Of a DNA stretch of 64,000 nt, positions 1 to 64,000 are shown piece by piece. Source of the DNA: Marmoricola sp. (lineage in GTDB: Bacteria > Actinomycetota > Actinomycetes > Propionibacteriales > Nocardioidaceae); the NCBI GenBank assembly GCA_025964775.1, contig JAOPYE010000026.1, positions 62,001 to 126,000 of the forward strand, in the 5' to 3' direction. A program made the position numbers and the translations under genes. Within the stretch, counting starts at the first letter, position 1. Each line of letters opens with the position of its first letter. The notes beneath the pieces are model-generated. The model had not been told where the DNA came from, did not search any database, and saw nothing but the letters and a program-made list of their open reading frames with translations.

Positions 1-100
1 CGAAGACACGCGCATAGAACAGCCCCTGCTCTCCGATGGAATCCAATGCGGCTGCGGGCTTGCCGGCCACTGCTCTGAGGCGGTCACTCACGACAGACAT
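1..100 (-). CDS. yrbEB: Mce-locus permease YrbEB/MlaE, N-terminal fragment
   Basis: Only about 33 N-terminal residues are inside the window; the gene continues past the left edge. The ATG at 100 follows a GGAG-like ribosome site and lies 16 bases after the stop of the upstream permease gene. The visible peptide includes LDSIGEQGLFYARVF, which resembles the cytoplasmic start of the second permease of actinobacterial Mce transporters. Position right after a YrbEA gene is the main support. If correct, the six mce genes of this locus should follow to the left. The fragment is too short to judge the membrane domain. Confidence 0.7.
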   Translation of the reverse strand, partial: MSVVSDRLRAVAGKPAAALDSIGEQGLFYARVF

Positions 101-116
101 TGATTGCTCCTGGCCC

Positions 117-884
117 TCAGAGGATCGCGAACTGGATCAGGCTGATGGTCAGACTGATGGGGACCAGGACAGCGACGGTGATGACCACGGCCTGATTGAC
201 AGCATCGCCGACGCCTTTGGAGCCGCCCTTGACGTTCAGCCCCATGTAGCAGGCGATGACGGCCGCCACGAGGCCGAACACGAACGCCTTGATCATGCTG
301 ACGGCCAGCTCAGGCGCACCGGTGAACAACGAAACGCTGTCGACGTAGGCGCCTGGAGTCGCTCCCTGCAGGTAGACCGAGAAGAAGTAGCCGCCGACCA
401 GGCCGCCAGCCGAGATGAGGATGTTCAGGATCATCGAGACACCGACGCAGGCCACGATCCGCGGAACGACCAGTCGCTGGATCGGGTCGATGCCGAGAAC
501 GCGCATCGCATCGATCTCCTCACGGATGGACCGGGCACCGAGATCCGCGCAGATCGCAGTTCCGCCGGCGCCTGCGACGACGACGACGGTGACGAACGGT
601 CCGATCTGCTGGACGGAGGCGATCCCGGCAATCCCACCGGCAAGATCCAGTGCGCCGAGGTCCTTGAGAAGCAGGTTCACCTCGAAGATCACCAGAAGGG
701 TGAATCCCAGCATCACGAGAAGTGTCGGGATCAGCGAGACCCGCGTGATGAACCAGGCCTGCTGGACGCACTCGCGCCAGGAGAAGGGCTTGGTGAACAG
801 CGTCACGACCGAGTCGAGGAACATCGCGATCACGTCCCCGAAGGCGCGCATCGGCTTGGCCACAGCAGAAATCGCAGTGCTCAA
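117..884 (-). CDS. yrbEA: Mce-locus ABC permease YrbEA (MlaE family)
   Basis: Integral membrane permease of an Mce lipid/steroid importer, about 255 residues. The TTG at 884 is chosen because GGAGG sits six bases upstream; the frame stays open to 977 but has no better ribosome site. The MlaE/YrbE signature DLGARSIREEIDAMRVLGID, which contacts the ATPase, lies mid-protein and is followed by VVPRIVA, with five or six hydrophobic segments around it. It is the first gene of a minus-strand operon whose next gene is yrbEB. A motif-1 palindrome lies 67 bases upstream in the gap shared with the plus-strand lyase operon, so the two are probably controlled together. A complete second Mce locus is at 57894-47463. 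Confidence 0.92.
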   Translation of the reverse strand: MSTAISAVAKPMRAFGDVIAMFLDSVVTLFTKPFSWRECVQQAWFITRVSLIPTLLVMLGFTLLVIFEVNLLLKDLGALDLAGGIAGIASVQQIGPFVTVVVVAGAGGTAICADLGARSIREEIDAMRVLGIDPIQRLVVPRIVACVGVSMILNILISAGGLVGGYFFSVYLQGATPGAYVDSVSLFTGAPELAVSMIKAFVFGLVAAVIACYMGLNVKGGSKGVGDAVNQAVVITVAVLVPISLTISLIQFAIL

Positions 885-950
885 GGGACGCCTCCAGGCC
901 GGTGAGAGGAGTGAAAGTACAAGCAGCGAAGCTTTTTGAATGTGGATTAA

Positions 951-966
951 CGTAACTCGACTTATG
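951..966. promoter_or_regulatory. Motif-1 operator in divergent yrbEA / citE-like promoter
   Basis: CGTAACTCGACTTATG, a one-base variant of the consensus CATAAC-N4-(C/G)TTATG found at four other promoter gaps here. It sits between the left Mce operon and the operon containing the TetR gene at 2937, which makes that TetR a good candidate to bind it. No experimental support is visible. Confidence 0.65.
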
Positions 967-1056
967 GCAGGTGTCAAGGATCACGCCGAACCCGTACCGG
1001 CGGCTGTACGGACAGAAGGCGATCGCATATAATTGAACTTTGATTAAGGAGTCCGA

Positions 1057-1926
1057 ATGACCGCCTCCCCTGCTGCGCCGAGGAGCTGCCTGAGCGTTCC
1101 CGGGTCGTCGGCCCGGATGCTCGCGAAAGCGTCCGCCTCTGATGCCGACGAGATCGTGATCGACCTCGAGGACGCGGTCGCCACCGGCGCCAAGGACGAC
1201 GCCCGCGCCGAGGTGGTGGCCTTCCTGGCCGCCGCGAAACCAGGTCGCCGCATCGCGGTCCGCGTCAACGTGGTCGGATCGCGCTGGTGCCATCAGGACC
1301 TGATCGCCCTCGGAAGCCTTGCCCAGCCGCCCGCGTCGCTGGTGGTACCGAAGGTCGAGTCCGTCGGTGATATCGCCTTCGTCGAGCGTCTGCTCACCGG
1401 CGTGACCGGCCAGCGGCCTGGCACGGGGATCCGGCTCCAGGCGCTGATCGAGTCGGCAACGGGACTGGTCGCCGTCGACGAGATCGCCGGATCGGGAGCC
1501 AGCCTCGAGGCACTCGTCCTCGGGTACGCCGACCTGTCGGCCAGTCTCGGCCGCGCCCCGGATCTCGGGGGGTGGGAACCAGCCCGTGAGCGACTGCTCT
1601 GGGCCGCCCGCGCGCACGGGCTCCGCGCCGTTGACGGCCCGCACCTGGGCATCGCGGTGGACGAGGACTTCGAGTCCGGCGTTCGCGCTGCGACCAGCAG
1701 CGGCTTCGACGGCAAGTGGATAATCCACCCGGCTCAGATCGCTGCCGTCAACACGGCGTTCTCTCCCGACGCCACGCAGATCGCGTGGGCCGAGCAGGTA
1801 TTGGCGGCGCTCGTCGCCGCCGAGCGGGACGGTCTCGGCGCGGTCGCGCTCGACGGCGACATGCTCGACGAGGCGGTGGCCGTCCGAGCTCGCCGGGTAC
1901 TGGCCCGCAGCGGAGGCACAGGGTGA
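1057..1926 (+). CDS. HpcH/HpaI / CitE-family CoA-ester lyase
   Basis: Predicted CoA-ester aldolase or lyase of the CitE group, 289 residues, near the family's usual 270-300. AAGGAG lies five bases before the ATG. Visible motifs are SVPGSS near residue 13, the metal-site IDLEDAV at 35-41, VPKVES near 105, and ALIESATGL, where the Glu is typical of Mg-binding CitE proteins. These enzymes cleave or form malyl-, citramalyl- or similar hydroxyacyl-CoA thioesters. The next gene, a MaoC hydratase, overlaps its stop by GTGA, so hydration and retro-aldol cleavage of an unsaturated acyl-CoA is a plausible joint role. The substrate is unknown. A TATAAT-like box is at 1028-1033. Confidence 0.85.
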   Translation: MTASPAAPRSCLSVPGSSARMLAKASASDADEIVIDLEDAVATGAKDDARAEVVAFLAAAKPGRRIAVRVNVVGSRWCHQDLIALGSLAQPPASLVVPKVESVGDIAFVERLLTGVTGQRPGTGIRLQALIESATGLVAVDEIAGSGASLEALVLGYADLSASLGRAPDLGGWEPARERLLWAARAHGLRAVDGPHLGIAVDEDFESGVRAATSSGFDGKWIIHPAQIAAVNTAFSPDATQIAWAEQVLAALVAAERDGLGAVALDGDMLDEAVAVRARRVLARSGGTG

Positions 1927-2921
1927 GCGCCGCCCGCGGCCCGTACTTCGACGAATTGGACGTCGGGCGAACGTTCCGCGACGCCCCGGGGATCACGCTG
2001 ACCGAGGGGGGCGCGGCCGCTCATCAGGCGATCGTCGGGGATCGGCTGCGGCTCGCTCTGGACCACGAGCTGGCGCGCCTGGTCACCGGGCGGCCGGGCC
2101 TGGCCCATCCCGCGTACGTCTGGAACACCGCCATCGGCCAGTCGACCCTGGCGACCCATCACGTCCGCGCCAACCTCTTCTACCGCGGTCTGGCGTTCGA
2201 ACGGATGCCATACCTCGGGGACACGCTCACCACCACCACGCAGGTGGTCGGGCTCCGCGAGAACTCGCGACGCACCGGGCGCCGTGCGACCGGTCTGGTC
2301 GGGTTGCACATCGTCACTCATGACCAGCGCGGAGATCTCGTCCTCGACTTCCACCGGTGCGCGATGCTGCCGCTCAGCGACGATTCAGTGACGACCGGTC
2401 ATGCTGACGACCTCGACCTGGTCGGCGAAGCTTCCGTCGGCAGCAACTTCACCGGAAGCTGGGACCTCACGGGGTACGTGCTGCACGACCTCGTTCCGGA
2501 ACTCGCGCCGGGAGAGGTGATCGAGGTCATGGGTGGTGACGTCGTGAGCTCGGCCCCCGAACTGGCACGGCTCACCGGCAATGTGGCGCAGGTGCATCAC
2601 GACGCGCGCGCCGCTGGCGGCCGCCGTCTGGTCTACGGCGGGCACACCATCGGGATAGCGCTGGGACAGGTCAGCCGCGCACTTCCGCAACTCGTCACCG
2701 TGCTCGGCTGGGAGGGCTGCGACCATCTCGGCCCCGTCTACGAGTGGGACACCCTGCGCAGCACGATCGAGGTGGTCGATCTTCGGGCACGGGCCGCTGG
2801 GGGCGGCCTCGCCGACCTTCGCTGCCGGGTCGCCGCCGACGACCCGGACGTGACCGTCGGTTCCCGTCCTGTCCTCGACTGGCGATTCACGGCACTGGTG
2901 GCCGGCTCCGACGTCTCCTGA
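1923..2921 (+). CDS. MaoC-like hot-dog hydratase/dehydratase
   Basis: 332-residue protein starting at the GTG that overlaps the CitE-like stop (GTGA). The frame is open further upstream, but that part lies inside the lyase gene. The N-terminal half has YFDELDVGRTF, common at the start of MaoC domains, then a typical mid-region with PAYVWN and YLGDTLTTTTQVV. The length suggests a double hot-dog. Known relatives add water to enoyl- or mesaconyl-type CoA esters. Its coupling to a CitE-family lyase recalls the mesaconyl-CoA hydratase/malyl-CoA lyase pairing, but that is an analogy and not shown by sequence. The canonical (D)-x4-H hydratase dyad is not obvious to me. Confidence 0.75.
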   Translation: MSAARGPYFDELDVGRTFRDAPGITLTEGGAAAHQAIVGDRLRLALDHELARLVTGRPGLAHPAYVWNTAIGQSTLATHHVRANLFYRGLAFERMPYLGDTLTTTTQVVGLRENSRRTGRRATGLVGLHIVTHDQRGDLVLDFHRCAMLPLSDDSVTTGHADDLDLVGEASVGSNFTGSWDLTGYVLHDLVPELAPGEVIEVMGGDVVSSAPELARLTGNVAQVHHDARAAGGRRLVYGGHTIGIALGQVSRALPQLVTVLGWEGCDHLGPVYEWDTLRSTIEVVDLRARAAGGGLADLRCRVAADDPDVTVGSRPVLDWRFTALVAGSDVS

Positions 2922-2936
2922 CCCTAGGATAGAAAA

Positions 2937-3581
2937 ATGGCACGCAAAGCAGCAGCCCCCGACGGACGCGGCAAGACCGCGGACGGCGCCGGCGAGTCCA
3001 AGTCCGCCCGCACTCGGACCCGGATCCTCGACTCAGCGGCCCACGTCCTGAGCATCAAGGGCTATGCCGGGATGCGGCTCTCGGACGTGGCGGACCATGC
3101 AGAACTCCAGGCGCCGGCGATCTACTACTACTTCCCCTCCCGCGAGGACCTGATCGAAGAGGTCATGTGGGCGGGCATCGCCGACATGCGCGACCACCTC
3201 GTCGAGGTGCTCGGAGCGGCGTCGTCGGAGGCAACCCCGATGGACAAGATCATGCTCGGCGTCGAGGCCCACCTCCGCCACGAGCTCGACATCTCCGACT
3301 ACACCACTGCGTCGATCCGCAACGCCGGGCAGCTGCCGGAGAAGATCCGCAAGCGCCAGGTCGCGGAAGAGGCCAGGTACGGCGAGCTCTGGCGCAAGCT
3401 CTTCAAGGAGGCATCTGCGGCGGGCGAGATCCGTGACGACCTGGATCTCTACATCGCCCAGATGCTCGTCTTCGGCGCGTTGAACTGGACTGCCGAGTGG
3501 TGGAACCCCAGGAGGGGCTCGCTGGGGACGGTCGTGGCCATGGCGCAGAGCTTCGTGCGCGAGGGGCTGTCTCCCTCCTGA
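2937..3581 (+). CDS. TetR-family regulator, KstR2-like (first paralogue)
   Basis: 214-residue TetR repressor. A charged N-terminal tail is followed by the DNA-binding helices (about 22-70), including TRTRILDSAAHVLSIKGYAG and the recognition-helix end APAIYYYFPSRE. The C-terminal domain carries FGALNWTAEWWNP, a signature I associate with KstR2-type regulators that bind acyl-CoA ligands. It is the last gene of the plus-strand lyase/hydratase operon. Its closest relative in the window is the TetR at 25440, which shares APAIYYxF and LNWxAEW. It probably represses its own operon and, by inference, the other promoters with motif 1. Which ligand it senses is unknown. Confidence 0.88.
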   Translation: MARKAAAPDGRGKTADGAGESKSARTRTRILDSAAHVLSIKGYAGMRLSDVADHAELQAPAIYYYFPSREDLIEEVMWAGIADMRDHLVEVLGAASSEATPMDKIMLGVEAHLRHELDISDYTTASIRNAGQLPEKIRKRQVAEEARYGELWRKLFKEASAAGEIRDDLDLYIAQMLVFGALNWTAEWWNPRRGSLGTVVAMAQSFVREGLSPS

Positions 3582-3584
3582 GTC

Positions 3585-4838
3585 TCAGGCAGGGGCCCCC
3601 GCAAGCTTGGCTGCGTGCAGGTCCGCGCGCCGGACGGCATGCTCGAGCGCCTCATCCCAGGTCACGCCCCTGGCGATCATCACGCGGTACTTCATGATCT
3701 CGCTCTGCCCGTTCACGGTCAGGGCGCCGATCAGCCGGTCCCCTTCCCGGTAGAGAGCAACCCAGCGGCCCGTCGCCTCGGATTCCGGATCACCCTCGAC
3801 GAGGCGGACCTCGTCGGCCTCGGGTGCGCCCACGAACTGGATCCGGACGTCGTACCAGTCCGACCAGAAGTACGGAACCGTGCCGTAGGACTTGGCGTTC
3901 CCCGGGTCCAAGGCATTGCGCGCTGCCGCGGCTCCCTGCTCCGCGGCGGCGGTCCAGTTCTCCATCCGCTGCCGGCGACCGAGAGCCGGGTTGAACCAGT
4001 TCGCGACATCTCCGGCCGCGTAGACGCCGGGTACGCCGGTGAAGAGGTGCTCGTCGCAGACGATTCCGTTGTCGATCACCAGGCCTGAGCCGGCGAGCCA
4101 GCCGACGTTGGGCGTGACCCCGATCCCGACGATCACCAGGTCCGCGGGGAGCACGGTGCCATCGTCGAGGACGACGCGCTCGACCGCCGTCGTTCCTTCG
4201 ATCGCAGCGACGCCGTTGCCGCACAACAGGGTCGTCCCGTTGCGCGCGTGCAGCGAAGCGATCGCGTGCCCCATCTCTGACCCGGTAGCGCGGACCAGCG
4301 GCGTGGCGAGAGCCTCGACGATCGTGACGTCGACGCCCCACTTCTTCGCCGACGAGGCGACCTCCGAGCCGATGAAACCGGCTCCGATGACGACGGTGCG
4401 GGCACCGGCATCCAGTGCGGCACGCACCGCGACCGAGTCGTCGAGGCTGCGCACCACGTGCACGCCGGCCAGAGTCTCCGATCCGGGGATGCCACGCGCA
4501 TCGGCGCCGGTCGCGATCACCAGGGCGTCGTAGCTGATGGCGCGATCCCCGACGTGGACAACCCGTGCGAGCGGGTCCAGACCCGTCGCCGGCGCTCCGA
4601 GGACGAGCTCGACCCCGAGCTCGTCGGTGAGGTGGCTGTGCTCACGGAAGAACGGCCGCTGGGGCTCGCTGCCGTCGTCGGTCACAGCCAGGAACTCCTT
4701 CGACAGCGGAGGCCGATCGTACGGCAGGTGCTCCTCAGCGCCGATCAGGGTGATCGGGCCGTCATGACCGGCCTTGCGCGCCGCCTCAACGGCGCGCAGG
4801 CCAGCGAGCGAGGCACCGACGACAACCAAGTGAGTCAT
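3585..4838 (-). CDS. FAD/NAD(P)H-dependent ferredoxin reductase
   Basis: 417-residue pyridine-nucleotide reductase of the putidaredoxin/rubredoxin reductase type. VVVGASLAG (residues 5-13) is the FAD-binding fold, DRPPLSK near 41 is typical of these reductases, IATGAD near 108 is conserved, and VVIGAGFIGSEV (149-160) is the NAD(P)H fold. YAAGDVA near 265 closes the FAD site. It should pass electrons from NAD(P)H to the ferredoxin encoded five bases upstream. The ATG at 4838 is chosen because the longer frame would run into that ferredoxin gene. It ends three bases from the convergent TetR gene, with no room for a terminator. Confidence 0.93.
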   Translation of the reverse strand: MTHLVVVGASLAGLRAVEAARKAGHDGPITLIGAEEHLPYDRPPLSKEFLAVTDDGSEPQRPFFREHSHLTDELGVELVLGAPATGLDPLARVVHVGDRAISYDALVIATGADARGIPGSETLAGVHVVRSLDDSVAVRAALDAGARTVVIGAGFIGSEVASSAKKWGVDVTIVEALATPLVRATGSEMGHAIASLHARNGTTLLCGNGVAAIEGTTAVERVVLDDGTVLPADLVIVGIGVTPNVGWLAGSGLVIDNGIVCDEHLFTGVPGVYAAGDVANWFNPALGRRQRMENWTAAAEQGAAAARNALDPGNAKSYGTVPYFWSDWYDVRIQFVGAPEADEVRLVEGDPESEATGRWVALYREGDRLIGALTVNGQSEIMKYRVMIARGVTWDEALEHAVRRADLHAAKLAGAPA

Positions 4839-4843
4839 GGGCG

Positions 4844-5035
4844 TCAGACCTGGATGCGCAGGGCCTCGGTCGGGCACCCGGCAACGGCTTCCTCGATGGA
4901 CTGGAGCTCATCGTCCGTGATGTCGTCCTTGAGGAGCACCAGGTCACCGTCGTCATTGACCTCGAAGAAATCGGGAGCCAACGACTCGCAGATGCCGAGC
5001 CCCGTGCACTTGCTGAAATCGACCAGGACCTTCAT
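4844..5035 (-). CDS. [3Fe-4S] ferredoxin
   Basis: 63-residue ferredoxin of the type that serves actinobacterial cytochromes P450. Cluster ligands are C10, C16 and C54 (followed by Pro). The second position of the usual CxxCxxC is Gly13, which points to a [3Fe-4S] rather than a [4Fe-4S] cluster. The MKVLVDF start at 5035 has AGAGGTGG upstream; an earlier in-frame start lacks this. Its reductase follows directly. A motif-1 operator lies 35 bases upstream, and the same motif precedes the P450 operon at 35693-31474, so that P450 is the likely partner. It could also feed the Rieske oxygenase, although those normally use [2Fe-2S] proteins. Confidence 0.93.
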   Translation of the reverse strand: MKVLVDFSKCTGLGICESLAPDFFEVNDDGDLVLLKDDITDDELQSIEEAVAGCPTEALRIQV

Positions 5036-5069
5036 GACGACCACCTCTCTCATCCGCGATTCGGATGAA

Positions 5070-5085
5070 CATAACTCTACTTATG
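5070..5085. promoter_or_regulatory. Motif-1 operator upstream of ferredoxin/reductase operon
   Basis: CATAACTCTACTTATG inside the longer inverted repeat AACATAA...TTATGTT (5068-5087), 35 bases before the ferredoxin start. It is one of the best copies of motif 1. Confidence 0.72.
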
Positions 5086-5119
5086 TTCCGGTCCGAGTCA
5101 ATCCCTACGGAGCGACTTT

Positions 5120-6412
5120 CTAATCTAAATTCGGCAGATTGTATGCGGCTTTGATCTTGCCGACGATGATCTCTGCGGTCTCGGCACAGGCCGTCGTGCC
5201 GCCGTTCGCGTACTCCTTGACGGCGTCGCCGACGTTCCAGAGCCCGGCGATCGGGGTGTCGTGCGACAGGTCATAGCCAGCGACGGCGCGCTGCGGTGGC
5301 CAGTCGTCACGAGTCGTCACGATCGAGAGGATCCGGGCGTCGACGTCGAACCCGGGAATTTGCTCGCGCAGGTCCTCGAGCAGGATCTCGGTCTCGGACG
5401 CCTCGTCGAAGTGGCCGATCGCGGGCTCGGGGACCGCCGTGCCGACATAGAGGTTCCAGCCGTCCGGGGACATCTCGGGGCAGATGTCGGTGTAGTTCGC
5501 GATGTACGCCAGTCGGCGGGACTTGGCGAAGCTGAGCATGCCGGGAGCTTCGATCAGCCTCTTCTGGCTGGCGAAGTTCACGGTGATCATCGAGCAGGGT
5601 CGGTACGCGGCATCCACCTCGTACCCGGCCAAGGACCCGGTAGCCCAGGGACCGACGTTGCTGACCACCACCGGTGCCGCAACGTCCAGGGAGGCACCGT
5701 CGCGCTCAAGGGTCACTCCGGTGACGGCACCACCGGCGGTCCGGATCGACGTGACGGTCGTCGACAGCACCACGGTTCCTCCGTTGGCCTCGATCGACTC
5801 GACCAGGGCGCGCCACAAGCCAATCGTCCCTTCGGGGTGGAACCCGAAACGCTTGAACGCGCTCTTGCGGGTGAAGTAGGTGAGGAAAACCCTGGCCGGG
5901 AGCTCGTCCGAGCTCACCGCAAAGACGGAGGCGCACATGTTGCGGAAAATGCCGTGGACACCTTCGTTCTTCGTGTACTTCCGCACCCAGTCAGCCGTGG
6001 AGATCTCGTCCTCAGGCAGACCCGAGTCGTTGCGGGCTGCGCCGATCCCGGTGACCAGCTTGGCGCCTTGGCGGGTGAGCTTGCCCAGGAGGAAGCCCCA
6101 ACCACCGCCGGTGACGTCGACGTCCTTCCCGCCGATCCGGTACAGGATCGGCGGGCTCGGCTCGCGGATCTCGAACTTCGCGCCGACCTCCTCGCAGGTC
6201 TGCTGGGTGATGCCACCGACCTCGATGACGATGGCGCCGTCGTTGACCTTGAAGCCGTCGATCTCCGTGGTTGAGGCACGACCGCCGACCTTGTCCAGGG
6301 ACTCGACGACGAGCGTCTTGTAGCCGGCATGGGACAGACGCGCGGCCGTGAAAAGGCCGCCCGCCCCCGCACCGACGACGATGGCGTCGTACTTCGTCTG
6401 GATCTCGTTCAT
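5120..6412 (-). CDS. Phytoene-desaturase-like FAD oxidoreductase
   Basis: 430-residue flavoprotein. The N-terminal dinucleotide fold is VVGAGAGGLFTAARLSHAG (about 12-30), followed by VGGRAST, which is characteristic of the CrtI/amine-oxidase/GDI-like superfamily. The C-terminal GLWNVGDAV and GTTACAETAE match the closing FAD motif. The start at 6412 is the first with coding homology; the frame upstream enters the acyl-CoA dehydrogenase gap. Family members desaturate or isomerise long hydrophobic molecules. It follows the acyl-CoA dehydrogenase by 22 bases, so it probably acts in the same pathway on a polyprenyl-like, steroid-like or acyl substrate. There are no carotenoid genes nearby. Its final codons and stop are unusually A+T rich. 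Confidence 0.82.
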   Translation of the reverse strand: MNEIQTKYDAIVVGAGAGGLFTAARLSHAGYKTLVVESLDKVGGRASTTEIDGFKVNDGAIVIEVGGITQQTCEEVGAKFEIREPSPPILYRIGGKDVDVTGGGWGFLLGKLTRQGAKLVTGIGAARNDSGLPEDEISTADWVRKYTKNEGVHGIFRNMCASVFAVSSDELPARVFLTYFTRKSAFKRFGFHPEGTIGLWRALVESIEANGGTVVLSTTVTSIRTAGGAVTGVTLERDGASLDVAAPVVVSNVGPWATGSLAGYEVDAAYRPCSMITVNFASQKRLIEAPGMLSFAKSRRLAYIANYTDICPEMSPDGWNLYVGTAVPEPAIGHFDEASETEILLEDLREQIPGFDVDARILSIVTTRDDWPPQRAVAGYDLSHDTPIAGLWNVGDAVKEYANGGTTACAETAEIIVGKIKAAYNLPNLD

Positions 6413-6434
6413 GTCAGTCCGATCTGTAGTGAGG

Positions 6435-7598
6435 TCAGTACGAGCGCGGCAGACCGAGGGAGGTCTGGGCAACAAAGTTCAGGACCATTTCGCGGCTCAC
6501 CGGAGCGGTGCGCATCAGGCGGGTGACGAACCAGAGTTCGGAGAGGCCGTACTCCTTCGAGAGACCGTTGCCGCCGTGGGTCTGGATCGCCTGGTCGAGG
6601 GCCCTGAGAGCGGCCTCGGACGCAACGAACTTCGCGATGTTGGCCGCCTCGGCTGTCCCGACGCTGCCCGCGTCGAACTCGCGGGCACTGTGCATCGTGG
6701 CCAGCCGACTGACCTCGACCTCCATGTGCGCCTGGGCGATCGGGTGGGCCACCCCCTGGTGGGCACCGATCGGAACCGACCACACCGCGCGCTGCTTGGC
6801 GTACTCAGCGGCCTTCTCGATCGCGTAGCGCCCGACGCCGCCACAGATGGCGCCGACCAGGATCCGCTCCGGGTTGAGTCCGTCGAAGACCTGGCGCAGT
6901 CCGCTTCCGGTCTGGCCGACCAGGGACTCTGGTCCGACCCGGACCTCGTCGAGGAAGACCGTGAACTGCTTGTCCGGCGAGACGATGCTGGTCTCGATCT
7001 GCTGAAGGCCAAGTCCCGGGGTGTCGGTCGGCACGACGAACATCGACAGCCGGCTCTTCTCCGGGGTCGACAGGTCTGCGTCCCGCGCGATGATGAGCAC
7101 GGCCTCGCACTGGTCGATCGCCGAGATGTAGTACTTCTGGCCGGAGATCACCCAACCCTCGCCGTCCTTGCGGGCGGTGGTGGTGACCTGATGGCTGTTG
7201 GAACCCGCGTCCGGCTCGGTGAGACCGAACGCGATCTTCCGGCTGCCGTCGGCTATTCCGGGGAGCCAGTACTTCTTCATCTCCTCGGACGCGTGCGCGG
7301 CCAGGATGCTGCCGACGATGGCCGGCGAGATCACCCAGATCAGCATCGGCATCCCGTGCGCAGCCAGTTCCTCAACGACCACGACGGCGTCTGCCATCCC
7401 GCCGCCTCCGCCGCCGTACTCCTCGGGGAGATGGACGCCGAGCAGGCCCGCAGCTCCGAGCTCGTCCCAGAGCTCGTCGATGTGACCGTCCGTTCGGCCG
7501 CGCTCGAGGAAGTAGGCCGAACCGTAGCGGTCGGCAATCTTCGCGACGCTCTCCCGGATCGCGGCGTGCTCGTCGTTGTCCTGGATCAGTCCCGGCAT
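6435..7598 (-). CDS. Acyl-CoA dehydrogenase
   Basis: 387-residue FAD acyl-CoA dehydrogenase that would introduce the alpha-beta double bond. Visible are the EEYGGGGGG segment near 60, FGLTEPDAGSN near 124-134 (FAD/substrate loop), WVISGQKYYIS near 149-159 and the C-terminal THGGNGLSKEYG. The usual late EGT loop is absent, so the base may be the Glu in NPERIL, as in long-chain or isovaleryl types; this is inference. The ATG at 7598 has GAAGGA eight bases upstream, while a TTG overlapping the preceding stop is too close to it. It is the second gene of the operon led by the SnoaL/crotonase fusion. Confidence 0.93.
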   Translation of the reverse strand: MPGLIQDNDEHAAIRESVAKIADRYGSAYFLERGRTDGHIDELWDELGAAGLLGVHLPEEYGGGGGGMADAVVVVEELAAHGMPMLIWVISPAIVGSILAAHASEEMKKYWLPGIADGSRKIAFGLTEPDAGSNSHQVTTTARKDGEGWVISGQKYYISAIDQCEAVLIIARDADLSTPEKSRLSMFVVPTDTPGLGLQQIETSIVSPDKQFTVFLDEVRVGPESLVGQTGSGLRQVFDGLNPERILVGAICGGVGRYAIEKAAEYAKQRAVWSVPIGAHQGVAHPIAQAHMEVEVSRLATMHSAREFDAGSVGTAEAANIAKFVASEAALRALDQAIQTHGGNGLSKEYGLSELWFVTRLMRTAPVSREMVLNFVAQTSLGLPRSY

Positions 7599-7600
7599 GG

Positions 7601-8821
7601 TCAACGTCCTTCGAAGGTTGGTTTCTGCTTCGCGAGGAAGGCGGCGATGCCCGCCGCGGCGTCCTTGGTGTCTCCGCCAGCCGCGACCGCGGCAGTCTCT
7701 GCGCTCAGCTGCTCGCCGAGGTCACGCGACCAGGAGCCACGGAGCAGGCGCCGCATGTGGCCGTATCCGGTCGTCGGGCCCTGCGCGAGGCGCGTGGCCA
7801 GGGCAAGTGCATGCTCGTGGAGCTGCTCGGCCGGCACCAGCTCGTTGACCAGGCCGAACTCGAGCGCCTCCGTCGCGGTAACCGGGCGGTTGAGCAGGTA
7901 GAGCTCCATCGCCTTGCGCGGGCCGACCAACCGAGGCAGGTGCCAGGTGCCGCCGCCGTCACCGGAAAGCCCGATCCCCGCGAACGCAGTCACGAAGCGG
8001 GCATCGTCGGCCGCGACGACGAGGTCGGCGGCAAAGACGTACCCGAGGCCGCCGCCGGCGGTACTGCCCTGGGCAGCTGTGACGATCGGCGCATCAATGC
8101 GGTCGAGGATCCGGAACGCCTCGTGGAACGGCCCGGTCATACGGGCGAACAGGTCACCGTACGAGCCGGGCTCGGCTTGGGAGACGAAGTAGTCGATGTC
8201 TCCACCGACGGACAGGTCCGGGCCGGCACCGGAGACCAGCACGGCTCGGACGGAGTCGTCAGCCTCGATCATCCGGGCGACCGCGAGGGTCTCCTCTGCC
8301 ACCTGGAGGTTGATCGCGTTGCGAACGTCGGGGCGATTCAGCCGCAACTGCGCCACGCCGTCGACGACCCGGTAGTCGATCGTCTCCAGCCGACCCGCGG
8401 CACCGAGCGCCTCGGTCCACAGTTGCGTGTCAGTGAGTTGTTCGAGCCTGGTGATCAGACCGTCACGAAGCGTGATGACGTGCACGAACGCCGCATCCAG
8501 CGGCCCCTTCGAGCGCCGAGCGTGCCCGACGTACCGGCCTGCGACGTACAAGCGACCGTCGTCGAGGAGGTGGAACTCCGACGGCTCCGCTGTGACCACG
8601 AAAGCGCGTCCGATCTCCCACCAGACCTTGTCGCGCATTGCGTGAGCACCGTGCTGCTCACCGCTGACGGCGACGGACAGCCCGTCGGCAGCACGCCCGA
8701 CGAAATCAGGTGCGAGCACGTCGTCGAGGGCCGAGGCGTCGCCCGCGGCGAGCGCTGAATACAAACGGGTCGCCGCACGGGTCGCCCCGTCGAGGTCGTC
8801 CTTCAGGCCGGTTCCAGACAT
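7601..8821 (-). CDS. SnoaL-like domain fused to PaaG-like enoyl-CoA hydratase/isomerase
   Basis: 406 residues, about 145 longer than a normal crotonase. Residues 1-135 form an NTF2/SnoaL-like fold with YSALAAGDASALDDVLAPDF and a hydrophobic sheet pattern. Residues about 145-406 are a crotonase with LRLNRPDVRNAIN, the oxyanion SVGGDIDYF and STAGGGLGYVFAADL. The loop GLSGDGGGTW carries an Asp and lacks the usual second Glu, as in PaaG-type delta3-delta2 isomerases rather than hydratases. It leads a three-gene operon with an acyl-CoA dehydrogenase and an FAD protein. The fusion suggests either substrate delivery or a second reaction on the same CoA ester. The start at 8821 borders an A+T-rich promoter. 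Confidence 0.85.
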   Translation of the reverse strand: MSGTGLKDDLDGATRAATRLYSALAAGDASALDDVLAPDFVGRAADGLSVAVSGEQHGAHAMRDKVWWEIGRAFVVTAEPSEFHLLDDGRLYVAGRYVGHARRSKGPLDAAFVHVITLRDGLITRLEQLTDTQLWTEALGAAGRLETIDYRVVDGVAQLRLNRPDVRNAINLQVAEETLAVARMIEADDSVRAVLVSGAGPDLSVGGDIDYFVSQAEPGSYGDLFARMTGPFHEAFRILDRIDAPIVTAAQGSTAGGGLGYVFAADLVVAADDARFVTAFAGIGLSGDGGGTWHLPRLVGPRKAMELYLLNRPVTATEALEFGLVNELVPAEQLHEHALALATRLAQGPTTGYGHMRRLLRGSWSRDLGEQLSAETAAVAAGGDTKDAAAGIAAFLAKQKPTFEGR

Positions 8822-8827
8822 GTGCTT

Positions 8828-8842
8828 ATTCTATATTAAAAA
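8828..8842. promoter_or_regulatory. Weak motif-2-like site and A+T-rich promoter
   Basis: ATTCTATATTAAAAA matches 8 of the 12 defined positions of AATCTA-N3-TAGATT. It lies in the 30-base gap before the SnoaL/crotonase gene. The left half is good and the right half poor. The gap is strikingly A+T rich and is probably this operon's promoter, although readthrough from the upstream operon is possible. Confidence 0.35.
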
Positions 8843-8851
8843 ATAAAGCCG

Positions 8852-10054
8852 TCAACCGATCAGGACACCCGGTTCGTTGCCGACCACCGAGACGAACGAC
8901 ACACAGCCGCCCGGGCGCCCGCCGAGGTTGTGGGTGAGAGCCGTGTGCGGATCAGCCAGTTGACGCGCCCCTGCCTCGCCGCGCAACTGAAGCCAGGCTT
9001 CGTAGAGCATCCGCAAGCCGCTGGCGCCGACCGGGTGGCCGAAGGACTTCAGACCACCGTCCACGTTGACCGGCAGCCGGCCGTCGGCGTCGAAATCACC
9101 GGCCAGCATGTCTTTCCAGGCCTGGCCTGCGGCCGTGAAGCCGAGGTCCTCCATCAGTACGATCTCGGTCGGCGTGAAGCAGTCGTGCACCTCGGCGAAG
9201 GACAACTGTGCGGCCGGATCGGTGATCCCTGCCTGTCGGTAGGCGTCACGGGCGGAGGCGAGGACCTCGGGGAACGAGGTGAAGTCGTACGCCGGGTCGA
9301 GGCCACCCCGCATCGGTCCGGAGGCCAGGGCGAGCGCTTTCACGAAGATCGGTCTATCGGTGTAGTCGTAGGCGTCCTCGGCGCGGACGATCAGCGCAGC
9401 AGCAGCGCCGTCGGAAACCCCGGAGCAGTCGAAGATGCCCAGCCGGCCGGCCACCCGGGGGGCGGCCTCGATCTTCTCCTTGGACACCTCCGACCGGAAC
9501 TGGGCCTTCGGGTTCCGGGCCCCGTTGACGTGGTTCTTCCAGGCGACGTGCGTCATCGCGGCCCGCATCTGCGTAGGGTCGACGCCGTACTTGGCACAAT
9601 AGGCCGGGTCGAGCAACGAGAACGCTGCGGGCGCGGTCAGCGACAGCTCGGCGGCCGTTCCGTCGGCTGGCGGGTCCGCCCGCAACAGACCGGAGAACCC
9701 TGAGTCCTTGAGCTTCTCGACTCCGACCGCCATCACCCGGTCGTAGGCGCCGGAGGCAACCGCGTAGCAGGCGTTGCGGAACGACTCCGAGCCGGTGGCG
9801 CAGTAGTTCTCGACCCGGGTCACGGGCTTGTAGTCCAGACCCAGCGGCCGGGACAGCGTAAGGCCGGACTGACCGGAACCGAGAGTGCCCAACCAGAACG
9901 CGTCCACGTCGTCGCGGCCGATCCCGGCCGAGGACAGGCACTCGCCGACCGCGTCGAGCAGCAGGTCGTCGGTCGAGGAGTCCCACAGCTCACCGAATTC
10001 GGTACAGCCCATGCCGACGATGGCGACCTTGTCGGCGATCCCGTTGCTGCTCAT
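8852..10054 (-). CDS. SCPx/Ltp-type thiolase-like protein
   Basis: 400-residue thiolase-fold protein of the sterol-carrier-protein-x class. The nucleophile region is VENYCATGSES (Cys85), the mid motif EVHDCFTPTE is typical of SCPx/Ltp proteins rather than FadA, and HPVGASG precedes the C-terminal HNLGG...GCVSF. Known relatives cleave 3-ketoacyl-CoA or, as Ltp2-type aldolases, steroid side-chain intermediates together with a DUF35 partner. The gene overlaps (ATGA) the preceding HMG-CoA-synthase-like/DUF35 gene, supporting a shared complex. It is the last gene of the nine-kilobase ligase/Rieske operon. Direction and substrate are not determined. Confidence 0.9.
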   Translation of the reverse strand: MSSNGIADKVAIVGMGCTEFGELWDSSTDDLLLDAVGECLSSAGIGRDDVDAFWLGTLGSGQSGLTLSRPLGLDYKPVTRVENYCATGSESFRNACYAVASGAYDRVMAVGVEKLKDSGFSGLLRADPPADGTAAELSLTAPAAFSLLDPAYCAKYGVDPTQMRAAMTHVAWKNHVNGARNPKAQFRSEVSKEKIEAAPRVAGRLGIFDCSGVSDGAAAALIVRAEDAYDYTDRPIFVKALALASGPMRGGLDPAYDFTSFPEVLASARDAYRQAGITDPAAQLSFAEVHDCFTPTEIVLMEDLGFTAAGQAWKDMLAGDFDADGRLPVNVDGGLKSFGHPVGASGLRMLYEAWLQLRGEAGARQLADPHTALTHNLGGRPGGCVSFVSVVGNEPGVLIG

Positions 10055-11370
10055 CGCACTCGTGCCTTCCAGAAGTAGTTGTGAACGCCACCGGCGGTGA
10101 ACAGCGAACGGAACGTCAGGGCGACCTCGGTGCCCACTCTGATCTCCTCGGGAACGGCGTCCGCGACCTCCAGCGAGGTGCGGCCACCGCCGACGAAGTC
10201 GACGACCACGTCGACGACAGGAGGGGACGGCGAGAACGCAAGACGGTCGACCGTGAAGGTCGCGACGGTGCCGAGGAGGTCGGCAGCGCGGACCGGCTCC
10301 ATCGCGTCGGCGCCTCCGCACTGCCGGCACACCCGCAGCGGAGGCAGGTGCAGGAAGCTGCACGCCGTGCACCGCGATCCGGTGAACGCGAACTTCCAGC
10401 TGGCCGATCGCGCAGATGGCGGGCCAGCGGGCCGGTCCGGCTCGGGACGCCGAGGCAGCTCCCGCTCCACCAGGCCGCGCCACGACAGATAGGTCAGGTA
10501 GGGAACCGGGCGACCCGCGGCCAGCTGAGCGGCCAGGGGAACGGTCTGGCGCCGCGACGGCAGCAGCTCGGTGGCCCGCAGCACCCAGGCGTCGCAGCCG
10601 TCGACAGCCGAGAGCAGCAGGATCGTCTCGCCGGCGGCGGCGGTGTCGAGGACACCCGCGAGAGCGACTGCGAGGTCCCCAGCCCCGAGGAAGCCGACGG
10701 GGTTGCCGCTCGTGGAGAGCCGGCCCTTGACGAGGCTGCCCGCCTTCTTCGAGACGCCGGCGTTGGGCGAGGTCAGCACCACGTGGTCGGCCTCGTCGAT
10801 CCCGGCGGCGTCGAGGGCACGCCCGGCAGCGGTCCGGACCAGCGTCGCATACTGCTCGAAGCCGAAGCGCTCCTCCCACTGCTCACCGGTGCGGCTCAGG
10901 GGTGACCGCCAGCGGTCCAGGAACTCGGCGCTCTCGGACACCTCGGCGAGGATCTCCGCGATCACGTCTCCGTCCCCGAGGAGCAGGGCGGCAGCACCAT
11001 CCGCGCCGCCTCGCTCGTCGGCCGAGCCGGGCTTGCCCACCCGTACGTCACCGGTGACGACGAGCCCGCCTGTCAGCCGGGCTGCGCGCAGTCCGGCCGC
11101 AGTCGACCTGCCGGTCCCGACCAGGTCGCTGGCGAAGACCGTGCTCGGCAGGCCGAGCGCTGCGAGCAGGGTCGTCGCGTTGGTCTTGTCGGCGTACGCC
11201 GGGGTGGAGGTCGAGAAGTACAGGTACCGCGGCGCGGGTCCGCTACCGACCAGAGCCTGAGCCGCAGCAACCCCGAGGGTGCTGCTGTCCTCGTCGAAGG
11301 ACGCCACCACCCGGTTCTTCTCGATCCTGCCCACCGGGAGGTAGGTCGCATAGGCCAGCAGGCCGGTCAT
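10051..11370 (-). CDS. HMG-CoA-synthase-like protein fused to DUF35 OB/zinc-ribbon domain
   Basis: 439 residues. The N-terminal 300 have the thiolase-superfamily pattern of HMG-CoA synthase (LLAYATYLPVGRI at the start, STSTPAYADKTNAT, TSPNAGVSKKAGSLV). The C-terminal 130 are a DUF35: zinc ribbon C-TAC then C-RQC near residue 340, followed by an OB-like fold. The segment where the catalytic Cys normally lies (VFASDLVGTGRSTAAG) has no cysteine, so ordinary condensation is unlikely. In archaea, thiolase, HMG-CoA synthase and DUF35 form one complex. Here the latter two are fused and an SCPx thiolase overlaps downstream. The ATG at 11370 overlaps the upstream thiolase stop. Confidence 0.85.
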   Translation of the reverse strand: MTGLLAYATYLPVGRIEKNRVVASFDEDSSTLGVAAAQALVGSGPAPRYLYFSTSTPAYADKTNATTLLAALGLPSTVFASDLVGTGRSTAAGLRAARLTGGLVVTGDVRVGKPGSADERGGADGAAALLLGDGDVIAEILAEVSESAEFLDRWRSPLSRTGEQWEERFGFEQYATLVRTAAGRALDAAGIDEADHVVLTSPNAGVSKKAGSLVKGRLSTSGNPVGFLGAGDLAVALAGVLDTAAAGETILLLSAVDGCDAWVLRATELLPSRRQTVPLAAQLAAGRPVPYLTYLSWRGLVERELPRRPEPDRPAGPPSARSASWKFAFTGSRCTACSFLHLPPLRVCRQCGGADAMEPVRAADLLGTVATFTVDRLAFSPSPPVVDVVVDFVGGGRTSLEVADAVPEEIRVGTEVALTFRSLFTAGGVHNYFWKARVR

Positions 11371-12578
11371 CCGTGGACTCCTCGGAACAGGGCCGCGATG
11401 CCCTGCCCGCCACCGATGCACATCGTCTCCAGCGCCAGGCCGCCTTGACGACGGTCCAGCTCGTGCAGCATCGTGGTCAGGATCCGGACGCCGGTCGCAC
11501 CGATCGGGTGTCCGAGCGAGATCCCGGAGCCGTTCACGTTCAGCCGGCTGTCCACCTCCTCGAGCTTCACACCCCAGCCGGAGAGCACGGCCAACACCTG
11601 GACGGCGAACGCCTCGTTGACCTCGATCAGGTCCAGGTCGTCGAACCCGAACCCGGTCCGGGCCAGCAGCTTCTGGACCGCGCCGACCGGCCCCAGTCCC
11701 ATCGTCGCGGGCTCGCAGCCGACGGCGGCCCAGCCCTCGAACCAGGCGATCGGTTCGAGCCCGAGCTCGTCGAGCTGGTCCTCTGCGACGACCAGGCAGG
11801 CTGCTGCAGCATCGTTCTGCTGGGCGGCGTTGCCGGCCGTGACGGTGCCCTCCTTGTTGACCGCGCGCAACCCCGCCAAGGTCTCGAGCGACGTCCCCGG
11901 CCGAACACCCTCGTCACGGTCGAAGACGATGTCATCACCGCGGCGCTGCGGCACGTTCACTGGCACCACCTCGCGCGCGAAGATGCCGGAGTCCCAGGCA
12001 GCGGCGGCCCGTTGGTGACTGCGGACGGCGAACGCGTCGGACTCCTCGCGACCGATCCCGAAGTCGCGAGCCAGGTTCTCGGCGGTCTCGATCATCCCGC
12101 TGATCCGGCCGAACCGGTGCTCGGGCTGGGAGCGCTCGCGTCCGCGGTCGAGGCGGTCGTAGAGCGTCTGGTTCCCTGACCGCGAGCCCCAGCGCGCGGT
12201 GGTCGTGTAGTGCTCGATGTTGCTCATCGACTCGACTCCGCCCGCGATCACGACGTCGGCTGCTCCGGTCTGCACCGTCATCGCAGCGTTGATGACCGCC
12301 TGCAGCCCGCCCCCGCAGCGTCGGTCGATCTGGTAGCCGGGGACCGAGATCGGCAAGCCGGCGTGCAACGCCGCCCAGCGCCCGATGCACGGCGCTTCGG
12401 AGTTGGCATACGACTGTGCGAAGGCGACGTCCTCGATCCGCTCCGGGTCCACTCCGGAGCGGATCACGAGTACCTTGATCACCTCAGCAGCGAGATCCTC
12501 GGCGCGCAGGGGCACGAGGCTGCCGCCGAAGGTTCCGACTGCGGTACGTACCGGGTTGACGATCGCGACGCGACGCAT
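11367..12578 (-). CDS. Acetyl-CoA acyltransferase (FadA-type thiolase)
   Basis: 403-residue degradative thiolase. Nucleophile Cys88 lies in DRRCGGGLQ, His357 in GHPIGATG, and Cys387 in CIGGGQG; all three catalytic residues are present. It would cleave a 3-ketoacyl-CoA with free CoA. It is located between the CoA transferase (23-base gap) and the HMGS-like gene (ATGA overlap) in the ligase/Rieske operon. Beta-oxidation of a side chain or of a ring-opened product is the simplest reading. A second complete FadA-type thiolase is encoded at 26143. Confidence 0.95.
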   Translation of the reverse strand: MRRVAIVNPVRTAVGTFGGSLVPLRAEDLAAEVIKVLVIRSGVDPERIEDVAFAQSYANSEAPCIGRWAALHAGLPISVPGYQIDRRCGGGLQAVINAAMTVQTGAADVVIAGGVESMSNIEHYTTTARWGSRSGNQTLYDRLDRGRERSQPEHRFGRISGMIETAENLARDFGIGREESDAFAVRSHQRAAAAWDSGIFAREVVPVNVPQRRGDDIVFDRDEGVRPGTSLETLAGLRAVNKEGTVTAGNAAQQNDAAAACLVVAEDQLDELGLEPIAWFEGWAAVGCEPATMGLGPVGAVQKLLARTGFGFDDLDLIEVNEAFAVQVLAVLSGWGVKLEEVDSRLNVNGSGISLGHPIGATGVRILTTMLHELDRRQGGLALETMCIGGGQGIAALFRGVHG

Positions 12579-12601
12579 GATTCCTCCTGAGTTGATGGTC
12601 T

Positions 12602-13864
12602 TCAGCTCGCCAGTGTCTGCTCGGCAGCGCGTGCCAGCTCTTCACGGACGGCGGGGTCCGCGATCGCCAGCATCCGCTCGATCCGCTTGTCGAGCGCCAA
12701 TCCGCGCAGGTCTGCGACTCCGTGCTCGGTGACCACGACGATCTCCTCCGAGCGCGGCGTCGACACCGGGCCGGAGAGCTTTGCCACCACCCGGGAGGCG
12801 CCCTTGGAGGTCGACGGCAGCGCGACGATCGGAATGCCACCGCGGGACCGTGCTGCACCACGGAGGAAGTCGACGGCACCACCGATGGCGCCGACATATC
12901 GACCTGCAGCTACTTCCGCATTCACCTGGCCGGTCAGATCGACCTCGAGCGCTGCGTTGATGGCGACCAGCTGGTGTGACTGGGCAAGCACCTCCGGGTC
13001 GTGCGTGTACGTCGTACCGCGAAGCTCGAGTCGAGAGTTGCGATGCGCGAACCGGAACAGTGAGTCGGTGCCTCCGAGCAGCCCGCCGATCGCGACCCGG
13101 CGGTCCAGGGTCTTCCTCTCGCCGGTGGCCACGCCGGACTCGATGAGGCGCAGGGCGGCGTCGTTGATGATGCCCGAGTGGATTCCCAGGTCCCGGTGCT
13201 GCCCGAGCTGGTCGAGTACTGCCTCCGGGAGCGCCCCGATGCCGAACTGCAGGGTGGCGCCGTCCTGGACCAGGCCGGCCACCCGGCGCGCTACTGCGGC
13301 GGTCTGGTCGCTGACCAGCGGGGTCGGCATCGTCTCCGGCGCCCGAGAGGTGTGGATCATCGCGTCGCAGTGATGTGCCATCAGCGTGCGGGCGCCGTAG
13401 GTGAAGGGCACCTGGTCGTTGATCTCGGCGATCACGGTCCGGGCGGTGCCGATGGCCACGGAGAAGTAGTCGTCACCGAGACCCAGGCTGTGCCGTCCGC
13501 TCTCGTCGGGCCGCGAGACCTGGACGAACACGACGTCCGCCCGCAGGGAACCGGTGGTCAGCATGGCCGGAAGCTCGGAGTAGTGCGCCGGCACGATCTG
13601 CAGTCGGCCGGCGTCGTGGAGTGCGGCGTTCGAGCCTGCGCCGCAGTAGGAGAGCACCTCCAGTGACGGAGCAGTCGCCACTGATGCAGCAGTGACCGCC
13701 GAGTTGGCAGGGATCCCGACGAAACACCGCACCGTGCCGATTCGTTCAGCCTGGGCAACGAGCTGCTCTGTCAGCGTGCGGGGCTCGCTGCAGGCCTGGC
13801 CCCAGACGACCAGGTCGCCCGGTCTGACGTACCGCGTCAGGTCGATGGGAGCGTCAGGAGTCAT
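12602..13864 (-). CDS. Acetyl-CoA hydrolase/CoA-transferase family protein
   Basis: 420-residue class I-like CoA transferase of the acetyl-CoA hydrolase/4-hydroxybutyrate CoA-transferase family. NAALEVDLTGQVNAE near residue 310 contains the Glu expected to form the covalent glutamyl-CoA intermediate, and GGAVDFLRGA and TEHGVADLRG follow as in the family. It could move CoA between acetyl-CoA or succinyl-CoA and a pathway acid, or hydrolyse a CoA ester. The start at 13864 is used because the frame upstream overlaps the small gene at 13854-14090, whose last codons overlap this start. It lies in the Rieske oxygenase operon. Confidence 0.92.
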   Translation of the reverse strand: MTPDAPIDLTRYVRPGDLVVWGQACSEPRTLTEQLVAQAERIGTVRCFVGIPANSAVTAASVATAPSLEVLSYCGAGSNAALHDAGRLQIVPAHYSELPAMLTTGSLRADVVFVQVSRPDESGRHSLGLGDDYFSVAIGTARTVIAEINDQVPFTYGARTLMAHHCDAMIHTSRAPETMPTPLVSDQTAAVARRVAGLVQDGATLQFGIGALPEAVLDQLGQHRDLGIHSGIINDAALRLIESGVATGERKTLDRRVAIGGLLGGTDSLFRFAHRNSRLELRGTTYTHDPEVLAQSHQLVAINAALEVDLTGQVNAEVAAGRYVGAIGGAVDFLRGAARSRGGIPIVALPSTSKGASRVVAKLSGPVSTPRSEEIVVVTEHGVADLRGLALDKRIERMLAIADPAVREELARAAEQTLAS

Positions 13865-14090
13865 GACGCCAGCGGTCAGCGGACGGGTCCAGCAGCTGGT
13901 CGAGCCGTTCGTCGACGAGGTGCACGAGCGCCTCCAGCTGGAGAGGGTCGAGGAACCGGGCCTCGCCGGTGCGCAGGTCCTCGACCCGGAGTCGGGCGGA
14001 GTTTCCGTCGCCGTCGATCCGCACCGAGACCGAGGCGAACTCGTTCTCGACCAGACCGACAGGACGGTCATTCGCCCCTGGCAACGTCAT
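13854..14090 (-). CDS. Small protein of unknown function in oxygenase operon
   Basis: 78 residues, with no recognised domain. The ATG overlaps the Rieske beta-subunit stop by ATGA and its end overlaps the CoA-transferase start, the same coupling used throughout this operon. That coupling is the main reason to accept it as a gene. The sequence has a beta-rich start (ASVSVRIDGD, ARLRVEDLRTGEARFL) and an acidic helix (LDPLQLEALVHLVDERLDQL). It could be a small accessory subunit or stabiliser of the oxygenase; nothing in the sequence proves this. Confidence 0.7.
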   Translation of the reverse strand: MTLPGANDRPVGLVENEFASVSVRIDGDGNSARLRVEDLRTGEARFLDPLQLEALVHLVDERLDQLLDPSADRWRHDS

Positions 14091-14617
14091 ATCAGGAACG
14101 CCATCGTCGGGATCGCCTTGTCGTTGTCGACCAGGACGACCTTCTTGTAGGCGAGCCGGAGCTCGCCGTCGATGCGCCGCAGCCGGTACGTGGTCCGGCC
14201 GCCCCAGAGCTCGTTGCCACGCTGACGGGACTCGAACGCGAGGAAGTTGGCTCCGACCTCCAGGTCCACGCCGCCCTCGTCGTTGTGCCGTCCGCCGAGC
14301 AGCTCGATGTTTCCGATGATCCGACGCAGGTTGGACGGCGGGGCCTGGGCATACCGCTTGCCGGTTCGCACCTGCTTCATCCGGGTCGAGATCCGGTTGC
14401 GGTTGTCATAGATGACCGAGACCTGGTTGATCGGGTCGATGTCTGCGCCACCGGCAGGCACCCAGTACAGCGCGTCATCAGTCCAGAGGGCTTCCCAGGA
14501 GTCGTAGTCGTTCTCGTCCGCGAACCGTGCCTCCCGGAACAGGAACTGTTCGACCTCGCGGACTTCGAAGCCGTCGGGCACGGCAACCAGGTCCTCGGAT
14601 GCGTCCACCGCTGTCAT
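14087..14617 (-). CDS. Aromatic-ring-hydroxylating oxygenase, beta subunit
   Basis: 176 residues, matching the 160-190 typical for this NTF2-fold subunit. REVEQFLFREARFADENDYD and WEALWTDDALYWVP are classic beta-subunit features, as are YDNRNRISTRMKQVRTG and the C-terminal YKKVVLVDND. It forms the structural alpha3beta3 partner of the catalytic subunit, whose stop overlaps its ATG. It contains no metal ligands itself. Start at 14617. Confidence 0.95.
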   Translation of the reverse strand: MTAVDASEDLVAVPDGFEVREVEQFLFREARFADENDYDSWEALWTDDALYWVPAGGADIDPINQVSVIYDNRNRISTRMKQVRTGKRYAQAPPSNLRRIIGNIELLGGRHNDEGGVDLEVGANFLAFESRQRGNELWGGRTTYRLRRIDGELRLAYKKVVLVDNDKAIPTMAFLI

Positions 14618-15855
14618 CACGCCTCCATCAGGGTCTTGTAGTGCGCCCAGAAGCCGCGCATGCCGGTCTCGTCGGTGGCTGTGCCGATGGTGAAGCCGTT
14701 CTCGTCCACCTGTTCGCGGTGGAGTCCGCGCCGCACGTCGAGCCACTCCGGGGTGAGGGTCTCGACTCCCCGCTGGTTGCGCTCGTACATCTCCGTGTCG
14801 TCGGCCAGCAGCATCCCGGCAGGTCCGACGGACCCGATCGACTGGCTGATCATCCGCTTGTTGAGCTCTCCACCACCGGCCAGCTGGACGGCGGTGGCGT
14901 ACTGGATGCACTCGCCGACCGCGACCGGCTGGATGTTGAAGACCTGGATCTCGGCGATGAACAGGTTCGGGAAGATCATCACGTGCGGCGCGCCCTCGAT
15001 CATCCGCCGCTCGGCGTCCTCGCCGTGGGTCTCGCGCATCGCGGCTACGTAGTCAGGGACCCGGTCGGCGGTGGTGCCGAACCAACGCATCGGCTCGTCG
15101 AATTTGCGGAACTCGGGGCGCAGGTCGTTCTCGCTGTGCCCGTTGCCCAGGTTCCGCGTGACCGCCGTCGAGGAATCGCTGTAGAGCGCCCCGATCGGAC
15201 TGCCGGTGACACCGAAGATCGACCCGTGCACGAACTGGGGGTGATAGCCGTCGGTCTCGTTCTCGGCCAGCAGCTTCCAGTTCGCCTTCGTCTTGTGCTG
15301 CAACCAGCCAGCAGAGAGCCCCACCCGGCCCTCGGGTGACAGCCCGACCAGCCGGTCGATCTCACCGGCGGCCGCACCCAGGTGCTCGATCAGGCTCGGG
15401 CCCTCCGCGGCGAAGCTGCCGAAGACGAAGCCCTGGTACGACGCCACCCGTGGCACCTTGCCCATCCCGAGCTCGAGCTTGTTCTTGCCGCCGTACCCCT
15501 GGTTGTAGGGGTAGCCGAGCAGCTCGCCCGTGTTGCGGTAGGTCCAGCCGTGGTAGGGGCAGCGGAACGAGCCGGAGTTGCCCTTGTCGTCGTCGCAGAC
15601 CTGGTTGCCCCGGTGCGCGCACCGGTTGAGGAGCAGGTGGACCTCCCCGTCCTTGTCACGGGTCATCACGACATCCTGGAGACCGAGCCTCTTGCGGACG
15701 TAGTCGTTGGCCTGTGGCACCTCGCTCTCGTGACCGACGAAGACCCAGGTGGTGTACCAGATCTTGCGGAGCTCGTCGGCGAAGATCGCCTGATCGGTGT
15801 ACAGCGACCCGTGCACCTTGTCCGGGTGGATCAAGTCGTCGAGAACGGCAGTCAT
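14617..15855 (-). CDS. Rieske aromatic-ring-hydroxylating oxygenase, alpha subunit
   Basis: 412-residue catalytic subunit. The Rieske [2Fe-2S] ligands are C79, H81, C99 and H102 (CAHRGNQVC and CPYHGW). The mononuclear iron site is ETDGYHPQFVH (D202 bridging, H205, H210). It would add O2-derived hydroxyls to an aromatic or polycyclic substrate. The preceding gene is an acyl-CoA ligase overlapping by ATGA, so the substrate may be an acid or a CoA ester. The benzoate/p-cumate/phenylpropionate-like form is suggested by pattern only. No [2Fe-2S] ferredoxin or reductase gene is in the operon; the ferredoxin/reductase pair at 5035-3585 is the only visible redox pair. Confidence 0.95.
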   Translation of the reverse strand: MTAVLDDLIHPDKVHGSLYTDQAIFADELRKIWYTTWVFVGHESEVPQANDYVRKRLGLQDVVMTRDKDGEVHLLLNRCAHRGNQVCDDDKGNSGSFRCPYHGWTYRNTGELLGYPYNQGYGGKNKLELGMGKVPRVASYQGFVFGSFAAEGPSLIEHLGAAAGEIDRLVGLSPEGRVGLSAGWLQHKTKANWKLLAENETDGYHPQFVHGSIFGVTGSPIGALYSDSSTAVTRNLGNGHSENDLRPEFRKFDEPMRWFGTTADRVPDYVAAMRETHGEDAERRMIEGAPHVMIFPNLFIAEIQVFNIQPVAVGECIQYATAVQLAGGGELNKRMISQSIGSVGPAGMLLADDTEMYERNQRGVETLTPEWLDVRRGLHREQVDENGFTIGTATDETGMRGFWAHYKTLMEA

Positions 15856-17519
15856 GCGCGGGCTCCTTGTTCGGCGGCCAGGTCGACCAACTTGTATTTC
15901 TGGACCTTGCCGGTCGGGGTGGTGGGCAGTTCGTGAGGTTCGAGGAAGACGACGCGACGCGGCACCTTGAACCGCGCGAGGTGCTCCTTGCAGTGCGCGA
16001 TCACCGCGTCCCCGTCGAGGTCCGCACCCTCCGGCGAGCGGACCACCACGACGCAGCCGATCTCGCCCCAGTGCTCGTCGACGAGCCCGATCGCGAAGAC
16101 CTGGCTGATGCCCGGCAGGCCCGCGAGCAGTTCCTCGATCTCCTTGGGCATGACGAGCTCGCCGCCGCTCTTGTACAGCTCCTTGCTTCGTCCGGTCAGC
16201 TCCAGGTAGCCGTCGTGGCGGACCCGGCCGAGGTCGCCGGAGAAGAGCCGCTCGCCGCGCAGCGCGAGCGCGGTCTCCTCCGGCTTGCCGTGGAAGCCGA
16301 GCATCGTGGTGGGACCCGAGGAGACGAGTTCGCCGATCTCGCCCGAGGCGAGCTCCTCGCCTGTTTCGGGGTCGGCGGTCGCATAGGCGACCAGGGTGTC
16401 GGTGCCCGGTACGCCGGCGGAACCGGCGAGCTTGGGACGTCCGACCGTGGTCGAGGTCAGTTCGAGCGGGTCCTCGGGCAGGGTGAGCGTCATCGCGCCG
16501 CCGCACTCGGTCATGCCGTACCCCGTGACGATCTCGCTGACGCCGAAGTCCTTCTCGATCTGCTCCCACAGCCAGACGGGAGCCGGAGCGGAACCGCAGA
16601 GGATGGCCTCCAGGCTGGAGAGGTCTGTGGTGTGCCGCTCCGGGCTCTCGACCAGGGCGACCGCCATCGTCGGCACGCACAGGATGTCGTGGGCCCGGTG
16701 GCGCTCGATGCCGGCGAGGTAGCCGGCGGCTGAGAACGTCGTCTGCGGGATCACCGCGCCGCCGACGTACATGACGCTCAGCAGCCCTTCGACGTACCCG
16801 AACATGTGGTAGCAGGGCAGCGAGAACAGCACCCTGCGGCCGTCGTCGTAGGCGCGAGTGAGCGCGGAGGCGTAGGCGGTGCGGAGCACGGCGTCGTGGG
16901 TGACCACCACACCCTTGGGTGAGCCCGTACTGCCCGAGGTGTAGAGCATGTCGCCGACGTCGGCGGGCTCGTGGTCGGCGCGGGAGCTGGCGCCGGGATT
17001 CGCGTCGCCCAGGGCAGCGAGGCCCGCGACATCGAGGGCGCCGTCGCGCACGGGAGCGTCCTTGCCGAGCTGGACGACGTGCCGCAGGCCCGCAGGCGCG
17101 ACCTCGTCGAGCATGGCGAGGTAGTCGAGGTCGAGGAAGCTCGTCATCGTGATGAGGACCGAGCAGCCCGACTGCTCGAGCACGTAGCCGAGCTCCTCGG
17201 TCCGGTACAGGTAGTTGAACGGGACGGCGATCGCGCCAGTCCGCGCGATCGCGAACTTCAGCGGGACGAACTCGGGGTAGTTGGCCATCAGCAAGCCCAC
17301 CCGGTCCCCCGGAACGACACCGAGGTTCGCGAGACCATCGGCCAGGCTGCGCGACTGGGCCGCCACGTCGGCGTACGTGAGGGTGAGGTCGTCGGTGATC
17401 ACGAACGGACGATCGGCGTACTGCTCGGCACACACGTCCAGCCAGGCATCCAGCGTGCGCGGCTGCCACGTGGCGAACCGGGTTCGCAGGTCGTTGCGCC
17501 GAGCAGCGATCGATCGCAT
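15852..17519 (-). CDS. AMP-dependent acyl-/aryl-CoA ligase
   Basis: 555-residue ANL-family ligase that leads the Rieske oxygenase operon. The P-loop LYTSGSTGSPKGV lies near 195, the GYGMTECG motif near 335, FSGDLGRVRHDGYLELTGR near 420-440 and the catalytic lysine in TPTGKVQKY near 540. GGAGG lies four bases before the ATG. It should activate a carboxylic acid as its CoA thioester via the acyl-adenylate. A motif-2 site (17531-17545) overlaps the likely promoter only 12 bases upstream. It is strongly coupled (ATGA) to the oxygenase alpha subunit, so activation may precede oxygenation. Confidence 0.95.
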   Translation of the reverse strand: MRSIAARRNDLRTRFATWQPRTLDAWLDVCAEQYADRPFVITDDLTLTYADVAAQSRSLADGLANLGVVPGDRVGLLMANYPEFVPLKFAIARTGAIAVPFNYLYRTEELGYVLEQSGCSVLITMTSFLDLDYLAMLDEVAPAGLRHVVQLGKDAPVRDGALDVAGLAALGDANPGASSRADHEPADVGDMLYTSGSTGSPKGVVVTHDAVLRTAYASALTRAYDDGRRVLFSLPCYHMFGYVEGLLSVMYVGGAVIPQTTFSAAGYLAGIERHRAHDILCVPTMAVALVESPERHTTDLSSLEAILCGSAPAPVWLWEQIEKDFGVSEIVTGYGMTECGGAMTLTLPEDPLELTSTTVGRPKLAGSAGVPGTDTLVAYATADPETGEELASGEIGELVSSGPTTMLGFHGKPEETALALRGERLFSGDLGRVRHDGYLELTGRSKELYKSGGELVMPKEIEELLAGLPGISQVFAIGLVDEHWGEIGCVVVVRSPEGADLDGDAVIAHCKEHLARFKVPRRVVFLEPHELPTTPTGKVQKYKLVDLAAEQGARA

Positions 17520-17530
17520 CCAGCCTCCTT

Positions 17531-17545
17531 AATCAAGATTAGAAT
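17531..17545. promoter_or_regulatory. Motif-2 operator upstream of ligase/Rieske operon
   Basis: AATCAAGATTAGAAT matches 10 of 12 positions of AATCTA-N3-TAGATT. It lies 12 bases before the ligase start, in an A+T-rich gap. The same motif is at 24586 and, without mismatch, at 26084. Confidence 0.58.
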
Positions 17546-17601
17546 AAGACCCTACCTCACTGTCCGCAACCCGACAGTCGAGCCCTTTCTAATTTCACCT
17601 C

Positions 17602-17628
17602 AATTATTGACGCCCGTAAATTATTGAC
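17602..17628. repeat. Tandem AATTATTGAC direct repeat before kinase/TetR operon
   Basis: AATTATTGAC occurs at 17602-17611 and again at 17619-17628, 17 bases apart, ending 13 bases before the kinase ATG. An inverted repeat ACTGTC-N8-GACAGT lies at 17559-17578. Spacing near one and a half helical turns and the location suggest a regulator site or promoter element, possibly for the EthR-like TetR of the same operon. Confidence 0.5.
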
Positions 17629-17641
17629 CTACGGTCGCCTC

Positions 17642-18802
17642 ATGTTGCGAACCATCGAAGCCACCAAGGACCTCCTGCTCGGCCTCGCCCCCTGGGTGCC
17701 GGGCCACGGCCGCTATGGCCTGGACTCCCTGACGACCGACGAGCTCGAGCGCGCCGTCAGGGGACCGGTGACCGGAGCGCGACTGCACGGCCACCGCGTC
17801 GAGATCGACTCGGTGGGCACGACCGACCGCGCGCGGCTGCACCTGGACTGGAACGACATCGGGCGCAGCGCGGGACTGCCGCCGACCGCGTTCGCCAAGG
17901 GCACGTCGTCGGGGCTGGCGCCGCGCGGGATCGTGTCCGGCTTCGGCTGCCACACCTACGAGACGCGGTTCTTCCAGCAGATCCAGCCGGCGGTGGAGGA
18001 CCTGACTATCAAGCCGTACCTGAGCAGGTCCGGCATCGGCGGCCGCTACGTCGCTGCGTTCGAGGACATCGCACTGCGAGGCACGGACGGGCAGAACGTC
18101 ACCTTCTACAACGCCGACGACGAGTGCCCGCTCTCGCACGCAGAGGCGATGATGGACCTGCTCGCCAAGCTCCACGGACGGTTCTGGAAGTCGCCGCGGT
18201 TCAGCGCGGACCTGGCCTGGCTCGAGACCTACTCGAGGAGACCCGGCTACCCGTTCATGGCCCAGGCCTTCAAGCTGTCGGAGCGGAAGTTCATGGCCCA
18301 GGACCGCGAAGTCCCCGACGCCGTACGTCGCTTGACGAAGGCCTACGTGAAGAACCAGCCCGCGCTGGTGAAGGTCTGGGAGGCGATGCCGCAGACGCTC
18401 TGCCACGGCGACGATCACCTCGGCAACACGTTCGCGAACCCGGACGGCACCGCCGGCATCTACGACTGGCAGGTCTTCCACAAGCAGAACGGCCTCAGGG
18501 ACGTCGCCTACTTCCTGATGCACTCGGTGCCGACCGAGCTGCGCCGCACCCACGAGAAGGCGCTGCTGGAGCGCTACCTGCACGGGCTTGCGGAGCACGG
18601 CGCCGGAGCCGAGGCACTGACGCTCGCGGAGGCGTACGACACGTACCGGCTGCTGACCATCGACGGCTGGATCATCATCGTGTTCACCCTGGCCGCCGGC
18701 GGCATGCAGCCGGACGACCGGATGGAGGTCACCGCGGTCCGGGCGATCAATACGCTCGTGGATCTGGAAGTCGAACAGGCGATCTCCGCGGCGTTGCGGT
18801 AG
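17642..18802 (+). CDS. APH/CHK-like phosphotransferase of unknown substrate
   Basis: 386-residue protein kinase-fold phosphotransferase. The catalytic loop is CHGDDHLGNTF (H255, D257, N262), and IYDWQ (D275) is the metal-binding motif. It belongs to the aminoglycoside phosphotransferase/choline-kinase-like superfamily seen often in lipid and steroid catabolic regions of actinobacteria, where the substrate is usually unknown. The ATG at 17642 is preferred over a TTG six codons earlier. An EthR-like TetR follows nine bases after the stop, so the two likely form an operon. Antibiotic resistance is not implied by the sequence. Confidence 0.85.
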   Translation: MLRTIEATKDLLLGLAPWVPGHGRYGLDSLTTDELERAVRGPVTGARLHGHRVEIDSVGTTDRARLHLDWNDIGRSAGLPPTAFAKGTSSGLAPRGIVSGFGCHTYETRFFQQIQPAVEDLTIKPYLSRSGIGGRYVAAFEDIALRGTDGQNVTFYNADDECPLSHAEAMMDLLAKLHGRFWKSPRFSADLAWLETYSRRPGYPFMAQAFKLSERKFMAQDREVPDAVRRLTKAYVKNQPALVKVWEAMPQTLCHGDDHLGNTFANPDGTAGIYDWQVFHKQNGLRDVAYFLMHSVPTELRRTHEKALLERYLHGLAEHGAGAEALTLAEAYDTYRLLTIDGWIIIVFTLAAGGMQPDDRMEVTAVRAINTLVDLEVEQAISAALR

Positions 18803-18811
18803 GAAGTTCCC

Positions 18812-19402
18812 GTGGTGACCAAGGGCGACCGCCGCCGGCAACGGATCCTGGACGCCGTTGCCGAACTGCTGGTGACCGAGACCTTCGAGGAGATCTCGAT
18901 CGCCGAGATCACCCGGCGCGCTGACGTGACCCGCCCCGGCTTCTACTTCTACTTCCCGACCAAGGGCGCGGCCGTCGCGTCGCTGATGGAGGGTCTCGTG
19001 GCCGAGTTCATGCAGGCTGCCGCAGTCTGGTACGAACACCGCGAACCCGACCAGGAGACCGGCCTGCGTGTCGGGATGGACGCGACGATTACGCTGTGGC
19101 GCAAGCACGCCGTGGTGATGCACGGGATGGTGCAGGCGGCTGCGGTCGACGCCGAGGCCGACCGGATCTGGCAGCAGTGGGTAGCCGCGTTCACCGCTCG
19201 TGCCGTCCCGACCCTGACCGCCGACCTCACCCGCCGGCCCACCAACGGATCGCAGGCCGTCGACCTGGCCACGTTCCTGGTCGATGCCACCTTCGCCGCG
19301 ATGCAACGCGACGTCCGAGCGCTGGTCGAGACCGGATCCGGAACGCCGGGACTGCTGGACTCGATCGTGCACGTCTGGTCGCGGACGCTGTACTCGGGCT
19401 GA
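18812..19402 (+). CDS. TetR-family regulator, EthR-like
   Basis: 196-residue TetR protein. The DNA-binding domain is in residues 5-55 with RRQRILDAVAELL and the recognition end RPGFYFYFPTKGAAV. The C-terminal region (AVWYEHREPD, HAVVMHGMVQAA) resembles EthR-type ligand domains. The GTG at 18812 has AGGAAG five bases upstream. It is cotranscribed with the kinase gene and its stop is two bases from the convergent ligase stop. Likely target: its own promoter, with direct repeats at 17602-17628; possibly also the minus-strand ligase/Rieske operon across the gap. Confidence 0.9.
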   Translation: MVTKGDRRRQRILDAVAELLVTETFEEISIAEITRRADVTRPGFYFYFPTKGAAVASLMEGLVAEFMQAAAVWYEHREPDQETGLRVGMDATITLWRKHAVVMHGMVQAAAVDAEADRIWQQWVAAFTARAVPTLTADLTRRPTNGSQAVDLATFLVDATFAAMQRDVRALVETGSGTPGLLDSIVHVWSRTLYSG

Positions 19403-19403
19403 G

Positions 19404-21017
19404 TCAGCGCAGCTCGCGCAGCCCCTCGCCATCAATCTGGTCCACGACCGCAAACTTCTGCACCTTGCCGGTCGGGGTGACCGGAAGCTCGCTGGCTACG
19501 AACCACCGCGCCGGAACCTTGTGCGGCGAGAGCCGCTCCGTGGCGTAGGAGACCAGCTGTTCACGGAGGTCGACCGGTTCGTCGCCCCGAACCCGCACGA
19601 CGGCGGCGACGATCTCACCCATAGCGTCGTCGGGCAGGCCGACCACGGTGGCTTCGAGCACCGCCGGGTGGCCGAGCAGGCAGGACTCGATCTGTGCCGG
19701 CGCGATGTTCTCCCCGCCGCGAATGATCAGGTCCTTCAGCCGGCCGGTCAAGGTTACGTACCCCCGTGCATCCATCGATCCCTCATCGCCGGTGCGCACG
19801 AAACCATCGGCATCGACGGCACCGGCCGTCGCCACCGGGTCACCTAGGTACTCGATCAGCTGCTGATAACCGCGGGCACAGATCTCGCCCGGCTCCCCGA
19901 GCGGCACCACGCCACCCGCAGGATCGACGATCTTCACGTCCACCTGGGGAAGTGGATGCCCGACGGTGCCGAGCTGGTCCTCGCGGCTGTCGCTCCCGCG
20001 GGTCGCGGTGAGCACCGGGGACAACTCGGTCTGGCCGAACAGGTTGGTCACCTGGGCACCGAAGACGTCTTCGACCGCGGTGATCATCGAGGCAGGCAAC
20101 GTCGCCGCTCCCCCGATGACGCGTGCGATCCTCGGCGCTGTTTCGGTGCTCCCTCGCTGTGCCTCGAGGAGCGCCCCCAGGATCGCCGGCACGTTGAAGA
20201 GCACGTCCGGTTGCTCGCGCCGCAGGACGTCCAACACGGGCTCGGGAGCAAACTGCTCGATCAGGATCTCGGTACCGCCCAACCAGAGCGGCCCCAGAGT
20301 TCCCATCACGCAAGCGGCGGTGTGGAACATCGGCAGGGGGTTCACGGTGACGGCCCCGGTCTCAACCCCGACGAACTCCATCGTCAGCTTCGCGACATTG
20401 ACCACCGACCGGTGCCGCAGCAGCACACCCTTGGGGCTCCCCGTGGTTCCTGATGTGTACTGCAGCATCACGGGCAGGTAGGGGTCGGTGGGCGCAGCAT
20501 CGATGACCGCACGGTCGACGACGTCGGCACACCACGACGAACGCTCGCTGAGGCTGATCGTGCGGAGCCCCGGGAAATCCGGCCTGACCGCATCGACGAC
20601 CTCGGCCAGGTCGTAGTCCCGGCTGCGATCGGCGTGGATCAGCACCCGGGCGCCCGAGTGCTCCAGGGCGTAGCGCAGCTCGGTCTCGCGCAGCACCGGG
20701 TTGAGCGCGACCAGCACCACGCCGGCCATCGCCGCACCGTGCTGGATCACCGGCCACTCGACGACGTTGGGCGCCCAGAGAGCGACGAACTCGCCCGGGT
20801 TCGCCACCGCGGCGATGGCGGTCGCCACGTGTTGGGCCTCCGTCTGCAGCTCTGCCCAGGTCAACCGGACCTCCAGGCCGTCGCCATGCCTGGTTCCGAC
20901 CAGGGCGGTGGTACTCGCGCAACTGGCGGCACGCTCGGCGAGCAGCGCCGGGACGGTGAACTCGACCAGCGGGAGGGTCTGGTCGGCAGGTCGGTAGGAG
21001 GTGGTGAGCACGGTCAT
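19404..21017 (-). CDS. AMP-dependent acyl-CoA ligase (class I ANL)
   Basis: 537-residue acyl-CoA synthetase, last gene of the MaoC/SDR/crotonase operon. LQYTSGTTGSPKGV near 178, LFGQTELSP near 320, VRTGDEGSMDARGYVTLTGR near 405 and TPTGKVQKF near 520 are all intact, so it should be active. Substrate class is open. Its ATG overlaps the upstream crotonase stop (ATGA). It shares little beyond the family motifs with the ligases at 15852 and 34143. Confidence 0.94.
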   Translation of the reverse strand: MTVLTTSYRPADQTLPLVEFTVPALLAERAASCASTTALVGTRHGDGLEVRLTWAELQTEAQHVATAIAAVANPGEFVALWAPNVVEWPVIQHGAAMAGVVLVALNPVLRETELRYALEHSGARVLIHADRSRDYDLAEVVDAVRPDFPGLRTISLSERSSWCADVVDRAVIDAAPTDPYLPVMLQYTSGTTGSPKGVLLRHRSVVNVAKLTMEFVGVETGAVTVNPLPMFHTAACVMGTLGPLWLGGTEILIEQFAPEPVLDVLRREQPDVLFNVPAILGALLEAQRGSTETAPRIARVIGGAATLPASMITAVEDVFGAQVTNLFGQTELSPVLTATRGSDSREDQLGTVGHPLPQVDVKIVDPAGGVVPLGEPGEICARGYQQLIEYLGDPVATAGAVDADGFVRTGDEGSMDARGYVTLTGRLKDLIIRGGENIAPAQIESCLLGHPAVLEATVVGLPDDAMGEIVAAVVRVRGDEPVDLREQLVSYATERLSPHKVPARWFVASELPVTPTGKVQKFAVVDQIDGEGLRELR

Positions 21018-21784
21018 CCCCGGAAGACCGGCGTGCGCTTCTCGTGGAAAGCCGCGACGCCCTCGGCGAAGTCGTCGGTGTCGAAGAGGTCCGCCTGGGT
21101 CTGGACCTCGAGGTCCAGCACGTCGTACGGCGAGCGCGGCCGCGACAGCAGCTGCTTGATCGCTCCCAGGGCCAACGGGGGTCCGGCCGCCAGACGGTCG
21201 CCGTCAGCGACCGCCCGTACCAACGCGGTCCCGGGCTCGACGACCTCGTCGGCCAGCCCGAGCTCGACCGCCTCCGTACCCGAGAGCCGTCGTGGCAGCA
21301 TCATCAGCTGCTTGGCGCGGGCGTTCCCGATCCGTGCGGGGAGCGAGGCGAAGATGCCCATGTCCCCGGCCAGGCCGACCGCGGTGAAGCTCGTTGAGAA
21401 CACCGCGTCGCTGGCCGTCACCACCCGGTCGCAGGCCAGCGCCAACGCCGTACCGGCACCGAACGCTGAACCTTCGACTGCCGCGATCACCGGTTTCGGG
21501 GTCCCCCAGATCGCGCGCACCACCCGGGCAGCGGCCTCGGCGCGCGGCAGCGTCGCCTCGCGGGGCTGGCGCTCCATCGACGAGATGTCGCCGCCGGCGC
21601 AGAACGAGCTGCCCGCACCGGTGAGCACGATGCAGCGGACGCCCGGATCCGCCGCCGCGGCCTCGAGCGCCTCGGCGAGGGCCACCCGCAGCGGGACGTC
21701 GATCGCGTTCCGGACAGCAGGTCGGTTCAACGTGACCACCCGCAGCGGTCCACGGTCCGAGGTCAGCACCAGGCACTCGGTCAT
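21014..21784 (-). CDS. Enoyl-CoA hydratase/isomerase (crotonase)
   Basis: 256-residue crotonase. VTLNRPAVRNAID near 17, the oxyanion SFCAGGDISSM near 60 and EGSAFGAGTALALACD near 102 are clear. The active loop reads GLAGDMG with Asp and no canonical second Glu, pointing to an isomerase or other non-hydratase activity as in PaaG-like proteins. It overlaps genes on both sides by ATGA in an operon with two other crotonases. Confidence 0.92.
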   Translation of the reverse strand: MTECLVLTSDRGPLRVVTLNRPAVRNAIDVPLRVALAEALEAAAADPGVRCIVLTGAGSSFCAGGDISSMERQPREATLPRAEAAARVVRAIWGTPKPVIAAVEGSAFGAGTALALACDRVVTASDAVFSTSFTAVGLAGDMGIFASLPARIGNARAKQLMMLPRRLSGTEAVELGLADEVVEPGTALVRAVADGDRLAAGPPLALGAIKQLLSRPRSPYDVLDLEVQTQADLFDTDDFAEGVAAFHEKRTPVFRG

Positions 21785-22584
21785 GACCCGGTGAACCTCG
21801 GGGTACGCCGCTCGATCACCGCAGCCAGACCCTCGCGGGAATCAGCCGTCCCGGAGAGCTCGGAGACGATCCGGGCCTCCTCGGCCAGCCTGCCCTCGAC
21901 CGTCGAACCGAGGCCGCCCCAGACCAGGCGCTTGGTCGCTGACAGCGCCAGTGGCGGCTGCGCGGCGAGCTGGGCGGCGAGCTCGCTGACGACCTTGTCC
22001 AGGTCCTCGTCCGGAACGACCCGGCTGATGATGCCGAGGTCGCGAGCCTCGGTCGCCGTCAGCGTCGGGTTCGTCAGGAGCAGGTCCATCGCTCGACGCA
22101 GCCCGACGAGTTGGGTCAGGGTGACGGTGGTGCCGGCGTCCGGGGCCATGCCAACCCGAACGGCACCGGAGAACAGTTTGGCGGACTCGGCGGCGACCAC
22201 CAGGTCCGAGGCGCACACCAGACCGAAGCCGGCACCGCCGGCAGCGAAGCCGTGCACCGCGGCGATCACCGGGGCCTTGAGCTGGATCAGTGCGGAGGTC
22301 GCAATCTGCAGCCAGGCGGTCGCTTCGCGCAGGTACTCGGGCAGGTCCTCACCCTTGGAGGCGAACGTCTTCACGTCGCCGCCGGCACAGAAGTTGCGAC
22401 CCTCGCCCGACAGCACGACGACCCGGACCGATGGTTCGGCGTGGCAGGTGAGGATCGCTGCGTGCAGCGCCTTGAGCAAAGGGACGTCAACGCTGTTGGA
22501 GGCGTCCGGGCGGTTCAACCGCAAGCGTGCGATCCCGTCCTGGACGTCGAGGAGCACAGGTCCTTCGGAGATCAGGCGGGTCAT
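21781..22584 (-). CDS. Enoyl-CoA hydratase/isomerase (crotonase)
   Basis: 267-residue crotonase. It has LRLNRPDASNSVD near 25, FCAGGDVKTFASKG near 70 and HGFAAGGAGFGLVCASDL near 115. The loop GMAPDAGTT resembles that of PaaG-type enzymes (Asp instead of the hydratase Glu). The start at 22584 begins one base after the upstream gene's stop; a longer frame would overlap that gene by 75 bases. It is the middle of three adjacent, diverged crotonases. Confidence 0.92.
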   Translation of the reverse strand: MTRLISEGPVLLDVQDGIARLRLNRPDASNSVDVPLLKALHAAILTCHAEPSVRVVVLSGEGRNFCAGGDVKTFASKGEDLPEYLREATAWLQIATSALIQLKAPVIAAVHGFAAGGAGFGLVCASDLVVAAESAKLFSGAVRVGMAPDAGTTVTLTQLVGLRRAMDLLLTNPTLTATEARDLGIISRVVPDEDLDKVVSELAAQLAAQPPLALSATKRLVWGGLGSTVEGRLAEEARIVSELSGTADSREGLAAVIERRTPRFTGS

Positions 22585-22585
22585 C

Positions 22586-23362
22586 TCAGGCTCCCTTGGC
22601 TCGGAACGAGGAGACCCCGTCCGCACCGGCGACGCCGGCGATGTGGTGGAGAACGGCATCGAGCTCGGCAGCCAGACCAGCCTCGACCCCGCGGGCCTCG
22701 CCGAACCGGACCAGCCGCTTGATGGTCCTCAGAGCGTCCGGCCGGCGCGCTGCCAGCGTGGCGACAAAGGACTCGACCTCCGCAGCGAACTCTTCGGGAG
22801 CGAACGACCGGTAGACAAGCCCCCACGCCGCGGCCTGCTCGCCACTGATCCGGTCCCCGCTGAGAAGGTGGCCGAGCGCGCGTTGCCGCCCGACCAGCGG
22901 AAGCAGCCGCTGCGAACCGCCACCACCAGGAACCTGGCCGAAATTGACGTGGTTGTCGCAGAGCTTGGCATCGGCACTGACGAGGGCGACGTCAGCTGCC
23001 TGGATGAACTCGAACCCACCAGCCATCGCAAACCCTTCCACCGCGACCACGACGGGCGGGGCGATCTCGGCGACAGCCCGGCACGCGGACCCGAAGTTCG
23101 TGAACAGCGGTCGCAGGGCTTCGACGCCACCGGCGCGCAGTCGCTCGACCTCCGCGAAGTCACCGCCCGCCGAGAAGTTGCCGCCGGCACCGCGCACCAG
23201 GATCACGTGCACGTCGGCCCGGGTACCCAGGTCGCGCAGCGCTGCGTCGAACTGGGCTCCGAGCTCGACGGTGATCGCATTGAGCGCCTCGGGACGGTTC
23301 AGGGTGATCCGGCCTATCCCCTCGTCGACCGAGCTGAGGACCGGGCTGGAGCTCGTGCTCAC
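22586..23362 (-). CDS. Enoyl-CoA hydratase-family protein
   Basis: 258-residue crotonase starting with GTG that overlaps the SDR stop (GTGA). ITLNRPEALNAIT near 20, FSAGGDFAEVE near 63 and EGFAMAGGFEFIQAADV near 107 are present. The loop NHVNFGQVPGGGGSQRL differs from those of the two crotonases downstream, so the three probably do different steps. Hydratase, isomerase and hydrolase roles are all possible. Confidence 0.92.
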   Translation of the reverse strand: MSTSSSPVLSSVDEGIGRITLNRPEALNAITVELGAQFDAALRDLGTRADVHVILVRGAGGNFSAGGDFAEVERLRAGGVEALRPLFTNFGSACRAVAEIAPPVVVAVEGFAMAGGFEFIQAADVALVSADAKLCDNHVNFGQVPGGGGSQRLLPLVGRQRALGHLLSGDRISGEQAAAWGLVYRSFAPEEFAAEVESFVATLAARRPDALRTIKRLVRFGEARGVEAGLAAELDAVLHHIAGVAGADGVSSFRAKGA

Positions 23363-24096
23363 ATCCCTCGCCCCCCAGAGACTTCGAGAACGGTGCCCGT
23401 CATGTAGCTCGAGAGGTCGGAGGCCAGGAAGACGACCGCTCCGGCGACCTCTGCCGGCTCGCCGGCCCGACGCATCGGGATGGTTGCTTCGGTGGCGGCG
23501 AACGCTTCTGGCTTCATCGCCGCGGTCATCGGCGTCTTGATCAGGCCCGGCTGGATCGCGTTGACCCGGACGCCGTGATGCGCAACCTCCTTGGCCGCTG
23601 CCTTGGTCAGACCGACGATGCCGGCCTTGGCGGCGCTGTAGTTGGTCTGCCCCGGGTTGCCGGTCTTGCCGGACATCGAGGAGATGTTGATGATGCTGCC
23701 GCTCCTGGCCTCACGCATCACGTTCGCGGCGGCGCGAACACCCAGCCAGGTACCCCGCAGGTGGACCCCGATCACGGTGTCGAAATCCTCGAGGGTCATG
23801 TTGCGCAGCGAGGCGTCCCGGGTGATCCCGGCGTTGTTGACGAAGATGTCGAGCCTTCCGCTGGCCAACATGGCCGATTCGACCAGCGCTGCCATGTCGG
23901 TCTCGCTGGTGACGTCGCAACCAACGCCGACCGCAGCCCCGCCGAGGGAGTAGGCGGCGCTCTCTGCTCGGTCCTTGTCGAGGTCGGCCAGCACCACCCG
24001 GGCACCGTGCTGGTGAAGTAGCCGGGCGATCTCCAGGCCGATGCCCTGACCGGCACCGGTGACGATCGCCGAGCGACCGATCAAGAGGCCGGTCAT
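23359..24096 (-). CDS. Short-chain dehydrogenase/reductase (FabG-like)
   Basis: 245-residue classical SDR. The cofactor motif is TGAGQGIG near residue 13, NNAG near 87, catalytic Ser in INISSMSG near 140, and YSAAK near 154. LADLDKD after the second strand suggests NAD(H) preference. It likely oxidises a 3-hydroxyacyl-CoA made by the adjacent hydratases or acts on an alcohol or ketone of the same substrate. It is second in the operon, overlapping the MaoC gene by ATGA. Confidence 0.93.
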   Translation of the reverse strand: MTGLLIGRSAIVTGAGQGIGLEIARLLHQHGARVVLADLDKDRAESAAYSLGGAAVGVGCDVTSETDMAALVESAMLASGRLDIFVNNAGITRDASLRNMTLEDFDTVIGVHLRGTWLGVRAAANVMREARSGSIINISSMSGKTGNPGQTNYSAAKAGIVGLTKAAAKEVAHHGVRVNAIQPGLIKTPMTAAMKPEAFAATEATIPMRRAGEPAEVAGAVVFLASDLSSYMTGTVLEVSGGRGM

Positions 24097-24545
24097 CCGA
24101 AGAACCTCCCGATCGACTCGACCACCGCGGCGGGCTTCTCGACGCCCTCGATCTCGATCGTGGTCGAGAACGTCACCTGGACGGCACCGTCGAGCTCGGT
24201 GACCTCGGCGATCGTGGCGCGGGCGCGGATCTTGGAGCCGACCGGGACCGGAGTCATGAACCGGACTCGATTGAGTCCTACGTTGACCGCCATCCGGACG
24301 CCCTCGACGGCATAGAGCTGGTGCTGCAGCACGGGCAGCACGGAGAGGGTGAGGAATCCGTGCGCGATCGTGCGGCCGAACGGCCCATCGGCGGCGCGCT
24401 CAGGATCGACGTGGATCCATTGGTGATCGCCCGTGGCGTCGGCGAACCTGTCGATCCGCTGCTGATCGATCTCCAGCCAGTCGGAGGTACCGAGGTCGGT
24501 ACCGGCAGCACCGGCCAGCTCGGTGATTCCCTGGAACGTCTTCAC
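24093..24545 (-). CDS. MaoC-family enoyl-CoA hydratase
   Basis: 150-residue single hot-dog hydratase. The hydratase motif is DATGDHQWIHVDPERA near 35-50 (Asp and His dyad), followed by FGRTIAHGFLTLS. This form is typical of (R)-specific enoyl-CoA hydratases. It is the first gene of a six-gene minus operon (MaoC, SDR, three crotonases, ligase). The divergent promoter gap carries a motif-2 site and is shared with the SDR/TetR operon. Confidence 0.93.
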   Translation of the reverse strand: MKTFQGITELAGAAGTDLGTSDWLEIDQQRIDRFADATGDHQWIHVDPERAADGPFGRTIAHGFLTLSVLPVLQHQLYAVEGVRMAVNVGLNRVRFMTPVPVGSKIRARATIAEVTELDGAVQVTFSTTIEIEGVEKPAAVVESIGRFFG

Positions 24546-24585
24546 TGTTCGATCTCCGCTTCACGGGGTAAGGTTTCTTGAATCG

Positions 24586-24600
24586 AATCTAAATTAGACT
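24586..24600. promoter_or_regulatory. Motif-2 operator in divergent MaoC / SDR-TetR promoter
   Basis: AATCTAAATTAGACT matches 11 of 12 positions of AATCTA-N3-TAGATT. It lies 40 bases before the minus MaoC start and 45 before the plus SDR start. The plus operon encodes the TetR most likely to bind here. Confidence 0.68.
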
Positions 24601-24645
24601 AACTCTGCAGTCAATCCGCACAGCGTCGACCCGGAGGTGCACACG

Positions 24646-25443
24646 ATGGAGCTCGGACTCAGGAACGCACGGGTCGTCGTCACTGGCGGCGCCTCGAACA
24701 TCGGGCGTGGGATCGTGCACGGGTTCGCGGCCGAAGGAAGCCGGATCGTCATCTGTGACATCGACGAGGTCCAGGCGACCAAGGTTCGCGGCGAGGCGCT
24801 GGAGCGCGGGGCAGCCGAGGTCGAGCTGGCGATCGTCGACCTCACCGAACCGGACGGGGCCGCCCGTGCCGTCGCGGTCGCCACCGGCGCCTGGGGCGGC
24901 CTCGACGTACTCGTCAACAATGCCGGCTGGAGCGTCCCCGGCTTCGTCGCCACCGACACCGACCGGGATCGCTGGCAGCGTCTGGTCGAGGTCAACTTCT
25001 TCGGCGCGATCGCCTCGACCCAGGCAGCACTGGAGCCGATGGTCGAACAACGCTCCGGGTCGATCGTCTACGTCGCCAGCGAGGCCGCGTTCGGCCAGAT
25101 CCGCCAAGCCGTGTACGGCGCGACGAAGGCCGCGGTCGTAGCCCTCGCGCGCACGACTGCCCGGGAGCACGGCCGGCACGGCATCCGCGCCAACATCGTC
25201 TGCCCCGGACTGGTGATGCCCGAGAGCCCGGATGCCGTCGGGGCAGACAGCCTCTGGGCGGTCGGCGAGGAGAACGTCTTCAACGACACGCAGAAGGAGT
25301 ACCTGCTCAAGGACACCCCGCTGCGCCGGCTGACGACGGCCGACGACATCGCCCATGCGGTTCTGTGGCTCGCGTCCGACTCCGCCGCTCGTCAGGTCAC
25401 GGGTCAGCTGTTCTCAGTCAGCGGCGGCTACACGATGCCATGA
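24646..25443 (+). CDS. Short-chain dehydrogenase/reductase
   Basis: 265-residue SDR. The cofactor fold is TGGASNIGRG near 14, NNAGWS near 92, catalytic Ser in YVASEAAFG near 145 and YGATKAA near 155. An acidic ICDIDE suggests NAD(H). The ATG at 46 bases into the line has GGAGG eight bases upstream, better placed than the GTG three codons before it. The last codon overlaps the TetR start (ATGA). It probably oxidises a hydroxyl on the pathway substrate. Confidence 0.92.
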   Translation: MELGLRNARVVVTGGASNIGRGIVHGFAAEGSRIVICDIDEVQATKVRGEALERGAAEVELAIVDLTEPDGAARAVAVATGAWGGLDVLVNNAGWSVPGFVATDTDRDRWQRLVEVNFFGAIASTQAALEPMVEQRSGSIVYVASEAAFGQIRQAVYGATKAAVVALARTTAREHGRHGIRANIVCPGLVMPESPDAVGADSLWAVGEENVFNDTQKEYLLKDTPLRRLTTADDIAHAVLWLASDSAARQVTGQLFSVSGGYTMP

Positions 25444-26063
25444 GCGTCCCGACTGCCACCGTGGACACCGGCCCGCCCGTCGTGGCCGTGGGCACCCGTG
25501 ACCGGCTCCTGCTCGCCGCCGCCAGGATCCTGAGCCGCCGCGGGTACACCGAGGCCCGGCTCGGCGAGATCGCGGCCGCCGCGGACCTCAAGGCGCCCGC
25601 GATCTACTACCACTTCGCCGGCCGTGATGCCCTGATCACCGCTGCACTGCGCGAGGGGCAGATCCTGGTCCGGCAGCACGTGCTCGCGGCGCTCGAAAGC
25701 CTGGACGATGAGGCTTCGGCCGAGGAGCGGATCCTTGCTGCCGTCGACGCACACCTGCGTGTCGAGCTCGAGCTCTCCGACTTCGCCAACGCCGTCGTGC
25801 GGACGGCTGGCCACGTCCCACCGCAGATCCGCGCCGACATCGAAGGCGAGATCACCGCGTACCACGACGTCTGGCGGGAGCTCCTCGCCAGCGCTGAGCA
25901 CGCCGGCCGGTTGCGCCCGGGGCTGGATCACTCGGTTGCCCGGATGCTGGTCCTCGGCTCCCTGAACTGGGCTGCCGAGTGGCGTACCGCGGCAACGTCG
26001 GTCGACGACGTCGTCGACACGGCGTCGACCCTGGTCCGAGGCGCCCTGTTCCGGACAGCCTGA
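25440..26063 (+). CDS. TetR-family regulator, KstR2-like (second paralogue)
   Basis: 207-residue TetR. The DNA-binding part includes TRDRLLLAAARILSRRGYTE and the recognition end APAIYYHFAGRDAL. The ligand domain has LGSLNWAAEWR, very like LNWTAEWW in the TetR at 2937, so the two are paralogues. It is cotranscribed with the SDR from a promoter carrying motif 2, and a perfect motif-2 palindrome lies 20 bases past its stop, before the thiolase operon. By analogy with KstR2 it would be a repressor released by a CoA thioester; this is inference. Confidence 0.92.
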   Translation: MSVPTATVDTGPPVVAVGTRDRLLLAAARILSRRGYTEARLGEIAAAADLKAPAIYYHFAGRDALITAALREGQILVRQHVLAALESLDDEASAEERILAAVDAHLRVELELSDFANAVVRTAGHVPPQIRADIEGEITAYHDVWRELLASAEHAGRLRPGLDHSVARMLVLGSLNWAAEWRTAATSVDDVVDTASTLVRGALFRTA

Positions 26064-26082
26064 CAACCTCTCTCACTGTTTC

Positions 26083-26099
26083 AAATCTATGTTAGATTT
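26083..26099. promoter_or_regulatory. Perfect motif-2 palindrome upstream of thiolase/dehydrogenase operon
   Basis: AAATCTA-TGT-TAGATTT has perfect seven-base arms around a three-base centre. It lies 44 bases before the thiolase start, 20 bases after the TetR stop. It is the best copy of motif 2. Confidence 0.75.
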
Positions 26100-26142
26100 T
26101 AGGTAACACGTTTGAGAGAAGCGTCTCCAGAGAGGAACCACC

Positions 26143-27294
26143 ATGGCCGAGGCCTACATCGTCGACGCAGCCCGCACCGCCGTCGGGCGACGCAACGGCG
26201 GATTCGCCGGCGTCCACCCCGCCGACTTCGCCGCGCACACGATCCGGACCGTGGTCGAGCGCAACGACTTCGACCCGGCCCTCATAGACGACGTCATCCT
26301 CGGGTGCCTGGACAACATCGGCGCCCAGGCCGGCGACATCGCCCGCACGGCGGCGCTCGCCGCCGGGCTGCCGGAGAACGTCCCGGGCGTCACGCTCGAC
26401 CGCCAGTGCGGGTCGGCCCAGCAGGCCGTGCACTTCGCGGCCCAGGCCGTGATGAGCGGCACCGCCGACCTGATCGTGGCCGGCGGGGTGCAGAAGATGA
26501 GCCAGTTCCCGATCCTGTCCGCCTTCGCAGCCGGCGAGCCCTACGGCTCGGTCGACCCGTGGACCGGGTGCGAGGGTTGGGCCGAACGGTACGGCGACCA
26601 GGAGATCTCCCAGTTCCGCGGCGCCGAGATGATGGCCGAGCGGTGGAAGCTCACGCGTGAGGACTGCGAGAACTGGGCCTACCAGAGCCACCAGCGTGCC
26701 CTCGCTGCGATCGCGGCCGGACACTTCGAACGCGAGATCACCGAGTACGCCGGCGTGAGCGTCGACCAGGGTCCGCGGGCCGACACCACCCTGGAGAAGA
26801 TGGCCGGCCTCAACACCCTGGTCCCCGGAGGTGTCCTGACCGCCGCCGCCGCAAGCCAGATCTCGGACGGCTCGGCAGCACTGCTGGTTGCCAGTGAAGC
26901 CGCGGTCGAGAGACACGGCCTCACCCCCCGTGCACGCATCCACCACATGAGCGTCCGCGGCTCTGACCCGGTGATGATGCTCGAGGCCCCCATCCCGGCC
27001 ACCCAGCACGCCCTCAAGCGTGCAGGCATGACGATCGAGGACATCGACGTCGTCGAGATCAACGAGGCCTTCGCGCCGGTGGTCCTGGCCTGGATCCACG
27101 AGCTCAACGCAGACCCGGCGAAGGTGAACCCGAACGGCGGGGCCATCGCGCTGGGCCACCCGATCGGCTGCACCGGCGCGCGACTGATGACCTCGATGCT
27201 GCACGAGCTCGAGCGCACCGGCGGCCGCTACGGTCTGCAGACGATGTGCGAGGGCGGCGGCCAGGCGAACGTCACCATCATCGAGCGGATCTGA
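26143..27294 (+). CDS. Acetyl-CoA acyltransferase (FadA-type thiolase)
   Basis: 383-residue thiolase with complete catalytic set: Cys89 in DRQCGSAQQ, His339 in GHPIGCTG and Cys369 in CEGGGQ. The CEGGGQ form recalls the thiolases of steroid-degrading actinobacteria (FadA5/FadA6 group), which is suggestive only. GAGAGG lies seven bases before the ATG. An acyl-CoA dehydrogenase gene follows one base after the stop, so the pair may work in one beta-oxidation cycle. A perfect motif-2 palindrome controls the operon by position. Confidence 0.94.
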   Translation: MAEAYIVDAARTAVGRRNGGFAGVHPADFAAHTIRTVVERNDFDPALIDDVILGCLDNIGAQAGDIARTAALAAGLPENVPGVTLDRQCGSAQQAVHFAAQAVMSGTADLIVAGGVQKMSQFPILSAFAAGEPYGSVDPWTGCEGWAERYGDQEISQFRGAEMMAERWKLTREDCENWAYQSHQRALAAIAAGHFEREITEYAGVSVDQGPRADTTLEKMAGLNTLVPGGVLTAAAASQISDGSAALLVASEAAVERHGLTPRARIHHMSVRGSDPVMMLEAPIPATQHALKRAGMTIEDIDVVEINEAFAPVVLAWIHELNADPAKVNPNGGAIALGHPIGCTGARLMTSMLHELERTGGRYGLQTMCEGGGQANVTIIERI

Positions 27295-27295
27295 G

Positions 27296-28447
27296 ATGGA
27301 GCGCGGCCTGTACACCGCCGACCACGAGGCGTACCGGGAGACCGTCCGCGAGTTCCTGGCTCGCGAGGTAGCGCCCTTCGCAGACCAGTGGGACGAGGAC
27401 CGCTGGATTCCCCGCGAGGTGTTCGCGAAGGCGGCCCAGGCGGGCATCTACGCACTCGCCGTACCCGAGGAGTACGGAGGCGCCGGGGAACCGGACTACC
27501 GCTACCGGATGGTCGTCTGCGAGGAGGTCGCACGGATCAACGCGCTGTCCTTCGGACTGACCATCGCGCTGCAGGACGACCTCGTGCTTGCCTACCTGCT
27601 GGACATCGCCGACGAGGAGCAGCGCAAGCGGTGGCTTCCCGGGTTCGCCACGGGCGAGATCATCGGGGCGCTCGCGATGACCGAGCCCGGCGCCGGCAGC
27701 GATCTGCAGGGCATGCGCACCAGCGCTCGCCGCGACGGCGAGGACTGGGTCATCAATGGCTCGAAGACCTTCATCTCCTCGGGCATCATGGCCGACCTGG
27801 TCGTGCTGGCGACGCGCACCGACCCGGACGCAGGCTCGCACGGCTTCACGCTCTTCGTCGTCGAACGGGACACCCCCGGTTTCGAGCGCGGCCGCAAGCT
27901 CGACAAGATCGGGCTGCCCGCCCAGGACACCGCAGAGCTGTTCTTCAGCGACGCCCGGGTGCCGGCACTGAACATGCTCGGCGAGGAAGGTGAAGGGCTC
28001 CAGTACCTGATGAGCCACCTTCCGCGGGAGCGGCTCGGAGTCAGCGCAAAGGCAATCGCGACGTCCCGGGCGATCCTGGACCGGACGATCGAGTACTGCA
28101 CCGGGCGAACAGCCTTCGGCAAGGCGATCGCCGACTTCCAGAACACCCGGTTCGAGCTCGCCGAGATGGAGACCGAGATCGACGTCGCCGAGGCGTACGT
28201 CGACCGCTCGGCCCTGGCCTACAACGCAGGCACGCTCACGCCCGTCGAAGCGGCCAAGGGCAAGTGGTACGTCAGCGAGCTCCAGAAACGAGTCGTCGAC
28301 AGGTGCCTCCAGCTGCACGGCGGCTACGGATACATGACCGAGTACGCCGTCGGCAAGGCCTACATCGACACCCGGATCCAGACGATCTACGGCGGCACCA
28401 CCGAGATCATGAAAGAGCTGATCGGGCGCGACATCGTCAAGCGCTGA
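27296..28447 (+). CDS. Acyl-CoA dehydrogenase, long-chain-like
   Basis: 383-residue FAD dehydrogenase. EEYGGAGEPD near 58, MTEPGAGSDLQGM near 128-140, WVINGSKTFIS near 151-161 and LHGGYGYMTEY near 340 are present. The late loop reads IYGGTTEIM, without the medium-chain Glu; the base is probably Glu245 in PRERLG, as in long-chain and isovaleryl enzymes. It is cotranscribed with the thiolase. Its stop abuts the convergent SDR stop, leaving no terminator. Confidence 0.94.
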   Translation: MERGLYTADHEAYRETVREFLAREVAPFADQWDEDRWIPREVFAKAAQAGIYALAVPEEYGGAGEPDYRYRMVVCEEVARINALSFGLTIALQDDLVLAYLLDIADEEQRKRWLPGFATGEIIGALAMTEPGAGSDLQGMRTSARRDGEDWVINGSKTFISSGIMADLVVLATRTDPDAGSHGFTLFVVERDTPGFERGRKLDKIGLPAQDTAELFFSDARVPALNMLGEEGEGLQYLMSHLPRERLGVSAKAIATSRAILDRTIEYCTGRTAFGKAIADFQNTRFELAEMETEIDVAEAYVDRSALAYNAGTLTPVEAAKGKWYVSELQKRVVDRCLQLHGGYGYMTEYAVGKAYIDTRIQTIYGGTTEIMKELIGRDIVKR

Positions 28448-29311
28448 TCAGCCGACCGGATTGCGCCCCAGCACCGCACCGTCCATGTCGGTGATCGCAG
28501 CCCAGCTGTCCGCGACCTGCTCCATCGTCGGCGGCTTCTCGAAGGCCACACCGGTGTTCTGGAAGAGGGCCACCCGGTAGACCATGCCGCCACCGACGAC
28601 GAACACCTGGCCGCTGTCGGCGAGCTCCTCACTCATCAGGTGGCCCACCACCGGGGAGACGAAGCCTGGCGGCAGCTTGTCGAGCATCTCCTGCGGGGCG
28701 ATGTCCTCGGTCATCCTGGTCGCCGCCATCGGCGCGATCGCGTTCGCCAGGATGTTCGACCGTGCGCCTTCCAGGGCCAGCGTGTTCACGAGTCCGACCA
28801 GGCCGTTCTTCGCGGCGCCGTAGTTCGCCTGGCCGAAGTTGCCGAACAGCCCGCTCGTGGATGCAGCCATCACTACCCGGCCGAACTCCTGCTCACGGAA
28901 GTGCGGCCAGGCCGCCTTGGTCACGTTGTAGCCCCCGTGCAGATGCACCTGCAGGACCAGGTCCCACTCGGCCTGGGTCATCTTGGCGAACGAGGTGTCC
29001 CGGAGGATGCCGGCGTTGTTGACCACGCCGTGGATAGCGCCGAACGCTGCCAGGGCCGTGGCGACGATCGCTTCGCCGCCTTCGGGCGTGGCGACGCTGT
29101 CGTAGTTGGCGACGGCGTCGCCGCCCGCCGACCGGATCTCGGCCACCACGGCGTCGGCCATCTCCGAACCGGCTCCGGAGCCGTCCCGTGCACCGCCGAG
29201 GTCGTTCACGACAACCTTGGCGCCGTTCTCGGCGAGCAGCAGGGCGTAGTCCCTGCCGAGACCTCCACCGGCCCCGGTCACGACCACGACCCGACCTTCG
29301 ACTCCGGACAT
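28448..29311 (-). CDS. SDR of the HSD17B4/multifunctional-enzyme type
   Basis: 287-residue SDR longer than FabG types. VVTGAGGGLGRDYALLLAENG near 8-28 and VVNDLGGARDGSG near 34 are hallmarks of the dehydrogenase domain of peroxisomal multifunctional enzyme 2 (17-beta-HSD type 4). It also has NNAGILRDTSF near 97, Ser in MAASTSGLFGNFGQ near 150 and YGAAKNG near 164. It would oxidise a (3R)-hydroxyacyl-CoA, pairing well with MaoC-type hydratases. It is monocistronic and divergent from the metallo-hydrolase. Confidence 0.92.
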   Translation of the reverse strand: MSGVEGRVVVVTGAGGGLGRDYALLLAENGAKVVVNDLGGARDGSGAGSEMADAVVAEIRSAGGDAVANYDSVATPEGGEAIVATALAAFGAIHGVVNNAGILRDTSFAKMTQAEWDLVLQVHLHGGYNVTKAAWPHFREQEFGRVVMAASTSGLFGNFGQANYGAAKNGLVGLVNTLALEGARSNILANAIAPMAATRMTEDIAPQEMLDKLPPGFVSPVVGHLMSEELADSGQVFVVGGGMVYRVALFQNTGVAFEKPPTMEQVADSWAAITDMDGAVLGRNPVG

Positions 29312-29339
29312 TCCACTCTCCTTCGATTGGTCCGCTCAT

Positions 29340-29355
29340 TCTAACGCATGTTAAA
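29340..29355. promoter_or_regulatory. Weak motif-1-like palindrome between SDR and hydrolase genes
   Basis: TCTAACGCATGTTAAA keeps the core TAAC-N4-GTTA as a palindrome but lacks the outer CA/TG of motif 1. It is centred in the 53-base divergent gap and ends nine bases before the GTG of the hydrolase. The surrounding A+T-rich bases probably hold both promoters. Confidence 0.4.
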
Positions 29356-29364
29356 TTCTTTGTC

Positions 29365-30333
29365 GTGACCACTACATCGCATTCAACCGCCGTCGTCGAG
29401 CAGGTCAACGACACCGTGCACCGGATCGAGCTCCCGCTCCCCTTCGACGACCTGCACATCGTCAACGCCTACGCGATCCTCGGGGACACGGGTGCGACCC
29501 TGGTCGACCCCGGCTGGTCCAGCCCCGAGAGTGAGCAGACCCTGCTGCGAGCGCTGGACTCGCTCGGCGTCGGCCGCGGCGACGTACGCCGGACGCTCGT
29601 GACGCACGCCCACCCGGATCACTTCACCCTGGCGGTGGCCTGGCAGCGCGACCACGGCATCCCGATCCACCTGGGCGCTCATGAGGCTCCGAGCGTGCTC
29701 GCCTTCGACCCGAGGTGCACCCGGTTCCCCCGGCAGGCGGAGCTCCTGGAACGCGCGGGCGCACCTGCGCTCGCCGCTGTCATCCGGGAGCTCCCGCTGG
29801 AGGACTACGAGGCAGCGATGGCCTTCGCCGCCCCCCACGTGTGGCTCGCCGACCGGGAGGCGATCGACTGCGACGGCGAGATCCTGGTCGCCGTTGCCAC
29901 CCCCGGACACACTCGCGGACACGTGGTCTTCCACCAGAACTCGACCGGGGCGTTCTTCACCGGCGACCACGTGCTCCCCCGGATCACACCGTCGATCGGT
30001 CTCGAGCTGGTGCCGGAGGAGCTGCCCCTCGGCCACTACCTCGGCTCGCTGGAACTCCTGCTGACCATGGACGACGGACCGATGCTCTCCGCGCACGGCC
30101 CGGTCACTTCGAGCGTCCACGATCGGGTGCGCGAGCTGCTGGCCCACCACCAGGACCGATTCGCCACGATCACCGAGCTCCGGGCATCGGGCCTGACGAC
30201 GGCGTACGAGATCGCCCGGGCGATGACCTGGACCCGTCACGAGCGCGCCCTGGCCGACCTGAACCACGTCCACCAGATGACTGCTGTGGTCGAGGTTCTC
30301 GCGCACCTCGACTTCCTCGACTCAGGCCAGTAG
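29365..30333 (+). CDS. Metallo-beta-lactamase-fold hydrolase
   Basis: 322-residue MBL-fold protein. The first metal motif HAHPDH is at 81-86, the next His is in TPGHTRGH near 190, the bridging Asp in FTGDHVLP near 210, and SAHGP near 255 gives the last His. The extra C-terminal helical part (ELRASGLTTAYEIARAM) resembles LACTB2/glyoxalase-like members. Likely it hydrolyses a thioester or an ester. Start: the GTG at 29365 is the first plausible codon and has no Shine-Dalgarno, so translation may be leaderless. Its end overlaps the convergent SCP2 gene by 12 bases. Confidence 0.9.
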   Translation: MTTTSHSTAVVEQVNDTVHRIELPLPFDDLHIVNAYAILGDTGATLVDPGWSSPESEQTLLRALDSLGVGRGDVRRTLVTHAHPDHFTLAVAWQRDHGIPIHLGAHEAPSVLAFDPRCTRFPRQAELLERAGAPALAAVIRELPLEDYEAAMAFAAPHVWLADREAIDCDGEILVAVATPGHTRGHVVFHQNSTGAFFTGDHVLPRITPSIGLELVPEELPLGHYLGSLELLLTMDDGPMLSAHGPVTSSVHDRVRELLAHHQDRFATITELRASGLTTAYEIARAMTWTRHERALADLNHVHQMTAVVEVLAHLDFLDSGQ

Positions 30334-30723
30334 GTCGACCCGGCCGGCGGCCGTCAGCCGGTCGACGTACGCCGGGAACAGCTTCTTGCCCAGGGGCGCA
30401 AGCTTGAGCAGGCTGGCAATGTTGCCGTCGACCTTGATCTTGCCGCGCGCCATCGCCAGTGGCAGGTTCACCTTGCCCTGCCAGTACGCACTGCCCAGAT
30501 CGCTGGTCATCGACATCACGGCGGTCGGCTCGGGCTGACCGGAGCCGTCACCCACGGTGGCACTGATGGTGTCCACGACGAGGACCGCCTCGGGGTCGGT
30601 GAACTTGAAGCCGAGCACGATCCCGGTCGACTTGAGCTTGGGGCCGATCTCCGGGTCGTCGAAGGCGACCGAGAAGACACTGCCGATGTAGTGACGGACT
30701 TCGTCCGCGTCCTTGAAAGCCAC
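30322..30723 (-). CDS. SCP2-type sterol-carrier domain protein
   Basis: 133-residue single-domain SCP2-like protein with VLVVDTISATVGDG and WQGKVNLPLAMARGKIKVDG, the usual lipid-tunnel strands and closing helices. Members bind sterols, fatty acids or acyl-CoAs in the cytoplasm. It ends in GRVDLLA, as does the SCP2 protein at 57982, so the two are probably related. A strong motif-1 site lies 70 bases upstream, tying it to the P450 and WS/DGAT promoters. The 3' end overlaps the convergent hydrolase gene. Confidence 0.88.
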   Translation of the reverse strand: MAFKDADEVRHYIGSVFSVAFDDPEIGPKLKSTGIVLGFKFTDPEAVLVVDTISATVGDGSGQPEPTAVMSMTSDLGSAYWQGKVNLPLAMARGKIKVDGNIASLLKLAPLGKKLFPAYVDRLTAAGRVDLLA

Positions 30724-30792
30724 GACGGTCTCCCTGTGGTGAGGTGGAACAGGCCTGACGGGTTACCGGCATTGCGCCGTAACAGGAATTAT

Positions 30793-30808
30793 CATAACTT
30801 GACTTATG
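30793..30808. promoter_or_regulatory. Motif-1 operator in divergent SCP2 / TetR promoter
   Basis: CATAACTTGACTTATG, a near-perfect palindrome between the minus SCP2 gene (70 bases) and the plus TetR gene (72 bases). Because a TetR is divergent here, that TetR is a second candidate binder of motif 1. Confidence 0.72.
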
Positions 30809-30879
30809 GGAGACTGTCGAGGGTCGGATCAGATCGATCTGCCTCTAGACTTCCCGTCGACAGCCCGAGGAGCCTGCCC

Positions 30880-31449
30880 GTGAGCAACGACGATCTGAAG
30901 GAACGGTTCTTCGACGCTGCCCAGGAGATCCTCGCCACCGAGGGCTACGGCGGACTCAAGCTGGCTGCGGTGTGCAAGCGGCTCAAGGTCACGACCGGCG
31001 CGTTCTACCACGCGTTCGAGAACTGGACCCAGTTCACCAGCGAGTTCCTGCACAACTGGCGACGCGAGCGTACGACCCTGATCGCCGAACTCTCCCGCTC
31101 TGCCGGCGACCCGGTAGGCCAGCTCGAGGCGTTGCTTGCCGGAACCCTTGATCTGCGACACGGCAGCGAGGCCGCGATCCGGGTCTGGGCCGCCGTGGAT
31201 CCGGCTGTCGCCGAGGTCCAGAAAGTGGTCGACAACGAGCGGTACGAGATCGTCCTCGAGGCGATGAACAAGCTCGTCGGCACGAAGGACGGACCACGCT
31301 GGGCGAACTGGGGCCTCAACGTCCTGGTCGGCTACGAGATGTCGACCAACGGCCAGGACTCGACCGAGCTGGAGTGGGAGCTACGGACCGTCCTTGAAGC
31401 TGCCGTGGCCCGCCGTGAAGCCCGTAGGACCTCGCGGCGTACGGCCTGA
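30880..31449 (+). CDS. TetR-family regulator
   Basis: 189-residue TetR protein. The HTH part (about 5-50) has RFFDAAQEILATEGYGGLKL and the recognition end TTGAFYHAFENW. The C-terminal domain is not of the KstR2 type (no LNWxAEW). The GTG at 30880 has GAGGAG seven bases upstream; a longer open frame to 30691 is rejected because it would cross the operator and promoter. It may repress SCP2 and itself through 30793-30808. Its stop is 24 bases from the convergent aldehyde dehydrogenase; two copies of GATCAGAACA lie in that gap. Confidence 0.88.
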   Translation: MSNDDLKERFFDAAQEILATEGYGGLKLAAVCKRLKVTTGAFYHAFENWTQFTSEFLHNWRRERTTLIAELSRSAGDPVGQLEALLAGTLDLRHGSEAAIRVWAAVDPAVAEVQKVVDNERYEIVLEAMNKLVGTKDGPRWANWGLNVLVGYEMSTNGQDSTELEWELRTVLEAAVARREARRTSRRTA

Positions 31450-31473
31450 GCCGGATCAGAACACAGAGTCAGA

Positions 31474-32868
31474 TCAGAACATCCTGCGGAGCAGCTTCTG
31501 GGTCCTCTCCGAGTACGGCGGGTACACCATCCGCAGGTCAGGTTTGAACGACTTGACCGCCACCGACTTGCGGTGGCTGAACGCGTAGAAGCCCCACTCG
31601 CCGTGGTACGAGCCCATGCCGCTCGCTCCGACGCCACCGAACGGCAGGCTCGGCAGCAGGTAGTGGATCGCGCAGTGGTTGATGACCGCTCCTCCCGCGG
31701 GGATCTGCTCCACGATCCGATCGGCGACCCGGCGGTTGCCGCTGAAGACGTAGAGCCCGAGCGGCTTCGGCCGGCTGTTGACGAGGCGGATCGCCTCGTC
31801 GAGGTCGGTGTAGGTGATGACGGGAAGGATCGGCCCGAAGATCTCCTCAGTCATCGACGGCTCGTCGAGATCGGGGTCGACCAGGATCGTCGGTGTGATG
31901 GACCGCGCTGCCGCGTCGATCTCGCCACCGACCACCGATCCGTTGGTCGCCGCGAGGTAGCCGCACAGCCGGTCGAACTGTCGCTCATTGACGATCGGCC
32001 TGCCGGCGGGCTCGCCGGCGGACATCTCCGTCAGGCTGCTGCGGATCTTGGCGACCAGCTCGTCCTTCACCGACTCGTGGACGATCAGGTAGTCGGGTGC
32101 GATACAGGTCTGGCCGGAGTTGAGCAGCTTGACCCAGGCGATGCGTCGCGCGGTCACGTCAAGGTCGGCGTCCGGCGTGACGAAGACGGGGCTCTTGCCG
32201 CCGAGCTCGAGGATGACCGGGGTCAAGGTGTTCGCGGCTCCGGCCATGATCTTGCGGCCGATCTCAGTCCCGCCGGTGAAGAACGCCAGGTCGAAGCCTT
32301 GAGCCAGCAGCTCCTGGGTGACCACGCCGTCGCCCTCGACCACGGCGACCGCATCGTTGTCGAGGTACGCCGGCAGCAGCTCGGCCATCAGCGCGGACGT
32401 CTTCGGCGCGACTTCGGACGGCTTGAGCACCGCGCAGTTGCCGGCGGCCAACGCCGCGACCAGCGGCCCGAGCGAGAGGTTGACCGGGTAGTTCCACGGG
32501 CCGATGACCAGCACCACCCCGAGCGGTTCGTACTGGATCCGGGCCGTGCCAGGCATCTGCACGAGCGGCACCTTGCGGCGCTGCGGCTTCATCCACGACT
32601 TCAGGTGCTTCAGCGCGTACTCGACGTCGCCCGTGGGCGGAGCCACGTCACCGAACCAGGCGTCGAAGTCGTTGCGCCCGAGGTCGGCCTTGACCGCCTC
32701 GACGATCTCGCGTTCACGCTCGACCAGCAGTCGCTTGAGCGCTTCGAGCTGACCGATCCTCCACGAGGCATCCCGCGTCACTCCGGTGGCGAAGTAGTTC
32801 CGCAGGCGGGTGAGGGTGGCCGCGGCCTCTGACGGCTCGGTCGAGGTCGGGGTGAGCTGGGCGGTCAT
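31474..32868 (-). CDS. Aldehyde dehydrogenase (class 3 / coniferyl-aldehyde-like)
   Basis: 464-residue NAD(P)-dependent aldehyde dehydrogenase without the extra N-terminal length of class 1/2. GPWNYPVNL near 123-131, Glu221 in ELGGK and nucleophile Cys255 in GQTCIAPDY are intact, and the tail ends SSYHGEWGFYAFSHRKSV-like as in class 3. It is last in the ligase/P450/ALDH operon, 13 bases after the P450 gene. A role oxidising the aldehyde formed after P450 terminal hydroxylation to an acid, which the ligase then activates, fits the order. Confidence 0.94.
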   Translation of the reverse strand: MTAQLTPTSTEPSEAAATLTRLRNYFATGVTRDASWRIGQLEALKRLLVEREREIVEAVKADLGRNDFDAWFGDVAPPTGDVEYALKHLKSWMKPQRRKVPLVQMPGTARIQYEPLGVVLVIGPWNYPVNLSLGPLVAALAAGNCAVLKPSEVAPKTSALMAELLPAYLDNDAVAVVEGDGVVTQELLAQGFDLAFFTGGTEIGRKIMAGAANTLTPVILELGGKSPVFVTPDADLDVTARRIAWVKLLNSGQTCIAPDYLIVHESVKDELVAKIRSSLTEMSAGEPAGRPIVNERQFDRLCGYLAATNGSVVGGEIDAAARSITPTILVDPDLDEPSMTEEIFGPILPVITYTDLDEAIRLVNSRPKPLGLYVFSGNRRVADRIVEQIPAGGAVINHCAIHYLLPSLPFGGVGASGMGSYHGEWGFYAFSHRKSVAVKSFKPDLRMVYPPYSERTQKLLRRMF

Positions 32869-32881
32869 CAGGGCTCCTGGG

Positions 32882-34141
32882 TCAGTCGATCGTGTACGGC
32901 ATGGACTTCACGGCGCGGACGAAGTTGCCGGTGAGGTACTCCGGCTCGCCGAGACGCAGGGTGGGCACCCGGTGCAACAGCTGGTCGAAGATCTCCCGCA
33001 GCTGCATCTTCGCAACGAAGTTGCCCATGCAGAAGTGCGGACCTCCACCGCCGAAGCCGACATGCGGGTTCGGGCTGCGCAGGACGTCGAACACCTCGGC
33101 GTCCTCGAAGACCGACTCGTCCCGGTTGCCCGACGAGTAGACCATCGCGACCCACTCCCCCGCCTTGATATGCTGGCCTCCGAGCACAGTGTCCTGCGTT
33201 GCCGTACGACGGAACGTCATCACCGGGGACACCCATCGAACGAACTCCTCGATCGCGCCTCCGATCCGTCCCTCGAAGTCGTCGAGCAGCAAGGCCTTCT
33301 GCTCCGGGAACTGCTGGAGCGCACGCATCGCCAGGCTGATCGAATTCCGGGTGGTGTCGTTCCCGGCGACCGAGAGCAGCACGAAGAAGGACGCGATCTC
33401 GTCATCCGTGAGCTTGACGCCATCGACCTCGGCCTGGACCAGGTTGGTCATCAGATCGGCCTGGGGGTCGTTGCGGCGCTGCTCGGCAAACTCGAACCCG
33501 AGCTCGAGCAATCCGACCAGCGACTCGTTGAGCACCTCGCCAGGCTCGCGGCCAGCGGCGACGTCCTCGTCGGCCCAACTGACCATGCCGTCGGCGTGGT
33601 GCGCCGCCGCCTCGCGCTTCTCCTGGTCGTCGAGGCCCATCATCTCGTAGATGGTCCACATCGGAAGCTTCTTCGAGACGTCCGCGACGAAGTCACCCGA
33701 GCCCTTGGCGATGATCTCGTCGACGATCGTGACGGCCTGCTGCTTGATCTGGTCGTTGATCTTCGTCACCTGGCGCGGGGTGAAGGCCGAGCTGACCAGC
33801 TTGCGCAGCACCTGGTGACGCGGCGCATCCATCCCGAGGAACGACCCGGCTGCTTCGTTGACGTCGGGTGGGACCTCCTCGAACTGGAAGCCCTCGCCCG
33901 AGCAGAAGATGTCCGCGTTCTTGCTGACCTGAGTGATCAGCTCGTGGGTGGTGACCACCCAGACACCCTCGTTCTCCGGAGGGATCAGCGCGCCCTCCAG
34001 CGGCGGGTGCCAGCTGATCGGCCGCTCGCGACGCAGGACCTTGAACGTCTCCTCGCGCTCCTCGGCCGTCTGCGCCCAGAACGACACCGGCGAGACACTC
34101 AGCTCGTCGTACGTGCGGGCATCGCCCATGGTGCTGGTCAT
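32882..34141 (-). CDS. Cytochrome P450, CYP125/CYP124/CYP142-like
   Basis: 419-residue soluble P450. The I-helix motif is AGNDTTRNS near 265, the K-helix ExxR is EFVR near 308, and the heme loop GFGGGGPHFCMGNFVA has the thiolate Cys371. AGNDTTRN and the GGGGPHFC loop are like the actinobacterial CYP124/125/142 group, which hydroxylate methyl-branched or steroid side-chain termini; substrate is inferred only. GGAG lies six bases before the ATG. It sits between an acyl-CoA ligase and an aldehyde dehydrogenase. The [3Fe-4S] ferredoxin and reductase at 5035-3585 share its motif-1 control and are likely redox partners. Confidence 0.94.
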   Translation of the reverse strand: MTSTMGDARTYDELSVSPVSFWAQTAEEREETFKVLRRERPISWHPPLEGALIPPENEGVWVVTTHELITQVSKNADIFCSGEGFQFEEVPPDVNEAAGSFLGMDAPRHQVLRKLVSSAFTPRQVTKINDQIKQQAVTIVDEIIAKGSGDFVADVSKKLPMWTIYEMMGLDDQEKREAAAHHADGMVSWADEDVAAGREPGEVLNESLVGLLELGFEFAEQRRNDPQADLMTNLVQAEVDGVKLTDDEIASFFVLLSVAGNDTTRNSISLAMRALQQFPEQKALLLDDFEGRIGGAIEEFVRWVSPVMTFRRTATQDTVLGGQHIKAGEWVAMVYSSGNRDESVFEDAEVFDVLRSPNPHVGFGGGGPHFCMGNFVAKMQLREIFDQLLHRVPTLRLGEPEYLTGNFVRAVKSMPYTID

Positions 34142-34142
34142 G

Positions 34143-35693
34143 TCAGGCTCCGATCTTCGACGCGACGGGCGCGTACCTCTTCTTGAGCTCGCCCTTGACG
34201 AGCTTGCCGGTGGGCGTGCGAGGAAGCGACTCGGCGAAGTCGACCGTCCGCGGCGCCTTGTAGTGGGCCAGACGTTCGCGCACGTAGGAGATCAGCTCGG
34301 TGGCGAGTTCGTCGCTCGCCGTGAAGCCTTCCTTGAGCTGGACGACCGCCTTGACCTGCTCGCCGAACTCCGCGTCCGGGATGCCGATCACGCCGACGTC
34401 GAAGATGGCCGGGTGCAGGGTGAGGACGTTCTCGATCTCCTGGGGGTAGATGTTCACCCCGCCGGAGATGATCATGAAGGCTTTCCGGTCCGTGAGGTAC
34501 AGGTATCCGTCCTCGTCGACGTAGCCCAGGTCTCCGACTGCGGTCCAGGTCGGGTGCGACGGGTGCTGCGCAGCCGCGGTCTTCTCCGGGTCCTTGTGGT
34601 ACTCGAACGGCACCGTCTCGCGCTCGAAGTAGACCGCCCCGACCTCGCCGGCCGGCAGCTCGACGCCCTCGTCGTCGCAGACATGAACCGGGCCGAGAAC
34701 GCTCCTGCCGACCGAGCCGGGCCGGGCGAGCCACTCGGGTGAGGAGATCAGGGCCATCCCGTTGCCCTCGGTCGACGCGTAGTACTCCAGCAGGATCGGG
34801 CCCCACCAGTCGATCATCGCCTGCTTGACCTCGGGCGGACACGGCGCGGCCGCGTGCACCGCGAGTCGCAACGAGGAGGTGTCGGCAACGTCACGGACGT
34901 CGGCGGGAAGCTGAAGCATGCGGACGAACATCGTCGGCACCATCTGCAGCACGGTGACGCCGTGCTCGGCGATCGCGTCCAGTGCCGCCTCGGCGCTGAA
35001 CTTCTCCATCATCACGACCGTGCCGCCGTGGGCGTGCACGATGCCGCACCAGCGCAGAGGAGCCGCGTGGTAGATCGGCGCCGGGGACAGGTAGACGTCG
35101 TCCGGGTTGAGACCGAAGGCGACTCCGGCGAGCCCGGTCAGCGGGTCGCCCGGCTCGTTCACCTGGATCGGCAGCAGCGGCGGCTTCACGCCCTTCGGCC
35201 GACCGGTCGTGCCGCTGGAGTAGAGCATGTCGCTGCCGCGGGGCATGTCCGCGAGCGGCTCTCCCGCGCCGGCGAGCAGTTCCTCGTACGACCCGTGGCC
35301 GGTGATCTCGCCGCCGAACGCGAACCGGTGGGTGATCTGCGGGGTGTCCCCGGAGATCGCCTCGGCCAGGGGGCGTACACCCGCCGAGGCGATCACGATC
35401 CGGGCGTCGCAGTCGTTGACGATGTACGCGGCCTCGTCGGGAGCCAGGTTGTGGTTGATCGCCGTCACGTACAGACCGGAGCGCAGGGCCGCCCAGTAGA
35501 CCTCAAGGGCCTCGGCTGCGTTGTCGGACAGCATCGCGAAGACGTCCCCCTTGCGGAGCCCGAGATCGTGCAGGGCTCGGGCGAGCCTGGCCGACCTGTC
35601 CTCGAGTTGGCCGTACGTCAGGACACGACCCGATCCGGCCATGATCAGGGCCGGCTTCTCCGGGTTGGTGGCCGCGTGCGTACCTGGAAACAT
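34143..35693 (-). CDS. Acyl-CoA ligase (FadD-like)
   Basis: 516-residue ANL ligase, first gene of the ligase/P450/ALDH operon. Motifs: LYSSGTTGRPKGV near 165, EYYASTEGNG near 300, VGDLGYVDEDGYLYLTDR near 395 and TPTGKLVKGELKKRY at the C-terminus. The YASTEG form is typical of the mycobacterial FadD17/FadD19-like group used for steroid or long-chain acids. The ATG at 35693 has GGAG seven bases upstream; the longer frame to 35738 would overlap the motif-1 operator. It should activate the acid produced by P450 plus aldehyde dehydrogenase. Confidence 0.94.
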   Translation of the reverse strand: MFPGTHAATNPEKPALIMAGSGRVLTYGQLEDRSARLARALHDLGLRKGDVFAMLSDNAAEALEVYWAALRSGLYVTAINHNLAPDEAAYIVNDCDARIVIASAGVRPLAEAISGDTPQITHRFAFGGEITGHGSYEELLAGAGEPLADMPRGSDMLYSSGTTGRPKGVKPPLLPIQVNEPGDPLTGLAGVAFGLNPDDVYLSPAPIYHAAPLRWCGIVHAHGGTVVMMEKFSAEAALDAIAEHGVTVLQMVPTMFVRMLQLPADVRDVADTSSLRLAVHAAAPCPPEVKQAMIDWWGPILLEYYASTEGNGMALISSPEWLARPGSVGRSVLGPVHVCDDEGVELPAGEVGAVYFERETVPFEYHKDPEKTAAAQHPSHPTWTAVGDLGYVDEDGYLYLTDRKAFMIISGGVNIYPQEIENVLTLHPAIFDVGVIGIPDAEFGEQVKAVVQLKEGFTASDELATELISYVRERLAHYKAPRTVDFAESLPRTPTGKLVKGELKKRYAPVASKIGA

Positions 35694-35735
35694 CCTCGAA
35701 CTCCGTCTGTCGTGAGCACCGTCGATCGACGCTAA

Positions 35736-35751
35736 CATAACAACACTTATG
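35736..35751. promoter_or_regulatory. Motif-1 operator upstream of ligase/P450/ALDH operon
   Basis: CATAACAACACTTATG, 43 bases before the ligase start. It is the first of two motif-1 copies in the 141-base divergent gap between this operon and the WS/DGAT operon. Confidence 0.7.
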
Positions 35752-35810
35752 TCGGAAGAGGTTGCTTAACAGAGAATCGAAAATCTCTCCTCGTACCCTT
35801 GTCGACACCC

Positions 35811-35826
35811 CATAACTTGAGTTATG
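35811..35826. promoter_or_regulatory. Motif-1 operator upstream of WS/DGAT gene
   Basis: CATAACTTGAGTTATG, the most symmetric copy of motif 1 (seven-base arms around TG). It ends only eight bases before the ATG of the acyltransferase gene, so a bound repressor would cover the transcription start or the leader. It lies 60 bases from the copy at 35736. Confidence 0.75.
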
Positions 35827-35834
35827 TTCAGGTC

Positions 35835-37196
35835 ATGCCGAACATGCCGATCGACGACGCCATGTTCCTGCTGGGCGAGTCACCGGGGAAGCCGGCGCAC
35901 GTGATCGCGCTGCAGCTGTTCAAGCCTCCCGCCGACGTACGGCCCGATCACCTCGCCGACACCTACGAAGAACTGCTCCGCCTCGAGGTGAAGCGTACGT
36001 TCCGCAAGCGCGCCACCCGCAAACTGTTGTCCCCGACGACCCTGGAGTGGGTCGACGACGGGCTGGACCTGGACTACCACGTGCGTCACTCGGCCCTGCC
36101 GCCGCCGGGACGCGTCCGGGAGCTGCTCGAGGTGGTCTCCCTGCAACACGGTGTCTCGCTCGACCGGTTCCGACCGCTGTGGGAGTACCACCTGATCGGT
36201 GGACTGAACGACGGGCGCTTCGCCGCCGCGTTCAAGACCCACCACGCGCTGGCGGACGGCATGACACTGGCCCGGCACGTGCTGGACGGCCTCTCCCCCG
36301 ACCCGGACGCACGTGACTGCACACCGCCTTGGGCGGTCTCGCCGCGGCCGGGACGCCCGAGGACACCGCGTACCCCGGTCCCGCTGATCAACCAGATCGG
36401 AGCCGGAGTCATCGGCTCGCTGCGCGGGACCGTCGCCGCAGCGCGCACGCTTCAGGAGATGGCCGCCGACGCCGACGCCAGCCTGCCGTACGAGGCCCCG
36501 AACTCGATCCTGAACTCGGGTATCAGCGGCGCCCGCAGGTTCGCCGGGGACAAGTGGCCGCACGAGCGCCTCAAGGCCATCGCGACCACGGTCGGCAGCA
36601 CGGTCAACGACGTCGTCCTCGCCGTCTGCGGCGGTGCGCTGCGGGCCTACCTGATCGAGCTCGAGGCCCTGCCGGACCGGTCGCTGATCGCCATGGTCCC
36701 CATCTCGCTGCGCCGGGACGACGACGCGTTCGACGGTGAGGGCAATGCGTTCGGTGCCATTCTCTGCGACCTGCGCACGACCGAGCAGGAGCCCGGCGAA
36801 CGGCTCGATGCGATCACCCGCGCGACGATCGCCGCCAAGGCGCGGATGAACGCGCTGAGCCCGGGCGAGGCCGGCGCGGTCAGCAAGGCGATCCTCGGTG
36901 GCGCTGCCCTCGGTGCGATCCTCGGCGTCACCGGGACCCCGCGCCAGCCGTTCAACCTGATCATCTCGAACGTCCCGGCCACCCGGCACCCGCTCTACTG
37001 GAACGGAGCCGAGCTCACCGACATCTACCCGATCTCGATGATCTCCCAGGGCCAGGCCATGAACATCACCGTCACCCAGTACGCCGGGTCGGTGATGTTC
37101 GGCATCGTCGGCGACCGGGCTGCGCTCCCCCGGCTGCAGCGCATGCTCATCCACCTCGACAACGCCCTCACCGACCTGGAGAAGGCGACCGGTTGA
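35835..37196 (+). CDS. WS/DGAT-family O-acyltransferase
   Basis: 453-residue wax-ester synthase/diacylglycerol acyltransferase. The active-site HHALADG is at 136-142 and the protein begins with the usual IDDAMFLLGES. PLWEYHLIGGL, PFNLIISNVPATRHPLYWNG near 375 and the C-terminal NITVTQYAG are family features. These enzymes esterify acyl-CoA with alcohols or diacylglycerol and store lipid. The ATG at 35835 follows the motif-1 operator by eight bases and has almost no Shine-Dalgarno, so it may be leaderless. An SDR and an LLM oxidoreductase follow in the same direction. Confidence 0.93.
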   Translation: MPNMPIDDAMFLLGESPGKPAHVIALQLFKPPADVRPDHLADTYEELLRLEVKRTFRKRATRKLLSPTTLEWVDDGLDLDYHVRHSALPPPGRVRELLEVVSLQHGVSLDRFRPLWEYHLIGGLNDGRFAAAFKTHHALADGMTLARHVLDGLSPDPDARDCTPPWAVSPRPGRPRTPRTPVPLINQIGAGVIGSLRGTVAAARTLQEMAADADASLPYEAPNSILNSGISGARRFAGDKWPHERLKAIATTVGSTVNDVVLAVCGGALRAYLIELEALPDRSLIAMVPISLRRDDDAFDGEGNAFGAILCDLRTTEQEPGERLDAITRATIAAKARMNALSPGEAGAVSKAILGGAALGAILGVTGTPRQPFNLIISNVPATRHPLYWNGAELTDIYPISMISQGQAMNITVTQYAGSVMFGIVGDRAALPRLQRMLIHLDNALTDLEKATG

Positions 37197-37259
37197 CCCG
37201 CAGCACCCCGCACCACCACCTCTCACCCGCGACGACGCGGGAGACGAACGGAGACCACC

Positions 37260-38093
37260 ATGTCGAACAACAAGACCCTCGCCGGCCGGCGGATCGCGAT
37301 CACCGGGGGCGCCCGGGGCATCGGTCTGGCCACCGCGAAGGAGCTGCACGCCCGCGGTGCCCAGGTCGCGATCGGTGACCTCGACCGCGACACAGCGAAG
37401 CTCTCGGCCGGGACGATCGCACCCGAGGTTGTCGCGCTCGGGCTCGACGTCTCCGACGAGACTTCGTTCGCCACCTTCCTTGACGGCGTCAAGGACCAGC
37501 TTGGTGGGCTCGACGTGCTCATCAACAACGCCGGCATCATGCCGATCGGGCCGTTCCTGGAACTCGACCTCGCGGTCGCCCGTCGTACCGCGGAGATCAA
37601 CTTCCTGGGAGCACTGATCGGCACCCACCTCGCACTGCCCGACATGATCGCCCAGGGCAGCGGCCACGTCGTCAACGTCGCCTCGACCGCCGGTCGCGCC
37701 GCCGTGCCGGGCGGTGTCACCTACTGCGCGACCAAGGCGGCCGTGGTCTCACTGACCGAGGGTGCCCGACTCGAGTTCGGCAGCCGCGGCATCGACTTCA
37801 CCTGCGTGATGCCGTCCTTCACCAACACAGAGCTGATCGCCGGTACCGAGGGCACGAAAGGCCTGAAGAACGTCGAGCCCGAGGACGTCGCGGGCGCGAT
37901 CGCCGTCGCCATCGAGAAGAAGCAGTACGACGTCTACCGTCCGAAGGCGCTGCGCCAGATCCTGTTCACCCAGGGACTGCTGGGCCGCAAGATCCGCGAT
38001 GCCATGAACCGCCGACTCGGCGCGTACGACACGTTCCTGAAGATCGATCACAGCAAGCGCGACGGCTACGACAAGCGGATCAACGCCAGCTGA
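37260..38093 (+). CDS. Short-chain dehydrogenase/reductase
   Basis: 277-residue SDR with TGGARGIGLA near 15, GDLDRD (NAD-type acidic end), NNAGIMPIG near 92, Ser in VASTAGRAAVPGG near 140 and YCATKAA near 155. The long C-terminal tail rich in basic residues (LRQILFTQGLLGRKIRDAMN) is seen in membrane-associated SDRs of lipid pathways. GGAG lies six bases upstream. Its stop overlaps the LLM oxidoreductase start (TGATG). It may reduce an aldehyde to the alcohol used by the preceding acyltransferase; this is inference. Confidence 0.92.
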   Translation: MSNNKTLAGRRIAITGGARGIGLATAKELHARGAQVAIGDLDRDTAKLSAGTIAPEVVALGLDVSDETSFATFLDGVKDQLGGLDVLINNAGIMPIGPFLELDLAVARRTAEINFLGALIGTHLALPDMIAQGSGHVVNVASTAGRAAVPGGVTYCATKAAVVSLTEGARLEFGSRGIDFTCVMPSFTNTELIAGTEGTKGLKNVEPEDVAGAIAVAIEKKQYDVYRPKALRQILFTQGLLGRKIRDAMNRRLGAYDTFLKIDHSKRDGYDKRINAS

Positions 38094-39136
38094 TGCGCCT
38101 GGGGATGATCGTCGACTACGCGGGCGGATTCGAAGAGACTGCGGACCTGCTGGTCGACTACGAGGCAGCAGGCCTCCAGCTGGCCGCGGTGGCCGAGGCC
38201 TACTCCTTCGACGCGGTCAGCCAGCTCGGCTACCTCGCGGCGAAGACCCGCAAGGTCGAGCTCGCCTCGGCGATCCTGCAGGTCTACTCGCGGACCCCGG
38301 CCCTGATGGCGATGACCGCTGCCGGTCTCGACTTCGTCTCCGGCGGCCGGTTCACGCTCGGCATCGGGGCCTCGGGGCCCCAGGTCGTCGAGGGTTTCCA
38401 CGGCCTGCCGTACGACGCCCCGCTCGGCCGCACCCGCGAAACCATCGAGATCTGCCGTCAGGTGTGGCGGCGCGAGCCGCTGGTCCACTCCGGCAAGAAC
38501 TACACGATCCCCCTTCCGCCGGACCAGGGCACCGGACTGGGCAAGCCGCTGAAGCTGATCAACCACCCGGTGCGCTCCCGGATCCCCATCTCCGTCGCTG
38601 CGCTCGGACCGGCGAACGTGGCCCTCGTCGCCGAGCTGGCGGAGTCCTGGCAGCCGCTGTTCTTCCACGCTGGCCATTACCGCGAAGCCTGGGGCGACGC
38701 GCTGGACAAGGGAATGGCCAAGCGCGACCCCGAGCTCGGGCCGCTGGACATCATGCTGCAGGTCTCCTTCGCCGTGGGTGAGGCTGATCCGGCGGAGCTT
38801 GCCAAGGTGCGCAACCAGCTCGCGCTCTACATCGGGGGCATGGGGGCGGCGGACAAGAACTTCTACAACCAGCTCGCGCAGCGGTACGGCTACGTCGACG
38901 AGGCGGCCGAGATCCAGCGGCTCTACCTCTCCGGCCAGAAGGCCGAGGCAGCCGCCGTGGTGCCCGAGGACCTGGTCCGCGCCGTCTCGCTGATCGGCAG
39001 CGAGGACGAGATCGCCGTCCAGCTCAAGGAGTTCGAGGCGGCCGGCGTGACGACCCTGCTGCTCAACCCGCTGGCGGCGGCACCCGAGCGACGGGTCGCG
39101 GATATTGCGACGCTCGCCCGGATCAGCGCGGGCTGA
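38093..39136 (+). CDS. LLM-class flavin (probably F420)-dependent oxidoreductase
   Basis: 347-residue luciferase-like (beta/alpha)8 protein. It starts with the typical MRLGMIVDYAGGFEETADL, and contains SQLGYLAAKTRKVELASAIL near 60, GRFTLGIGASGPQVVEG near 103 and IPISVAALGPANVAL near 162. Actinobacterial members with this LGIGASGPQV pattern usually use coenzyme F420. It is likely to act in reduction or oxidation of a lipid-like substrate. It is translationally coupled to the SDR. A short hairpin GCTGCGG-TCA-CCGCAGC (39151-39167) after its stop could help termination but has no T-run. Confidence 0.9.
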   Translation: MRLGMIVDYAGGFEETADLLVDYEAAGLQLAAVAEAYSFDAVSQLGYLAAKTRKVELASAILQVYSRTPALMAMTAAGLDFVSGGRFTLGIGASGPQVVEGFHGLPYDAPLGRTRETIEICRQVWRREPLVHSGKNYTIPLPPDQGTGLGKPLKLINHPVRSRIPISVAALGPANVALVAELAESWQPLFFHAGHYREAWGDALDKGMAKRDPELGPLDIMLQVSFAVGEADPAELAKVRNQLALYIGGMGAADKNFYNQLAQRYGYVDEAAEIQRLYLSGQKAEAAAVVPEDLVRAVSLIGSEDEIAVQLKEFEAAGVTTLLLNPLAAAPERRVADIATLARISAG

Positions 39137-39157
39137 GTCGCCTCCACGCGGCTGCGG

Positions 39158-40201
39158 TCACCGCAGCGGGATCCGGAAGCCCGGGGAACCGGGACAGGGG
39201 CCGTAGGCGTTCCCGGCGGTGGCCGGATCACCCGGGATGACGCAGACGACGTTTGGCAGGTGTGCCGGATAGCCCGTCGGGTAGGCGGTGGCGAAGAGGC
39301 CGCTGAACGTGACGACCAACGAGAGCCCGATCACCGACAGGCTGCACCAGGCAGTCGTCGCGAGCACCCGGGTCACGTTGCGCCCGACCGGGGACAGGTG
39401 GGACAGCCCGCGCTCGGTGAGCGCCACTCCGTCGTCGTCGACGAAGAGGCGCAAGGCGCAGATCGCGGTCGACCAGGTACCGACGTACCCGAACTCGGCG
39501 AAGGACCACCGGTAGCTGTCGGTGTGCAGGATCATCGGCCCCATTCCCGGCCCGGCCCAGAGGTGTGGCAGGACGAAGGTCATCGAGACCAGCGAACCGA
39601 CGCCGAGGGCGACCACCAGCCAGAGCCCCAGCAACCGTGCGTTCGAGATTCCCGGGTTCCGCACGGTGACCGCGGACCAGAACCTCACGGCGAGACGCGA
39701 CTCGAGAACGAAGCACGGGTACAGGAAGACGAGCGCGATGATCGGGAACGGCTCGTGCCCACCGGCCGGGCTGACGAATCCGGGGGCGTGTCCCCACCAC
39801 TCGTTGAGGTTGACGAAGTCCGAGCTGTAGAACCAGATCGGCTGCAGGACGTTGGTCACGCTGTCCCAGAAGGACGTGAGCACCAGGGCGATCCACAGCG
39901 TGAGCTCGAACGACATCCGTCCGATCCGGCGGCTCTCGCGGATCGCGCTGACCAGCAGCACGATCGCGATCGTGACGGCCACCACCTCGATCCCGCGGGC
40001 CCACCACCAGCTGAAGGAGTAGGCCACCCGCCCGGCATCGACCTCGTGAGGACCTGAGGACAACCAGGCCCCGAGGGTCCAGAGCTCATAGGCCAGGAGC
40101 GGTACGGCGACGAGGGCCAGGTAGTGCGCCGGCCCCCATCTCGGCGGCCCGCCCGCGAGCGCCGTTGCCCGGGACTCGGGACCTCGCGTGATCGTGGCCA
40201 T
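39158..40201 (-). CDS. Multi-pass membrane protein, AveC-like (first of three)
   Basis: 347 residues with about seven hydrophobic segments (for example near 27-47, 70-90, 100-115, 145-165, 195-215 and 285-310). Shared with the protein at 42744 are a D-S-x-x-N-V...F...N-L-x-x-W pattern (SFWDSVTNVLQPIWFYSSDF here) and an ERGLSHL segment before a late helix. This layout resembles the AveC/spirocyclase-like family, but function is unknown for nearly all members. It is divergent from a TetR gene across a gap with TTGATT repeats, so its expression is probably controlled by that TetR. It ends with Cys-containing VVCVIPGD and GPCPGSPG stretches. Confidence 0.8.
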   Translation of the reverse strand: MATITRGPESRATALAGGPPRWGPAHYLALVAVPLLAYELWTLGAWLSSGPHEVDAGRVAYSFSWWWARGIEVVAVTIAIVLLVSAIRESRRIGRMSFELTLWIALVLTSFWDSVTNVLQPIWFYSSDFVNLNEWWGHAPGFVSPAGGHEPFPIIALVFLYPCFVLESRLAVRFWSAVTVRNPGISNARLLGLWLVVALGVGSLVSMTFVLPHLWAGPGMGPMILHTDSYRWSFAEFGYVGTWSTAICALRLFVDDDGVALTERGLSHLSPVGRNVTRVLATTAWCSLSVIGLSLVVTFSGLFATAYPTGYPAHLPNVVCVIPGDPATAGNAYGPCPGSPGFRIPLR

Positions 40202-40218
40202 CGGGCTGCTCCTTGGAA

Positions 40219-40242
40219 TTGATTTTGATTCTTGATTTGAAT
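40219..40242. repeat. TTGATT repeat array in divergent AveC-like / TetR promoter
   Basis: TTGATT occurs at 40219, 40225 and 40232, followed by the variant TTGAAT at 40237. The array ends in GATTTGAATC. It is 18 bases before the AveC-like start and 37 before the TetR start, in a strongly A+T-rich gap. It looks like a repressor array or a promoter element. Confidence 0.5.
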
Positions 40243-40278
40243 CTAACGGTCGTCCGATTATTCTGCAAGAGTGGAGCC

Positions 40279-40878
40279 ATGACCGGCACCAAGGCAGCGC
40301 GCACGCGTCTGCGCATCCTCGACGCCGCAGCGAGTGAGTTCGCGGCGCAGGGGTACGCCGGGACCAGCCTGCGCCGGATCGCCGAGGAGTCGGGGCTCCA
40401 GCTCGGCAGCCTGTACTTCCACTTCACCTCGAAGGACGCCCTGCTGAGCGAGGTGGTCCGCGAGGCGGTCGCCTTCGCCGAGGAGCGCGTCTCCTCAGCC
40501 CTGGACGACCTGCCGGCGGCGGCCAGCGCGAGGACCCGGTTCAGTGCCGCGGTCCGCGCACACCTGCGCGCACTGCACGAGAGCAGTGACCGCGGCGCCG
40601 CCGTCGTCCGGATCATCGACCTCTCGCCCGAGCTGACCGCCGTCGGCGCTCACCAGCACGTCCGCGACTACGCCCGGTTCTGGACGGGCCTGGTGATCGA
40701 GGCCCAGGCGGCCGGAGGGATTCCCGGACAGCTCGATCCGGTCATCACCCGCGACCTCGTCGTGGGTGCGATGCACGCGACGGTCGGGCGCCGCCAGCTG
40801 CCGCCCGACCAGGTCGCCAGGCTCGCCGAGACCGTGATCGGCCTGGTCCTTCGCCAGCCGCTGACAAATTGGCCCTGA
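40279..40878 (+). CDS. TetR-family regulator
   Basis: 199-residue TetR. The HTH region (about 5-50) has RTRLRILDAAASEFAAQGY and SLRRIAEESGL, ending LGSLYFHFTSKDALL. The ATG at 40279 is preferred to an earlier in-frame codon at 40213, which lies in the repeat array. It is divergent from the AveC-like membrane protein and probably represses it. The ligand domain has FWTGLVIEAQAAG and is not of the KstR2 type. The next gene downstream on the same strand is a second AveC-like membrane protein after 99 bases. Confidence 0.9.
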   Translation: MTGTKAARTRLRILDAAASEFAAQGYAGTSLRRIAEESGLQLGSLYFHFTSKDALLSEVVREAVAFAEERVSSALDDLPAAASARTRFSAAVRAHLRALHESSDRGAAVVRIIDLSPELTAVGAHQHVRDYARFWTGLVIEAQAAGGIPGQLDPVITRDLVVGAMHATVGRRQLPPDQVARLAETVIGLVLRQPLTNWP

Positions 40879-40897
40879 TTTTATCTGGTATTAGAAA

Positions 40898-40932
40898 CGA
40901 ACACTCTGTATGGTGATTGAACACATTGTTCG
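40898..40932. promoter_or_regulatory. CGAACA/TGTTCG inverted repeats upstream of membrane protein gene
   Basis: CGAACA at 40898-40903 faces TGTTCG at 40927-40932, with an inner repeat GAACA-CAT-TGTTC at 40919-40931. The same hexamers flank the TetR at 42052 (see 42717-42733). This lies 46 bases before the membrane protein start. Confidence 0.45.
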
Positions 40933-40977
40933 ATCCTGTCTGGAAAGACAGGACGCGCGCTCACGGAGGTTCACGGC

Positions 40978-41988
40978 ATGCACCTGCTCACCCAAACGGG
41001 CTACACGCCCGCCCCCGGCTACGGAAGGCTGCTCGGCCACCCGTCGCCGATCATCGCCAGCGACTTCGCCGCCTGGTTCTTCCTGTTCTGGGCCGGGCTC
41101 CTCGTCGTAGTCATCGCCATGCCGTGGGCGACCAACCGGATGTTCAGGCACAAGGACTACCTCCCCTGGCTGATGCTGCTGGCCGGCTTCGGGACCTCGC
41201 TGGGAGAACCGATGCTCGACCTGGTCGGACACCTGCGCTGGTCGCAGAACCTCCTCGGGCCCGCCTTCACCAACTTCGGCATCCCGGTCCCGATCCTGAT
41301 CCCGCCTTGCTATGCCTTGTTCATGGGTCTGGAGTCCTACTGGATCTGGTCGATCATCCAGAAGGGCATCAACAAGCGCGCGTTCTTCATGATGTTCGCC
41401 GCAGCTGGGATCAGCGACGCGATCATGGAGCACCCCGGGGTGCTGATGAAGGTCTACGAGTACTACGGCCACCAGCCGTTCGAGTTCTACAAGTTCCCGT
41501 TCTACTGGTCGTTCACGAACGGGGCCGCTATCTGTACGATCTCGGTCCTGCTTCACTTCGTCTGGCCGAAGATCAAGGGCCAGGGTCTGAAGATGCTCTG
41601 GGTGATCCCGCTCGGAATCATCGGCACCATGATCGGCGAGTTCGGCACCGGATTCCCCGTCTTCCTGGCCATCAACGCCGATATCCCGACCTGGCTCCAG
41701 TGGGTGATCGGATCTGCGACATTGTTCCTGGCAGTCGCGTTGATCAGTGTCCTGGGTGACCTTGTCTGCACCGAGAGCGAGCTCAGGTGGACGTTCTGGG
41801 GGCTGTTCAAGTCCCGGTTCATGAGTCCTTCGGCGCGACACCGCTACATCGAGAGCATCGGCTGGACGGGCATCGACAACCCGCCCTCCTCGGCATGGCC
41901 CCCCGTCCGCTGGGTCACCGCCCCGGCGTCGAGCCCAGGTCCTTCATCCAAGTCCCCGGGAGTGCGGGAGACAGAACCGGTCGGATGA
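40978..41988 (+). CDS. Multi-pass membrane protein, distant AveC-like relative (second of three)
   Basis: 336 residues with about seven hydrophobic helices from residue 27 to 262 and a hydrophilic tail of some 60 residues rich in Ser/Pro. GGAGG lies eight bases before the ATG. The segment SDAIMEHPGVLMKVYEYYGH followed by FPFYWSFTNGAAI aligns with DFVVENAII...Y...FPIYESI of the protein at 42744 (D, E, Y, FP, Y, S spacing), so I place it as a diverged member of the same family. A second charged motif, GEPMLDLVGHLRW, lies near 78-90. The function is unknown. It is possibly regulated by the TetR at 42052 through shared CGAACA repeats. Confidence 0.8.
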   Translation: MHLLTQTGYTPAPGYGRLLGHPSPIIASDFAAWFFLFWAGLLVVVIAMPWATNRMFRHKDYLPWLMLLAGFGTSLGEPMLDLVGHLRWSQNLLGPAFTNFGIPVPILIPPCYALFMGLESYWIWSIIQKGINKRAFFMMFAAAGISDAIMEHPGVLMKVYEYYGHQPFEFYKFPFYWSFTNGAAICTISVLLHFVWPKIKGQGLKMLWVIPLGIIGTMIGEFGTGFPVFLAINADIPTWLQWVIGSATLFLAVALISVLGDLVCTESELRWTFWGLFKSRFMSPSARHRYIESIGWTGIDNPPSSAWPPVRWVTAPASSPGPSSKSPGVRETEPVG

Positions 41989-42007
41989 TCGCCGCCACCA
42001 CGATCCG

Positions 42008-42038
42008 AAGGGGCTCGCACGGCCGGTGCGGGCCCTTT
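42008..42038. terminator. Bidirectional hairpin terminator between convergent genes
   Basis: A 13-base stem AAGGGGCTCGCAC pairs with GTGCGGGCCCTTT (two G-T wobbles) across a GGCCG loop. A-rich and T-rich ends on each side suit termination in both directions. It lies between the membrane protein stop (41988) and the TetR stop (42052). Confidence 0.75.
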
Positions 42039-42051
42039 CGTCATGCCTGCG

Positions 42052-42696
42052 TCACACTACGGAGGTCTTGTGGTGGCCCTCGTAGAGCGCGCGCCAGACG
42101 AGTGCCGTGAGCATGTCCAGGACGTGGTCGCCCTCGGTCGGGTCCACCGGCGCGAACAGCTGGTAGAGGCCGCGCTCGAGCATCCACACCAGCCAGCGCG
42201 CCGACATCTCCGGGTCCAGCTCGGCCGGCACGCCACCCTGTGTCTGCTGCACCCGGATGTGCTCCGCCAGCCCGGTCGCAGCACGGTCCACCAGGGCGAG
42301 ATGCAGCGCCTTGATGGTGGCGTCGTACGACGCCGCCTCGGTGATCGCCTGCAACACCTGGCGGTGGCGCCGATAGGTCTCGAACAGGGGCACCAGGGCA
42401 GCCCGCAGGGCTGTCCGATCAGCGTCGACGGGCAGTTCGAACCAGTGCGCGCCGGCGGCGGCGAGGTCCAGGGTGACGTCCTCGCCGATCGCCTTGAGGA
42501 GGTCGCCCTTGTCGTCGAAGTAGGCGTAGAACGTCGAGCGCGAGACATCCACCGACGTGATCAGCCGTTCCACGCTGATGTCGGAGTACGCCTCCCCCGC
42601 GGCCAGCAACGGCTCGACCGCCGCACTGAAGTAGCGGGCCAGGACGGTCCGACGTTCCTCCTTGGAGGGCTGCAGCGGCTTGGCACGCGCGGTCAT
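42052..42696 (-). CDS. TetR-family regulator, EthR-like
   Basis: 214-residue TetR. The HTH domain covers about 15-65 with YSDISVERLITSVDVSRSTF and the recognition end YAYFDDKGDLL. The ligand domain (RHRQVLQAITEAASYD, ALVWRALYEGHH) is like that of EthR-type and similar mycobacterial regulators. It lies directly after the long Mce operon on the same strand (47-base gap) but has its own gap with a perfect TGTTCG/CGAACA repeat, suggesting autoregulation. The membrane protein at 40978 may be a second target. Confidence 0.9.
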   Translation of the reverse strand: MTARAKPLQPSKEERRTVLARYFSAAVEPLLAAGEAYSDISVERLITSVDVSRSTFYAYFDDKGDLLKAIGEDVTLDLAAAGAHWFELPVDADRTALRAALVPLFETYRRHRQVLQAITEAASYDATIKALHLALVDRAATGLAEHIRVQQTQGGVPAELDPEMSARWLVWMLERGLYQLFAPVDPTEGDHVLDMLTALVWRALYEGHHKTSVV

Positions 42697-42716
42697 GCCA
42701 CGACCCTAGTCCACCG

Positions 42717-42733
42717 TGTTCGGTTGTCGAACA
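42717..42733. promoter_or_regulatory. TGTTCG-N5-CGAACA palindrome upstream of TetR gene
   Basis: Perfect six-base arms around GTTGT, inside a longer ACCGTGTTCG...CGAACACCGTG context, 20 bases before the TetR start and 10 bases after the stop of the Mce operon's last gene. Its hexamers recur at 40898-40932. Confidence 0.6.
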
Positions 42734-42743
42734 CCGTGTTTGC

Positions 42744-43712
42744 TCAACCGGGCTTCAGGTACGACGGCAGGTGAGCGAGCGAGGCACCGCCGACGCTGAG
42801 CCAGTTGAAGGGCAGGTGGTAACAGATGATCAGCACCACGGCGCTGTACCCCACGGCCGCCAGGGTGCGCACTGCGAGCCGCGTCCGGCCCGGCAGGTCG
42901 ATCAGGCCCCGCTCGATGAAGGAGGCTCCTCCTTCGTCGGCATCGGCGGACATCCTGATCGCGGCGAACGCGGTCGCCACGAACGCTACGCAGATGCTCT
43001 CGTAGATCGGGAACTGGTACTGGCTCCCGGCCCACAGCGTCAGACCCCCCTGCGTCCGCACGAACGAGTACGCATCGGTCAGCCTGATGATCGCGTTCTC
43101 GACGACGAAGTCGAAGGCCAGGAAGAAGACCCACATGCCGGTGACCAGCACCGTGTCGGAGACGCGGGGCCACCGCGCCCGCGCCCGCTTCCTGACCGCG
43201 AGGCCCATCGCCCCGAGGGCACAGCAGAAGTAGATGTACATCGGCAGGCCCCACAGCAATGCTTCGCCGTACCCGGTCGGCGCGTGCGTCCGGTGGAATG
43301 GCAAGGAGCCGTTCCACGCACCCAGGTTGACCGAGTGCGCGTTGAAGGCGAACAGGAAGTCGTAGACGTTGAGGAACGAGTCCGCGACGAACCCGAGGAC
43401 GCCGCCGACGATCAGCAGCGCCTCGATCCTGATGACGCGATCCCGGCGCCAGGGCACCCACGCCATCCTCCAGGCGCTGGCGAGCAGCACCAGGACGCTG
43501 AGCACCTCCAGAACCCGCAGCGCGACGATCTTCCCGGTCGCCATCACGTCCGGTCCGACAATCGGTGCGGGTCCGAAGTCGGGACCGGTCACCCAGCTGA
43601 TGAGCACCTTGACGCACAGTGCGACCCAGGCCAGTCCGATGACCGCCCACACGACAACGCCGTGAGTTCGGGCGGCCGGGCGCATCCCGGTGGTGCTCGG
43701 CTCGGCGGTCAT
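42744..43712 (-). CDS. Multi-pass membrane protein, AveC-like (third of three)
   Basis: 322 residues with about seven hydrophobic segments. VADSFLNVYDFLFAFNAH...NLGAW matches the corresponding part of the protein at 39158, and VENAIIRLTDAYSF with QFPIYESI matches the one at 40978. ERGLIDLPGR before the last helix is also shared with 39158. The ATG at 43712 overlaps the preceding stop (ATGA), so it is the last gene of the Mce operon. Its presence there implies a role with the imported or exported lipid, for example as an enzyme of the membrane or an accessory of transport. The annotation as AveC/spirocyclase-like is from pattern only. Confidence 0.82.
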   Translation of the reverse strand: MTAEPSTTGMRPAARTHGVVVWAVIGLAWVALCVKVLISWVTGPDFGPAPIVGPDVMATGKIVALRVLEVLSVLVLLASAWRMAWVPWRRDRVIRIEALLIVGGVLGFVADSFLNVYDFLFAFNAHSVNLGAWNGSLPFHRTHAPTGYGEALLWGLPMYIYFCCALGAMGLAVRKRARARWPRVSDTVLVTGMWVFFLAFDFVVENAIIRLTDAYSFVRTQGGLTLWAGSQYQFPIYESICVAFVATAFAAIRMSADADEGGASFIERGLIDLPGRTRLAVRTLAAVGYSAVVLIICYHLPFNWLSVGGASLAHLPSYLKPG

Positions 43713-44092
43713 TTCACGCAACGCGTGCACGCGGTGAACTCCTCCTCGCGGGCTTCTTCCTCGGTGAGCTTTTCCACGTCGTGTCCCGCGAGGAGCTCGC
43801 AGCCCGGCTTGTGGAATCGACGGCGCCCAGGGATCACGAGCACGAGGTCGGCAGCGGCCGCTGGCTCGGGTTCGGGCACTGCCTCAGGGTCGGGCGTCTC
43901 GTCAGGCTCGGGCGTCTGGTCAGGCTCGGCGACTGCGACCGCGTCCGGGGTTGCGCCCCGGGTCGGGAGCAGGACGAGCACCACGGCGACCGCGGCAACC
44001 CCCAGCGCTATCCAGCCCAGCACGTGCACGTCAGCGAAGAAGCCCGCGGCGAGAAGTACGGCGGCGCCCAGCACGAGCAGTGCGGCGATCAC
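43709..44092 (-). CDS. Small membrane protein with Ada-like zinc-site C-terminus
   Basis: 127 residues. Two transmembrane helices (about 2-18 and 25-43), then a Pro/Glu/Asp-rich linker (48-80), then a compact domain with FHKPGC (H94, C98), a helix LTEEEAREEEF and ACTRC (C122, C125). The H...C...C-x2-C layout with a preceding charged helix resembles small Ada-like metal-binding modules. GTG at 44092 overlaps the preceding stop (GTGA); the long frame upstream is rejected because it crosses the isomerase gene. It sits within the Mce operon between the PpiC-like protein and the AveC-like protein. Function unknown. Confidence 0.78.
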   Translation of the reverse strand: MIAALLVLGAAVLLAAGFFADVHVLGWIALGVAAVAVVLVLLPTRGATPDAVAVAEPDQTPEPDETPDPEAVPEPEPAAAADLVLVIPGRRRFHKPGCELLAGHDVEKLTEEEAREEEFTACTRCVK

Positions 44093-45132
44093 TTCGATCC
44101 CCCAGAAGGCAGGTCGCTGGGCGCGGCCTTCGGGTCGCCAGGCAGGAAGTCCTTGGCGTACTCGACGTTGGCCGAAGCCAGCAGCTTGCCGAGGAAGTCC
44201 TGCCACTTCGTGAGCCGGGCCTTGTTCTCCAGCTCAGTCCTCAGCGCGCTCGTGACGTCGGCGAGCGAGAGCGGTTGCGCGGCGGCAATCGCGTCGACCT
44301 TCCCGACGTTCCATCCGTACTGCGTCTGCACCGGCCCGAACACCGCGCCGTCCGCGGCGGCGAACGCCGCCTTCCCGAAACCTGCCTCCAAGTCGGCCTG
44401 GGCGACGGCACCGAGTGACCCACCTTTGCCCTTGGTACTGCCATCCGCGGAGTACTTCTTTGCGAGGGCACCGAAGTCCGCACCCTTCTTCCTCGCCAGC
44501 GCTGCGATCTGCGTCGCCTCGCCCGCATCGGCGACCACGATGTCGGAGAGGGTCCGGGTCGGGTCAGTGACCATCTTGGTCTGGTTCTTCGTGTAGAACG
44601 CGCTGACCTGCGCATCGCTCACCGCCGGGAGGTTCGCGGTGACCTGCTCGACGATCTTCGCGGTCGCCATCTGACGCTTGATCTCGTCGAGCACGTCTCC
44701 CTGGGAGATGCCGCTGGTCTGCAGGAACTGCACGAACGCCTGCCGGCCCCCCTGGAGCTGGTCGGCAATGAGCTTGTCGAGCTGGTCGCTCGCCTGCTTG
44801 TCGGCGACGACGATGTTGCGGCGGGCGGCCTCCTCGCTGAGGATCAGCCCGACGGCGTACGACTTCGCCGCCTGGCGCTCGAACTGGTCGAGCTTGGCGC
44901 CGCTGGCAGGCGGCTGCACGCCGTACAGGGCGGTCAGGACCTTGACGCGCGCGGCGAGCTGCGCCTTCGTGACGATGTGGCCGTCGTAGCGCAGGACAGC
45001 GTCGGCGGGCAGGTCGGCCCGCGCGCTCGCGACGTTCCATCCCGAGAGACCCACGACGACGAGTGCGACGAGGCCGACGGCCCAGCGCAGGGATCGCGAC
45101 GCGGGGGCGATGTTCAGCTGAGGCCGGTTCAT
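44089..45132 (-). CDS. Exported PpiC/SurA-type peptidyl-prolyl isomerase
   Basis: 347 residues. Residues 16-33 form a membrane anchor or uncleaved signal. Residues 40-175 are SurA-N-like helices (VSDAQVSAFYTKNQTKM at the end), and about 180-290 form a parvulin domain with IVVADAGEATQIAALARKKG, FGALAKKYSADGSTKGKGG and FGPVQTQYGWNVGKVD. It would fold or escort secreted proteins, most simply the Mce subunits or MMPL loops of the same operon. Its ATG overlaps the MMPL stop. Confidence 0.9.
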   Translation of the reverse strand: MNRPQLNIAPASRSLRWAVGLVALVVVGLSGWNVASARADLPADAVLRYDGHIVTKAQLAARVKVLTALYGVQPPASGAKLDQFERQAAKSYAVGLILSEEAARRNIVVADKQASDQLDKLIADQLQGGRQAFVQFLQTSGISQGDVLDEIKRQMATAKIVEQVTANLPAVSDAQVSAFYTKNQTKMVTDPTRTLSDIVVADAGEATQIAALARKKGADFGALAKKYSADGSTKGKGGSLGAVAQADLEAGFGKAAFAAADGAVFGPVQTQYGWNVGKVDAIAAAQPLSLADVTSALRTELENKARLTKWQDFLGKLLASANVEYAKDFLPGDPKAAPSDLPSGGSK

Positions 45133-47456
45133 ACCGTCATCGTCTCCAGTTCAAGGGCCGCGGGACCGTGCCGGCGTGCTGCCACCGTGGGCATCTGCCG
45201 GTCAGCGCGCGACCGGGTGGGTGAGGTGATCTCCGTGACGACGAGGGCCGCCAGGAAGGACAGCGCCACGCCGGCGGCAAGAAGCAAGCCGAAGTCGCGG
45301 AGCAAGTTGAGCTGCGACGCCCCGAGGACGAGGTAGCCGACAGTGCCGGCGGCTGCCGCTGTCAGCACGTGGCTGCGGCGCATGGCGGGCGCTCCACGCT
45401 GCGCGGAGAGCATGATCGCGAACTCGACGCCGGTCGCCGTCGTGAGCGAGCCGATCGCCACCGTGAGCGGGCTCAGAGTCCCCGACGTGACCGCGGCGAG
45501 GAGCGCCACCCACCCGGTCGCGAGCAAGACGGTCGCCACGGTCCGGAGCGCGTCCCGCACCGAACGGAGGCCGAGCAGGATCACCACCCCCGCCAGTCCG
45601 ATGCCGAAGAGGTTCATCCAGATGCGGTCCTGGCTGACCAGGTCGAGGCCACGGACAGCCGCGACCGGGATCCCGACAACGTCGACGGTGGTGCCGGCCG
45701 GCGGGTTGGCGGCCGCGTGCCGGATGCTCGCCAACATCGGCCCGAGCTGTCCGACGTCGTCGAACTGGACTCCCAGCACGATCACCCCGACGGCGTGGTC
45801 GGCACGGAGGACCGCAGTGGTCAGGTAGCTCGGCAACAGCTGCACGGCTGCATCGACCTGCGCCTGAGTGGGGTCGTCCCCGAGGAACTTGAAGAGATCC
45901 GCGAGGCTGATCACCGGGTGCACCCGGTCGCCGTCATGCACGACGATGTTCGACTCCGTCCGGCGCGACCACGCCAGAGCCTGGGTGGTGGCCACGTTCT
46001 TGCCCGACAGAACGACGTTCACCTCGCCGGTGGAGCCGAGCACGCTTTCGGCGTACTGGGCCTGCGTGACCTCCGGCAGACCCTGGGCCAGTTGCTCGGG
46101 CTGCGCTTGCACGGTGAGGCCGGGAAGCAAGGCCCACCCGATCGCAGCGGTGGCGACGGCAACGAGACCGACCACCACGCGCCAGCCTGTGCCCATGCCC
46201 CGGCGGGTCGCCGACGCCGGACGCGCGGGTTCGCGGACCTCGACCGGGCCGAAGAACCAGCGAAGCGCGAGCGCGCTGCCGGCAGTCGTCAACAGGCCGA
46301 TACCGAGCGCGAGGCCGAGCTCACGGACGAACGGGAGCGGCGAGATCGCGAGGCTGGCGAATCCCGCCGCGGCGGCCAGCGTGGCAACGAGTACACGGCG
46401 GTCACGCTTGCCGATGCTCAGGTAGAGCGGGAAATCGGATCCGATGCCCAGCAGGATCGGCAGGAAGGCCACGACGCCGACCGACACGGAGATGCCCAGC
46501 CAACCGAATCCCGACATCGTCGTCGCCGTACCCACCAGGGCGGCGACCAACGGCCGGATCCGGGACCGGCGTCGGCGAGACCACGGCGAGAGCAGGAAGA
46601 CCAGGCCGACCACCCCCACGGAGATGGCTCCGAGCAGCGGCAGCTCCGAACGGGCGCGCTGCGTGAGAGCAGCCGCCACGACGGGGACGCCGGTGACCGT
46701 CGACTGCTTCAGCGTCAGCCCGGCACCCTTGACGACCCGGTTCACGGCAGTGACCAGTCGAGCGTCGGCGGCCTGGTCCAGACCCTCGGCGGGTCGCACC
46801 AGCACCGAGACCATGTCGGCCCGCGGCAGTACGAAGCGCCACTCAGGGCGCGGGGTGAGATCGGCCCCGTACATCACCGTGTTGACGAATTGCTGGTTGC
46901 TCAACGTCGGCAAGCCGGCCGGCAGCCCCTGGACGATGAGCGAGCCGTACCGCTCGTCGAAGGCAGCGATCGTCGCGTTCGCCTTGGCAGTTGCCTGTCT
47001 CTTCGAATCGCCCTGGGCGAGCGCCGCGCTGAGGACCTGGTTCCGCAGCCCGTCGCGGCGGCCGCTGATCTGGGCGAGCAGGTTCTGCGCCGTCGCCGCG
47101 GTCTGGTTCAGGACGGTGCCGGGACCGTAGACGGCTGCGACGTCGTCGAGCTGAGCCAGCTTCCCTTCGAGCTCGACGAGCCTGACGAGCTGGTCGCCGT
47201 CAAGGAGCTGGCGCGGCCCCGGCGACTGGAGCAGCACGATGATCGGGTCGCCACCGAAGGACTCGGCCTTCTTGTCCATCGCGGTAACGACCGGGTCGTG
47301 AGCAGGCAGGAATGCGTCGGTCCCCGAGTCGATCCGGACCTTGCTCAGGCCGACTCCCACCCCCGCGAGGGCGCAGACGACGACCACGAGCAACGCCCCC
47401 ACGAGAGGGGTCAGCGGCCGTCGGCCCGATCCCGTGGGGCTCTTGCTAGTGGTCAC
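45129..47456 (-). CDS. MMPL/RND-superfamily membrane transporter
   Basis: 775-residue RND transporter of the MmpL/hopanoid-exporter type. An N-terminal helix (about 17-37) and a 190-residue external loop with SFGGDPIIVLLQSPG are followed by a helix block (about 235-400) with LPILLGIGSDFPLYLSIGKR, the conserved cytoplasmic-border motif. A second loop and a second helix block (615-755) with ATGVEFAIMLSAQRG complete the repeat. It probably moves lipids using proton motive force. It lies six bases after mceF and overlaps the PpiC-like gene, so it is part of the same transport system. Confidence 0.92.
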   Translation of the reverse strand: MTTSKSPTGSGRRPLTPLVGALLVVVVCALAGVGVGLSKVRIDSGTDAFLPAHDPVVTAMDKKAESFGGDPIIVLLQSPGPRQLLDGDQLVRLVELEGKLAQLDDVAAVYGPGTVLNQTAATAQNLLAQISGRRDGLRNQVLSAALAQGDSKRQATAKANATIAAFDERYGSLIVQGLPAGLPTLSNQQFVNTVMYGADLTPRPEWRFVLPRADMVSVLVRPAEGLDQAADARLVTAVNRVVKGAGLTLKQSTVTGVPVVAAALTQRARSELPLLGAISVGVVGLVFLLSPWSRRRRSRIRPLVAALVGTATTMSGFGWLGISVSVGVVAFLPILLGIGSDFPLYLSIGKRDRRVLVATLAAAAGFASLAISPLPFVRELGLALGIGLLTTAGSALALRWFFGPVEVREPARPASATRRGMGTGWRVVVGLVAVATAAIGWALLPGLTVQAQPEQLAQGLPEVTQAQYAESVLGSTGEVNVVLSGKNVATTQALAWSRRTESNIVVHDGDRVHPVISLADLFKFLGDDPTQAQVDAAVQLLPSYLTTAVLRADHAVGVIVLGVQFDDVGQLGPMLASIRHAAANPPAGTTVDVVGIPVAAVRGLDLVSQDRIWMNLFGIGLAGVVILLGLRSVRDALRTVATVLLATGWVALLAAVTSGTLSPLTVAIGSLTTATGVEFAIMLSAQRGAPAMRRSHVLTAAAAGTVGYLVLGASQLNLLRDFGLLLAAGVALSFLAALVVTEITSPTRSRADRQMPTVAARRHGPAALELETMTV

Positions 47457-47462
47457 GACGGC

Positions 47463-48773
47463 CTACTTGTCCGGCTTGATATCGGGGTACTTGCCGGCGA
47501 ACGGCGCAGGCTTGTCGGCGGACACCGGCTTGGGATACGGGTTCACCCAGTTGGGCCCGCCCAGCTTGCTCAGCAGGGGCTGCAGGTCGACGGGCAGGTT
47601 CCGGATCGTCGCCGCACCCTCGGCAGTAGCGGTGAGACGGATCGGCATCGTGCCGTCCTCGGCATGGGTGTCGAACGACGAGCCGAAGCTGTCGAACAGC
47701 GCGCCCAGGTCCAGTCCGTACGGCGCCAGGTAGGCCAGCATCGGATCGGCGTCCTTCAACGTCGAGGTGGCGTTCGGGACGAGCCCGCGCACCACGTTGT
47801 CGAAGCCCGCAACCCGTTGCAGCGTCGCCGGGGCCTGGTCGAGCGTGGAGTTCAGGTCAGGCACGAGTCCGTTGAGGTCACCTGAGAGCGACGGGAGCTG
47901 GAGAAGTGCCGTGTTGACGTCTGGTGCCGAGGCACGCAGGTCCCTGGCAACCGGAGCCAGCGTCCTCCCGAGCACGTCGAGCTTCTGCGCTGCCGGATCA
48001 AGCACCTTGACCAGCCCGGGTAAGCCGGCAACCGTTTGCTCGATCTTGTCCTTCTTGGCGGCTGCGGTGCTGGAGAGAACGTTGGCATCCTGGACCAGGG
48101 CAGCGATCTGACCTCGGCCCACGTCGAGAGTGTCGAGCAGCTTGTGCGCCTGAACGGTCAGCGACTCGAGGTCGGCGGTCTGCGCGGAAAGCGCTGCCAG
48201 CGCCGTTCCGCCCTGGTCGCCGATGCGTCCCAGACCAGTCATCAGCGCGTCCAGGTCCTGGCCGCGGCCGTGGGTGCCCTGGGCCAACGACCGGATCGAC
48301 GCGGTCAGCGACGCTCGAGTCTTCGGGTCGAGGGCCTGGTAGAGCTCGTCGACGTTGACGGCCGGGATGACCGAATTCGTCGGCAGCTGACTGCCCGACG
48401 AGATGCTCGCGCCATGGCCGTCGACGACGTCGAGGAACGCTGAACCCACGAGGTTCTTGAGGCCGACGCGCACCGTCGCACCACGGTGCAACGGCGTCTG
48501 GATCGTGAAGGTCACCAGCGCCGCGCCGTCGACCGCTGAGGTGTTCTCGACCCTGCCCACCTGGACGCCAGCGATGCGGACCTCGCCGTTGCTGATCAGG
48601 TTCTTCACGTCCTGACTGCGGAACGTGTAGCGGTACTTGTCCGGGCCGGAGATGCCGGGCAGGGTGCCGCCCGCGTGCGACCACAGGTACGCGAAGCCGA
48701 CCAGGCATGCCACGCTGAAGGCGACCACGGTTGTCAGACCGTTCATCCGCCGGAAGATGTGGATGATCTTCAC
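47463..48773 (-). CDS. mceF: Mce protein, sixth in operon (MceF position)
   Basis: 436 residues: short cytoplasmic start, one helix (about 14-31), Mce domain about 38-118 with VRIAGVQVGRV, then a long helical region (130-330) of heptad-like Leu/Asp/Asn repeats and an unstructured C-terminus rich in Pro/Lys. In Mce complexes the six subunits build a periplasmic tube that carries lipids. GTG at 48773 has GGAGG six bases upstream and overlaps the mceE stop. A cysteine at the membrane helix (FSVAC) is not a convincing lipobox. Confidence 0.92.
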   Translation of the reverse strand: MKIIHIFRRMNGLTTVVAFSVACLVGFAYLWSHAGGTLPGISGPDKYRYTFRSQDVKNLISNGEVRIAGVQVGRVENTSAVDGAALVTFTIQTPLHRGATVRVGLKNLVGSAFLDVVDGHGASISSGSQLPTNSVIPAVNVDELYQALDPKTRASLTASIRSLAQGTHGRGQDLDALMTGLGRIGDQGGTALAALSAQTADLESLTVQAHKLLDTLDVGRGQIAALVQDANVLSSTAAAKKDKIEQTVAGLPGLVKVLDPAAQKLDVLGRTLAPVARDLRASAPDVNTALLQLPSLSGDLNGLVPDLNSTLDQAPATLQRVAGFDNVVRGLVPNATSTLKDADPMLAYLAPYGLDLGALFDSFGSSFDTHAEDGTMPIRLTATAEGAATIRNLPVDLQPLLSKLGGPNWVNPYPKPVSADKPAPFAGKYPDIKPDK

Positions 48774-49999
48774 TTGCGACCTCCGAGGAGCGGAACGCCA
48801 GTGGGCTCGAGCGCCTTGACGACGAGGTTGGCCCGGCCCATGCCGCCGTTGGCGTCGCCGAGGCTGAACGACGACGCGGTGTTGTAGACGAAACCGCCCA
48901 GGTTCGTCAGCCAGGGGGTCAGCCGGGCGGTGGCTTGCGGCAGGTTCGCGGCGACCGGTTCCAGGAACCACAAGGACTGCCGGAGGTCGGAGGTCAGTGG
49001 CCGTAGGTCCGCGATCACTGGCACCGCCTCGGCGATCACTGGGCGAGCGGTCGTGAGCACGTCGCGCGCAGTGCCCACGGTCCTGGTCAGGCGGTCGAGC
49101 AAGCTCGGAAGCCTGTCGGACGCGGCCGTTGCCTGGTCGAGCACCGGGTTCAGCTCGGTGGTCAGCCCTGAGGCGTCGGTGAGAGCGGTGCGCAGCGTCG
49201 AGGTGACCCCGGGCAGCTCTGCGAGGCTGGCGTTGAGGTCGGTGTCCCGGGCTGACACCACGCCGAGGGTGGCCTCCAAGGACGCCGTCAACGAGGCCAG
49301 CCGATCGTCGTCCCCGCCGACTGCGGTGGAGATCTCAGATATCGAGCTGACCAGGTGGGCAAGGTTGGTACGTCGCGCGGCGAGCGCATCTACCACGGGC
49401 TTCAGGTCCGTAGCGGTGAGGTCGAGCTGGTTCAGACCCTTCGGCAGTTGGGTCTGGGCATTGGTCAGGGCAACGTCCGACTCGGAGACCAGGTCGGTGA
49501 TGGCTGCCCGCGACCGGGCGTCGAGGTTGTCCAGGATCTCCGCAGCCTGGGTGAACTCGTCGGTCTGGCTGACCGGGATGGTCCCGTTCTGCGGGAGCTT
49601 GCCCGCTGCGGGCGTCCCGGGGTTCAGGGCGACGTAGAGGATGTTCAACGGTGTCTTCGAGCGGATCACCAGCTGGGCATCCTTGTAGACCGTCTGGTTC
49701 TGGTCGATCTCGAACCCGACGCGCACTCCGTCGCTGACCGGCTTCGCGGTCGTGATGCGGCCGACCGGGACACCGGCGATACGGACCTCCTGGCGCGCCT
49801 GCGTCTGCACGGCCGGGGCCTTCGCGAAATCGGCGTAGAAGGTGTACGAGCTGGTCCACGGAGCCTTTACGCCGTAGTGGCTGAAGATGTACGTGCCGGC
49901 ACCGAGCCCCAGCACCAGTACGACGGCCAGGATGACGACGTCGCGCATCAGTCCTGGCGCATTGCGCATCCGTTGCAGGACGACGTTGAGGGCGACCAT
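48770..49999 (-). CDS. mceE: Mce protein, fifth in operon (MceE position)
   Basis: 409 residues with an N-terminal helix (about 20-40), Mce domain about 48-128 including VRIAGVPVGRITTAKPV, and a long helical part with repeated L-x-D/T patterns. In canonical actinobacterial loci this position encodes a lipoprotein (LprK-like), but no lipobox cysteine is present here. The gene starts one base after the mceD stop. Confidence 0.92.
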   Translation of the reverse strand: MVALNVVLQRMRNAPGLMRDVVILAVVLVLGLGAGTYIFSHYGVKAPWTSSYTFYADFAKAPAVQTQARQEVRIAGVPVGRITTAKPVSDGVRVGFEIDQNQTVYKDAQLVIRSKTPLNILYVALNPGTPAAGKLPQNGTIPVSQTDEFTQAAEILDNLDARSRAAITDLVSESDVALTNAQTQLPKGLNQLDLTATDLKPVVDALAARRTNLAHLVSSISEISTAVGGDDDRLASLTASLEATLGVVSARDTDLNASLAELPGVTSTLRTALTDASGLTTELNPVLDQATAASDRLPSLLDRLTRTVGTARDVLTTARPVIAEAVPVIADLRPLTSDLRQSLWFLEPVAANLPQATARLTPWLTNLGGFVYNTASSFSLGDANGGMGRANLVVKALEPTGVPLLGGRK

Positions 50000-50000
50000 C

Positions 50001-51404
50001 TCAGTGCACCCCTGCCCTCTTCAGGAGCCGGTTGACCGTCGACGGCTTGGTGATCCCCTTCTGCTGGAGCGCCAGCTCCAGGATGCCGGTCGGGGTGAAC
50101 GGGAACGACCCGGGCAGACCGTCGGTGATGCTTTCGATACCCGCCCCGGCCTGGAACGCGAGCGTCGAACCGCGCGAGTCCTGTGTCATCGACGCCCGGT
50201 TGATGTTGGTGGCCATGTACGCGAGCTCCTCGTAGAACGTTTGCGTGCGCTGGTACGGCTCGGGGAGGTTCGTGAACCCTGGTGTGCTGCCACCGCTCCA
50301 CGGCTGCAGGATGAAGTCGGAGATCGGGCCCCTGAGGCGATCCAGCACGGGGCCGCGCAGGTTGTCGAGCACCGAGGTGCCAGTCGTCGCGACGGGCACC
50401 AGGTTGCTCACCGCCGGCTGGGCCTGCTGGAGTACCGGCTTGAGGTCGTGCACGACCGGGAGGGCGAGGTCCAGCATCGGGTTCAGCGCGTTGACCAGAC
50501 GGGTGAGGCCGGGCACGGCCGGTTGCAACCGCGCCGCCGCGACCTGCAGCTTGTCGAGCGTCACCGAGAGGTCAGCCAACCCGGCCTGCGCGCTGTCCAC
50601 CGTGGCGGGAAGGTCGTGCAGGACGCTGACCAGCTGCGGAGTACGAAGCGCCAGGACGTCTGCCGTCGTGTTCAGGTCGTTGCTGATCCGCTCCAGCTGC
50701 CCGTCGCGTGCGGTCAGGACCGCCGATGCACCCTGAAGGTTCGCGACCAGGTCGGGCAGGTCGGTGGACGGGTGCGTGCCACGGGCCGCGCTCAGGACAA
50801 CCGCACCAGGTGCGAGCACCGTCGGAAGTGACTGCAGGCTCTGCGTGAGCGGCACCCGGCTCTGCGCCAGTGTCGGAGCAGCCTTTGCCAGGGTTCCCTG
50901 GACTCCCTCACGGGCTGTTCTCGGCAGTGCACCGAGGATGCTGTCCAGCTCCACAGGCAGTCTCGTCCGAGTGATCGGGATCTGACCGCTGAACGTCTGG
51001 GTCAGGTCGCCACCTGGCTTGAGGTCGACCGAGTACCGACCTCCCAGGACGTTGACCGGCTCGATGCTCGCCGACGGCCGGCTTCCGAGCAGCTTGCGGA
51101 TGCCGTCGTCGAGTCGCAGCCGCACTACGGCGTCGTCGTGGCCGGTGTAGCTGATGCCCGACACCTCACCGACCGGCAGGCCGTTGAGCTTCACTTCCGA
51201 CTTGTACTTCTGCAGCTTGTAGCTGCTCGGGAACACGGCACTGATCTCGTCCTTGCTGGACAAGGCCCCCTCGATGTCCGGACGCAGACCCAACACGGTG
51301 AACAACAGCACCAGGCACAGGATCGTGGCGATCCCGAGTGATCGCTGCTGGTTCGCACCTGGGAGCCTGATCCCGGCCTTGAGGTTGGACGCGAAGCCGG
51401 TCAT
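50001..51404 (-). CDS. mceD: Mce protein, fourth in operon (MceD position)
   Basis: 467 residues. N-terminal helix about 24-40, Mce domain about 50-130 with VKLNGLPVGEVSGISYTGHD, long amphipathic helical region, and a C-terminal domain with FTNLPEPYQRTQTFYEELA. Start: ATG at 51404 has a GGGGTGG six bases upstream; a GTG one codon earlier overlaps the mceC stop and is possible. Part of the six-subunit substrate tube. Confidence 0.92.
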   Translation of the reverse strand: MTGFASNLKAGIRLPGANQQRSLGIATILCLVLLFTVLGLRPDIEGALSSKDEISAVFPSSYKLQKYKSEVKLNGLPVGEVSGISYTGHDDAVVRLRLDDGIRKLLGSRPSASIEPVNVLGGRYSVDLKPGGDLTQTFSGQIPITRTRLPVELDSILGALPRTAREGVQGTLAKAAPTLAQSRVPLTQSLQSLPTVLAPGAVVLSAARGTHPSTDLPDLVANLQGASAVLTARDGQLERISNDLNTTADVLALRTPQLVSVLHDLPATVDSAQAGLADLSVTLDKLQVAAARLQPAVPGLTRLVNALNPMLDLALPVVHDLKPVLQQAQPAVSNLVPVATTGTSVLDNLRGPVLDRLRGPISDFILQPWSGGSTPGFTNLPEPYQRTQTFYEELAYMATNINRASMTQDSRGSTLAFQAGAGIESITDGLPGSFPFTPTGILELALQQKGITKPSTVNRLLKRAGVH

Positions 51405-52690
51405 CACTTGCCACCCCGGTTGTCGGTGATCGTCTGGTGGTTGTAGCCGGTCCCGGGCTTCGGGTAGGCCTCGCTGCGGTACAGCGGGTCCGGGACCCCT
51501 GCCAGGCTGAAGGCACCGGGAGCCGTCAGCAGTGCAGCGAAGTAGTGCTTGGAGTCGTCGCCCTGCAGGGTGCCGCTGAGCAGCGCGTTCTGGGCGAAGA
51601 ATCGGCCGACGTCACCGGCGTAAGGCGCGAAGGGTTCCAGCAGGTCGGCCAAGCTGCCGATCGCTGCGGTTACCCGCGGGACCACCGGACTGGCGTAGGC
51701 GACGGTCCTGGTCAGGTCGAGCACGGCAGGTTCGGCGGCCTTCGCGACGCCGGCGACCTTGTCCAGGGTCGGAGGCGAGATGCGCAGGAAGCTGCGCAGG
51801 GCTGGCGTCGCTACCCCGAGCGCGTTGCCACCCGTCTGGAGGTCCTGCACCGCGACCTGTGCATTGCCGAGCGGCGCCTCGAGGGTGTCGAGTGCCTTCT
51901 TCGCGTCGTACAGGCTTTGCGGGAGGCCGGCGATCGTGTTCTGCAGGGCGCTGCCTTTGGCCACGTCGAGTGCAGCGATCGTCTGGTTCGTGCTGCGCAC
52001 CAGTGACCGGAGCTCGTCCTGCCGTCCTTGGAACCGCGACACCAGGGTGTCGGCGCTTCGCAAGAGCCCGGCCAAGTCGGCCCGGGAGCTCGACGCCGCC
52101 GAGGCGACCGTGCCCAGGTTGCCTAGCAGGCTCGGCGAGCTCGCCAGGAACGAGTTCAGGTCCGAGCTGTGCCCGGCCAACCCGTCCGAAAGCGTGCCCA
52201 GCGTGTCATTGAGGGCGAGTAGCGAGGGTTGGTCCAGAGACGCGACGATGTCCTCGAGCGACTCCGAGCGCTGGGTCTGGCTCACCGGGATGACGAAGCC
52301 GCCCCCCACTGCCGGGGAGGTGTCCGAGCCGATCGACAGTTCGACGTACTTCTTGCCCAGGGCCGAGACGTTGCCGATGGCGGCCGTCGCGTCCCGGTGG
52401 ATCACGTGGTTGCCCTCGAGGCGCATGACCACCCGGGCGGTGTGCTGCTTCGTGTAGCTGATGCTGGCGACCTGACCGATGCGGACACCGTTCTGCCGCA
52501 CCTCTTTGCCGGGTTTGAGGATGCCCACGTTGGTGAAGTCGGCTGTCACGTAGGTGTAGCTGCGCCCCGGCAAGGCGCCGCCACGTTGGACGATGCCACC
52601 GATCACGGCGACCGCAACCAGGAGCAGCAGCGTCACGACTCCGTAGACCACGCGGCGGGCGTCATCGCGGTGGATCGGTTCGGGCCTCAT
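51404..52690 (-). CDS. mceC: Mce protein, third in operon (MceC position)
   Basis: 428 residues. A helix at about 13-34 is followed by the Mce domain (42-125) with VRQNGVRIGQVASISYTKQ and a helical region to about 340. The C-terminal tail contains YRSEAYPKPGTGYNHQT. The ATG at 52690 overlaps the mceB stop (ATGA); the frame extends far upstream but only as a shadow of mceB. No lipobox. Confidence 0.92.
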   Translation of the reverse strand: MRPEPIHRDDARRVVYGVVTLLLLVAVAVIGGIVQRGGALPGRSYTYVTADFTNVGILKPGKEVRQNGVRIGQVASISYTKQHTARVVMRLEGNHVIHRDATAAIGNVSALGKKYVELSIGSDTSPAVGGGFVIPVSQTQRSESLEDIVASLDQPSLLALNDTLGTLSDGLAGHSSDLNSFLASSPSLLGNLGTVASAASSSRADLAGLLRSADTLVSRFQGRQDELRSLVRSTNQTIAALDVAKGSALQNTIAGLPQSLYDAKKALDTLEAPLGNAQVAVQDLQTGGNALGVATPALRSFLRISPPTLDKVAGVAKAAEPAVLDLTRTVAYASPVVPRVTAAIGSLADLLEPFAPYAGDVGRFFAQNALLSGTLQGDDSKHYFAALLTAPGAFSLAGVPDPLYRSEAYPKPGTGYNHQTITDNRGGK

Positions 52691-54096
52691 CGGCCACCTC
52701 CCAGGAGTTGCTGGACGAGGTTCTGCTCCTGGGTGCCGGTGAGCCCCAGGGCGCTCGTGAGCGAGTTGGACGACTGACTGGCACCAGCCGTCTTGTTGCC
52801 GCCGAGGAGGCTCCCGAGCGTGCCGTTGAGCAGGCTCGTGAGATTGCCCAGGGCGCCGGAGCCCTTCGTCGTACCGCCCAGCAAGGCCGGCAGCTGAACT
52901 CCCAACTGCGGCGGGATCAGCGACTGAGCGATGCTGTTCAGGGACGCTGGACTCAGGTAGATGACCCCTCGGAAGTAGTGGCTCAGGCTGTCGCTGCCGT
53001 TGGTCGACAGCGCCCATTTGCGCACGAAGTCCATGACGCCCTGGAGGTTCTTGTCGAGCACCTCGTGACTCAACGGGTTGAGCGATCGCGCTGCCGTCGT
53101 CAGGTTCGGCCCGGACCGACGCAGCTCAGCGACGACCGGAGCTGCGTCCTGGAGGAGCTTGTCCGCCTCCGCCAGCACGGGCTTGAGCGAGGCCAGTGCA
53201 GGATCGGCCGAGTTGGCGAAGGTCTGCAGCTCGTTCACGACCTGACTCAGGTTCCCCGTCAGGGGTCGGATCCCCCTGAGCGTTACCCGGGCCGCAGCCG
53301 CGGTGCCGCCGAACCTCGCGAGCGTCTGCTGTGCCGACATCAGGGTCGAGGGAAGCTGCTCGATGGTCGCGGCGAGCGCAGCCTGCTGGTTGCGCACTCC
53401 CGCGAGCAGCTGCTCGGTGGAAGACACGAGCCGGTCAAGAGTCTGTCCGTTGTCGTCGGCGAGCGCGGACGCCACCGGGTTCGTGGCGTCGACCAGGTTC
53501 GACAACAGTGCGTTCTGGGCAGCCAGGACCTTCGCGAGCGAGTCGGTGTCCTTCATGGCTGGAGCAAGTGCGGCCAGCGCCTCCTGTGCGTTCGAGCCGT
53601 TCCCGTTGAGGCCCTCACCGAGCGTCGTCAGCACAGCGGCCAGGTCGGCTCCCCGCGGCGCACCGAGGGTGTCCAGGACGTCCTGGATGTTCGTGGCCAC
53701 CGACGTCTGCTTCGCCGGCAGGTAGTCCGTCGTCATGAACGGCGCGCGGTCGCTGCCCGGGTCGAGGTCGACATAGTCCTCACCGAGGAGGTTGGACGGC
53801 CGTACCGTCAGCGTCGCATCCTGGTGCAGCGGCAGCACACCCTTCTCGAGGCTGAGCGTCAGTTCCGCGTGTCGCTGGCTGTCCAGCTTGACGGACTGGA
53901 TGGTCCCGATCAGCGCACCGGCACCGCGCACACTGGCGCCGACTTCGAGCTGGCCGGCGTCCGGCATCGTCACCCGCAGCGTGGTCCGACCCCCGTTGCC
54001 GGGACTGCGGATCAGGGCGAGACCGCCCACGACGACCAGCGCGAGCACGACCACTGTGGCGACGGTCCTGCCTGGAGACCCCTTGGTCGGGCTCAT
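52687..54096 (-). CDS. mceB: Mce protein, second in operon (MceB position)
   Basis: 469 residues. Membrane helix about 12-30, Mce domain about 38-120 with ASVRGAGALIGTIQSVKL and SNLLGEDYVDLDPGSD, then a helical stretch and a C-terminus rich in Gly, Ser, Asn and Leu (GNLTSLLNGTLGSLLGGN). The ATG at 54096 overlaps the mceA stop (ATGA). Role as in the other Mce subunits. Confidence 0.92.
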   Translation of the reverse strand: MSPTKGSPGRTVATVVVLALVVVGGLALIRSPGNGGRTTLRVTMPDAGQLEVGASVRGAGALIGTIQSVKLDSQRHAELTLSLEKGVLPLHQDATLTVRPSNLLGEDYVDLDPGSDRAPFMTTDYLPAKQTSVATNIQDVLDTLGAPRGADLAAVLTTLGEGLNGNGSNAQEALAALAPAMKDTDSLAKVLAAQNALLSNLVDATNPVASALADDNGQTLDRLVSSTEQLLAGVRNQQAALAATIEQLPSTLMSAQQTLARFGGTAAAARVTLRGIRPLTGNLSQVVNELQTFANSADPALASLKPVLAEADKLLQDAAPVVAELRRSGPNLTTAARSLNPLSHEVLDKNLQGVMDFVRKWALSTNGSDSLSHYFRGVIYLSPASLNSIAQSLIPPQLGVQLPALLGGTTKGSGALGNLTSLLNGTLGSLLGGNKTAGASQSSNSLTSALGLTGTQEQNLVQQLLGGGR

Positions 54097-55337
54097 CGGA
54101 TCGGATCCCCGTTCGCGTCCAGGACCTGGGTGCCGTTGGCGACAGCGGCGTTGGCGCCCGGACCGGGCGCGTCCCACCGGGTCATGCCAGGAGGGATGAT
54201 GCCGGTCGGGTTCGAGTTGAAGCTGCTGATCGATGCCGGAACGAGCGCGCGGCCGAAGTGGCCCGCACTGTTCTTCGCGGAGAACAAGGAGGTCCAGTTG
54301 GTCAGGAACCCGATGACCTCGGGGGTGTACGGACGCAGGAAGCTGACTGCTGGCTCCAGACGCCCCAGCGACGTGGTGATGTCGGGGATCGTCGCGACAC
54401 CCGCGTCCAGCAGGGCTGGCGTGACGCCGAGGAGCTGGCGGGCGGAGGCCAGCGTCGAGCGCAACGCGTTCACCGTGGGTCGGAGGTCGGTGAGCACCGG
54501 GTTCAGCTTCGCGGCGACCTGCGGCAGCTCGTGGATTGCCGGCTGCAACGCCTGGATCAGCGGCTCCGCTTGGTCGACCGCACCCGGAACCTTGGAGAAG
54601 AAGCTGGTCGCAGACGAGACAGTGCCGGGCAAGGCGTCGAGGGCCGCACTGATCTGTTGTTGCTGCCCCGCGGCAGCGCTGACGAGCTCATGCAGCTTGA
54701 GCAGCGTGTTCTCGGTGTTGCCAGCGCGTGCGTTGAGGCGGGTCGTGAGGGTAGTGAGATCGGTGACCAGCGACTTGATCGCGGGCCCGTCGGAACCGAT
54801 GCCTGCGAGCACGTCTCCGAGCGCGGAGATCAGCGGGCCCCCAGTCGCGACGGTCTTGTTCAAGCTGCCTTCGTTGCCCTGGAGGGTCGCCTGCAGGTTG
54901 GCCACGACTTTCTGCAGGTTCGCACGGGTGGGCGCGTCGAGGCTGGCCAGGACGTCGTCCAGCTGTACCGGCTCGGTCGCGGCCCGGACTACTTTCCCGG
55001 AGGGAAGTGCCGGGTTCCTTGTCGGCCCCGGAATGATGTCGAGCGTCCGGGCGCCGATCGCGTTGCGCCAGGCGAGCCGAGCCTGGGTCCCGGCGTGCAG
55101 AGGTGCGTACGAACCACTGATCGTCGCGGTCACGACGGCCTGGCCGTTGACCACCTGGAGGTCGCTGATGTGGCCGACGGTCTGGCCGGCGATCGTGACG
55201 TTGGCGTTCTTGTAGCCACTGTCGAACGAGGCCATCTGGAACCTGATCGTGTACGGGTCGTTCGTGATCCAGTGCACCCCGACCAGGAGCACCAGGACCG
55301 CCGCAACGCCAGCGGCGACGAGCTTCTTGCGTCGCAT
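54093..55337 (-). CDS. mceA: Mce protein, first in operon (MceA position)
   Basis: 414 residues. MRRKKLVAAG start, helix about 7-24, Mce domain about 32-112 with VTIAGQTVGHISDLQVVNG and NAIGARTLDIIPGP, helical region to about 330 and a C-terminus with NPTGIIPPGMTRWDAPGPG. It begins four bases after the ATPase stop. That an ATPase gene precedes mceA is unusual for actinobacterial Mce loci. Confidence 0.92.
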   Translation of the reverse strand: MRRKKLVAAGVAAVLVLLVGVHWITNDPYTIRFQMASFDSGYKNANVTIAGQTVGHISDLQVVNGQAVVTATISGSYAPLHAGTQARLAWRNAIGARTLDIIPGPTRNPALPSGKVVRAATEPVQLDDVLASLDAPTRANLQKVVANLQATLQGNEGSLNKTVATGGPLISALGDVLAGIGSDGPAIKSLVTDLTTLTTRLNARAGNTENTLLKLHELVSAAAGQQQQISAALDALPGTVSSATSFFSKVPGAVDQAEPLIQALQPAIHELPQVAAKLNPVLTDLRPTVNALRSTLASARQLLGVTPALLDAGVATIPDITTSLGRLEPAVSFLRPYTPEVIGFLTNWTSLFSAKNSAGHFGRALVPASISSFNSNPTGIIPPGMTRWDAPGPGANAAVANGTQVLDANGDPIR

Positions 55338-55341
55338 CGGG

Positions 55342-56154
55342 TCAGTCCATCCCCAGTGGGCCGTCGGCTTCGCCGGTCAGGAACTGTCGCACGAACGGCA
55401 GCTCGGAGCCGAACGCTTCCTCTGCCGTTCCGTAGAGCTGGCACTCGCCCTTCCACAGCACTCCGACGTAGTCGCTCACCGTTCGCGCCGTCGGGATGTC
55501 GTGGGTGATGACGATGTAGGTTCCGCCCTTCTCGTCGTGGATCCGGCGGATGATCTGGGAGAGCAGCTTGGTGCGGACCGGGTCCAGGCCCGAGTCGGGC
55601 TCATCAAAGAGCACCACGTCCGGATCCATCACCAGGGCGCGGGCGAACCCGGCACGCTTGCGCATGCCGCCGGAGATCTCGTTCGGAGCCTTGTCGACCG
55701 CGGCCTCCAGACCCATGATCCGCAGGTTGTCCATGACGATCTCGCGGATCTCGTCCTCGGACTTGTCGGTGTGCCGGCGCAGAGGGAACGCGGTGTTGTC
55801 GTACAGATTCATGGACCCGAAGAGGGCGCCGTCCTGGAACAGCACCCCGAACCGCTTGCGCAGCTCGAAGCGCTCCCGCTCGGAGACTCGCCAGATGTCC
55901 TGACCGAACACCTTGACTTCACCGGCGTCGGGCTCAAGAAGGCCGACGATGTGCTTGAGCAGCACCGACTTGCCCGTGCCTGAGGGACCGAGCACGGTGG
56001 TGATGGCGTCGTCCTGGAACGAGATGTCCAGTCCGCGAAGGATGTGCGAACTCCCGAACTTCTTGTGGACGCCCGATACCTCGATGGTGTGCGAACCCGC
56101 CTTGGCGTGACTGCCTGCACGTGCCGTCATCGGGTCGGCGATAGTCGCGGTCAT
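55342..56154 (-). CDS. mceG: Mce-associated ABC ATPase (MceG/Mkl type)
   Basis: 270 residues. Walker A GPSGTGKS is at 56-63, the signature ISGGMRKRAG near 155, Walker B VVLFDEPDSGLDP near 178, and H-loop ITHDIP near 213. The segment GVLFQDGALFGSMNLYDNTA and the end VRQFLTGEADGPLGM are the same as those I associate with mycobacterial Mkl/MceG. It powers YrbEA/YrbEB. The ATG at 56154 has GAGGAG six bases upstream; an ATG nine codons earlier lacks it. Mkl normally lies away from mce operons and serves several; here it is inside one and may also serve the Mce locus at the left edge. Confidence 0.95.
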   Translation of the reverse strand: MTATIADPMTARAGSHAKAGSHTIEVSGVHKKFGSSHILRGLDISFQDDAITTVLGPSGTGKSVLLKHIVGLLEPDAGEVKVFGQDIWRVSERERFELRKRFGVLFQDGALFGSMNLYDNTAFPLRRHTDKSEDEIREIVMDNLRIMGLEAAVDKAPNEISGGMRKRAGFARALVMDPDVVLFDEPDSGLDPVRTKLLSQIIRRIHDEKGGTYIVITHDIPTARTVSDYVGVLWKGECQLYGTAEEAFGSELPFVRQFLTGEADGPLGMD

Positions 56155-56218
56155 CGGTGGCTCCTCGGGAGTTGGGTGCATGGATCGTGGGGTGTCAGGG
56201 CGCTGGGACGGGACTCGG

Positions 56219-57022
56219 TCATGTGCCGAACGCCTCCCCGCTGCCGTACAGGTAGAAGTTCATGGCGAAGAGCACCGCCACCGTGCTGATCAACACCAGG
56301 TTGACGAGCATCGACTGGGCGGTGGCGCGTCCCACCCCGACCGGCCCGCCGCTCGCGGTGTAGCCGTAGAACACGCTGACCAAGGTGACGATGAGCCCGG
56401 TGACCGTGGCCCATGTCGCGGCGATGAGCAGGTCGCGCGGACCCTGGAACAGCCACAGGATGTTGTCGTGCCCGCCGGCGGAGACCGAGTGCAGCACGGT
56501 GACGTAGAAGAACCTCGACGAGAGGAAGAACAGCAGCAGCCCGGTGACGTAGACGAACGGGAGCGTCACGAGTGCGGCCACCGCGCGGGTCGAGGCGAGG
56601 AAGGGCCGGGACTCGACACCCATCACGTCCATCGCGTCGATCTCGTCGCTGATCCGCATCGCGCCGAGCTCGGCGACGATGCCGCAGCCGTACTTCGCGG
56701 CCAGCACCCAGCCGAAGACGATCTCGGTAAGACCGCGCAACAGCGGGACCGAGGAGATCGCGCCGACGTAGCTCTCCAGGCCGAGCCCTTCAAACAGGAA
56801 GGTCCCGGTGATCCCGAGGAGCGCACCGAGCAGCACCATCATGAACAAGAGGACAACCAGGTTGCTGCGCAAGAGCGCACCGATCTGACGGAGGCACTCC
56901 CCGGGATACAGCCGGACGGCTCGCGGCATCTCCCGCATCGTCCGCCAGCTGAAGCTGACCAGGTTGCCGGTGTCCTCGAGCGAACGACCGATCCCGGTCT
57001 CCTCCTGCGGCGCGGCGGTCAC
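56219..57022 (-). CDS. yrbEB: Mce-locus ABC permease YrbEB (MlaE family)
   Basis: 267-residue permease. FLFEGLGLESYVGAISSVPL leads to the ATPase-contact region ELGAMRISDEIDAMDVMGVE, then three further helices and the closing SMLVNLVLISTVAVLFAMNF. GTG at 57022 overlaps the YrbEA stop (GTGA). With YrbEA it forms the membrane heterodimer of the importer. Confidence 0.95.
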   Translation of the reverse strand: MTAAPQEETGIGRSLEDTGNLVSFSWRTMREMPRAVRLYPGECLRQIGALLRSNLVVLLFMMVLLGALLGITGTFLFEGLGLESYVGAISSVPLLRGLTEIVFGWVLAAKYGCGIVAELGAMRISDEIDAMDVMGVESRPFLASTRAVAALVTLPFVYVTGLLLFFLSSRFFYVTVLHSVSAGGHDNILWLFQGPRDLLIAATWATVTGLIVTLVSVFYGYTASGGPVGVGRATAQSMLVNLVLISTVAVLFAMNFYLYGSGEAFGT

Positions 57023-57894
57023 CGGAACTCACCCAGACCGGGGAAGAAGCCAAGCACGAGAGCGTTGTAGCCCAGTTGCATCACGAACAGGCTCACGAAC
57101 GAGATCACCACGGCCTGGTTCACCGCGCGCCCCAGACCGATCGCACCGCCGGAGGCGTTGATGCCCTTGTAGCAACAGATCGCTCCGATCAGCAGTCCAG
57201 CCAGGAAACAGTTGAGGATCAGCGAGACGACCTCTACCGGGCTGAGCGTCCCGAACTCGAACTGCAACGAGTTCGCGGGCGAGATGCCCCCGATGAACAT
57301 CGCTGAGAAGACCGAGCTTCCGATCGTGATGAGCTCAGCGGGGATGGCGAGCAGGGTGGTCACGATCGTGACCGAGACGATCCGCGGGAGCACCAACGTG
57401 CGGATCGGGTCGATCCCCATGACCTCCATCGCGTCCAGCTCCTCGCGGACCTTGCGCGATCCGAGCTCGGCCGTCATCGAGGCACCGACGACACCAGCCA
57501 CGAGGAGCGTCGCGACCCAGACAGTGAAGGTTCGGGTGCTCTGCACGAGAAGCAGCGGGCCGTAGAGCTCGTCGACACCGGCCAGGTTCAGGAACTTCTG
57601 CGACGGTACCGAGAGCATCAGCAGGAAGCCGGAGAGCGCGAAGAAGATGGCGATGTAGGAGCGCTTGATGGTGAACGCCATCTCGTCGATGGTGTCGGTC
57701 CAGTAGCCCGTCGGATGCCGGACCGCGTCCCACAGCACCGTGACCAACAGCTGCGTGATCCCGCCCGCCTCGACGAGGGTGGAGCGGACGCGTCCGGGCA
57801 GGTACGCCGTCCCGCGGGAGAGCACGGTGTCGTACGGACCGCCCGGGTCTATCGGTACGACGCCGGCCGGAGGCGGCGTGGACTCGACCGTCAC
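57019..57894 (-). CDS. yrbEA: Mce-locus ABC permease YrbEA (MlaE family)
   Basis: 291-residue permease, first gene of the long Mce operon. The contact segment is ELGSRKVREELDAMEVMGID, followed by VLPRIVSVTIVTTLL, and later ICCYKGINASGGAIGLGRAV, typical of YrbE proteins. A 60-residue cytoplasmic N-terminus precedes the first helix. The GTG at 57894 has GGAG seven bases upstream. The gap upstream has a large A+T palindrome (57931-57951). Compared with the YrbEA at 117-884 it is clearly different in sequence, so the two loci are not recent duplicates. Confidence 0.95.
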   Translation of the reverse strand: MTVESTPPPAGVVPIDPGGPYDTVLSRGTAYLPGRVRSTLVEAGGITQLLVTVLWDAVRHPTGYWTDTIDEMAFTIKRSYIAIFFALSGFLLMLSVPSQKFLNLAGVDELYGPLLLVQSTRTFTVWVATLLVAGVVGASMTAELGSRKVREELDAMEVMGIDPIRTLVLPRIVSVTIVTTLLAIPAELITIGSSVFSAMFIGGISPANSLQFEFGTLSPVEVVSLILNCFLAGLLIGAICCYKGINASGGAIGLGRAVNQAVVISFVSLFVMQLGYNALVLGFFPGLGEFR

Positions 57895-57930
57895 AATGCT
57901 GCTCCGTTCCGTCAGAGAATCTGGATGAGT

Positions 57931-57951
57931 TTTTTAATACAGAGTTAAAAA
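57931..57951. promoter_or_regulatory. A+T palindrome in Mce operon promoter
   Basis: TTTTTAA-TACAGAG-TTAAAAA has perfect seven-base arms, 37 bases before the yrbEA GTG. The rest of the 87-base gap (57895-57981) is also A+T rich, including TATTAAAAAC at 57961. It is a likely operator or promoter. It does not match motif 1 or motif 2. Confidence 0.6.
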
Positions 57952-57981
57952 CTTAGTCCATATTAAAAACGATGGCAAGGT

Positions 57982-58386
57982 CTAGGAAGCGAGCAGATCG
58001 ACGCGTCCTTCGCGCCGGGCCAGGTCGGCGTAGATGGACGGCAGTGCGGCCGCCGCACTCAGCAGTCCGAACAGCGGTGCGAGGTCGTCGGTTGCGACGA
58101 TCTCTCCGGTTCCGAGCGCGTCCCCGACGTCCACGTGGCCCTGGCAGAGCGCGAGTGCAGTCTTCGCGCGCATCGCGACCATGGCTGAAGGCGCGTCGTC
58201 CGCAGCGGTGAACCGGACCTCGCGACGTACGGCGTCGACATACAGCACGCAGTCAGGGTCGACGATGCCGAACCGGAACGAGACCGGGCGGTCCGCAAGG
58301 ATGGACGCCACCGCCGGCTGGGCGAGCGCAGACTGGAGGGTTCCGCCGATGAAGCGGATGACCTCGTCGGGACAGGTGAGATGCAT
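57982..58386 (-). CDS. SCP2-like sterol-carrier domain protein
   Basis: 134-residue SCP2-like protein starting MHLTCPDEVIRFIGG. The ATG at 58386 has AGGAGG six bases upstream; the longer frame covers the promoter gap. VSFRFGIVDPDCVLYVDAVR is the lipid-tunnel sheet, and ALALCQGHVDVGDALGTGEI its later part, closing with GRVDLLAS as in the SCP2 protein at 30322. It lies 87 bases before the Mce operon on the same strand, separated by an A+T-rich gap, and could receive the imported lipid in the cytoplasm. Confidence 0.82.
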   Translation of the reverse strand: MHLTCPDEVIRFIGGTLQSALAQPAVASILADRPVSFRFGIVDPDCVLYVDAVRREVRFTAADDAPSAMVAMRAKTALALCQGHVDVGDALGTGEIVATDDLAPLFGLLSAAAALPSIYADLARREGRVDLLAS

Positions 58387-58473
58387 AGTGAGCCTCCTGG
58401 GTGTCGCCGGCGGTGTCAGGACCACCGAACGGGCCCACCCTCCGCTCTTTGCGGCACCAGAAAACCCGCGGAG

Positions 58474-58493
58474 ATACGTACTTCCATACGTAT
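58474..58493. repeat. ATACGTA double repeat in SCP2 / LuxR divergent gap
   Basis: ATACGTA (58474-58480) and ATACGTAT (58486-58493), each containing the self-complementary TACGTA, separated by CTTCC. It lies 88 bases upstream of the SCP2 gene and 72 bases upstream of the LuxR gene. This could be a binding site of the LuxR regulator or another protein. Confidence 0.45.
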
Positions 58494-58564
58494 GTCCTGC
58501 GTCACAATGGTCGCCTGCAGGTACTCTCACGCGACCCGCCAACGACCAAGGGACTCACCGCCGC

Positions 58565-60883
58565 ATGCAGGACGCAGGCTCTACCCACCCGCTCCCGATT
58601 GAGGTCACCAGCTTCGTCGGGCGGCGAGCCGAGCGACAGCAGATCCGAGCCCTTCTCAACGATGCACGCCTGGTCACGTTGACCGGTTTCGGCGGCGTCG
58701 GCAAGACGCGACTTGCGCTCCGGGTCGCCGCTGACCTGCGTCGCGCGTTCCCCGACGGCGTTGCGTTCGTGTCGCTGGCGACACAGAACGACCCTGAGCT
58801 GGTCGCCCAGAGCATCGCAACCGCGCTGGGGCTCCAAGGCCGATCCACCGTTGCTGTGACGTCCGCGCTGGTCGAGTACCTGAGCACCCGCACCATCCTG
58901 GTCGTGTTGGACAACTGCGAACACCTCGTCGATGCCGCCGCAGTGCTCTGCGACACCCTTCTGCGCACTTGTCCTGGGCTCCGGTTGCTAGCCACGAGCC
59001 GCGAGCCCCTCCGCATCCAGGGTGAGGCAGTGCACCCGCTCGCACCGTTGAGCATCCCGGGCCGCGAGGACTCAGGGAGTTCGCTGCTCGAGTTCGAGGC
59101 GGTCAGCTTGTTCCTGGACCGGGCGCGTTCGGTCGTCCCCGACTTCGAGCTCGACAACGACACCCGGGGACCCGTGGCCGGGATCGTCTCGCAGCTCGAG
59201 GGGATCCCGCTGGCCATCGAACTGGCTGCCGGACGACTGCGCGCAATGTCCCCCGCCGAGCTTCAGCGCGATCTGACAGAGCGCTGGGACCTGCTCAACC
59301 GCGGCTCACGAGCAGCACCGGACCGACAGCGGACGATGAAGGCCTGCATCGAGTGGAGCTTCGACCTCTGTACGCCCGAGGAACAGGACCAGTGGGGAAA
59401 CCTCGCGGTCTTCGCCGACGGGTTCGAGATCGACGCCGCCCGTTTCGTCTGCCCGGACGTTGACGTCGACGACGTCCTGCAATCCCTGGTCGAGAAGTCG
59501 ATCGTGATCGCGGAGACCCACCGCGGCCGGACCCGTTTCCGCATGCTCCCGCCGATCCGGTTCCGCGGGCTGAGCCACCTCGCGGACACCGGCGTCCTGG
59601 AGGACGTACGACGGCGACAGCGGGACTGGGTGGTGGATTTCACCGGGCGTGCCAAGCAGGCCTGGCTGGGACCTGAGCAGGTCATGTACATCCACCGACT
59701 CCGCTTGGAGATGGGCAACTACCCGGCCGCCCTGGAGTTCTCGCTGACCGATCCCGGTGGACTGGACGCCGGCCTCCAGATGGGAGCGGACCTGCTCGAG
59801 TTCGGACTCGCCGACGGCTTGTTCCGGGAGGGGCGACTCTGGTTCGACAGGCTCCTGGAACGGCAGCACGAGGACAACGCAGCGCGTGCGTTGGGCCTGC
59901 GGACCGCCTGCTGGTGGGCGGCCATGCAGGGCGATCTGACCCGGGCCGCCGAGCTGCTGGAGGAGGGTCGCGGGATCGCCGAGCGGCTGGGCGGCCACGT
60001 CCAGGTGCTGCTCACCCAGACGTCGGCGTACCTCGCGATGTTCACCGGCGATCTCGACGGCTCGGCGCAGCTGTTCGACGCAGCCATCGCCGGCCTGGAG
60101 AGGTACGACGACCGCGCCCAGCTGGCGCACTCCTACGCACTTTCGGCCCTCAACCACACCTTCCGGGGAGATCCGGAAGCTGCCCTGGCTGCGCACGAGA
60201 GGTGTCGCAAGCTCACCGAGCCGGTCGGCGAGTCGTGGTACCTGTCCTACTCGCTGTGGATCGCTGGCCTGGCGCACTGGACCAAGGGCGATCTGGCCGC
60301 CGCCGAGGATGCCGAGAAAGAGAGCTTGCGCCTCAAGCGCGGCACCGAAGACCGGCTCGGGATCGCGGTCTCGCTCGAGGCCCTCGCCTGGATGTGCGTG
60401 GAGACGGATGCCGCCCGGGCCGCCCGCCTTCTGGGAGCCGCGTCGTCCCAGTTCGAGCGGATCCAGACCTCGACCAGTGCCCTGCCCGGCCTGGACGTCC
60501 TGCACCGTGCCTGCGTCGACCGGGCCCAAGCAATCCTCGGTGCGGACGGGTACGCGAGCCTGCACGACGATGGAGCCGCGATTCCGCCGTTGGCGTCGAT
60601 CGATCTGGCGCTGGCCGAGAGTGCACCAGCCCAGCCGCACGTGGTCAGGGCAAGAGCCCGATCCGGTCCACGCTCGGCCGGCCCTGCGAAGACCGGCCTG
60701 ACCAAGCGTGAGCTCGAGATCGCTGGCCTGGTCGCCCGGGGCCTGTCGAACATGGACATTGCGACCTCGCTGGTGATCTCCAAACGGACAGCGGAGACCC
60801 ACGTCGAGCACATCCTGATCAAGCTCGGGTTCAACAACCGCAACCAGATCGCGGCCTGGGTCACGGACGGCGCAGCGCACTAG
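58565..60883 (+). CDS. Large ATP-binding LuxR-type transcription regulator
   Basis: 772 residues. The N-terminal NTPase has Walker A GFGGVGKT at 41-48, Walker B ILVVLDNCEH near 118 and LLATSREPL near 145, as in AfsR/NB-ARC-like STAND proteins. Residues about 380-640 are TPR-like helical repeats (for example DLTRAAELLEEGRGIAERLG and DPEAALAAHERCRKL). The C-terminal 60 residues are a LuxR/GerE HTH with LTKRELEIAGLVARGLSNMD and SKRTAETHVEHI. Such proteins act as ligand-gated activators. Start: ATG at 58565 is the first after the promoter; the frame is open upstream to 58034 but runs antisense to the SCP2 gene. Target and ligand unknown. Confidence 0.93.
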   Translation: MQDAGSTHPLPIEVTSFVGRRAERQQIRALLNDARLVTLTGFGGVGKTRLALRVAADLRRAFPDGVAFVSLATQNDPELVAQSIATALGLQGRSTVAVTSALVEYLSTRTILVVLDNCEHLVDAAAVLCDTLLRTCPGLRLLATSREPLRIQGEAVHPLAPLSIPGREDSGSSLLEFEAVSLFLDRARSVVPDFELDNDTRGPVAGIVSQLEGIPLAIELAAGRLRAMSPAELQRDLTERWDLLNRGSRAAPDRQRTMKACIEWSFDLCTPEEQDQWGNLAVFADGFEIDAARFVCPDVDVDDVLQSLVEKSIVIAETHRGRTRFRMLPPIRFRGLSHLADTGVLEDVRRRQRDWVVDFTGRAKQAWLGPEQVMYIHRLRLEMGNYPAALEFSLTDPGGLDAGLQMGADLLEFGLADGLFREGRLWFDRLLERQHEDNAARALGLRTACWWAAMQGDLTRAAELLEEGRGIAERLGGHVQVLLTQTSAYLAMFTGDLDGSAQLFDAAIAGLERYDDRAQLAHSYALSALNHTFRGDPEAALAAHERCRKLTEPVGESWYLSYSLWIAGLAHWTKGDLAAAEDAEKESLRLKRGTEDRLGIAVSLEALAWMCVETDAARAARLLGAASSQFERIQTSTSALPGLDVLHRACVDRAQAILGADGYASLHDDGAAIPPLASIDLALAESAPAQPHVVRARARSGPRSAGPAKTGLTKRELEIAGLVARGLSNMDIATSLVISKRTAETHVEHILIKLGFNNRNQIAAWVTDGAAH

Positions 60884-60886
60884 CGA

Positions 60887-62323
60887 CTACGTCAGCGAGC
60901 CCTCGGTCAGTCCGCTTCGCGGCGCGAGTCGGCGCTTGTCCAGCTTTCCGCTGGCGGTCCGCGGCAACTTCGCCGTGATGCTTATCCGGCGCGGAAGCCA
61001 CGCCTCCGGAATCCGCATCCGCAGGTACTCGACCAGTTCCTCCTCGAGCGTGATGCTCGGGCGCAGCGGGTCCGCGACTTCGACGAAGGCGAGCAGATCG
61101 CGAGCTACACCCAACTCACTGACCCACACCACAGCAGCACCGGCCACCAGGGGATGGGTGACCAGCACGTTCTCGATCTCGCGCGGCACCACCAGGCCGC
61201 CTGCCTCTCCAGCAAAGGCCTCGACGTCAACCAGGTAGAGGTACCCGTCGGCGTCGAGGTGTCCGCGTTCCCGGCTCGGCCGGTTGGCGCCCTCGCGCCT
61301 GGTCCGCACCCAGCCCACCACATCGGGCGGCTGGGGCTCCCCGACGTCGTCGACGATCTCGACCAGTCCACGTGGGTCTCGGCCCACCGAGCCCGGCCGG
61401 TCCACGAGTCCCTCGCTGTCCAGCGCTGCGACCACTCCGGATCCCGGGCTCACGAACAGCTGGCGGACCACCGGCCCCCACCCACGGTTGAGGGCGACCA
61501 ACACGTGGCGCGGACAACTCGGTGCGCTCAGAACTGCGACATGGACCGTGTCCGCCGCGACCCGGTCCCAGACTTGCCGCGGCAGCTTTGCCAGTCGGAT
61601 CGCACCCCCCGGCGAGAGATGCACGATCGTGGCTCGGTTCTGCGCAATCGCCTGCAGGAGCCGGTCGGGCGTCGCCCGAAGCAGGGTGACGACGGTTCCT
61701 CCGGCCGCGTAGACCGCCGCCACCAGCTGTGACGACACCGGGTCGGAGACCGGGCAGACAGTGACCAGGACGCTCTCCGGCCCGAGGCCCGAAGCGACTG
61801 ACCCGCCAAGGATCGCCGCCAGTTCGTCGGATGCCGCGTCAGGCACGCCGAACGCAGTCGGGCGCCCGGTCACCGAAGCGGTGTAGTGCACCGTCCCCCG
61901 GGCGGGCGGCGAGTCCGGTGCCGGTGGCGCGGTACTACGGGCGAGGCTCAGCGCGCGGTGGCCGTCGATGACCGCGTCGATCGAGAACCTTGCTGCGACG
62001 TACGGCGTCAGCGGAGGCAGCGACGCCGCCAACTCGGCGTACCGGGCCGAGACGACGAGGACTCGCGCACCGCTGTCATTGAGCACATAGGCAATCTCGT
62101 CGAGCGACAGCGACGGGTCGACCGGAAGCAGGACCAGCCCCGCTCGACGCGCGGCCCAGAGGATCTCCAACGCAGCTGCTGAAGACTCGCTCAGCAGCGC
62201 GACCACATCACCCGGTGCCATCCCTGGCTGACAGAGCACCGACGCAACCCGGGCGACCCGGTCCGCGACGACGTCGTGCGCAAGCACCTGACCGTTCTCG
62301 GTCACCACGGCTGGGGACGTCAC
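60887..62323 (-). CDS. Degenerate AMP-binding (acyl-CoA ligase-like) protein
   Basis: 478 residues with the ANL fold but damaged motifs. The P-loop reads YTASVTGRPTAFGV instead of the normal (Y/F)TSGTTGxPKG, and the later TE motif is replaced by VSPGSGVVAAL. In the hinge the TGD Asp is missing, though HLDADGYLYLVDV remains. The C-terminal lysine in TASGKLDKR is retained. The frame is intact, so this looks like a pseudoenzyme or an altered-activity member, not a broken gene. GTG at 62323 has GGAGG eight bases upstream; an ATG 15 codons earlier has none. It converges with the LuxR gene (stops four bases apart) and lies downstream of the oxidase-subunit cluster. Confidence 0.82.
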   Translation of the reverse strand: MTSPAVVTENGQVLAHDVVADRVARVASVLCQPGMAPGDVVALLSESSAAALEILWAARRAGLVLLPVDPSLSLDEIAYVLNDSGARVLVVSARYAELAASLPPLTPYVAARFSIDAVIDGHRALSLARSTAPPAPDSPPARGTVHYTASVTGRPTAFGVPDAASDELAAILGGSVASGLGPESVLVTVCPVSDPVSSQLVAAVYAAGGTVVTLLRATPDRLLQAIAQNRATIVHLSPGGAIRLAKLPRQVWDRVAADTVHVAVLSAPSCPRHVLVALNRGWGPVVRQLFVSPGSGVVAALDSEGLVDRPGSVGRDPRGLVEIVDDVGEPQPPDVVGWVRTRREGANRPSRERGHLDADGYLYLVDVEAFAGEAGGLVVPREIENVLVTHPLVAGAAVVWVSELGVARDLLAFVEVADPLRPSITLEEELVEYLRMRIPEAWLPRRISITAKLPRTASGKLDKRRLAPRSGLTEGSLT

Positions 62324-62396
62324 TGTGCAATCCTCCGCGCGCGGGACCGCGCTCGGATCCGGGGCCATACGCACGTCACTACGTACTCGCCATTGC

Positions 62397-62687
62397 TCAG
62401 ACCACCAGGAACAGCACAACGAGCACCGTGAAGGTGACGAGCACGTAGCCCTCGAACAACAGCCGAAGGGGCAGCGGAGCGCTCCCGAGCTCCATGAAGT
62501 GGATGCCGACCAGCCGGATCTTGGTGAACGCGATCGCCAGCAGGAGGACCCCGACGGTTGCCGCCCCACCGGCGGTTTGCTCCAGCCCGAGGCCGGCGGT
62601 TGCGAACGTGGCCGAGATCAGCGCGAACCAGACGATGAGTTGGGTGTCGCCGCGGGTACGCCGCAGGGCAGCCAGCACTCGGATCAC
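62397..62687 (-). CDS. Prokaryotic cytochrome c oxidase subunit IV-like (NorF-like) protein
   Basis: 96 residues with three helices (about 16-35, 42-58, 70-93) and FTKIRLVGIHFMEL, typical of bacterial oxidase subunit IV/NorF proteins. The GTG at 62687 overlaps the subunit III stop (GTGA). It probably assists assembly of a heme-copper oxidase or nitric oxide reductase; no catalytic subunit gene is in the window. Confidence 0.85.
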   Translation of the reverse strand: MIRVLAALRRTRGDTQLIVWFALISATFATAGLGLEQTAGGAATVGVLLLAIAFTKIRLVGIHFMELGSAPLPLRLLFEGYVLVTFTVLVVLFLVV

Positions 62688-63295
62688 CTCACCAGGTAGA
62701 GCAGCGGAAAGAGAGCGAGCCAGAGTAGGTCGACCATGTGCCAGTAGCAGGCCCCGCAGTCGACGAAGACTCTCTGCCCGGGCGTGAGCGGCTTGGCCTT
62801 GCGCGCACGGGTCAGCAGGAACGTGAGCAGCACCAGGCCGATCAACAGATGACCGAGATGGATGCCCGTGAAGACGAAGTAGTACATGAAGAAGTCGTTG
62901 CTCTGGGCGGTGTGGCCGTCCCTGATCAGGCTGGCGTACTCCACGGCCTTGACCGCCGCAAACCCGATCCCGCAGGCGATTGCACCGCCGTACAACCCTG
63001 CCGCTCCGGACGAGCCGTTTCTGATCGCCCGGGTCGCCAGGACGACGAACAGGGATCCGGTCAGCAGGAACCCGGTGTTCAGCAGGCCCAGCAGCGGATG
63101 CAGCGCATGCTGCGACGCGATGACCATCGCCGGGTGCTGGCCGTGCAGGACGACGATCGCTCCGAAGAACAGCGCGAAGATCGCCATGTCGCCAAGCAGG
63201 AAGACCCACAGGCCCTCCTCTCCTGGAATTCGGCGCTCCGGGCTGGGGATCTTGTCGTTGGCCTGGATCGAAGGGTCGGCGACGGTCGCACTCAT
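62684..63295 (-). CDS. Cytochrome c oxidase subunit III-like (NorE-like) protein
   Basis: 203 residues with about five helices. GEEGLWVFLLGDMAIFALFF near 23-42, the central FVFTGIHLGHLLIGLVLL and the late CGACYWHMVDLLWLALFPLL are classic subunit III features. The start at 63295 overlaps the upstream membrane protein's stop (ATGA). Its short length and pairing with a subunit IV gene match NorE/NorF arrangements. Function of such pairs outside nitric oxide reductase operons is unclear. Confidence 0.9.
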   Translation of the reverse strand: MSATVADPSIQANDKIPSPERRIPGEEGLWVFLLGDMAIFALFFGAIVVLHGQHPAMVIASQHALHPLLGLLNTGFLLTGSLFVVLATRAIRNGSSGAAGLYGGAIACGIGFAAVKAVEYASLIRDGHTAQSNDFFMYYFVFTGIHLGHLLIGLVLLTFLLTRARKAKPLTPGQRVFVDCGACYWHMVDLLWLALFPLLYLVR

Positions 63296-64000
63296 GCCGC
63301 CACGAGCTCGCCGTGCCGTGGATCCGGTACCGGGTCGGACTCGACGACGCGTGCCGCCTTGATGAACATCACGCCCATGATCACGAAGTACGTTCCGAAG
63401 ACGGTCGCGGCGAGCCAGAACGACAGCAGCCCGTTCCAGGCGAAGGGGCCGGTCTTGAAATACACCAGGATGCAGGCAGGCAGGAAGCAGAACGCCACCC
63501 AGAAGTTGTAGAACCCCAGCCAGCGCGGGAACGCCGGACGGTCGCTCTTGTCGCCGAGGACCGCAACGCCGAACGAGACGGCCTGCGCGATCGCCGGCGG
63601 CCCGTTCATGATGAAGGGGACCCACGCCAGATCGTTGAGTGCCTGGGTCAGCTCAGGCATCCGCTCCGGCCGGTACGCCGCGGCGCCGAGCAGCATGGCC
63701 GGCATGAAGATCGCCACGACGCCGGCTCCCCCGGCGATCAGGTTGACGGCGAAGAGCGGTGCGAACGGGCCTTCCATCCTGCGCACGTGGGTCGCCATGA
63801 GTGCCGCGAACGGGATCGTCAGACCCGCCCCGAACATCACCAGCACCGCCATCGTCCGGATCCCGTTGGCGTGGGTGGCGTAGTAGCGGGCGACCTCGGT
63901 CGCGTTCTCACTCGGCGGGATCGGCGGGATCCAGCCGGCGGCGATGATGCCGCCGAACAGGACGAACACGAAGAGGATCCCGCAACTCGCGCAGGCGATC
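63292..64000 (-). CDS. Multi-pass membrane protein upstream of NorE-like gene (5' end cut)
   Basis: The reading frame continues to the right edge, so the N-terminus is missing; about 235 residues are visible. There are roughly six hydrophobic segments, with GWIPPIPPSENATEVARYYA between the first two and PERMPELTQALNDLAWVPFI between the third and fourth. I do not recognise a named family with certainty. It is translationally coupled to the NorE-like gene, so it is probably a membrane partner of that oxidase-like complex. A GTG at 63969 is in frame, but coding-like residues (ACASCGILF) precede it. Confidence 0.8.
   Translation of the reverse strand, partial: IACASCGILFVFVLFGGIIAAGWIPPIPPSENATEVARYYATHANGIRTMAVLVMFGAGLTIPFAALMATHVRRMEGPFAPLFAVNLIAGGAGVVAIFMPAMLLGAAAYRPERMPELTQALNDLAWVPFIMNGPPAIAQAVSFGVAVLGDKSDRPAFPRWLGFYNFWVAFCFLPACILVYFKTGPFAWNGLLSFWLAATVFGTYFVIMGVMFIKAARVVESDPVPDPRHGELVAA

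Follow-up and report, generated by a model that had tools for sequence, protein, structure and literature searches.

Gene content of the locus

The window, i.e. the whole stretch of 64,000 nucleotides of Marmoricola sp. that was analysed, contains the first gene of an mce importer operon, the genes of a ferredoxin, a ferredoxin reductase, an SCP2-like lipid carrier, an acyl-CoA ligase, a cytochrome P450, an aldehyde dehydrogenase and a wax ester synthase/diacylglycerol acyltransferase (WS/DGAT) as well as at least six TetR genes between positions 2937 and 42696 (Table 1). The mce operon runs leftwards out of the window and all four proteins tested there were Mce proteins (L001). The start codon of its first gene, the YrbE/MlaE permease, is probably located at or below position 884. 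The best PDB match of the P450 was CYP268A2 with 458 bits over residues 1-417, followed by CYP125 and CYP124. The palindrome at 35736 shares bases with the first ATG at which fadD4 could start (35738); a further ATG at 35693 is the likelier start.

Table 1. Coordinates of the putative operators and of the genes at the locus.
Feature	Position	Strand	Remarks
Putative operator 1	951..966	-	CGTAACTCGACTTATG; yrbE/mce promoter; -35 TTGACA 977-972, -10 TACGTT 954-949, minus strand; counterparts at yrbE relatives in L023, L032, L176
Putative operator 2	5070..5085	-	CATAACTCTACTTATG; ferredoxin-ferredoxin reductase promoter; counterparts at ferredoxin relatives in L023, L032, L175
Putative operator 3	30793..30808	.	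CATAACTTGACTTATG; between SCP2 (-) and tetR (+); SCP2 side: -35 TCGACA 30820-30815, -10 TATGAT 30796-30791
Putative operator 4	35736..35751	-	CATAACAACACTTATG; fadD4-P450-ALDH promoter; no good -35 found; counterparts at fadD4 relatives in L147, L148
Putative operator 5	35811..35826	+	CATAACTTGAGTTATG; WS/DGAT promoter; -35 TTGTCG 35799-35804, -10 TATGTT 35823-35828, ATG 35835
YrbE/MlaE permease	117..977	-	MlaE 4.2e-58; first gene of mce importer operon
Ferredoxin reductase (FdR)	3585..4877	-	Pyr_redox_2 1.7e-61, Reductase_C 1.1e-16
Ferredoxin (Fd)	4844..5053	-	ORF; identity from sequence and place beside FdR; likely redox partner of the P450
SCP2-like lipid carrier	30322..30723	-	SCP2 3.1e-6, above cut-off
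TetR-family repressor (P0002)	30880..31449	+	TetR_N; AlphaFold fold matches; motif association
Aldehyde dehydrogenase (ALDH)	31474..32868	-	Aldedh 7.6e-91
Cytochrome P450	32882..34141	-	nearest solved relative CYP268A2 (6bld), 2.1e-136
FadD4-like acyl-CoA ligase	34143..35738	-	NF009929 1e-232, FadD4 model 2.6e-180, both below NCBI cut-offs
WS/DGAT	35835..37196	+	TIGR02946 3.4e-125, above cut-off

Further genes are present in the window. At 1057-2921 and 12602-14071, a CitE/HpcH lyase, a MaoC protein with weak likeness to itaconyl-CoA hydratase and an acetyl-CoA hydrolase/transferase are encoded, which possibly constitute a branch for branched dicarboxylates. An ecdysteroid-kinase-like/APH gene is located beside an EthR_C TetR gene at 17624-19402, and relatives of both adjoin in genome G006.

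Five palindromes in the promoter gaps

On rescanning the window, the pattern CATAA[C/G]TNNA[C/G]TTATG was found in five copies, two of them with one mismatch, at all five coordinates of the original prediction. Between fadD4-P450-ALDH and WS/DGAT, the sites at 35736 and 35811 follow each other at a distance of 75 bp. The looser pattern proposed initially, CATAAC-N4-(C/G)TTATG, gave ten strand-matches with up to two mismatches, corresponding to five places. In 100 shuffles of the window, the same pattern was matched 0.58 times on average and three times at most, so that the five palindromes are indeed beyond chance. The four central bases had been regarded as free, but the first is T in four of the five sites and the last is A in all of them. 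A scoring matrix was built from 14 sites, namely the five of the window and nine of relatives. The window sites reached scores of 24.7-29.9; the runner-up within the window was position 30778 with 9.6. The suggested weaker copy at 29340-29355 was rejected as a sixth site with a score of -4.2.

The draft genome of the organism itself (3,925,024 bases) was scanned with CATAASTNNASTTATG. Eight places were found with up to two mismatches, five of them in the cluster, while the reversed control gave one place. Exactly the five cluster sites had 0-1 mismatch and each of the other three had two. The even spread over the genome that had been named as evidence against a regulon was thus not seen in the pattern scan. 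A global regulon was rejected as well, with three two-mismatch places away from the cluster. Among these, the place in L172 lies within a long coding frame and the one in L171 in or near a gap. The latter (CTTAAGTTTCGTTATG, 3024-3039) lies close to where a penicillin-binding-protein-like gene and a WhiB-like frame, both recognised by eye, begin. With the looser pattern, 27 forward and 29 reverse matches were obtained at up to two mismatches, compared to 15 forward and 13 reverse matches of its control. Its exact matches were confined to the cluster and its one-mismatch places elsewhere were C34:220024, C52:34668 and C52:60933.

The view was borne out that a single motif in promoter gaps defines a local regulon, which links genes for lipid transport and P450 chemistry with SCP2 and the wax ester synthase. 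For the site at 951, which had been placed before yrbE and citE-like genes, the yrbE/mce promoter was retained, but not citE, because the -35 and -10 elements point to yrbE. Moreover, the site stays with yrbE in G006, L032 and G102, where citE is found elsewhere, and citE was rejected as its target.

Assignment of a probable TetR regulator

The protein encoded at 30880-31449 contains an N-terminal TetR helix-turn-helix (PF00440, E 4.1e-7, 30.1 bits with a cut-off of 24). Its AlphaFold model (pLDDT 94, nine helices, built from 18 sequences) predicts an all-helical fold with a larger C-terminal domain as the TetR family requires. The model had many TetR matches in the PDB with TM-scores up to 0.76, none with more than 23% identity among the matches listed. 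Sequence searches yielded weak matches, mostly to the helix-turn-helix, the best with 8.9e-5. This gene starts 72 bp past the end of the palindrome.

The original prediction had named two TetRs, at 2937 and 30880, as candidates for a gel shift. Their distribution was compared with that of the site in 149 genomes of the family, with TetR relatives called at E<=1e-20. The exact site was present in five genomes, the 30880-type TetR in 11 and the 2937-type TetR in 12. All five exact-site genomes were among the 11 with the 30880-type TetR (hypergeometric 8e-7) and three of them among the 12 with the 2937-type TetR (hypergeometric 0.004); kinship is ignored in both probabilities, which overstate the case because relatives are not independent. 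In G103 and G129, which lack a 2937-type TetR at this threshold, the site is flanked by SCP2 and the 30880-type gene.

Relatives of the genes were then compared across loci for sites with a matrix score >=18 within -400 to +60 of the start. The TetRs at 30880, 2937, 25365, 40213 and 18812 were included and the one at 42052-42696 was left out. A site was found upstream of 13 of the 41 relatives of the 30880 TetR, but of none of the 116 relatives of the 2937 TetR. The other TetRs gave 0/28 (25365), 0/79 (40213) and 0/4 (18812). On the side of the targets, SCP2 (10/13), yrbE (7/16) and fadD4 (4/14) were preceded by a site most often, followed by Fd (3/39), FdR (3/26) and citE (1/13). No upstream site was detected for P450 (0/25), ALDH (0/28) and AmOx (0/18), three genes that are internal to operons in the window.

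The cut-off of 18 was chosen after the scores of the 30880-type relatives had been seen, and four of the 13 sites (L100, L103, L106 and L112) score 18.2-18.6. At a score >=23, the 30880 type retains 9/41 and the 2937 type 0/116. In 100 symmetric shuffles of the matrix, the mean for the 30880 type was 0.10 and one shuffle reached 9/41. Four of the 13, the window, L003, L004 and L011, had contributed to the matrix; the other nine (L048, L090, L093, L100, L103, L106, L112, L161 and L162) had not. The remaining 28 of the 41 relatives have no upstream site at a score >=18, among them a close relative with about 50% identity (L120 in G136) and 14 of the 17 relatives in group g31.

Two observations were made on variant sites. 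In L100, L103 and L106, the two-mismatch site CTAAAGTCRACTTATG lies upstream of the TetR, and its last ATG seems to be the start codon of the TetR. In L148 (12712-13828, G102), two divergent 30880-type TetR genes adjoin with the variant palindrome AGTAAGGTAACTTACG between them.

It is quite improbable that the palindrome is bound by the TetR at 2937 or by another TetR of the cluster. The gene at 2937 is close to the site at 951 and 1.5-2.1 kb away from the one at 5070, and its type occurs in three of the five motif genomes of the family. However, two motif genomes lack it at E<=1e-20, the exact site is missing from nine of the 12 family genomes that possess it, and the TetRs at 2937, 25365 and 40213 were rejected as binders on the upstream counts given above. 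Of the two TetRs named in the original prediction, the one at 30880 fits the distribution of the sites and the one at 2937 does not.

Occurrence in other genomes

In 394 genomes of the class, the exact site was found in 13, the 30880-type TetR in 29 and both in six (probability 0.0001). In G415, one of these six, TetR and site are far apart. Seven of the 13 exact-site genomes contain no 30880-type TetR at E<=1e-20, and in three of the seven the exact site lies beside a dnaB-like gene that was recognised by eye. These three belong to another family (f18) and contain exact CATAAGTCGACTTATG in L166, L167 and L168 (position 1501); in L166 a short ORF covers the site. The sites beside dnaB-like genes are a different element or setting with the same sequence. 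In G269, and by eye similarly in G354, the exact site lies between a 30880-type TetR gene and an MPAB/Lcp oxygenase gene. Near 1501 in L161 and L162, the exact palindrome separates the TetR gene from a divergent MPAB/Lcp-oxygenase-type gene (tested in L162), and the 12.6 and 20 kb of sequence inspected there contain no P450 cluster.

Furthermore, 16 named genomes were scanned completely with up to one mismatch, eight with and eight without the site in 20 kb around the 2937-type gene. Sites were found in 11, and all 11 carry a 30880-type TetR at E<=1.9e-33. In the first group, six of the eight genomes have the site immediately upstream of the 30880-type TetR gene (36-223 bp); G509 and G513 have no site there. 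In the second group, the genomes with a site were Mycobacterium triplex, Nocardioides immobilis and Nocardia neocaledoniensis, which have the three best 30880-type scores, and in the latter two it directly precedes the 30880-type gene. The other five genomes of this group had no site in the whole-genome scan at up to one mismatch.

The targets recur in relatives, too. In G006, sites occur at yrbE, Fd, SCP2/tetR and fadD4 as well as upstream of a group of genes that includes WS/DGAT. G102 has sites at yrbE, Fd and SCP2 and two at fadD4. Smaller clusters are present in G103, G129 and G080, where a single site precedes SCP2, P450 and ALDH. The same site is also followed by Fd and FdR in G103 and G080, while the contig of G129 ends there.

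Overlap with the core promoter

For the analysis of promoter elements, 25 sites were oriented towards their presumed target, with the sites in SCP2/tetR gaps oriented to SCP2. Sites assigned to tetR or citE, the later-fetched L174-L176 and several weaker sites (for instance L024, L028, L030, L041 and L067) are not part of this set. TATGNT is present at +12, the position of the -10 box, in 20 of the 25 sites. The final T of the -10 box (+17) lies beyond the palindrome and was found in 23/25 sites on the side of the gene versus 10/25 on the opposite side (Fisher 2e-4). A TTGACA-like hexamer with at least four matching bases occurs at -11/-12 in 12 sites; at other offsets, the mean for the same 25 sites was 1.88 with a maximum of 5, and the other strand gave two. 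In the window, yrbE, SCP2 and WS/DGAT have a -35 element at this shared offset, but Fd and fadD4 do not. The best-scoring sigma-70 pair lies off the shared position at some sites, including the fadD4 site of the window. The palindrome is fused to the core promoter via a TATGNT-like -10 box. Given the fact that the ATG of WS/DGAT (35835) begins seven bases past the last base of the -10 box, its mRNA is probably leaderless.

This overlap could suggest that the palindrome is a promoter feature alone, i.e. a -10 box in a symmetric A+T-rich patch without a dedicated regulator. Such an explanation is very unlikely, since the left half, CATAAG, is no promoter element and is nevertheless conserved in 24-25 of the 25 sites at each of its first five bases, although it has to be considered that the sites were collected by both halves. 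In addition, the site tracks one TetR lineage, the 30880 type.

Comparison with known regulators

The targets of KstR and KstR2, the repressors of sterol catabolism in actinobacteria, include genes for an mce importer, a P450, an SCP2-like protein and an acyl-CoA ligase. KstR2 binds to the operator CAAG-N2-CTTG and KstR to AAC-N2-GTT. The system described here resembles them in its TetR-family protein, its palindromic putative operator and the types of its targets, but it differs in the operator sequence, AAG-N4-CTT, and the 30880 protein had 12-20% identity to KstR and KstR2 chains in the fold search. That the sites are KstR or KstR2 operators and form a branch of the sterol regulon is extremely unlikely: the gene content (mce, P450, SCP2, FadD) would fit and the best KstR-like gene lies on a different contig (C40; 269.6 bits at a cut-off of 280), but the window contains no KstR box and a single KstR2-like site with one mismatch, which is at chance level, and the half-site spacing is two bases off. 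On these tests, membership in either regulon was rejected, as there was no consensus box at the target promoters and the 30880 protein had no KstR match in NCBIfam at E<=0.001.

As a putative local TetR repressor of nearby catabolic genes, the 30880 protein is comparable to BkaR, the mycobacterial repressor of a branched-chain keto-acid operon, which is described as such in PMC3920632. It differs from BkaR (6yj2) with 16% identity in the fold match and in the genes concerned. For Nocardioides simplex, a member of the same family, the TetR-type regulator SRTF1 and the predicted catabolic motifs Acin1-3 and Sitdec1 are described in PMC7807495. Six exact operator strings had no match in the literature searched, with the motif tables of PMC4482099 and PMC7807495 lying beyond the main text. 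TTATG and ATAAG are absent from the main text of the mycobacterial TetR survey PMC4482099, whose 11 motifs may be contained in logos or supplements. Among the matches listed for CATAAGT together with TetR, one concerns a TetR, EnvR of Salmonella. The literature searched yielded no paper that describes how CYP268 is regulated.

Proposed mechanism and substrate

Taken together, the palindrome is very probably the operator of the TetR encoded at 30880-31449, which would repress five lipid-gene promoters until it is released by an inducer. The computed support comprises the sites, their overlap with promoter elements, the association with the 30880 TetR and the conservation at orthologous promoters. 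For the 30880 switch, binding, repression, inducer and substrate are predicted as follows. A repressor dimer on the 16-bp site would mask the spacer together with the first bases of the -10 box (TTATGNT), and therefore RNA polymerase would be blocked, which is the simplest mechanism of repression. The promoters of the mce/yrbE importer, Fd-FdR, SCP2, fadD4-P450-ALDH and WS/DGAT would be repressed in this way, and the 30880 tetR gene would also repress itself across the gap that it has in common with SCP2. The repressor would be released by an inducer, for which the lipid substrate or its CoA ester is the probable candidate. The lipid would then be taken up, omega-hydroxylated by the CYP268-like P450 and its redox partners, oxidised to the acid, activated with CoA and stored, all these steps being switched on together.

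Membership in a P450 family requires over 40% identity to a named member, and CYP268A2 is known to bind pseudoionone. The regulated P450 is related to the CYP268A2/CYP124A1/CYP125 group by sequence and is nearest to CYP268A2 among the solved structures. CYP124A1 omega-hydroxylates methyl-branched lipids according to PMC6469627. The regulated genes probably allow a methyl-branched or isoprenoid lipid to be taken up and terminally oxidised on induction; this putative substrate is read from the P450 family.

In terms of gene regulation, this would be an ordinary, local TetR switch of a familiar type. Operator, repressor and target list are a possible part for a lipid biosensor. More tentatively, the sites may belong to a new regulon governed by a TetR lineage with members in Nocardioidaceae, Nocardia, Gordonia and Antrihabitans. 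This lineage would respond to an acyclic isoprenoid or methyl-branched lipid and, via an operator joined to the -10 box, turn on the Mce importer, CYP268-type omega-oxidation and wax ester storage. If this is true, a dedicated Mce importer is under the same lipid-sensing switch, which would therefore hint at what an orphan Mce transporter carries. The common switch would tie the Mce importer to P450 oxidation and lipid storage and thereby make its cargo testable.
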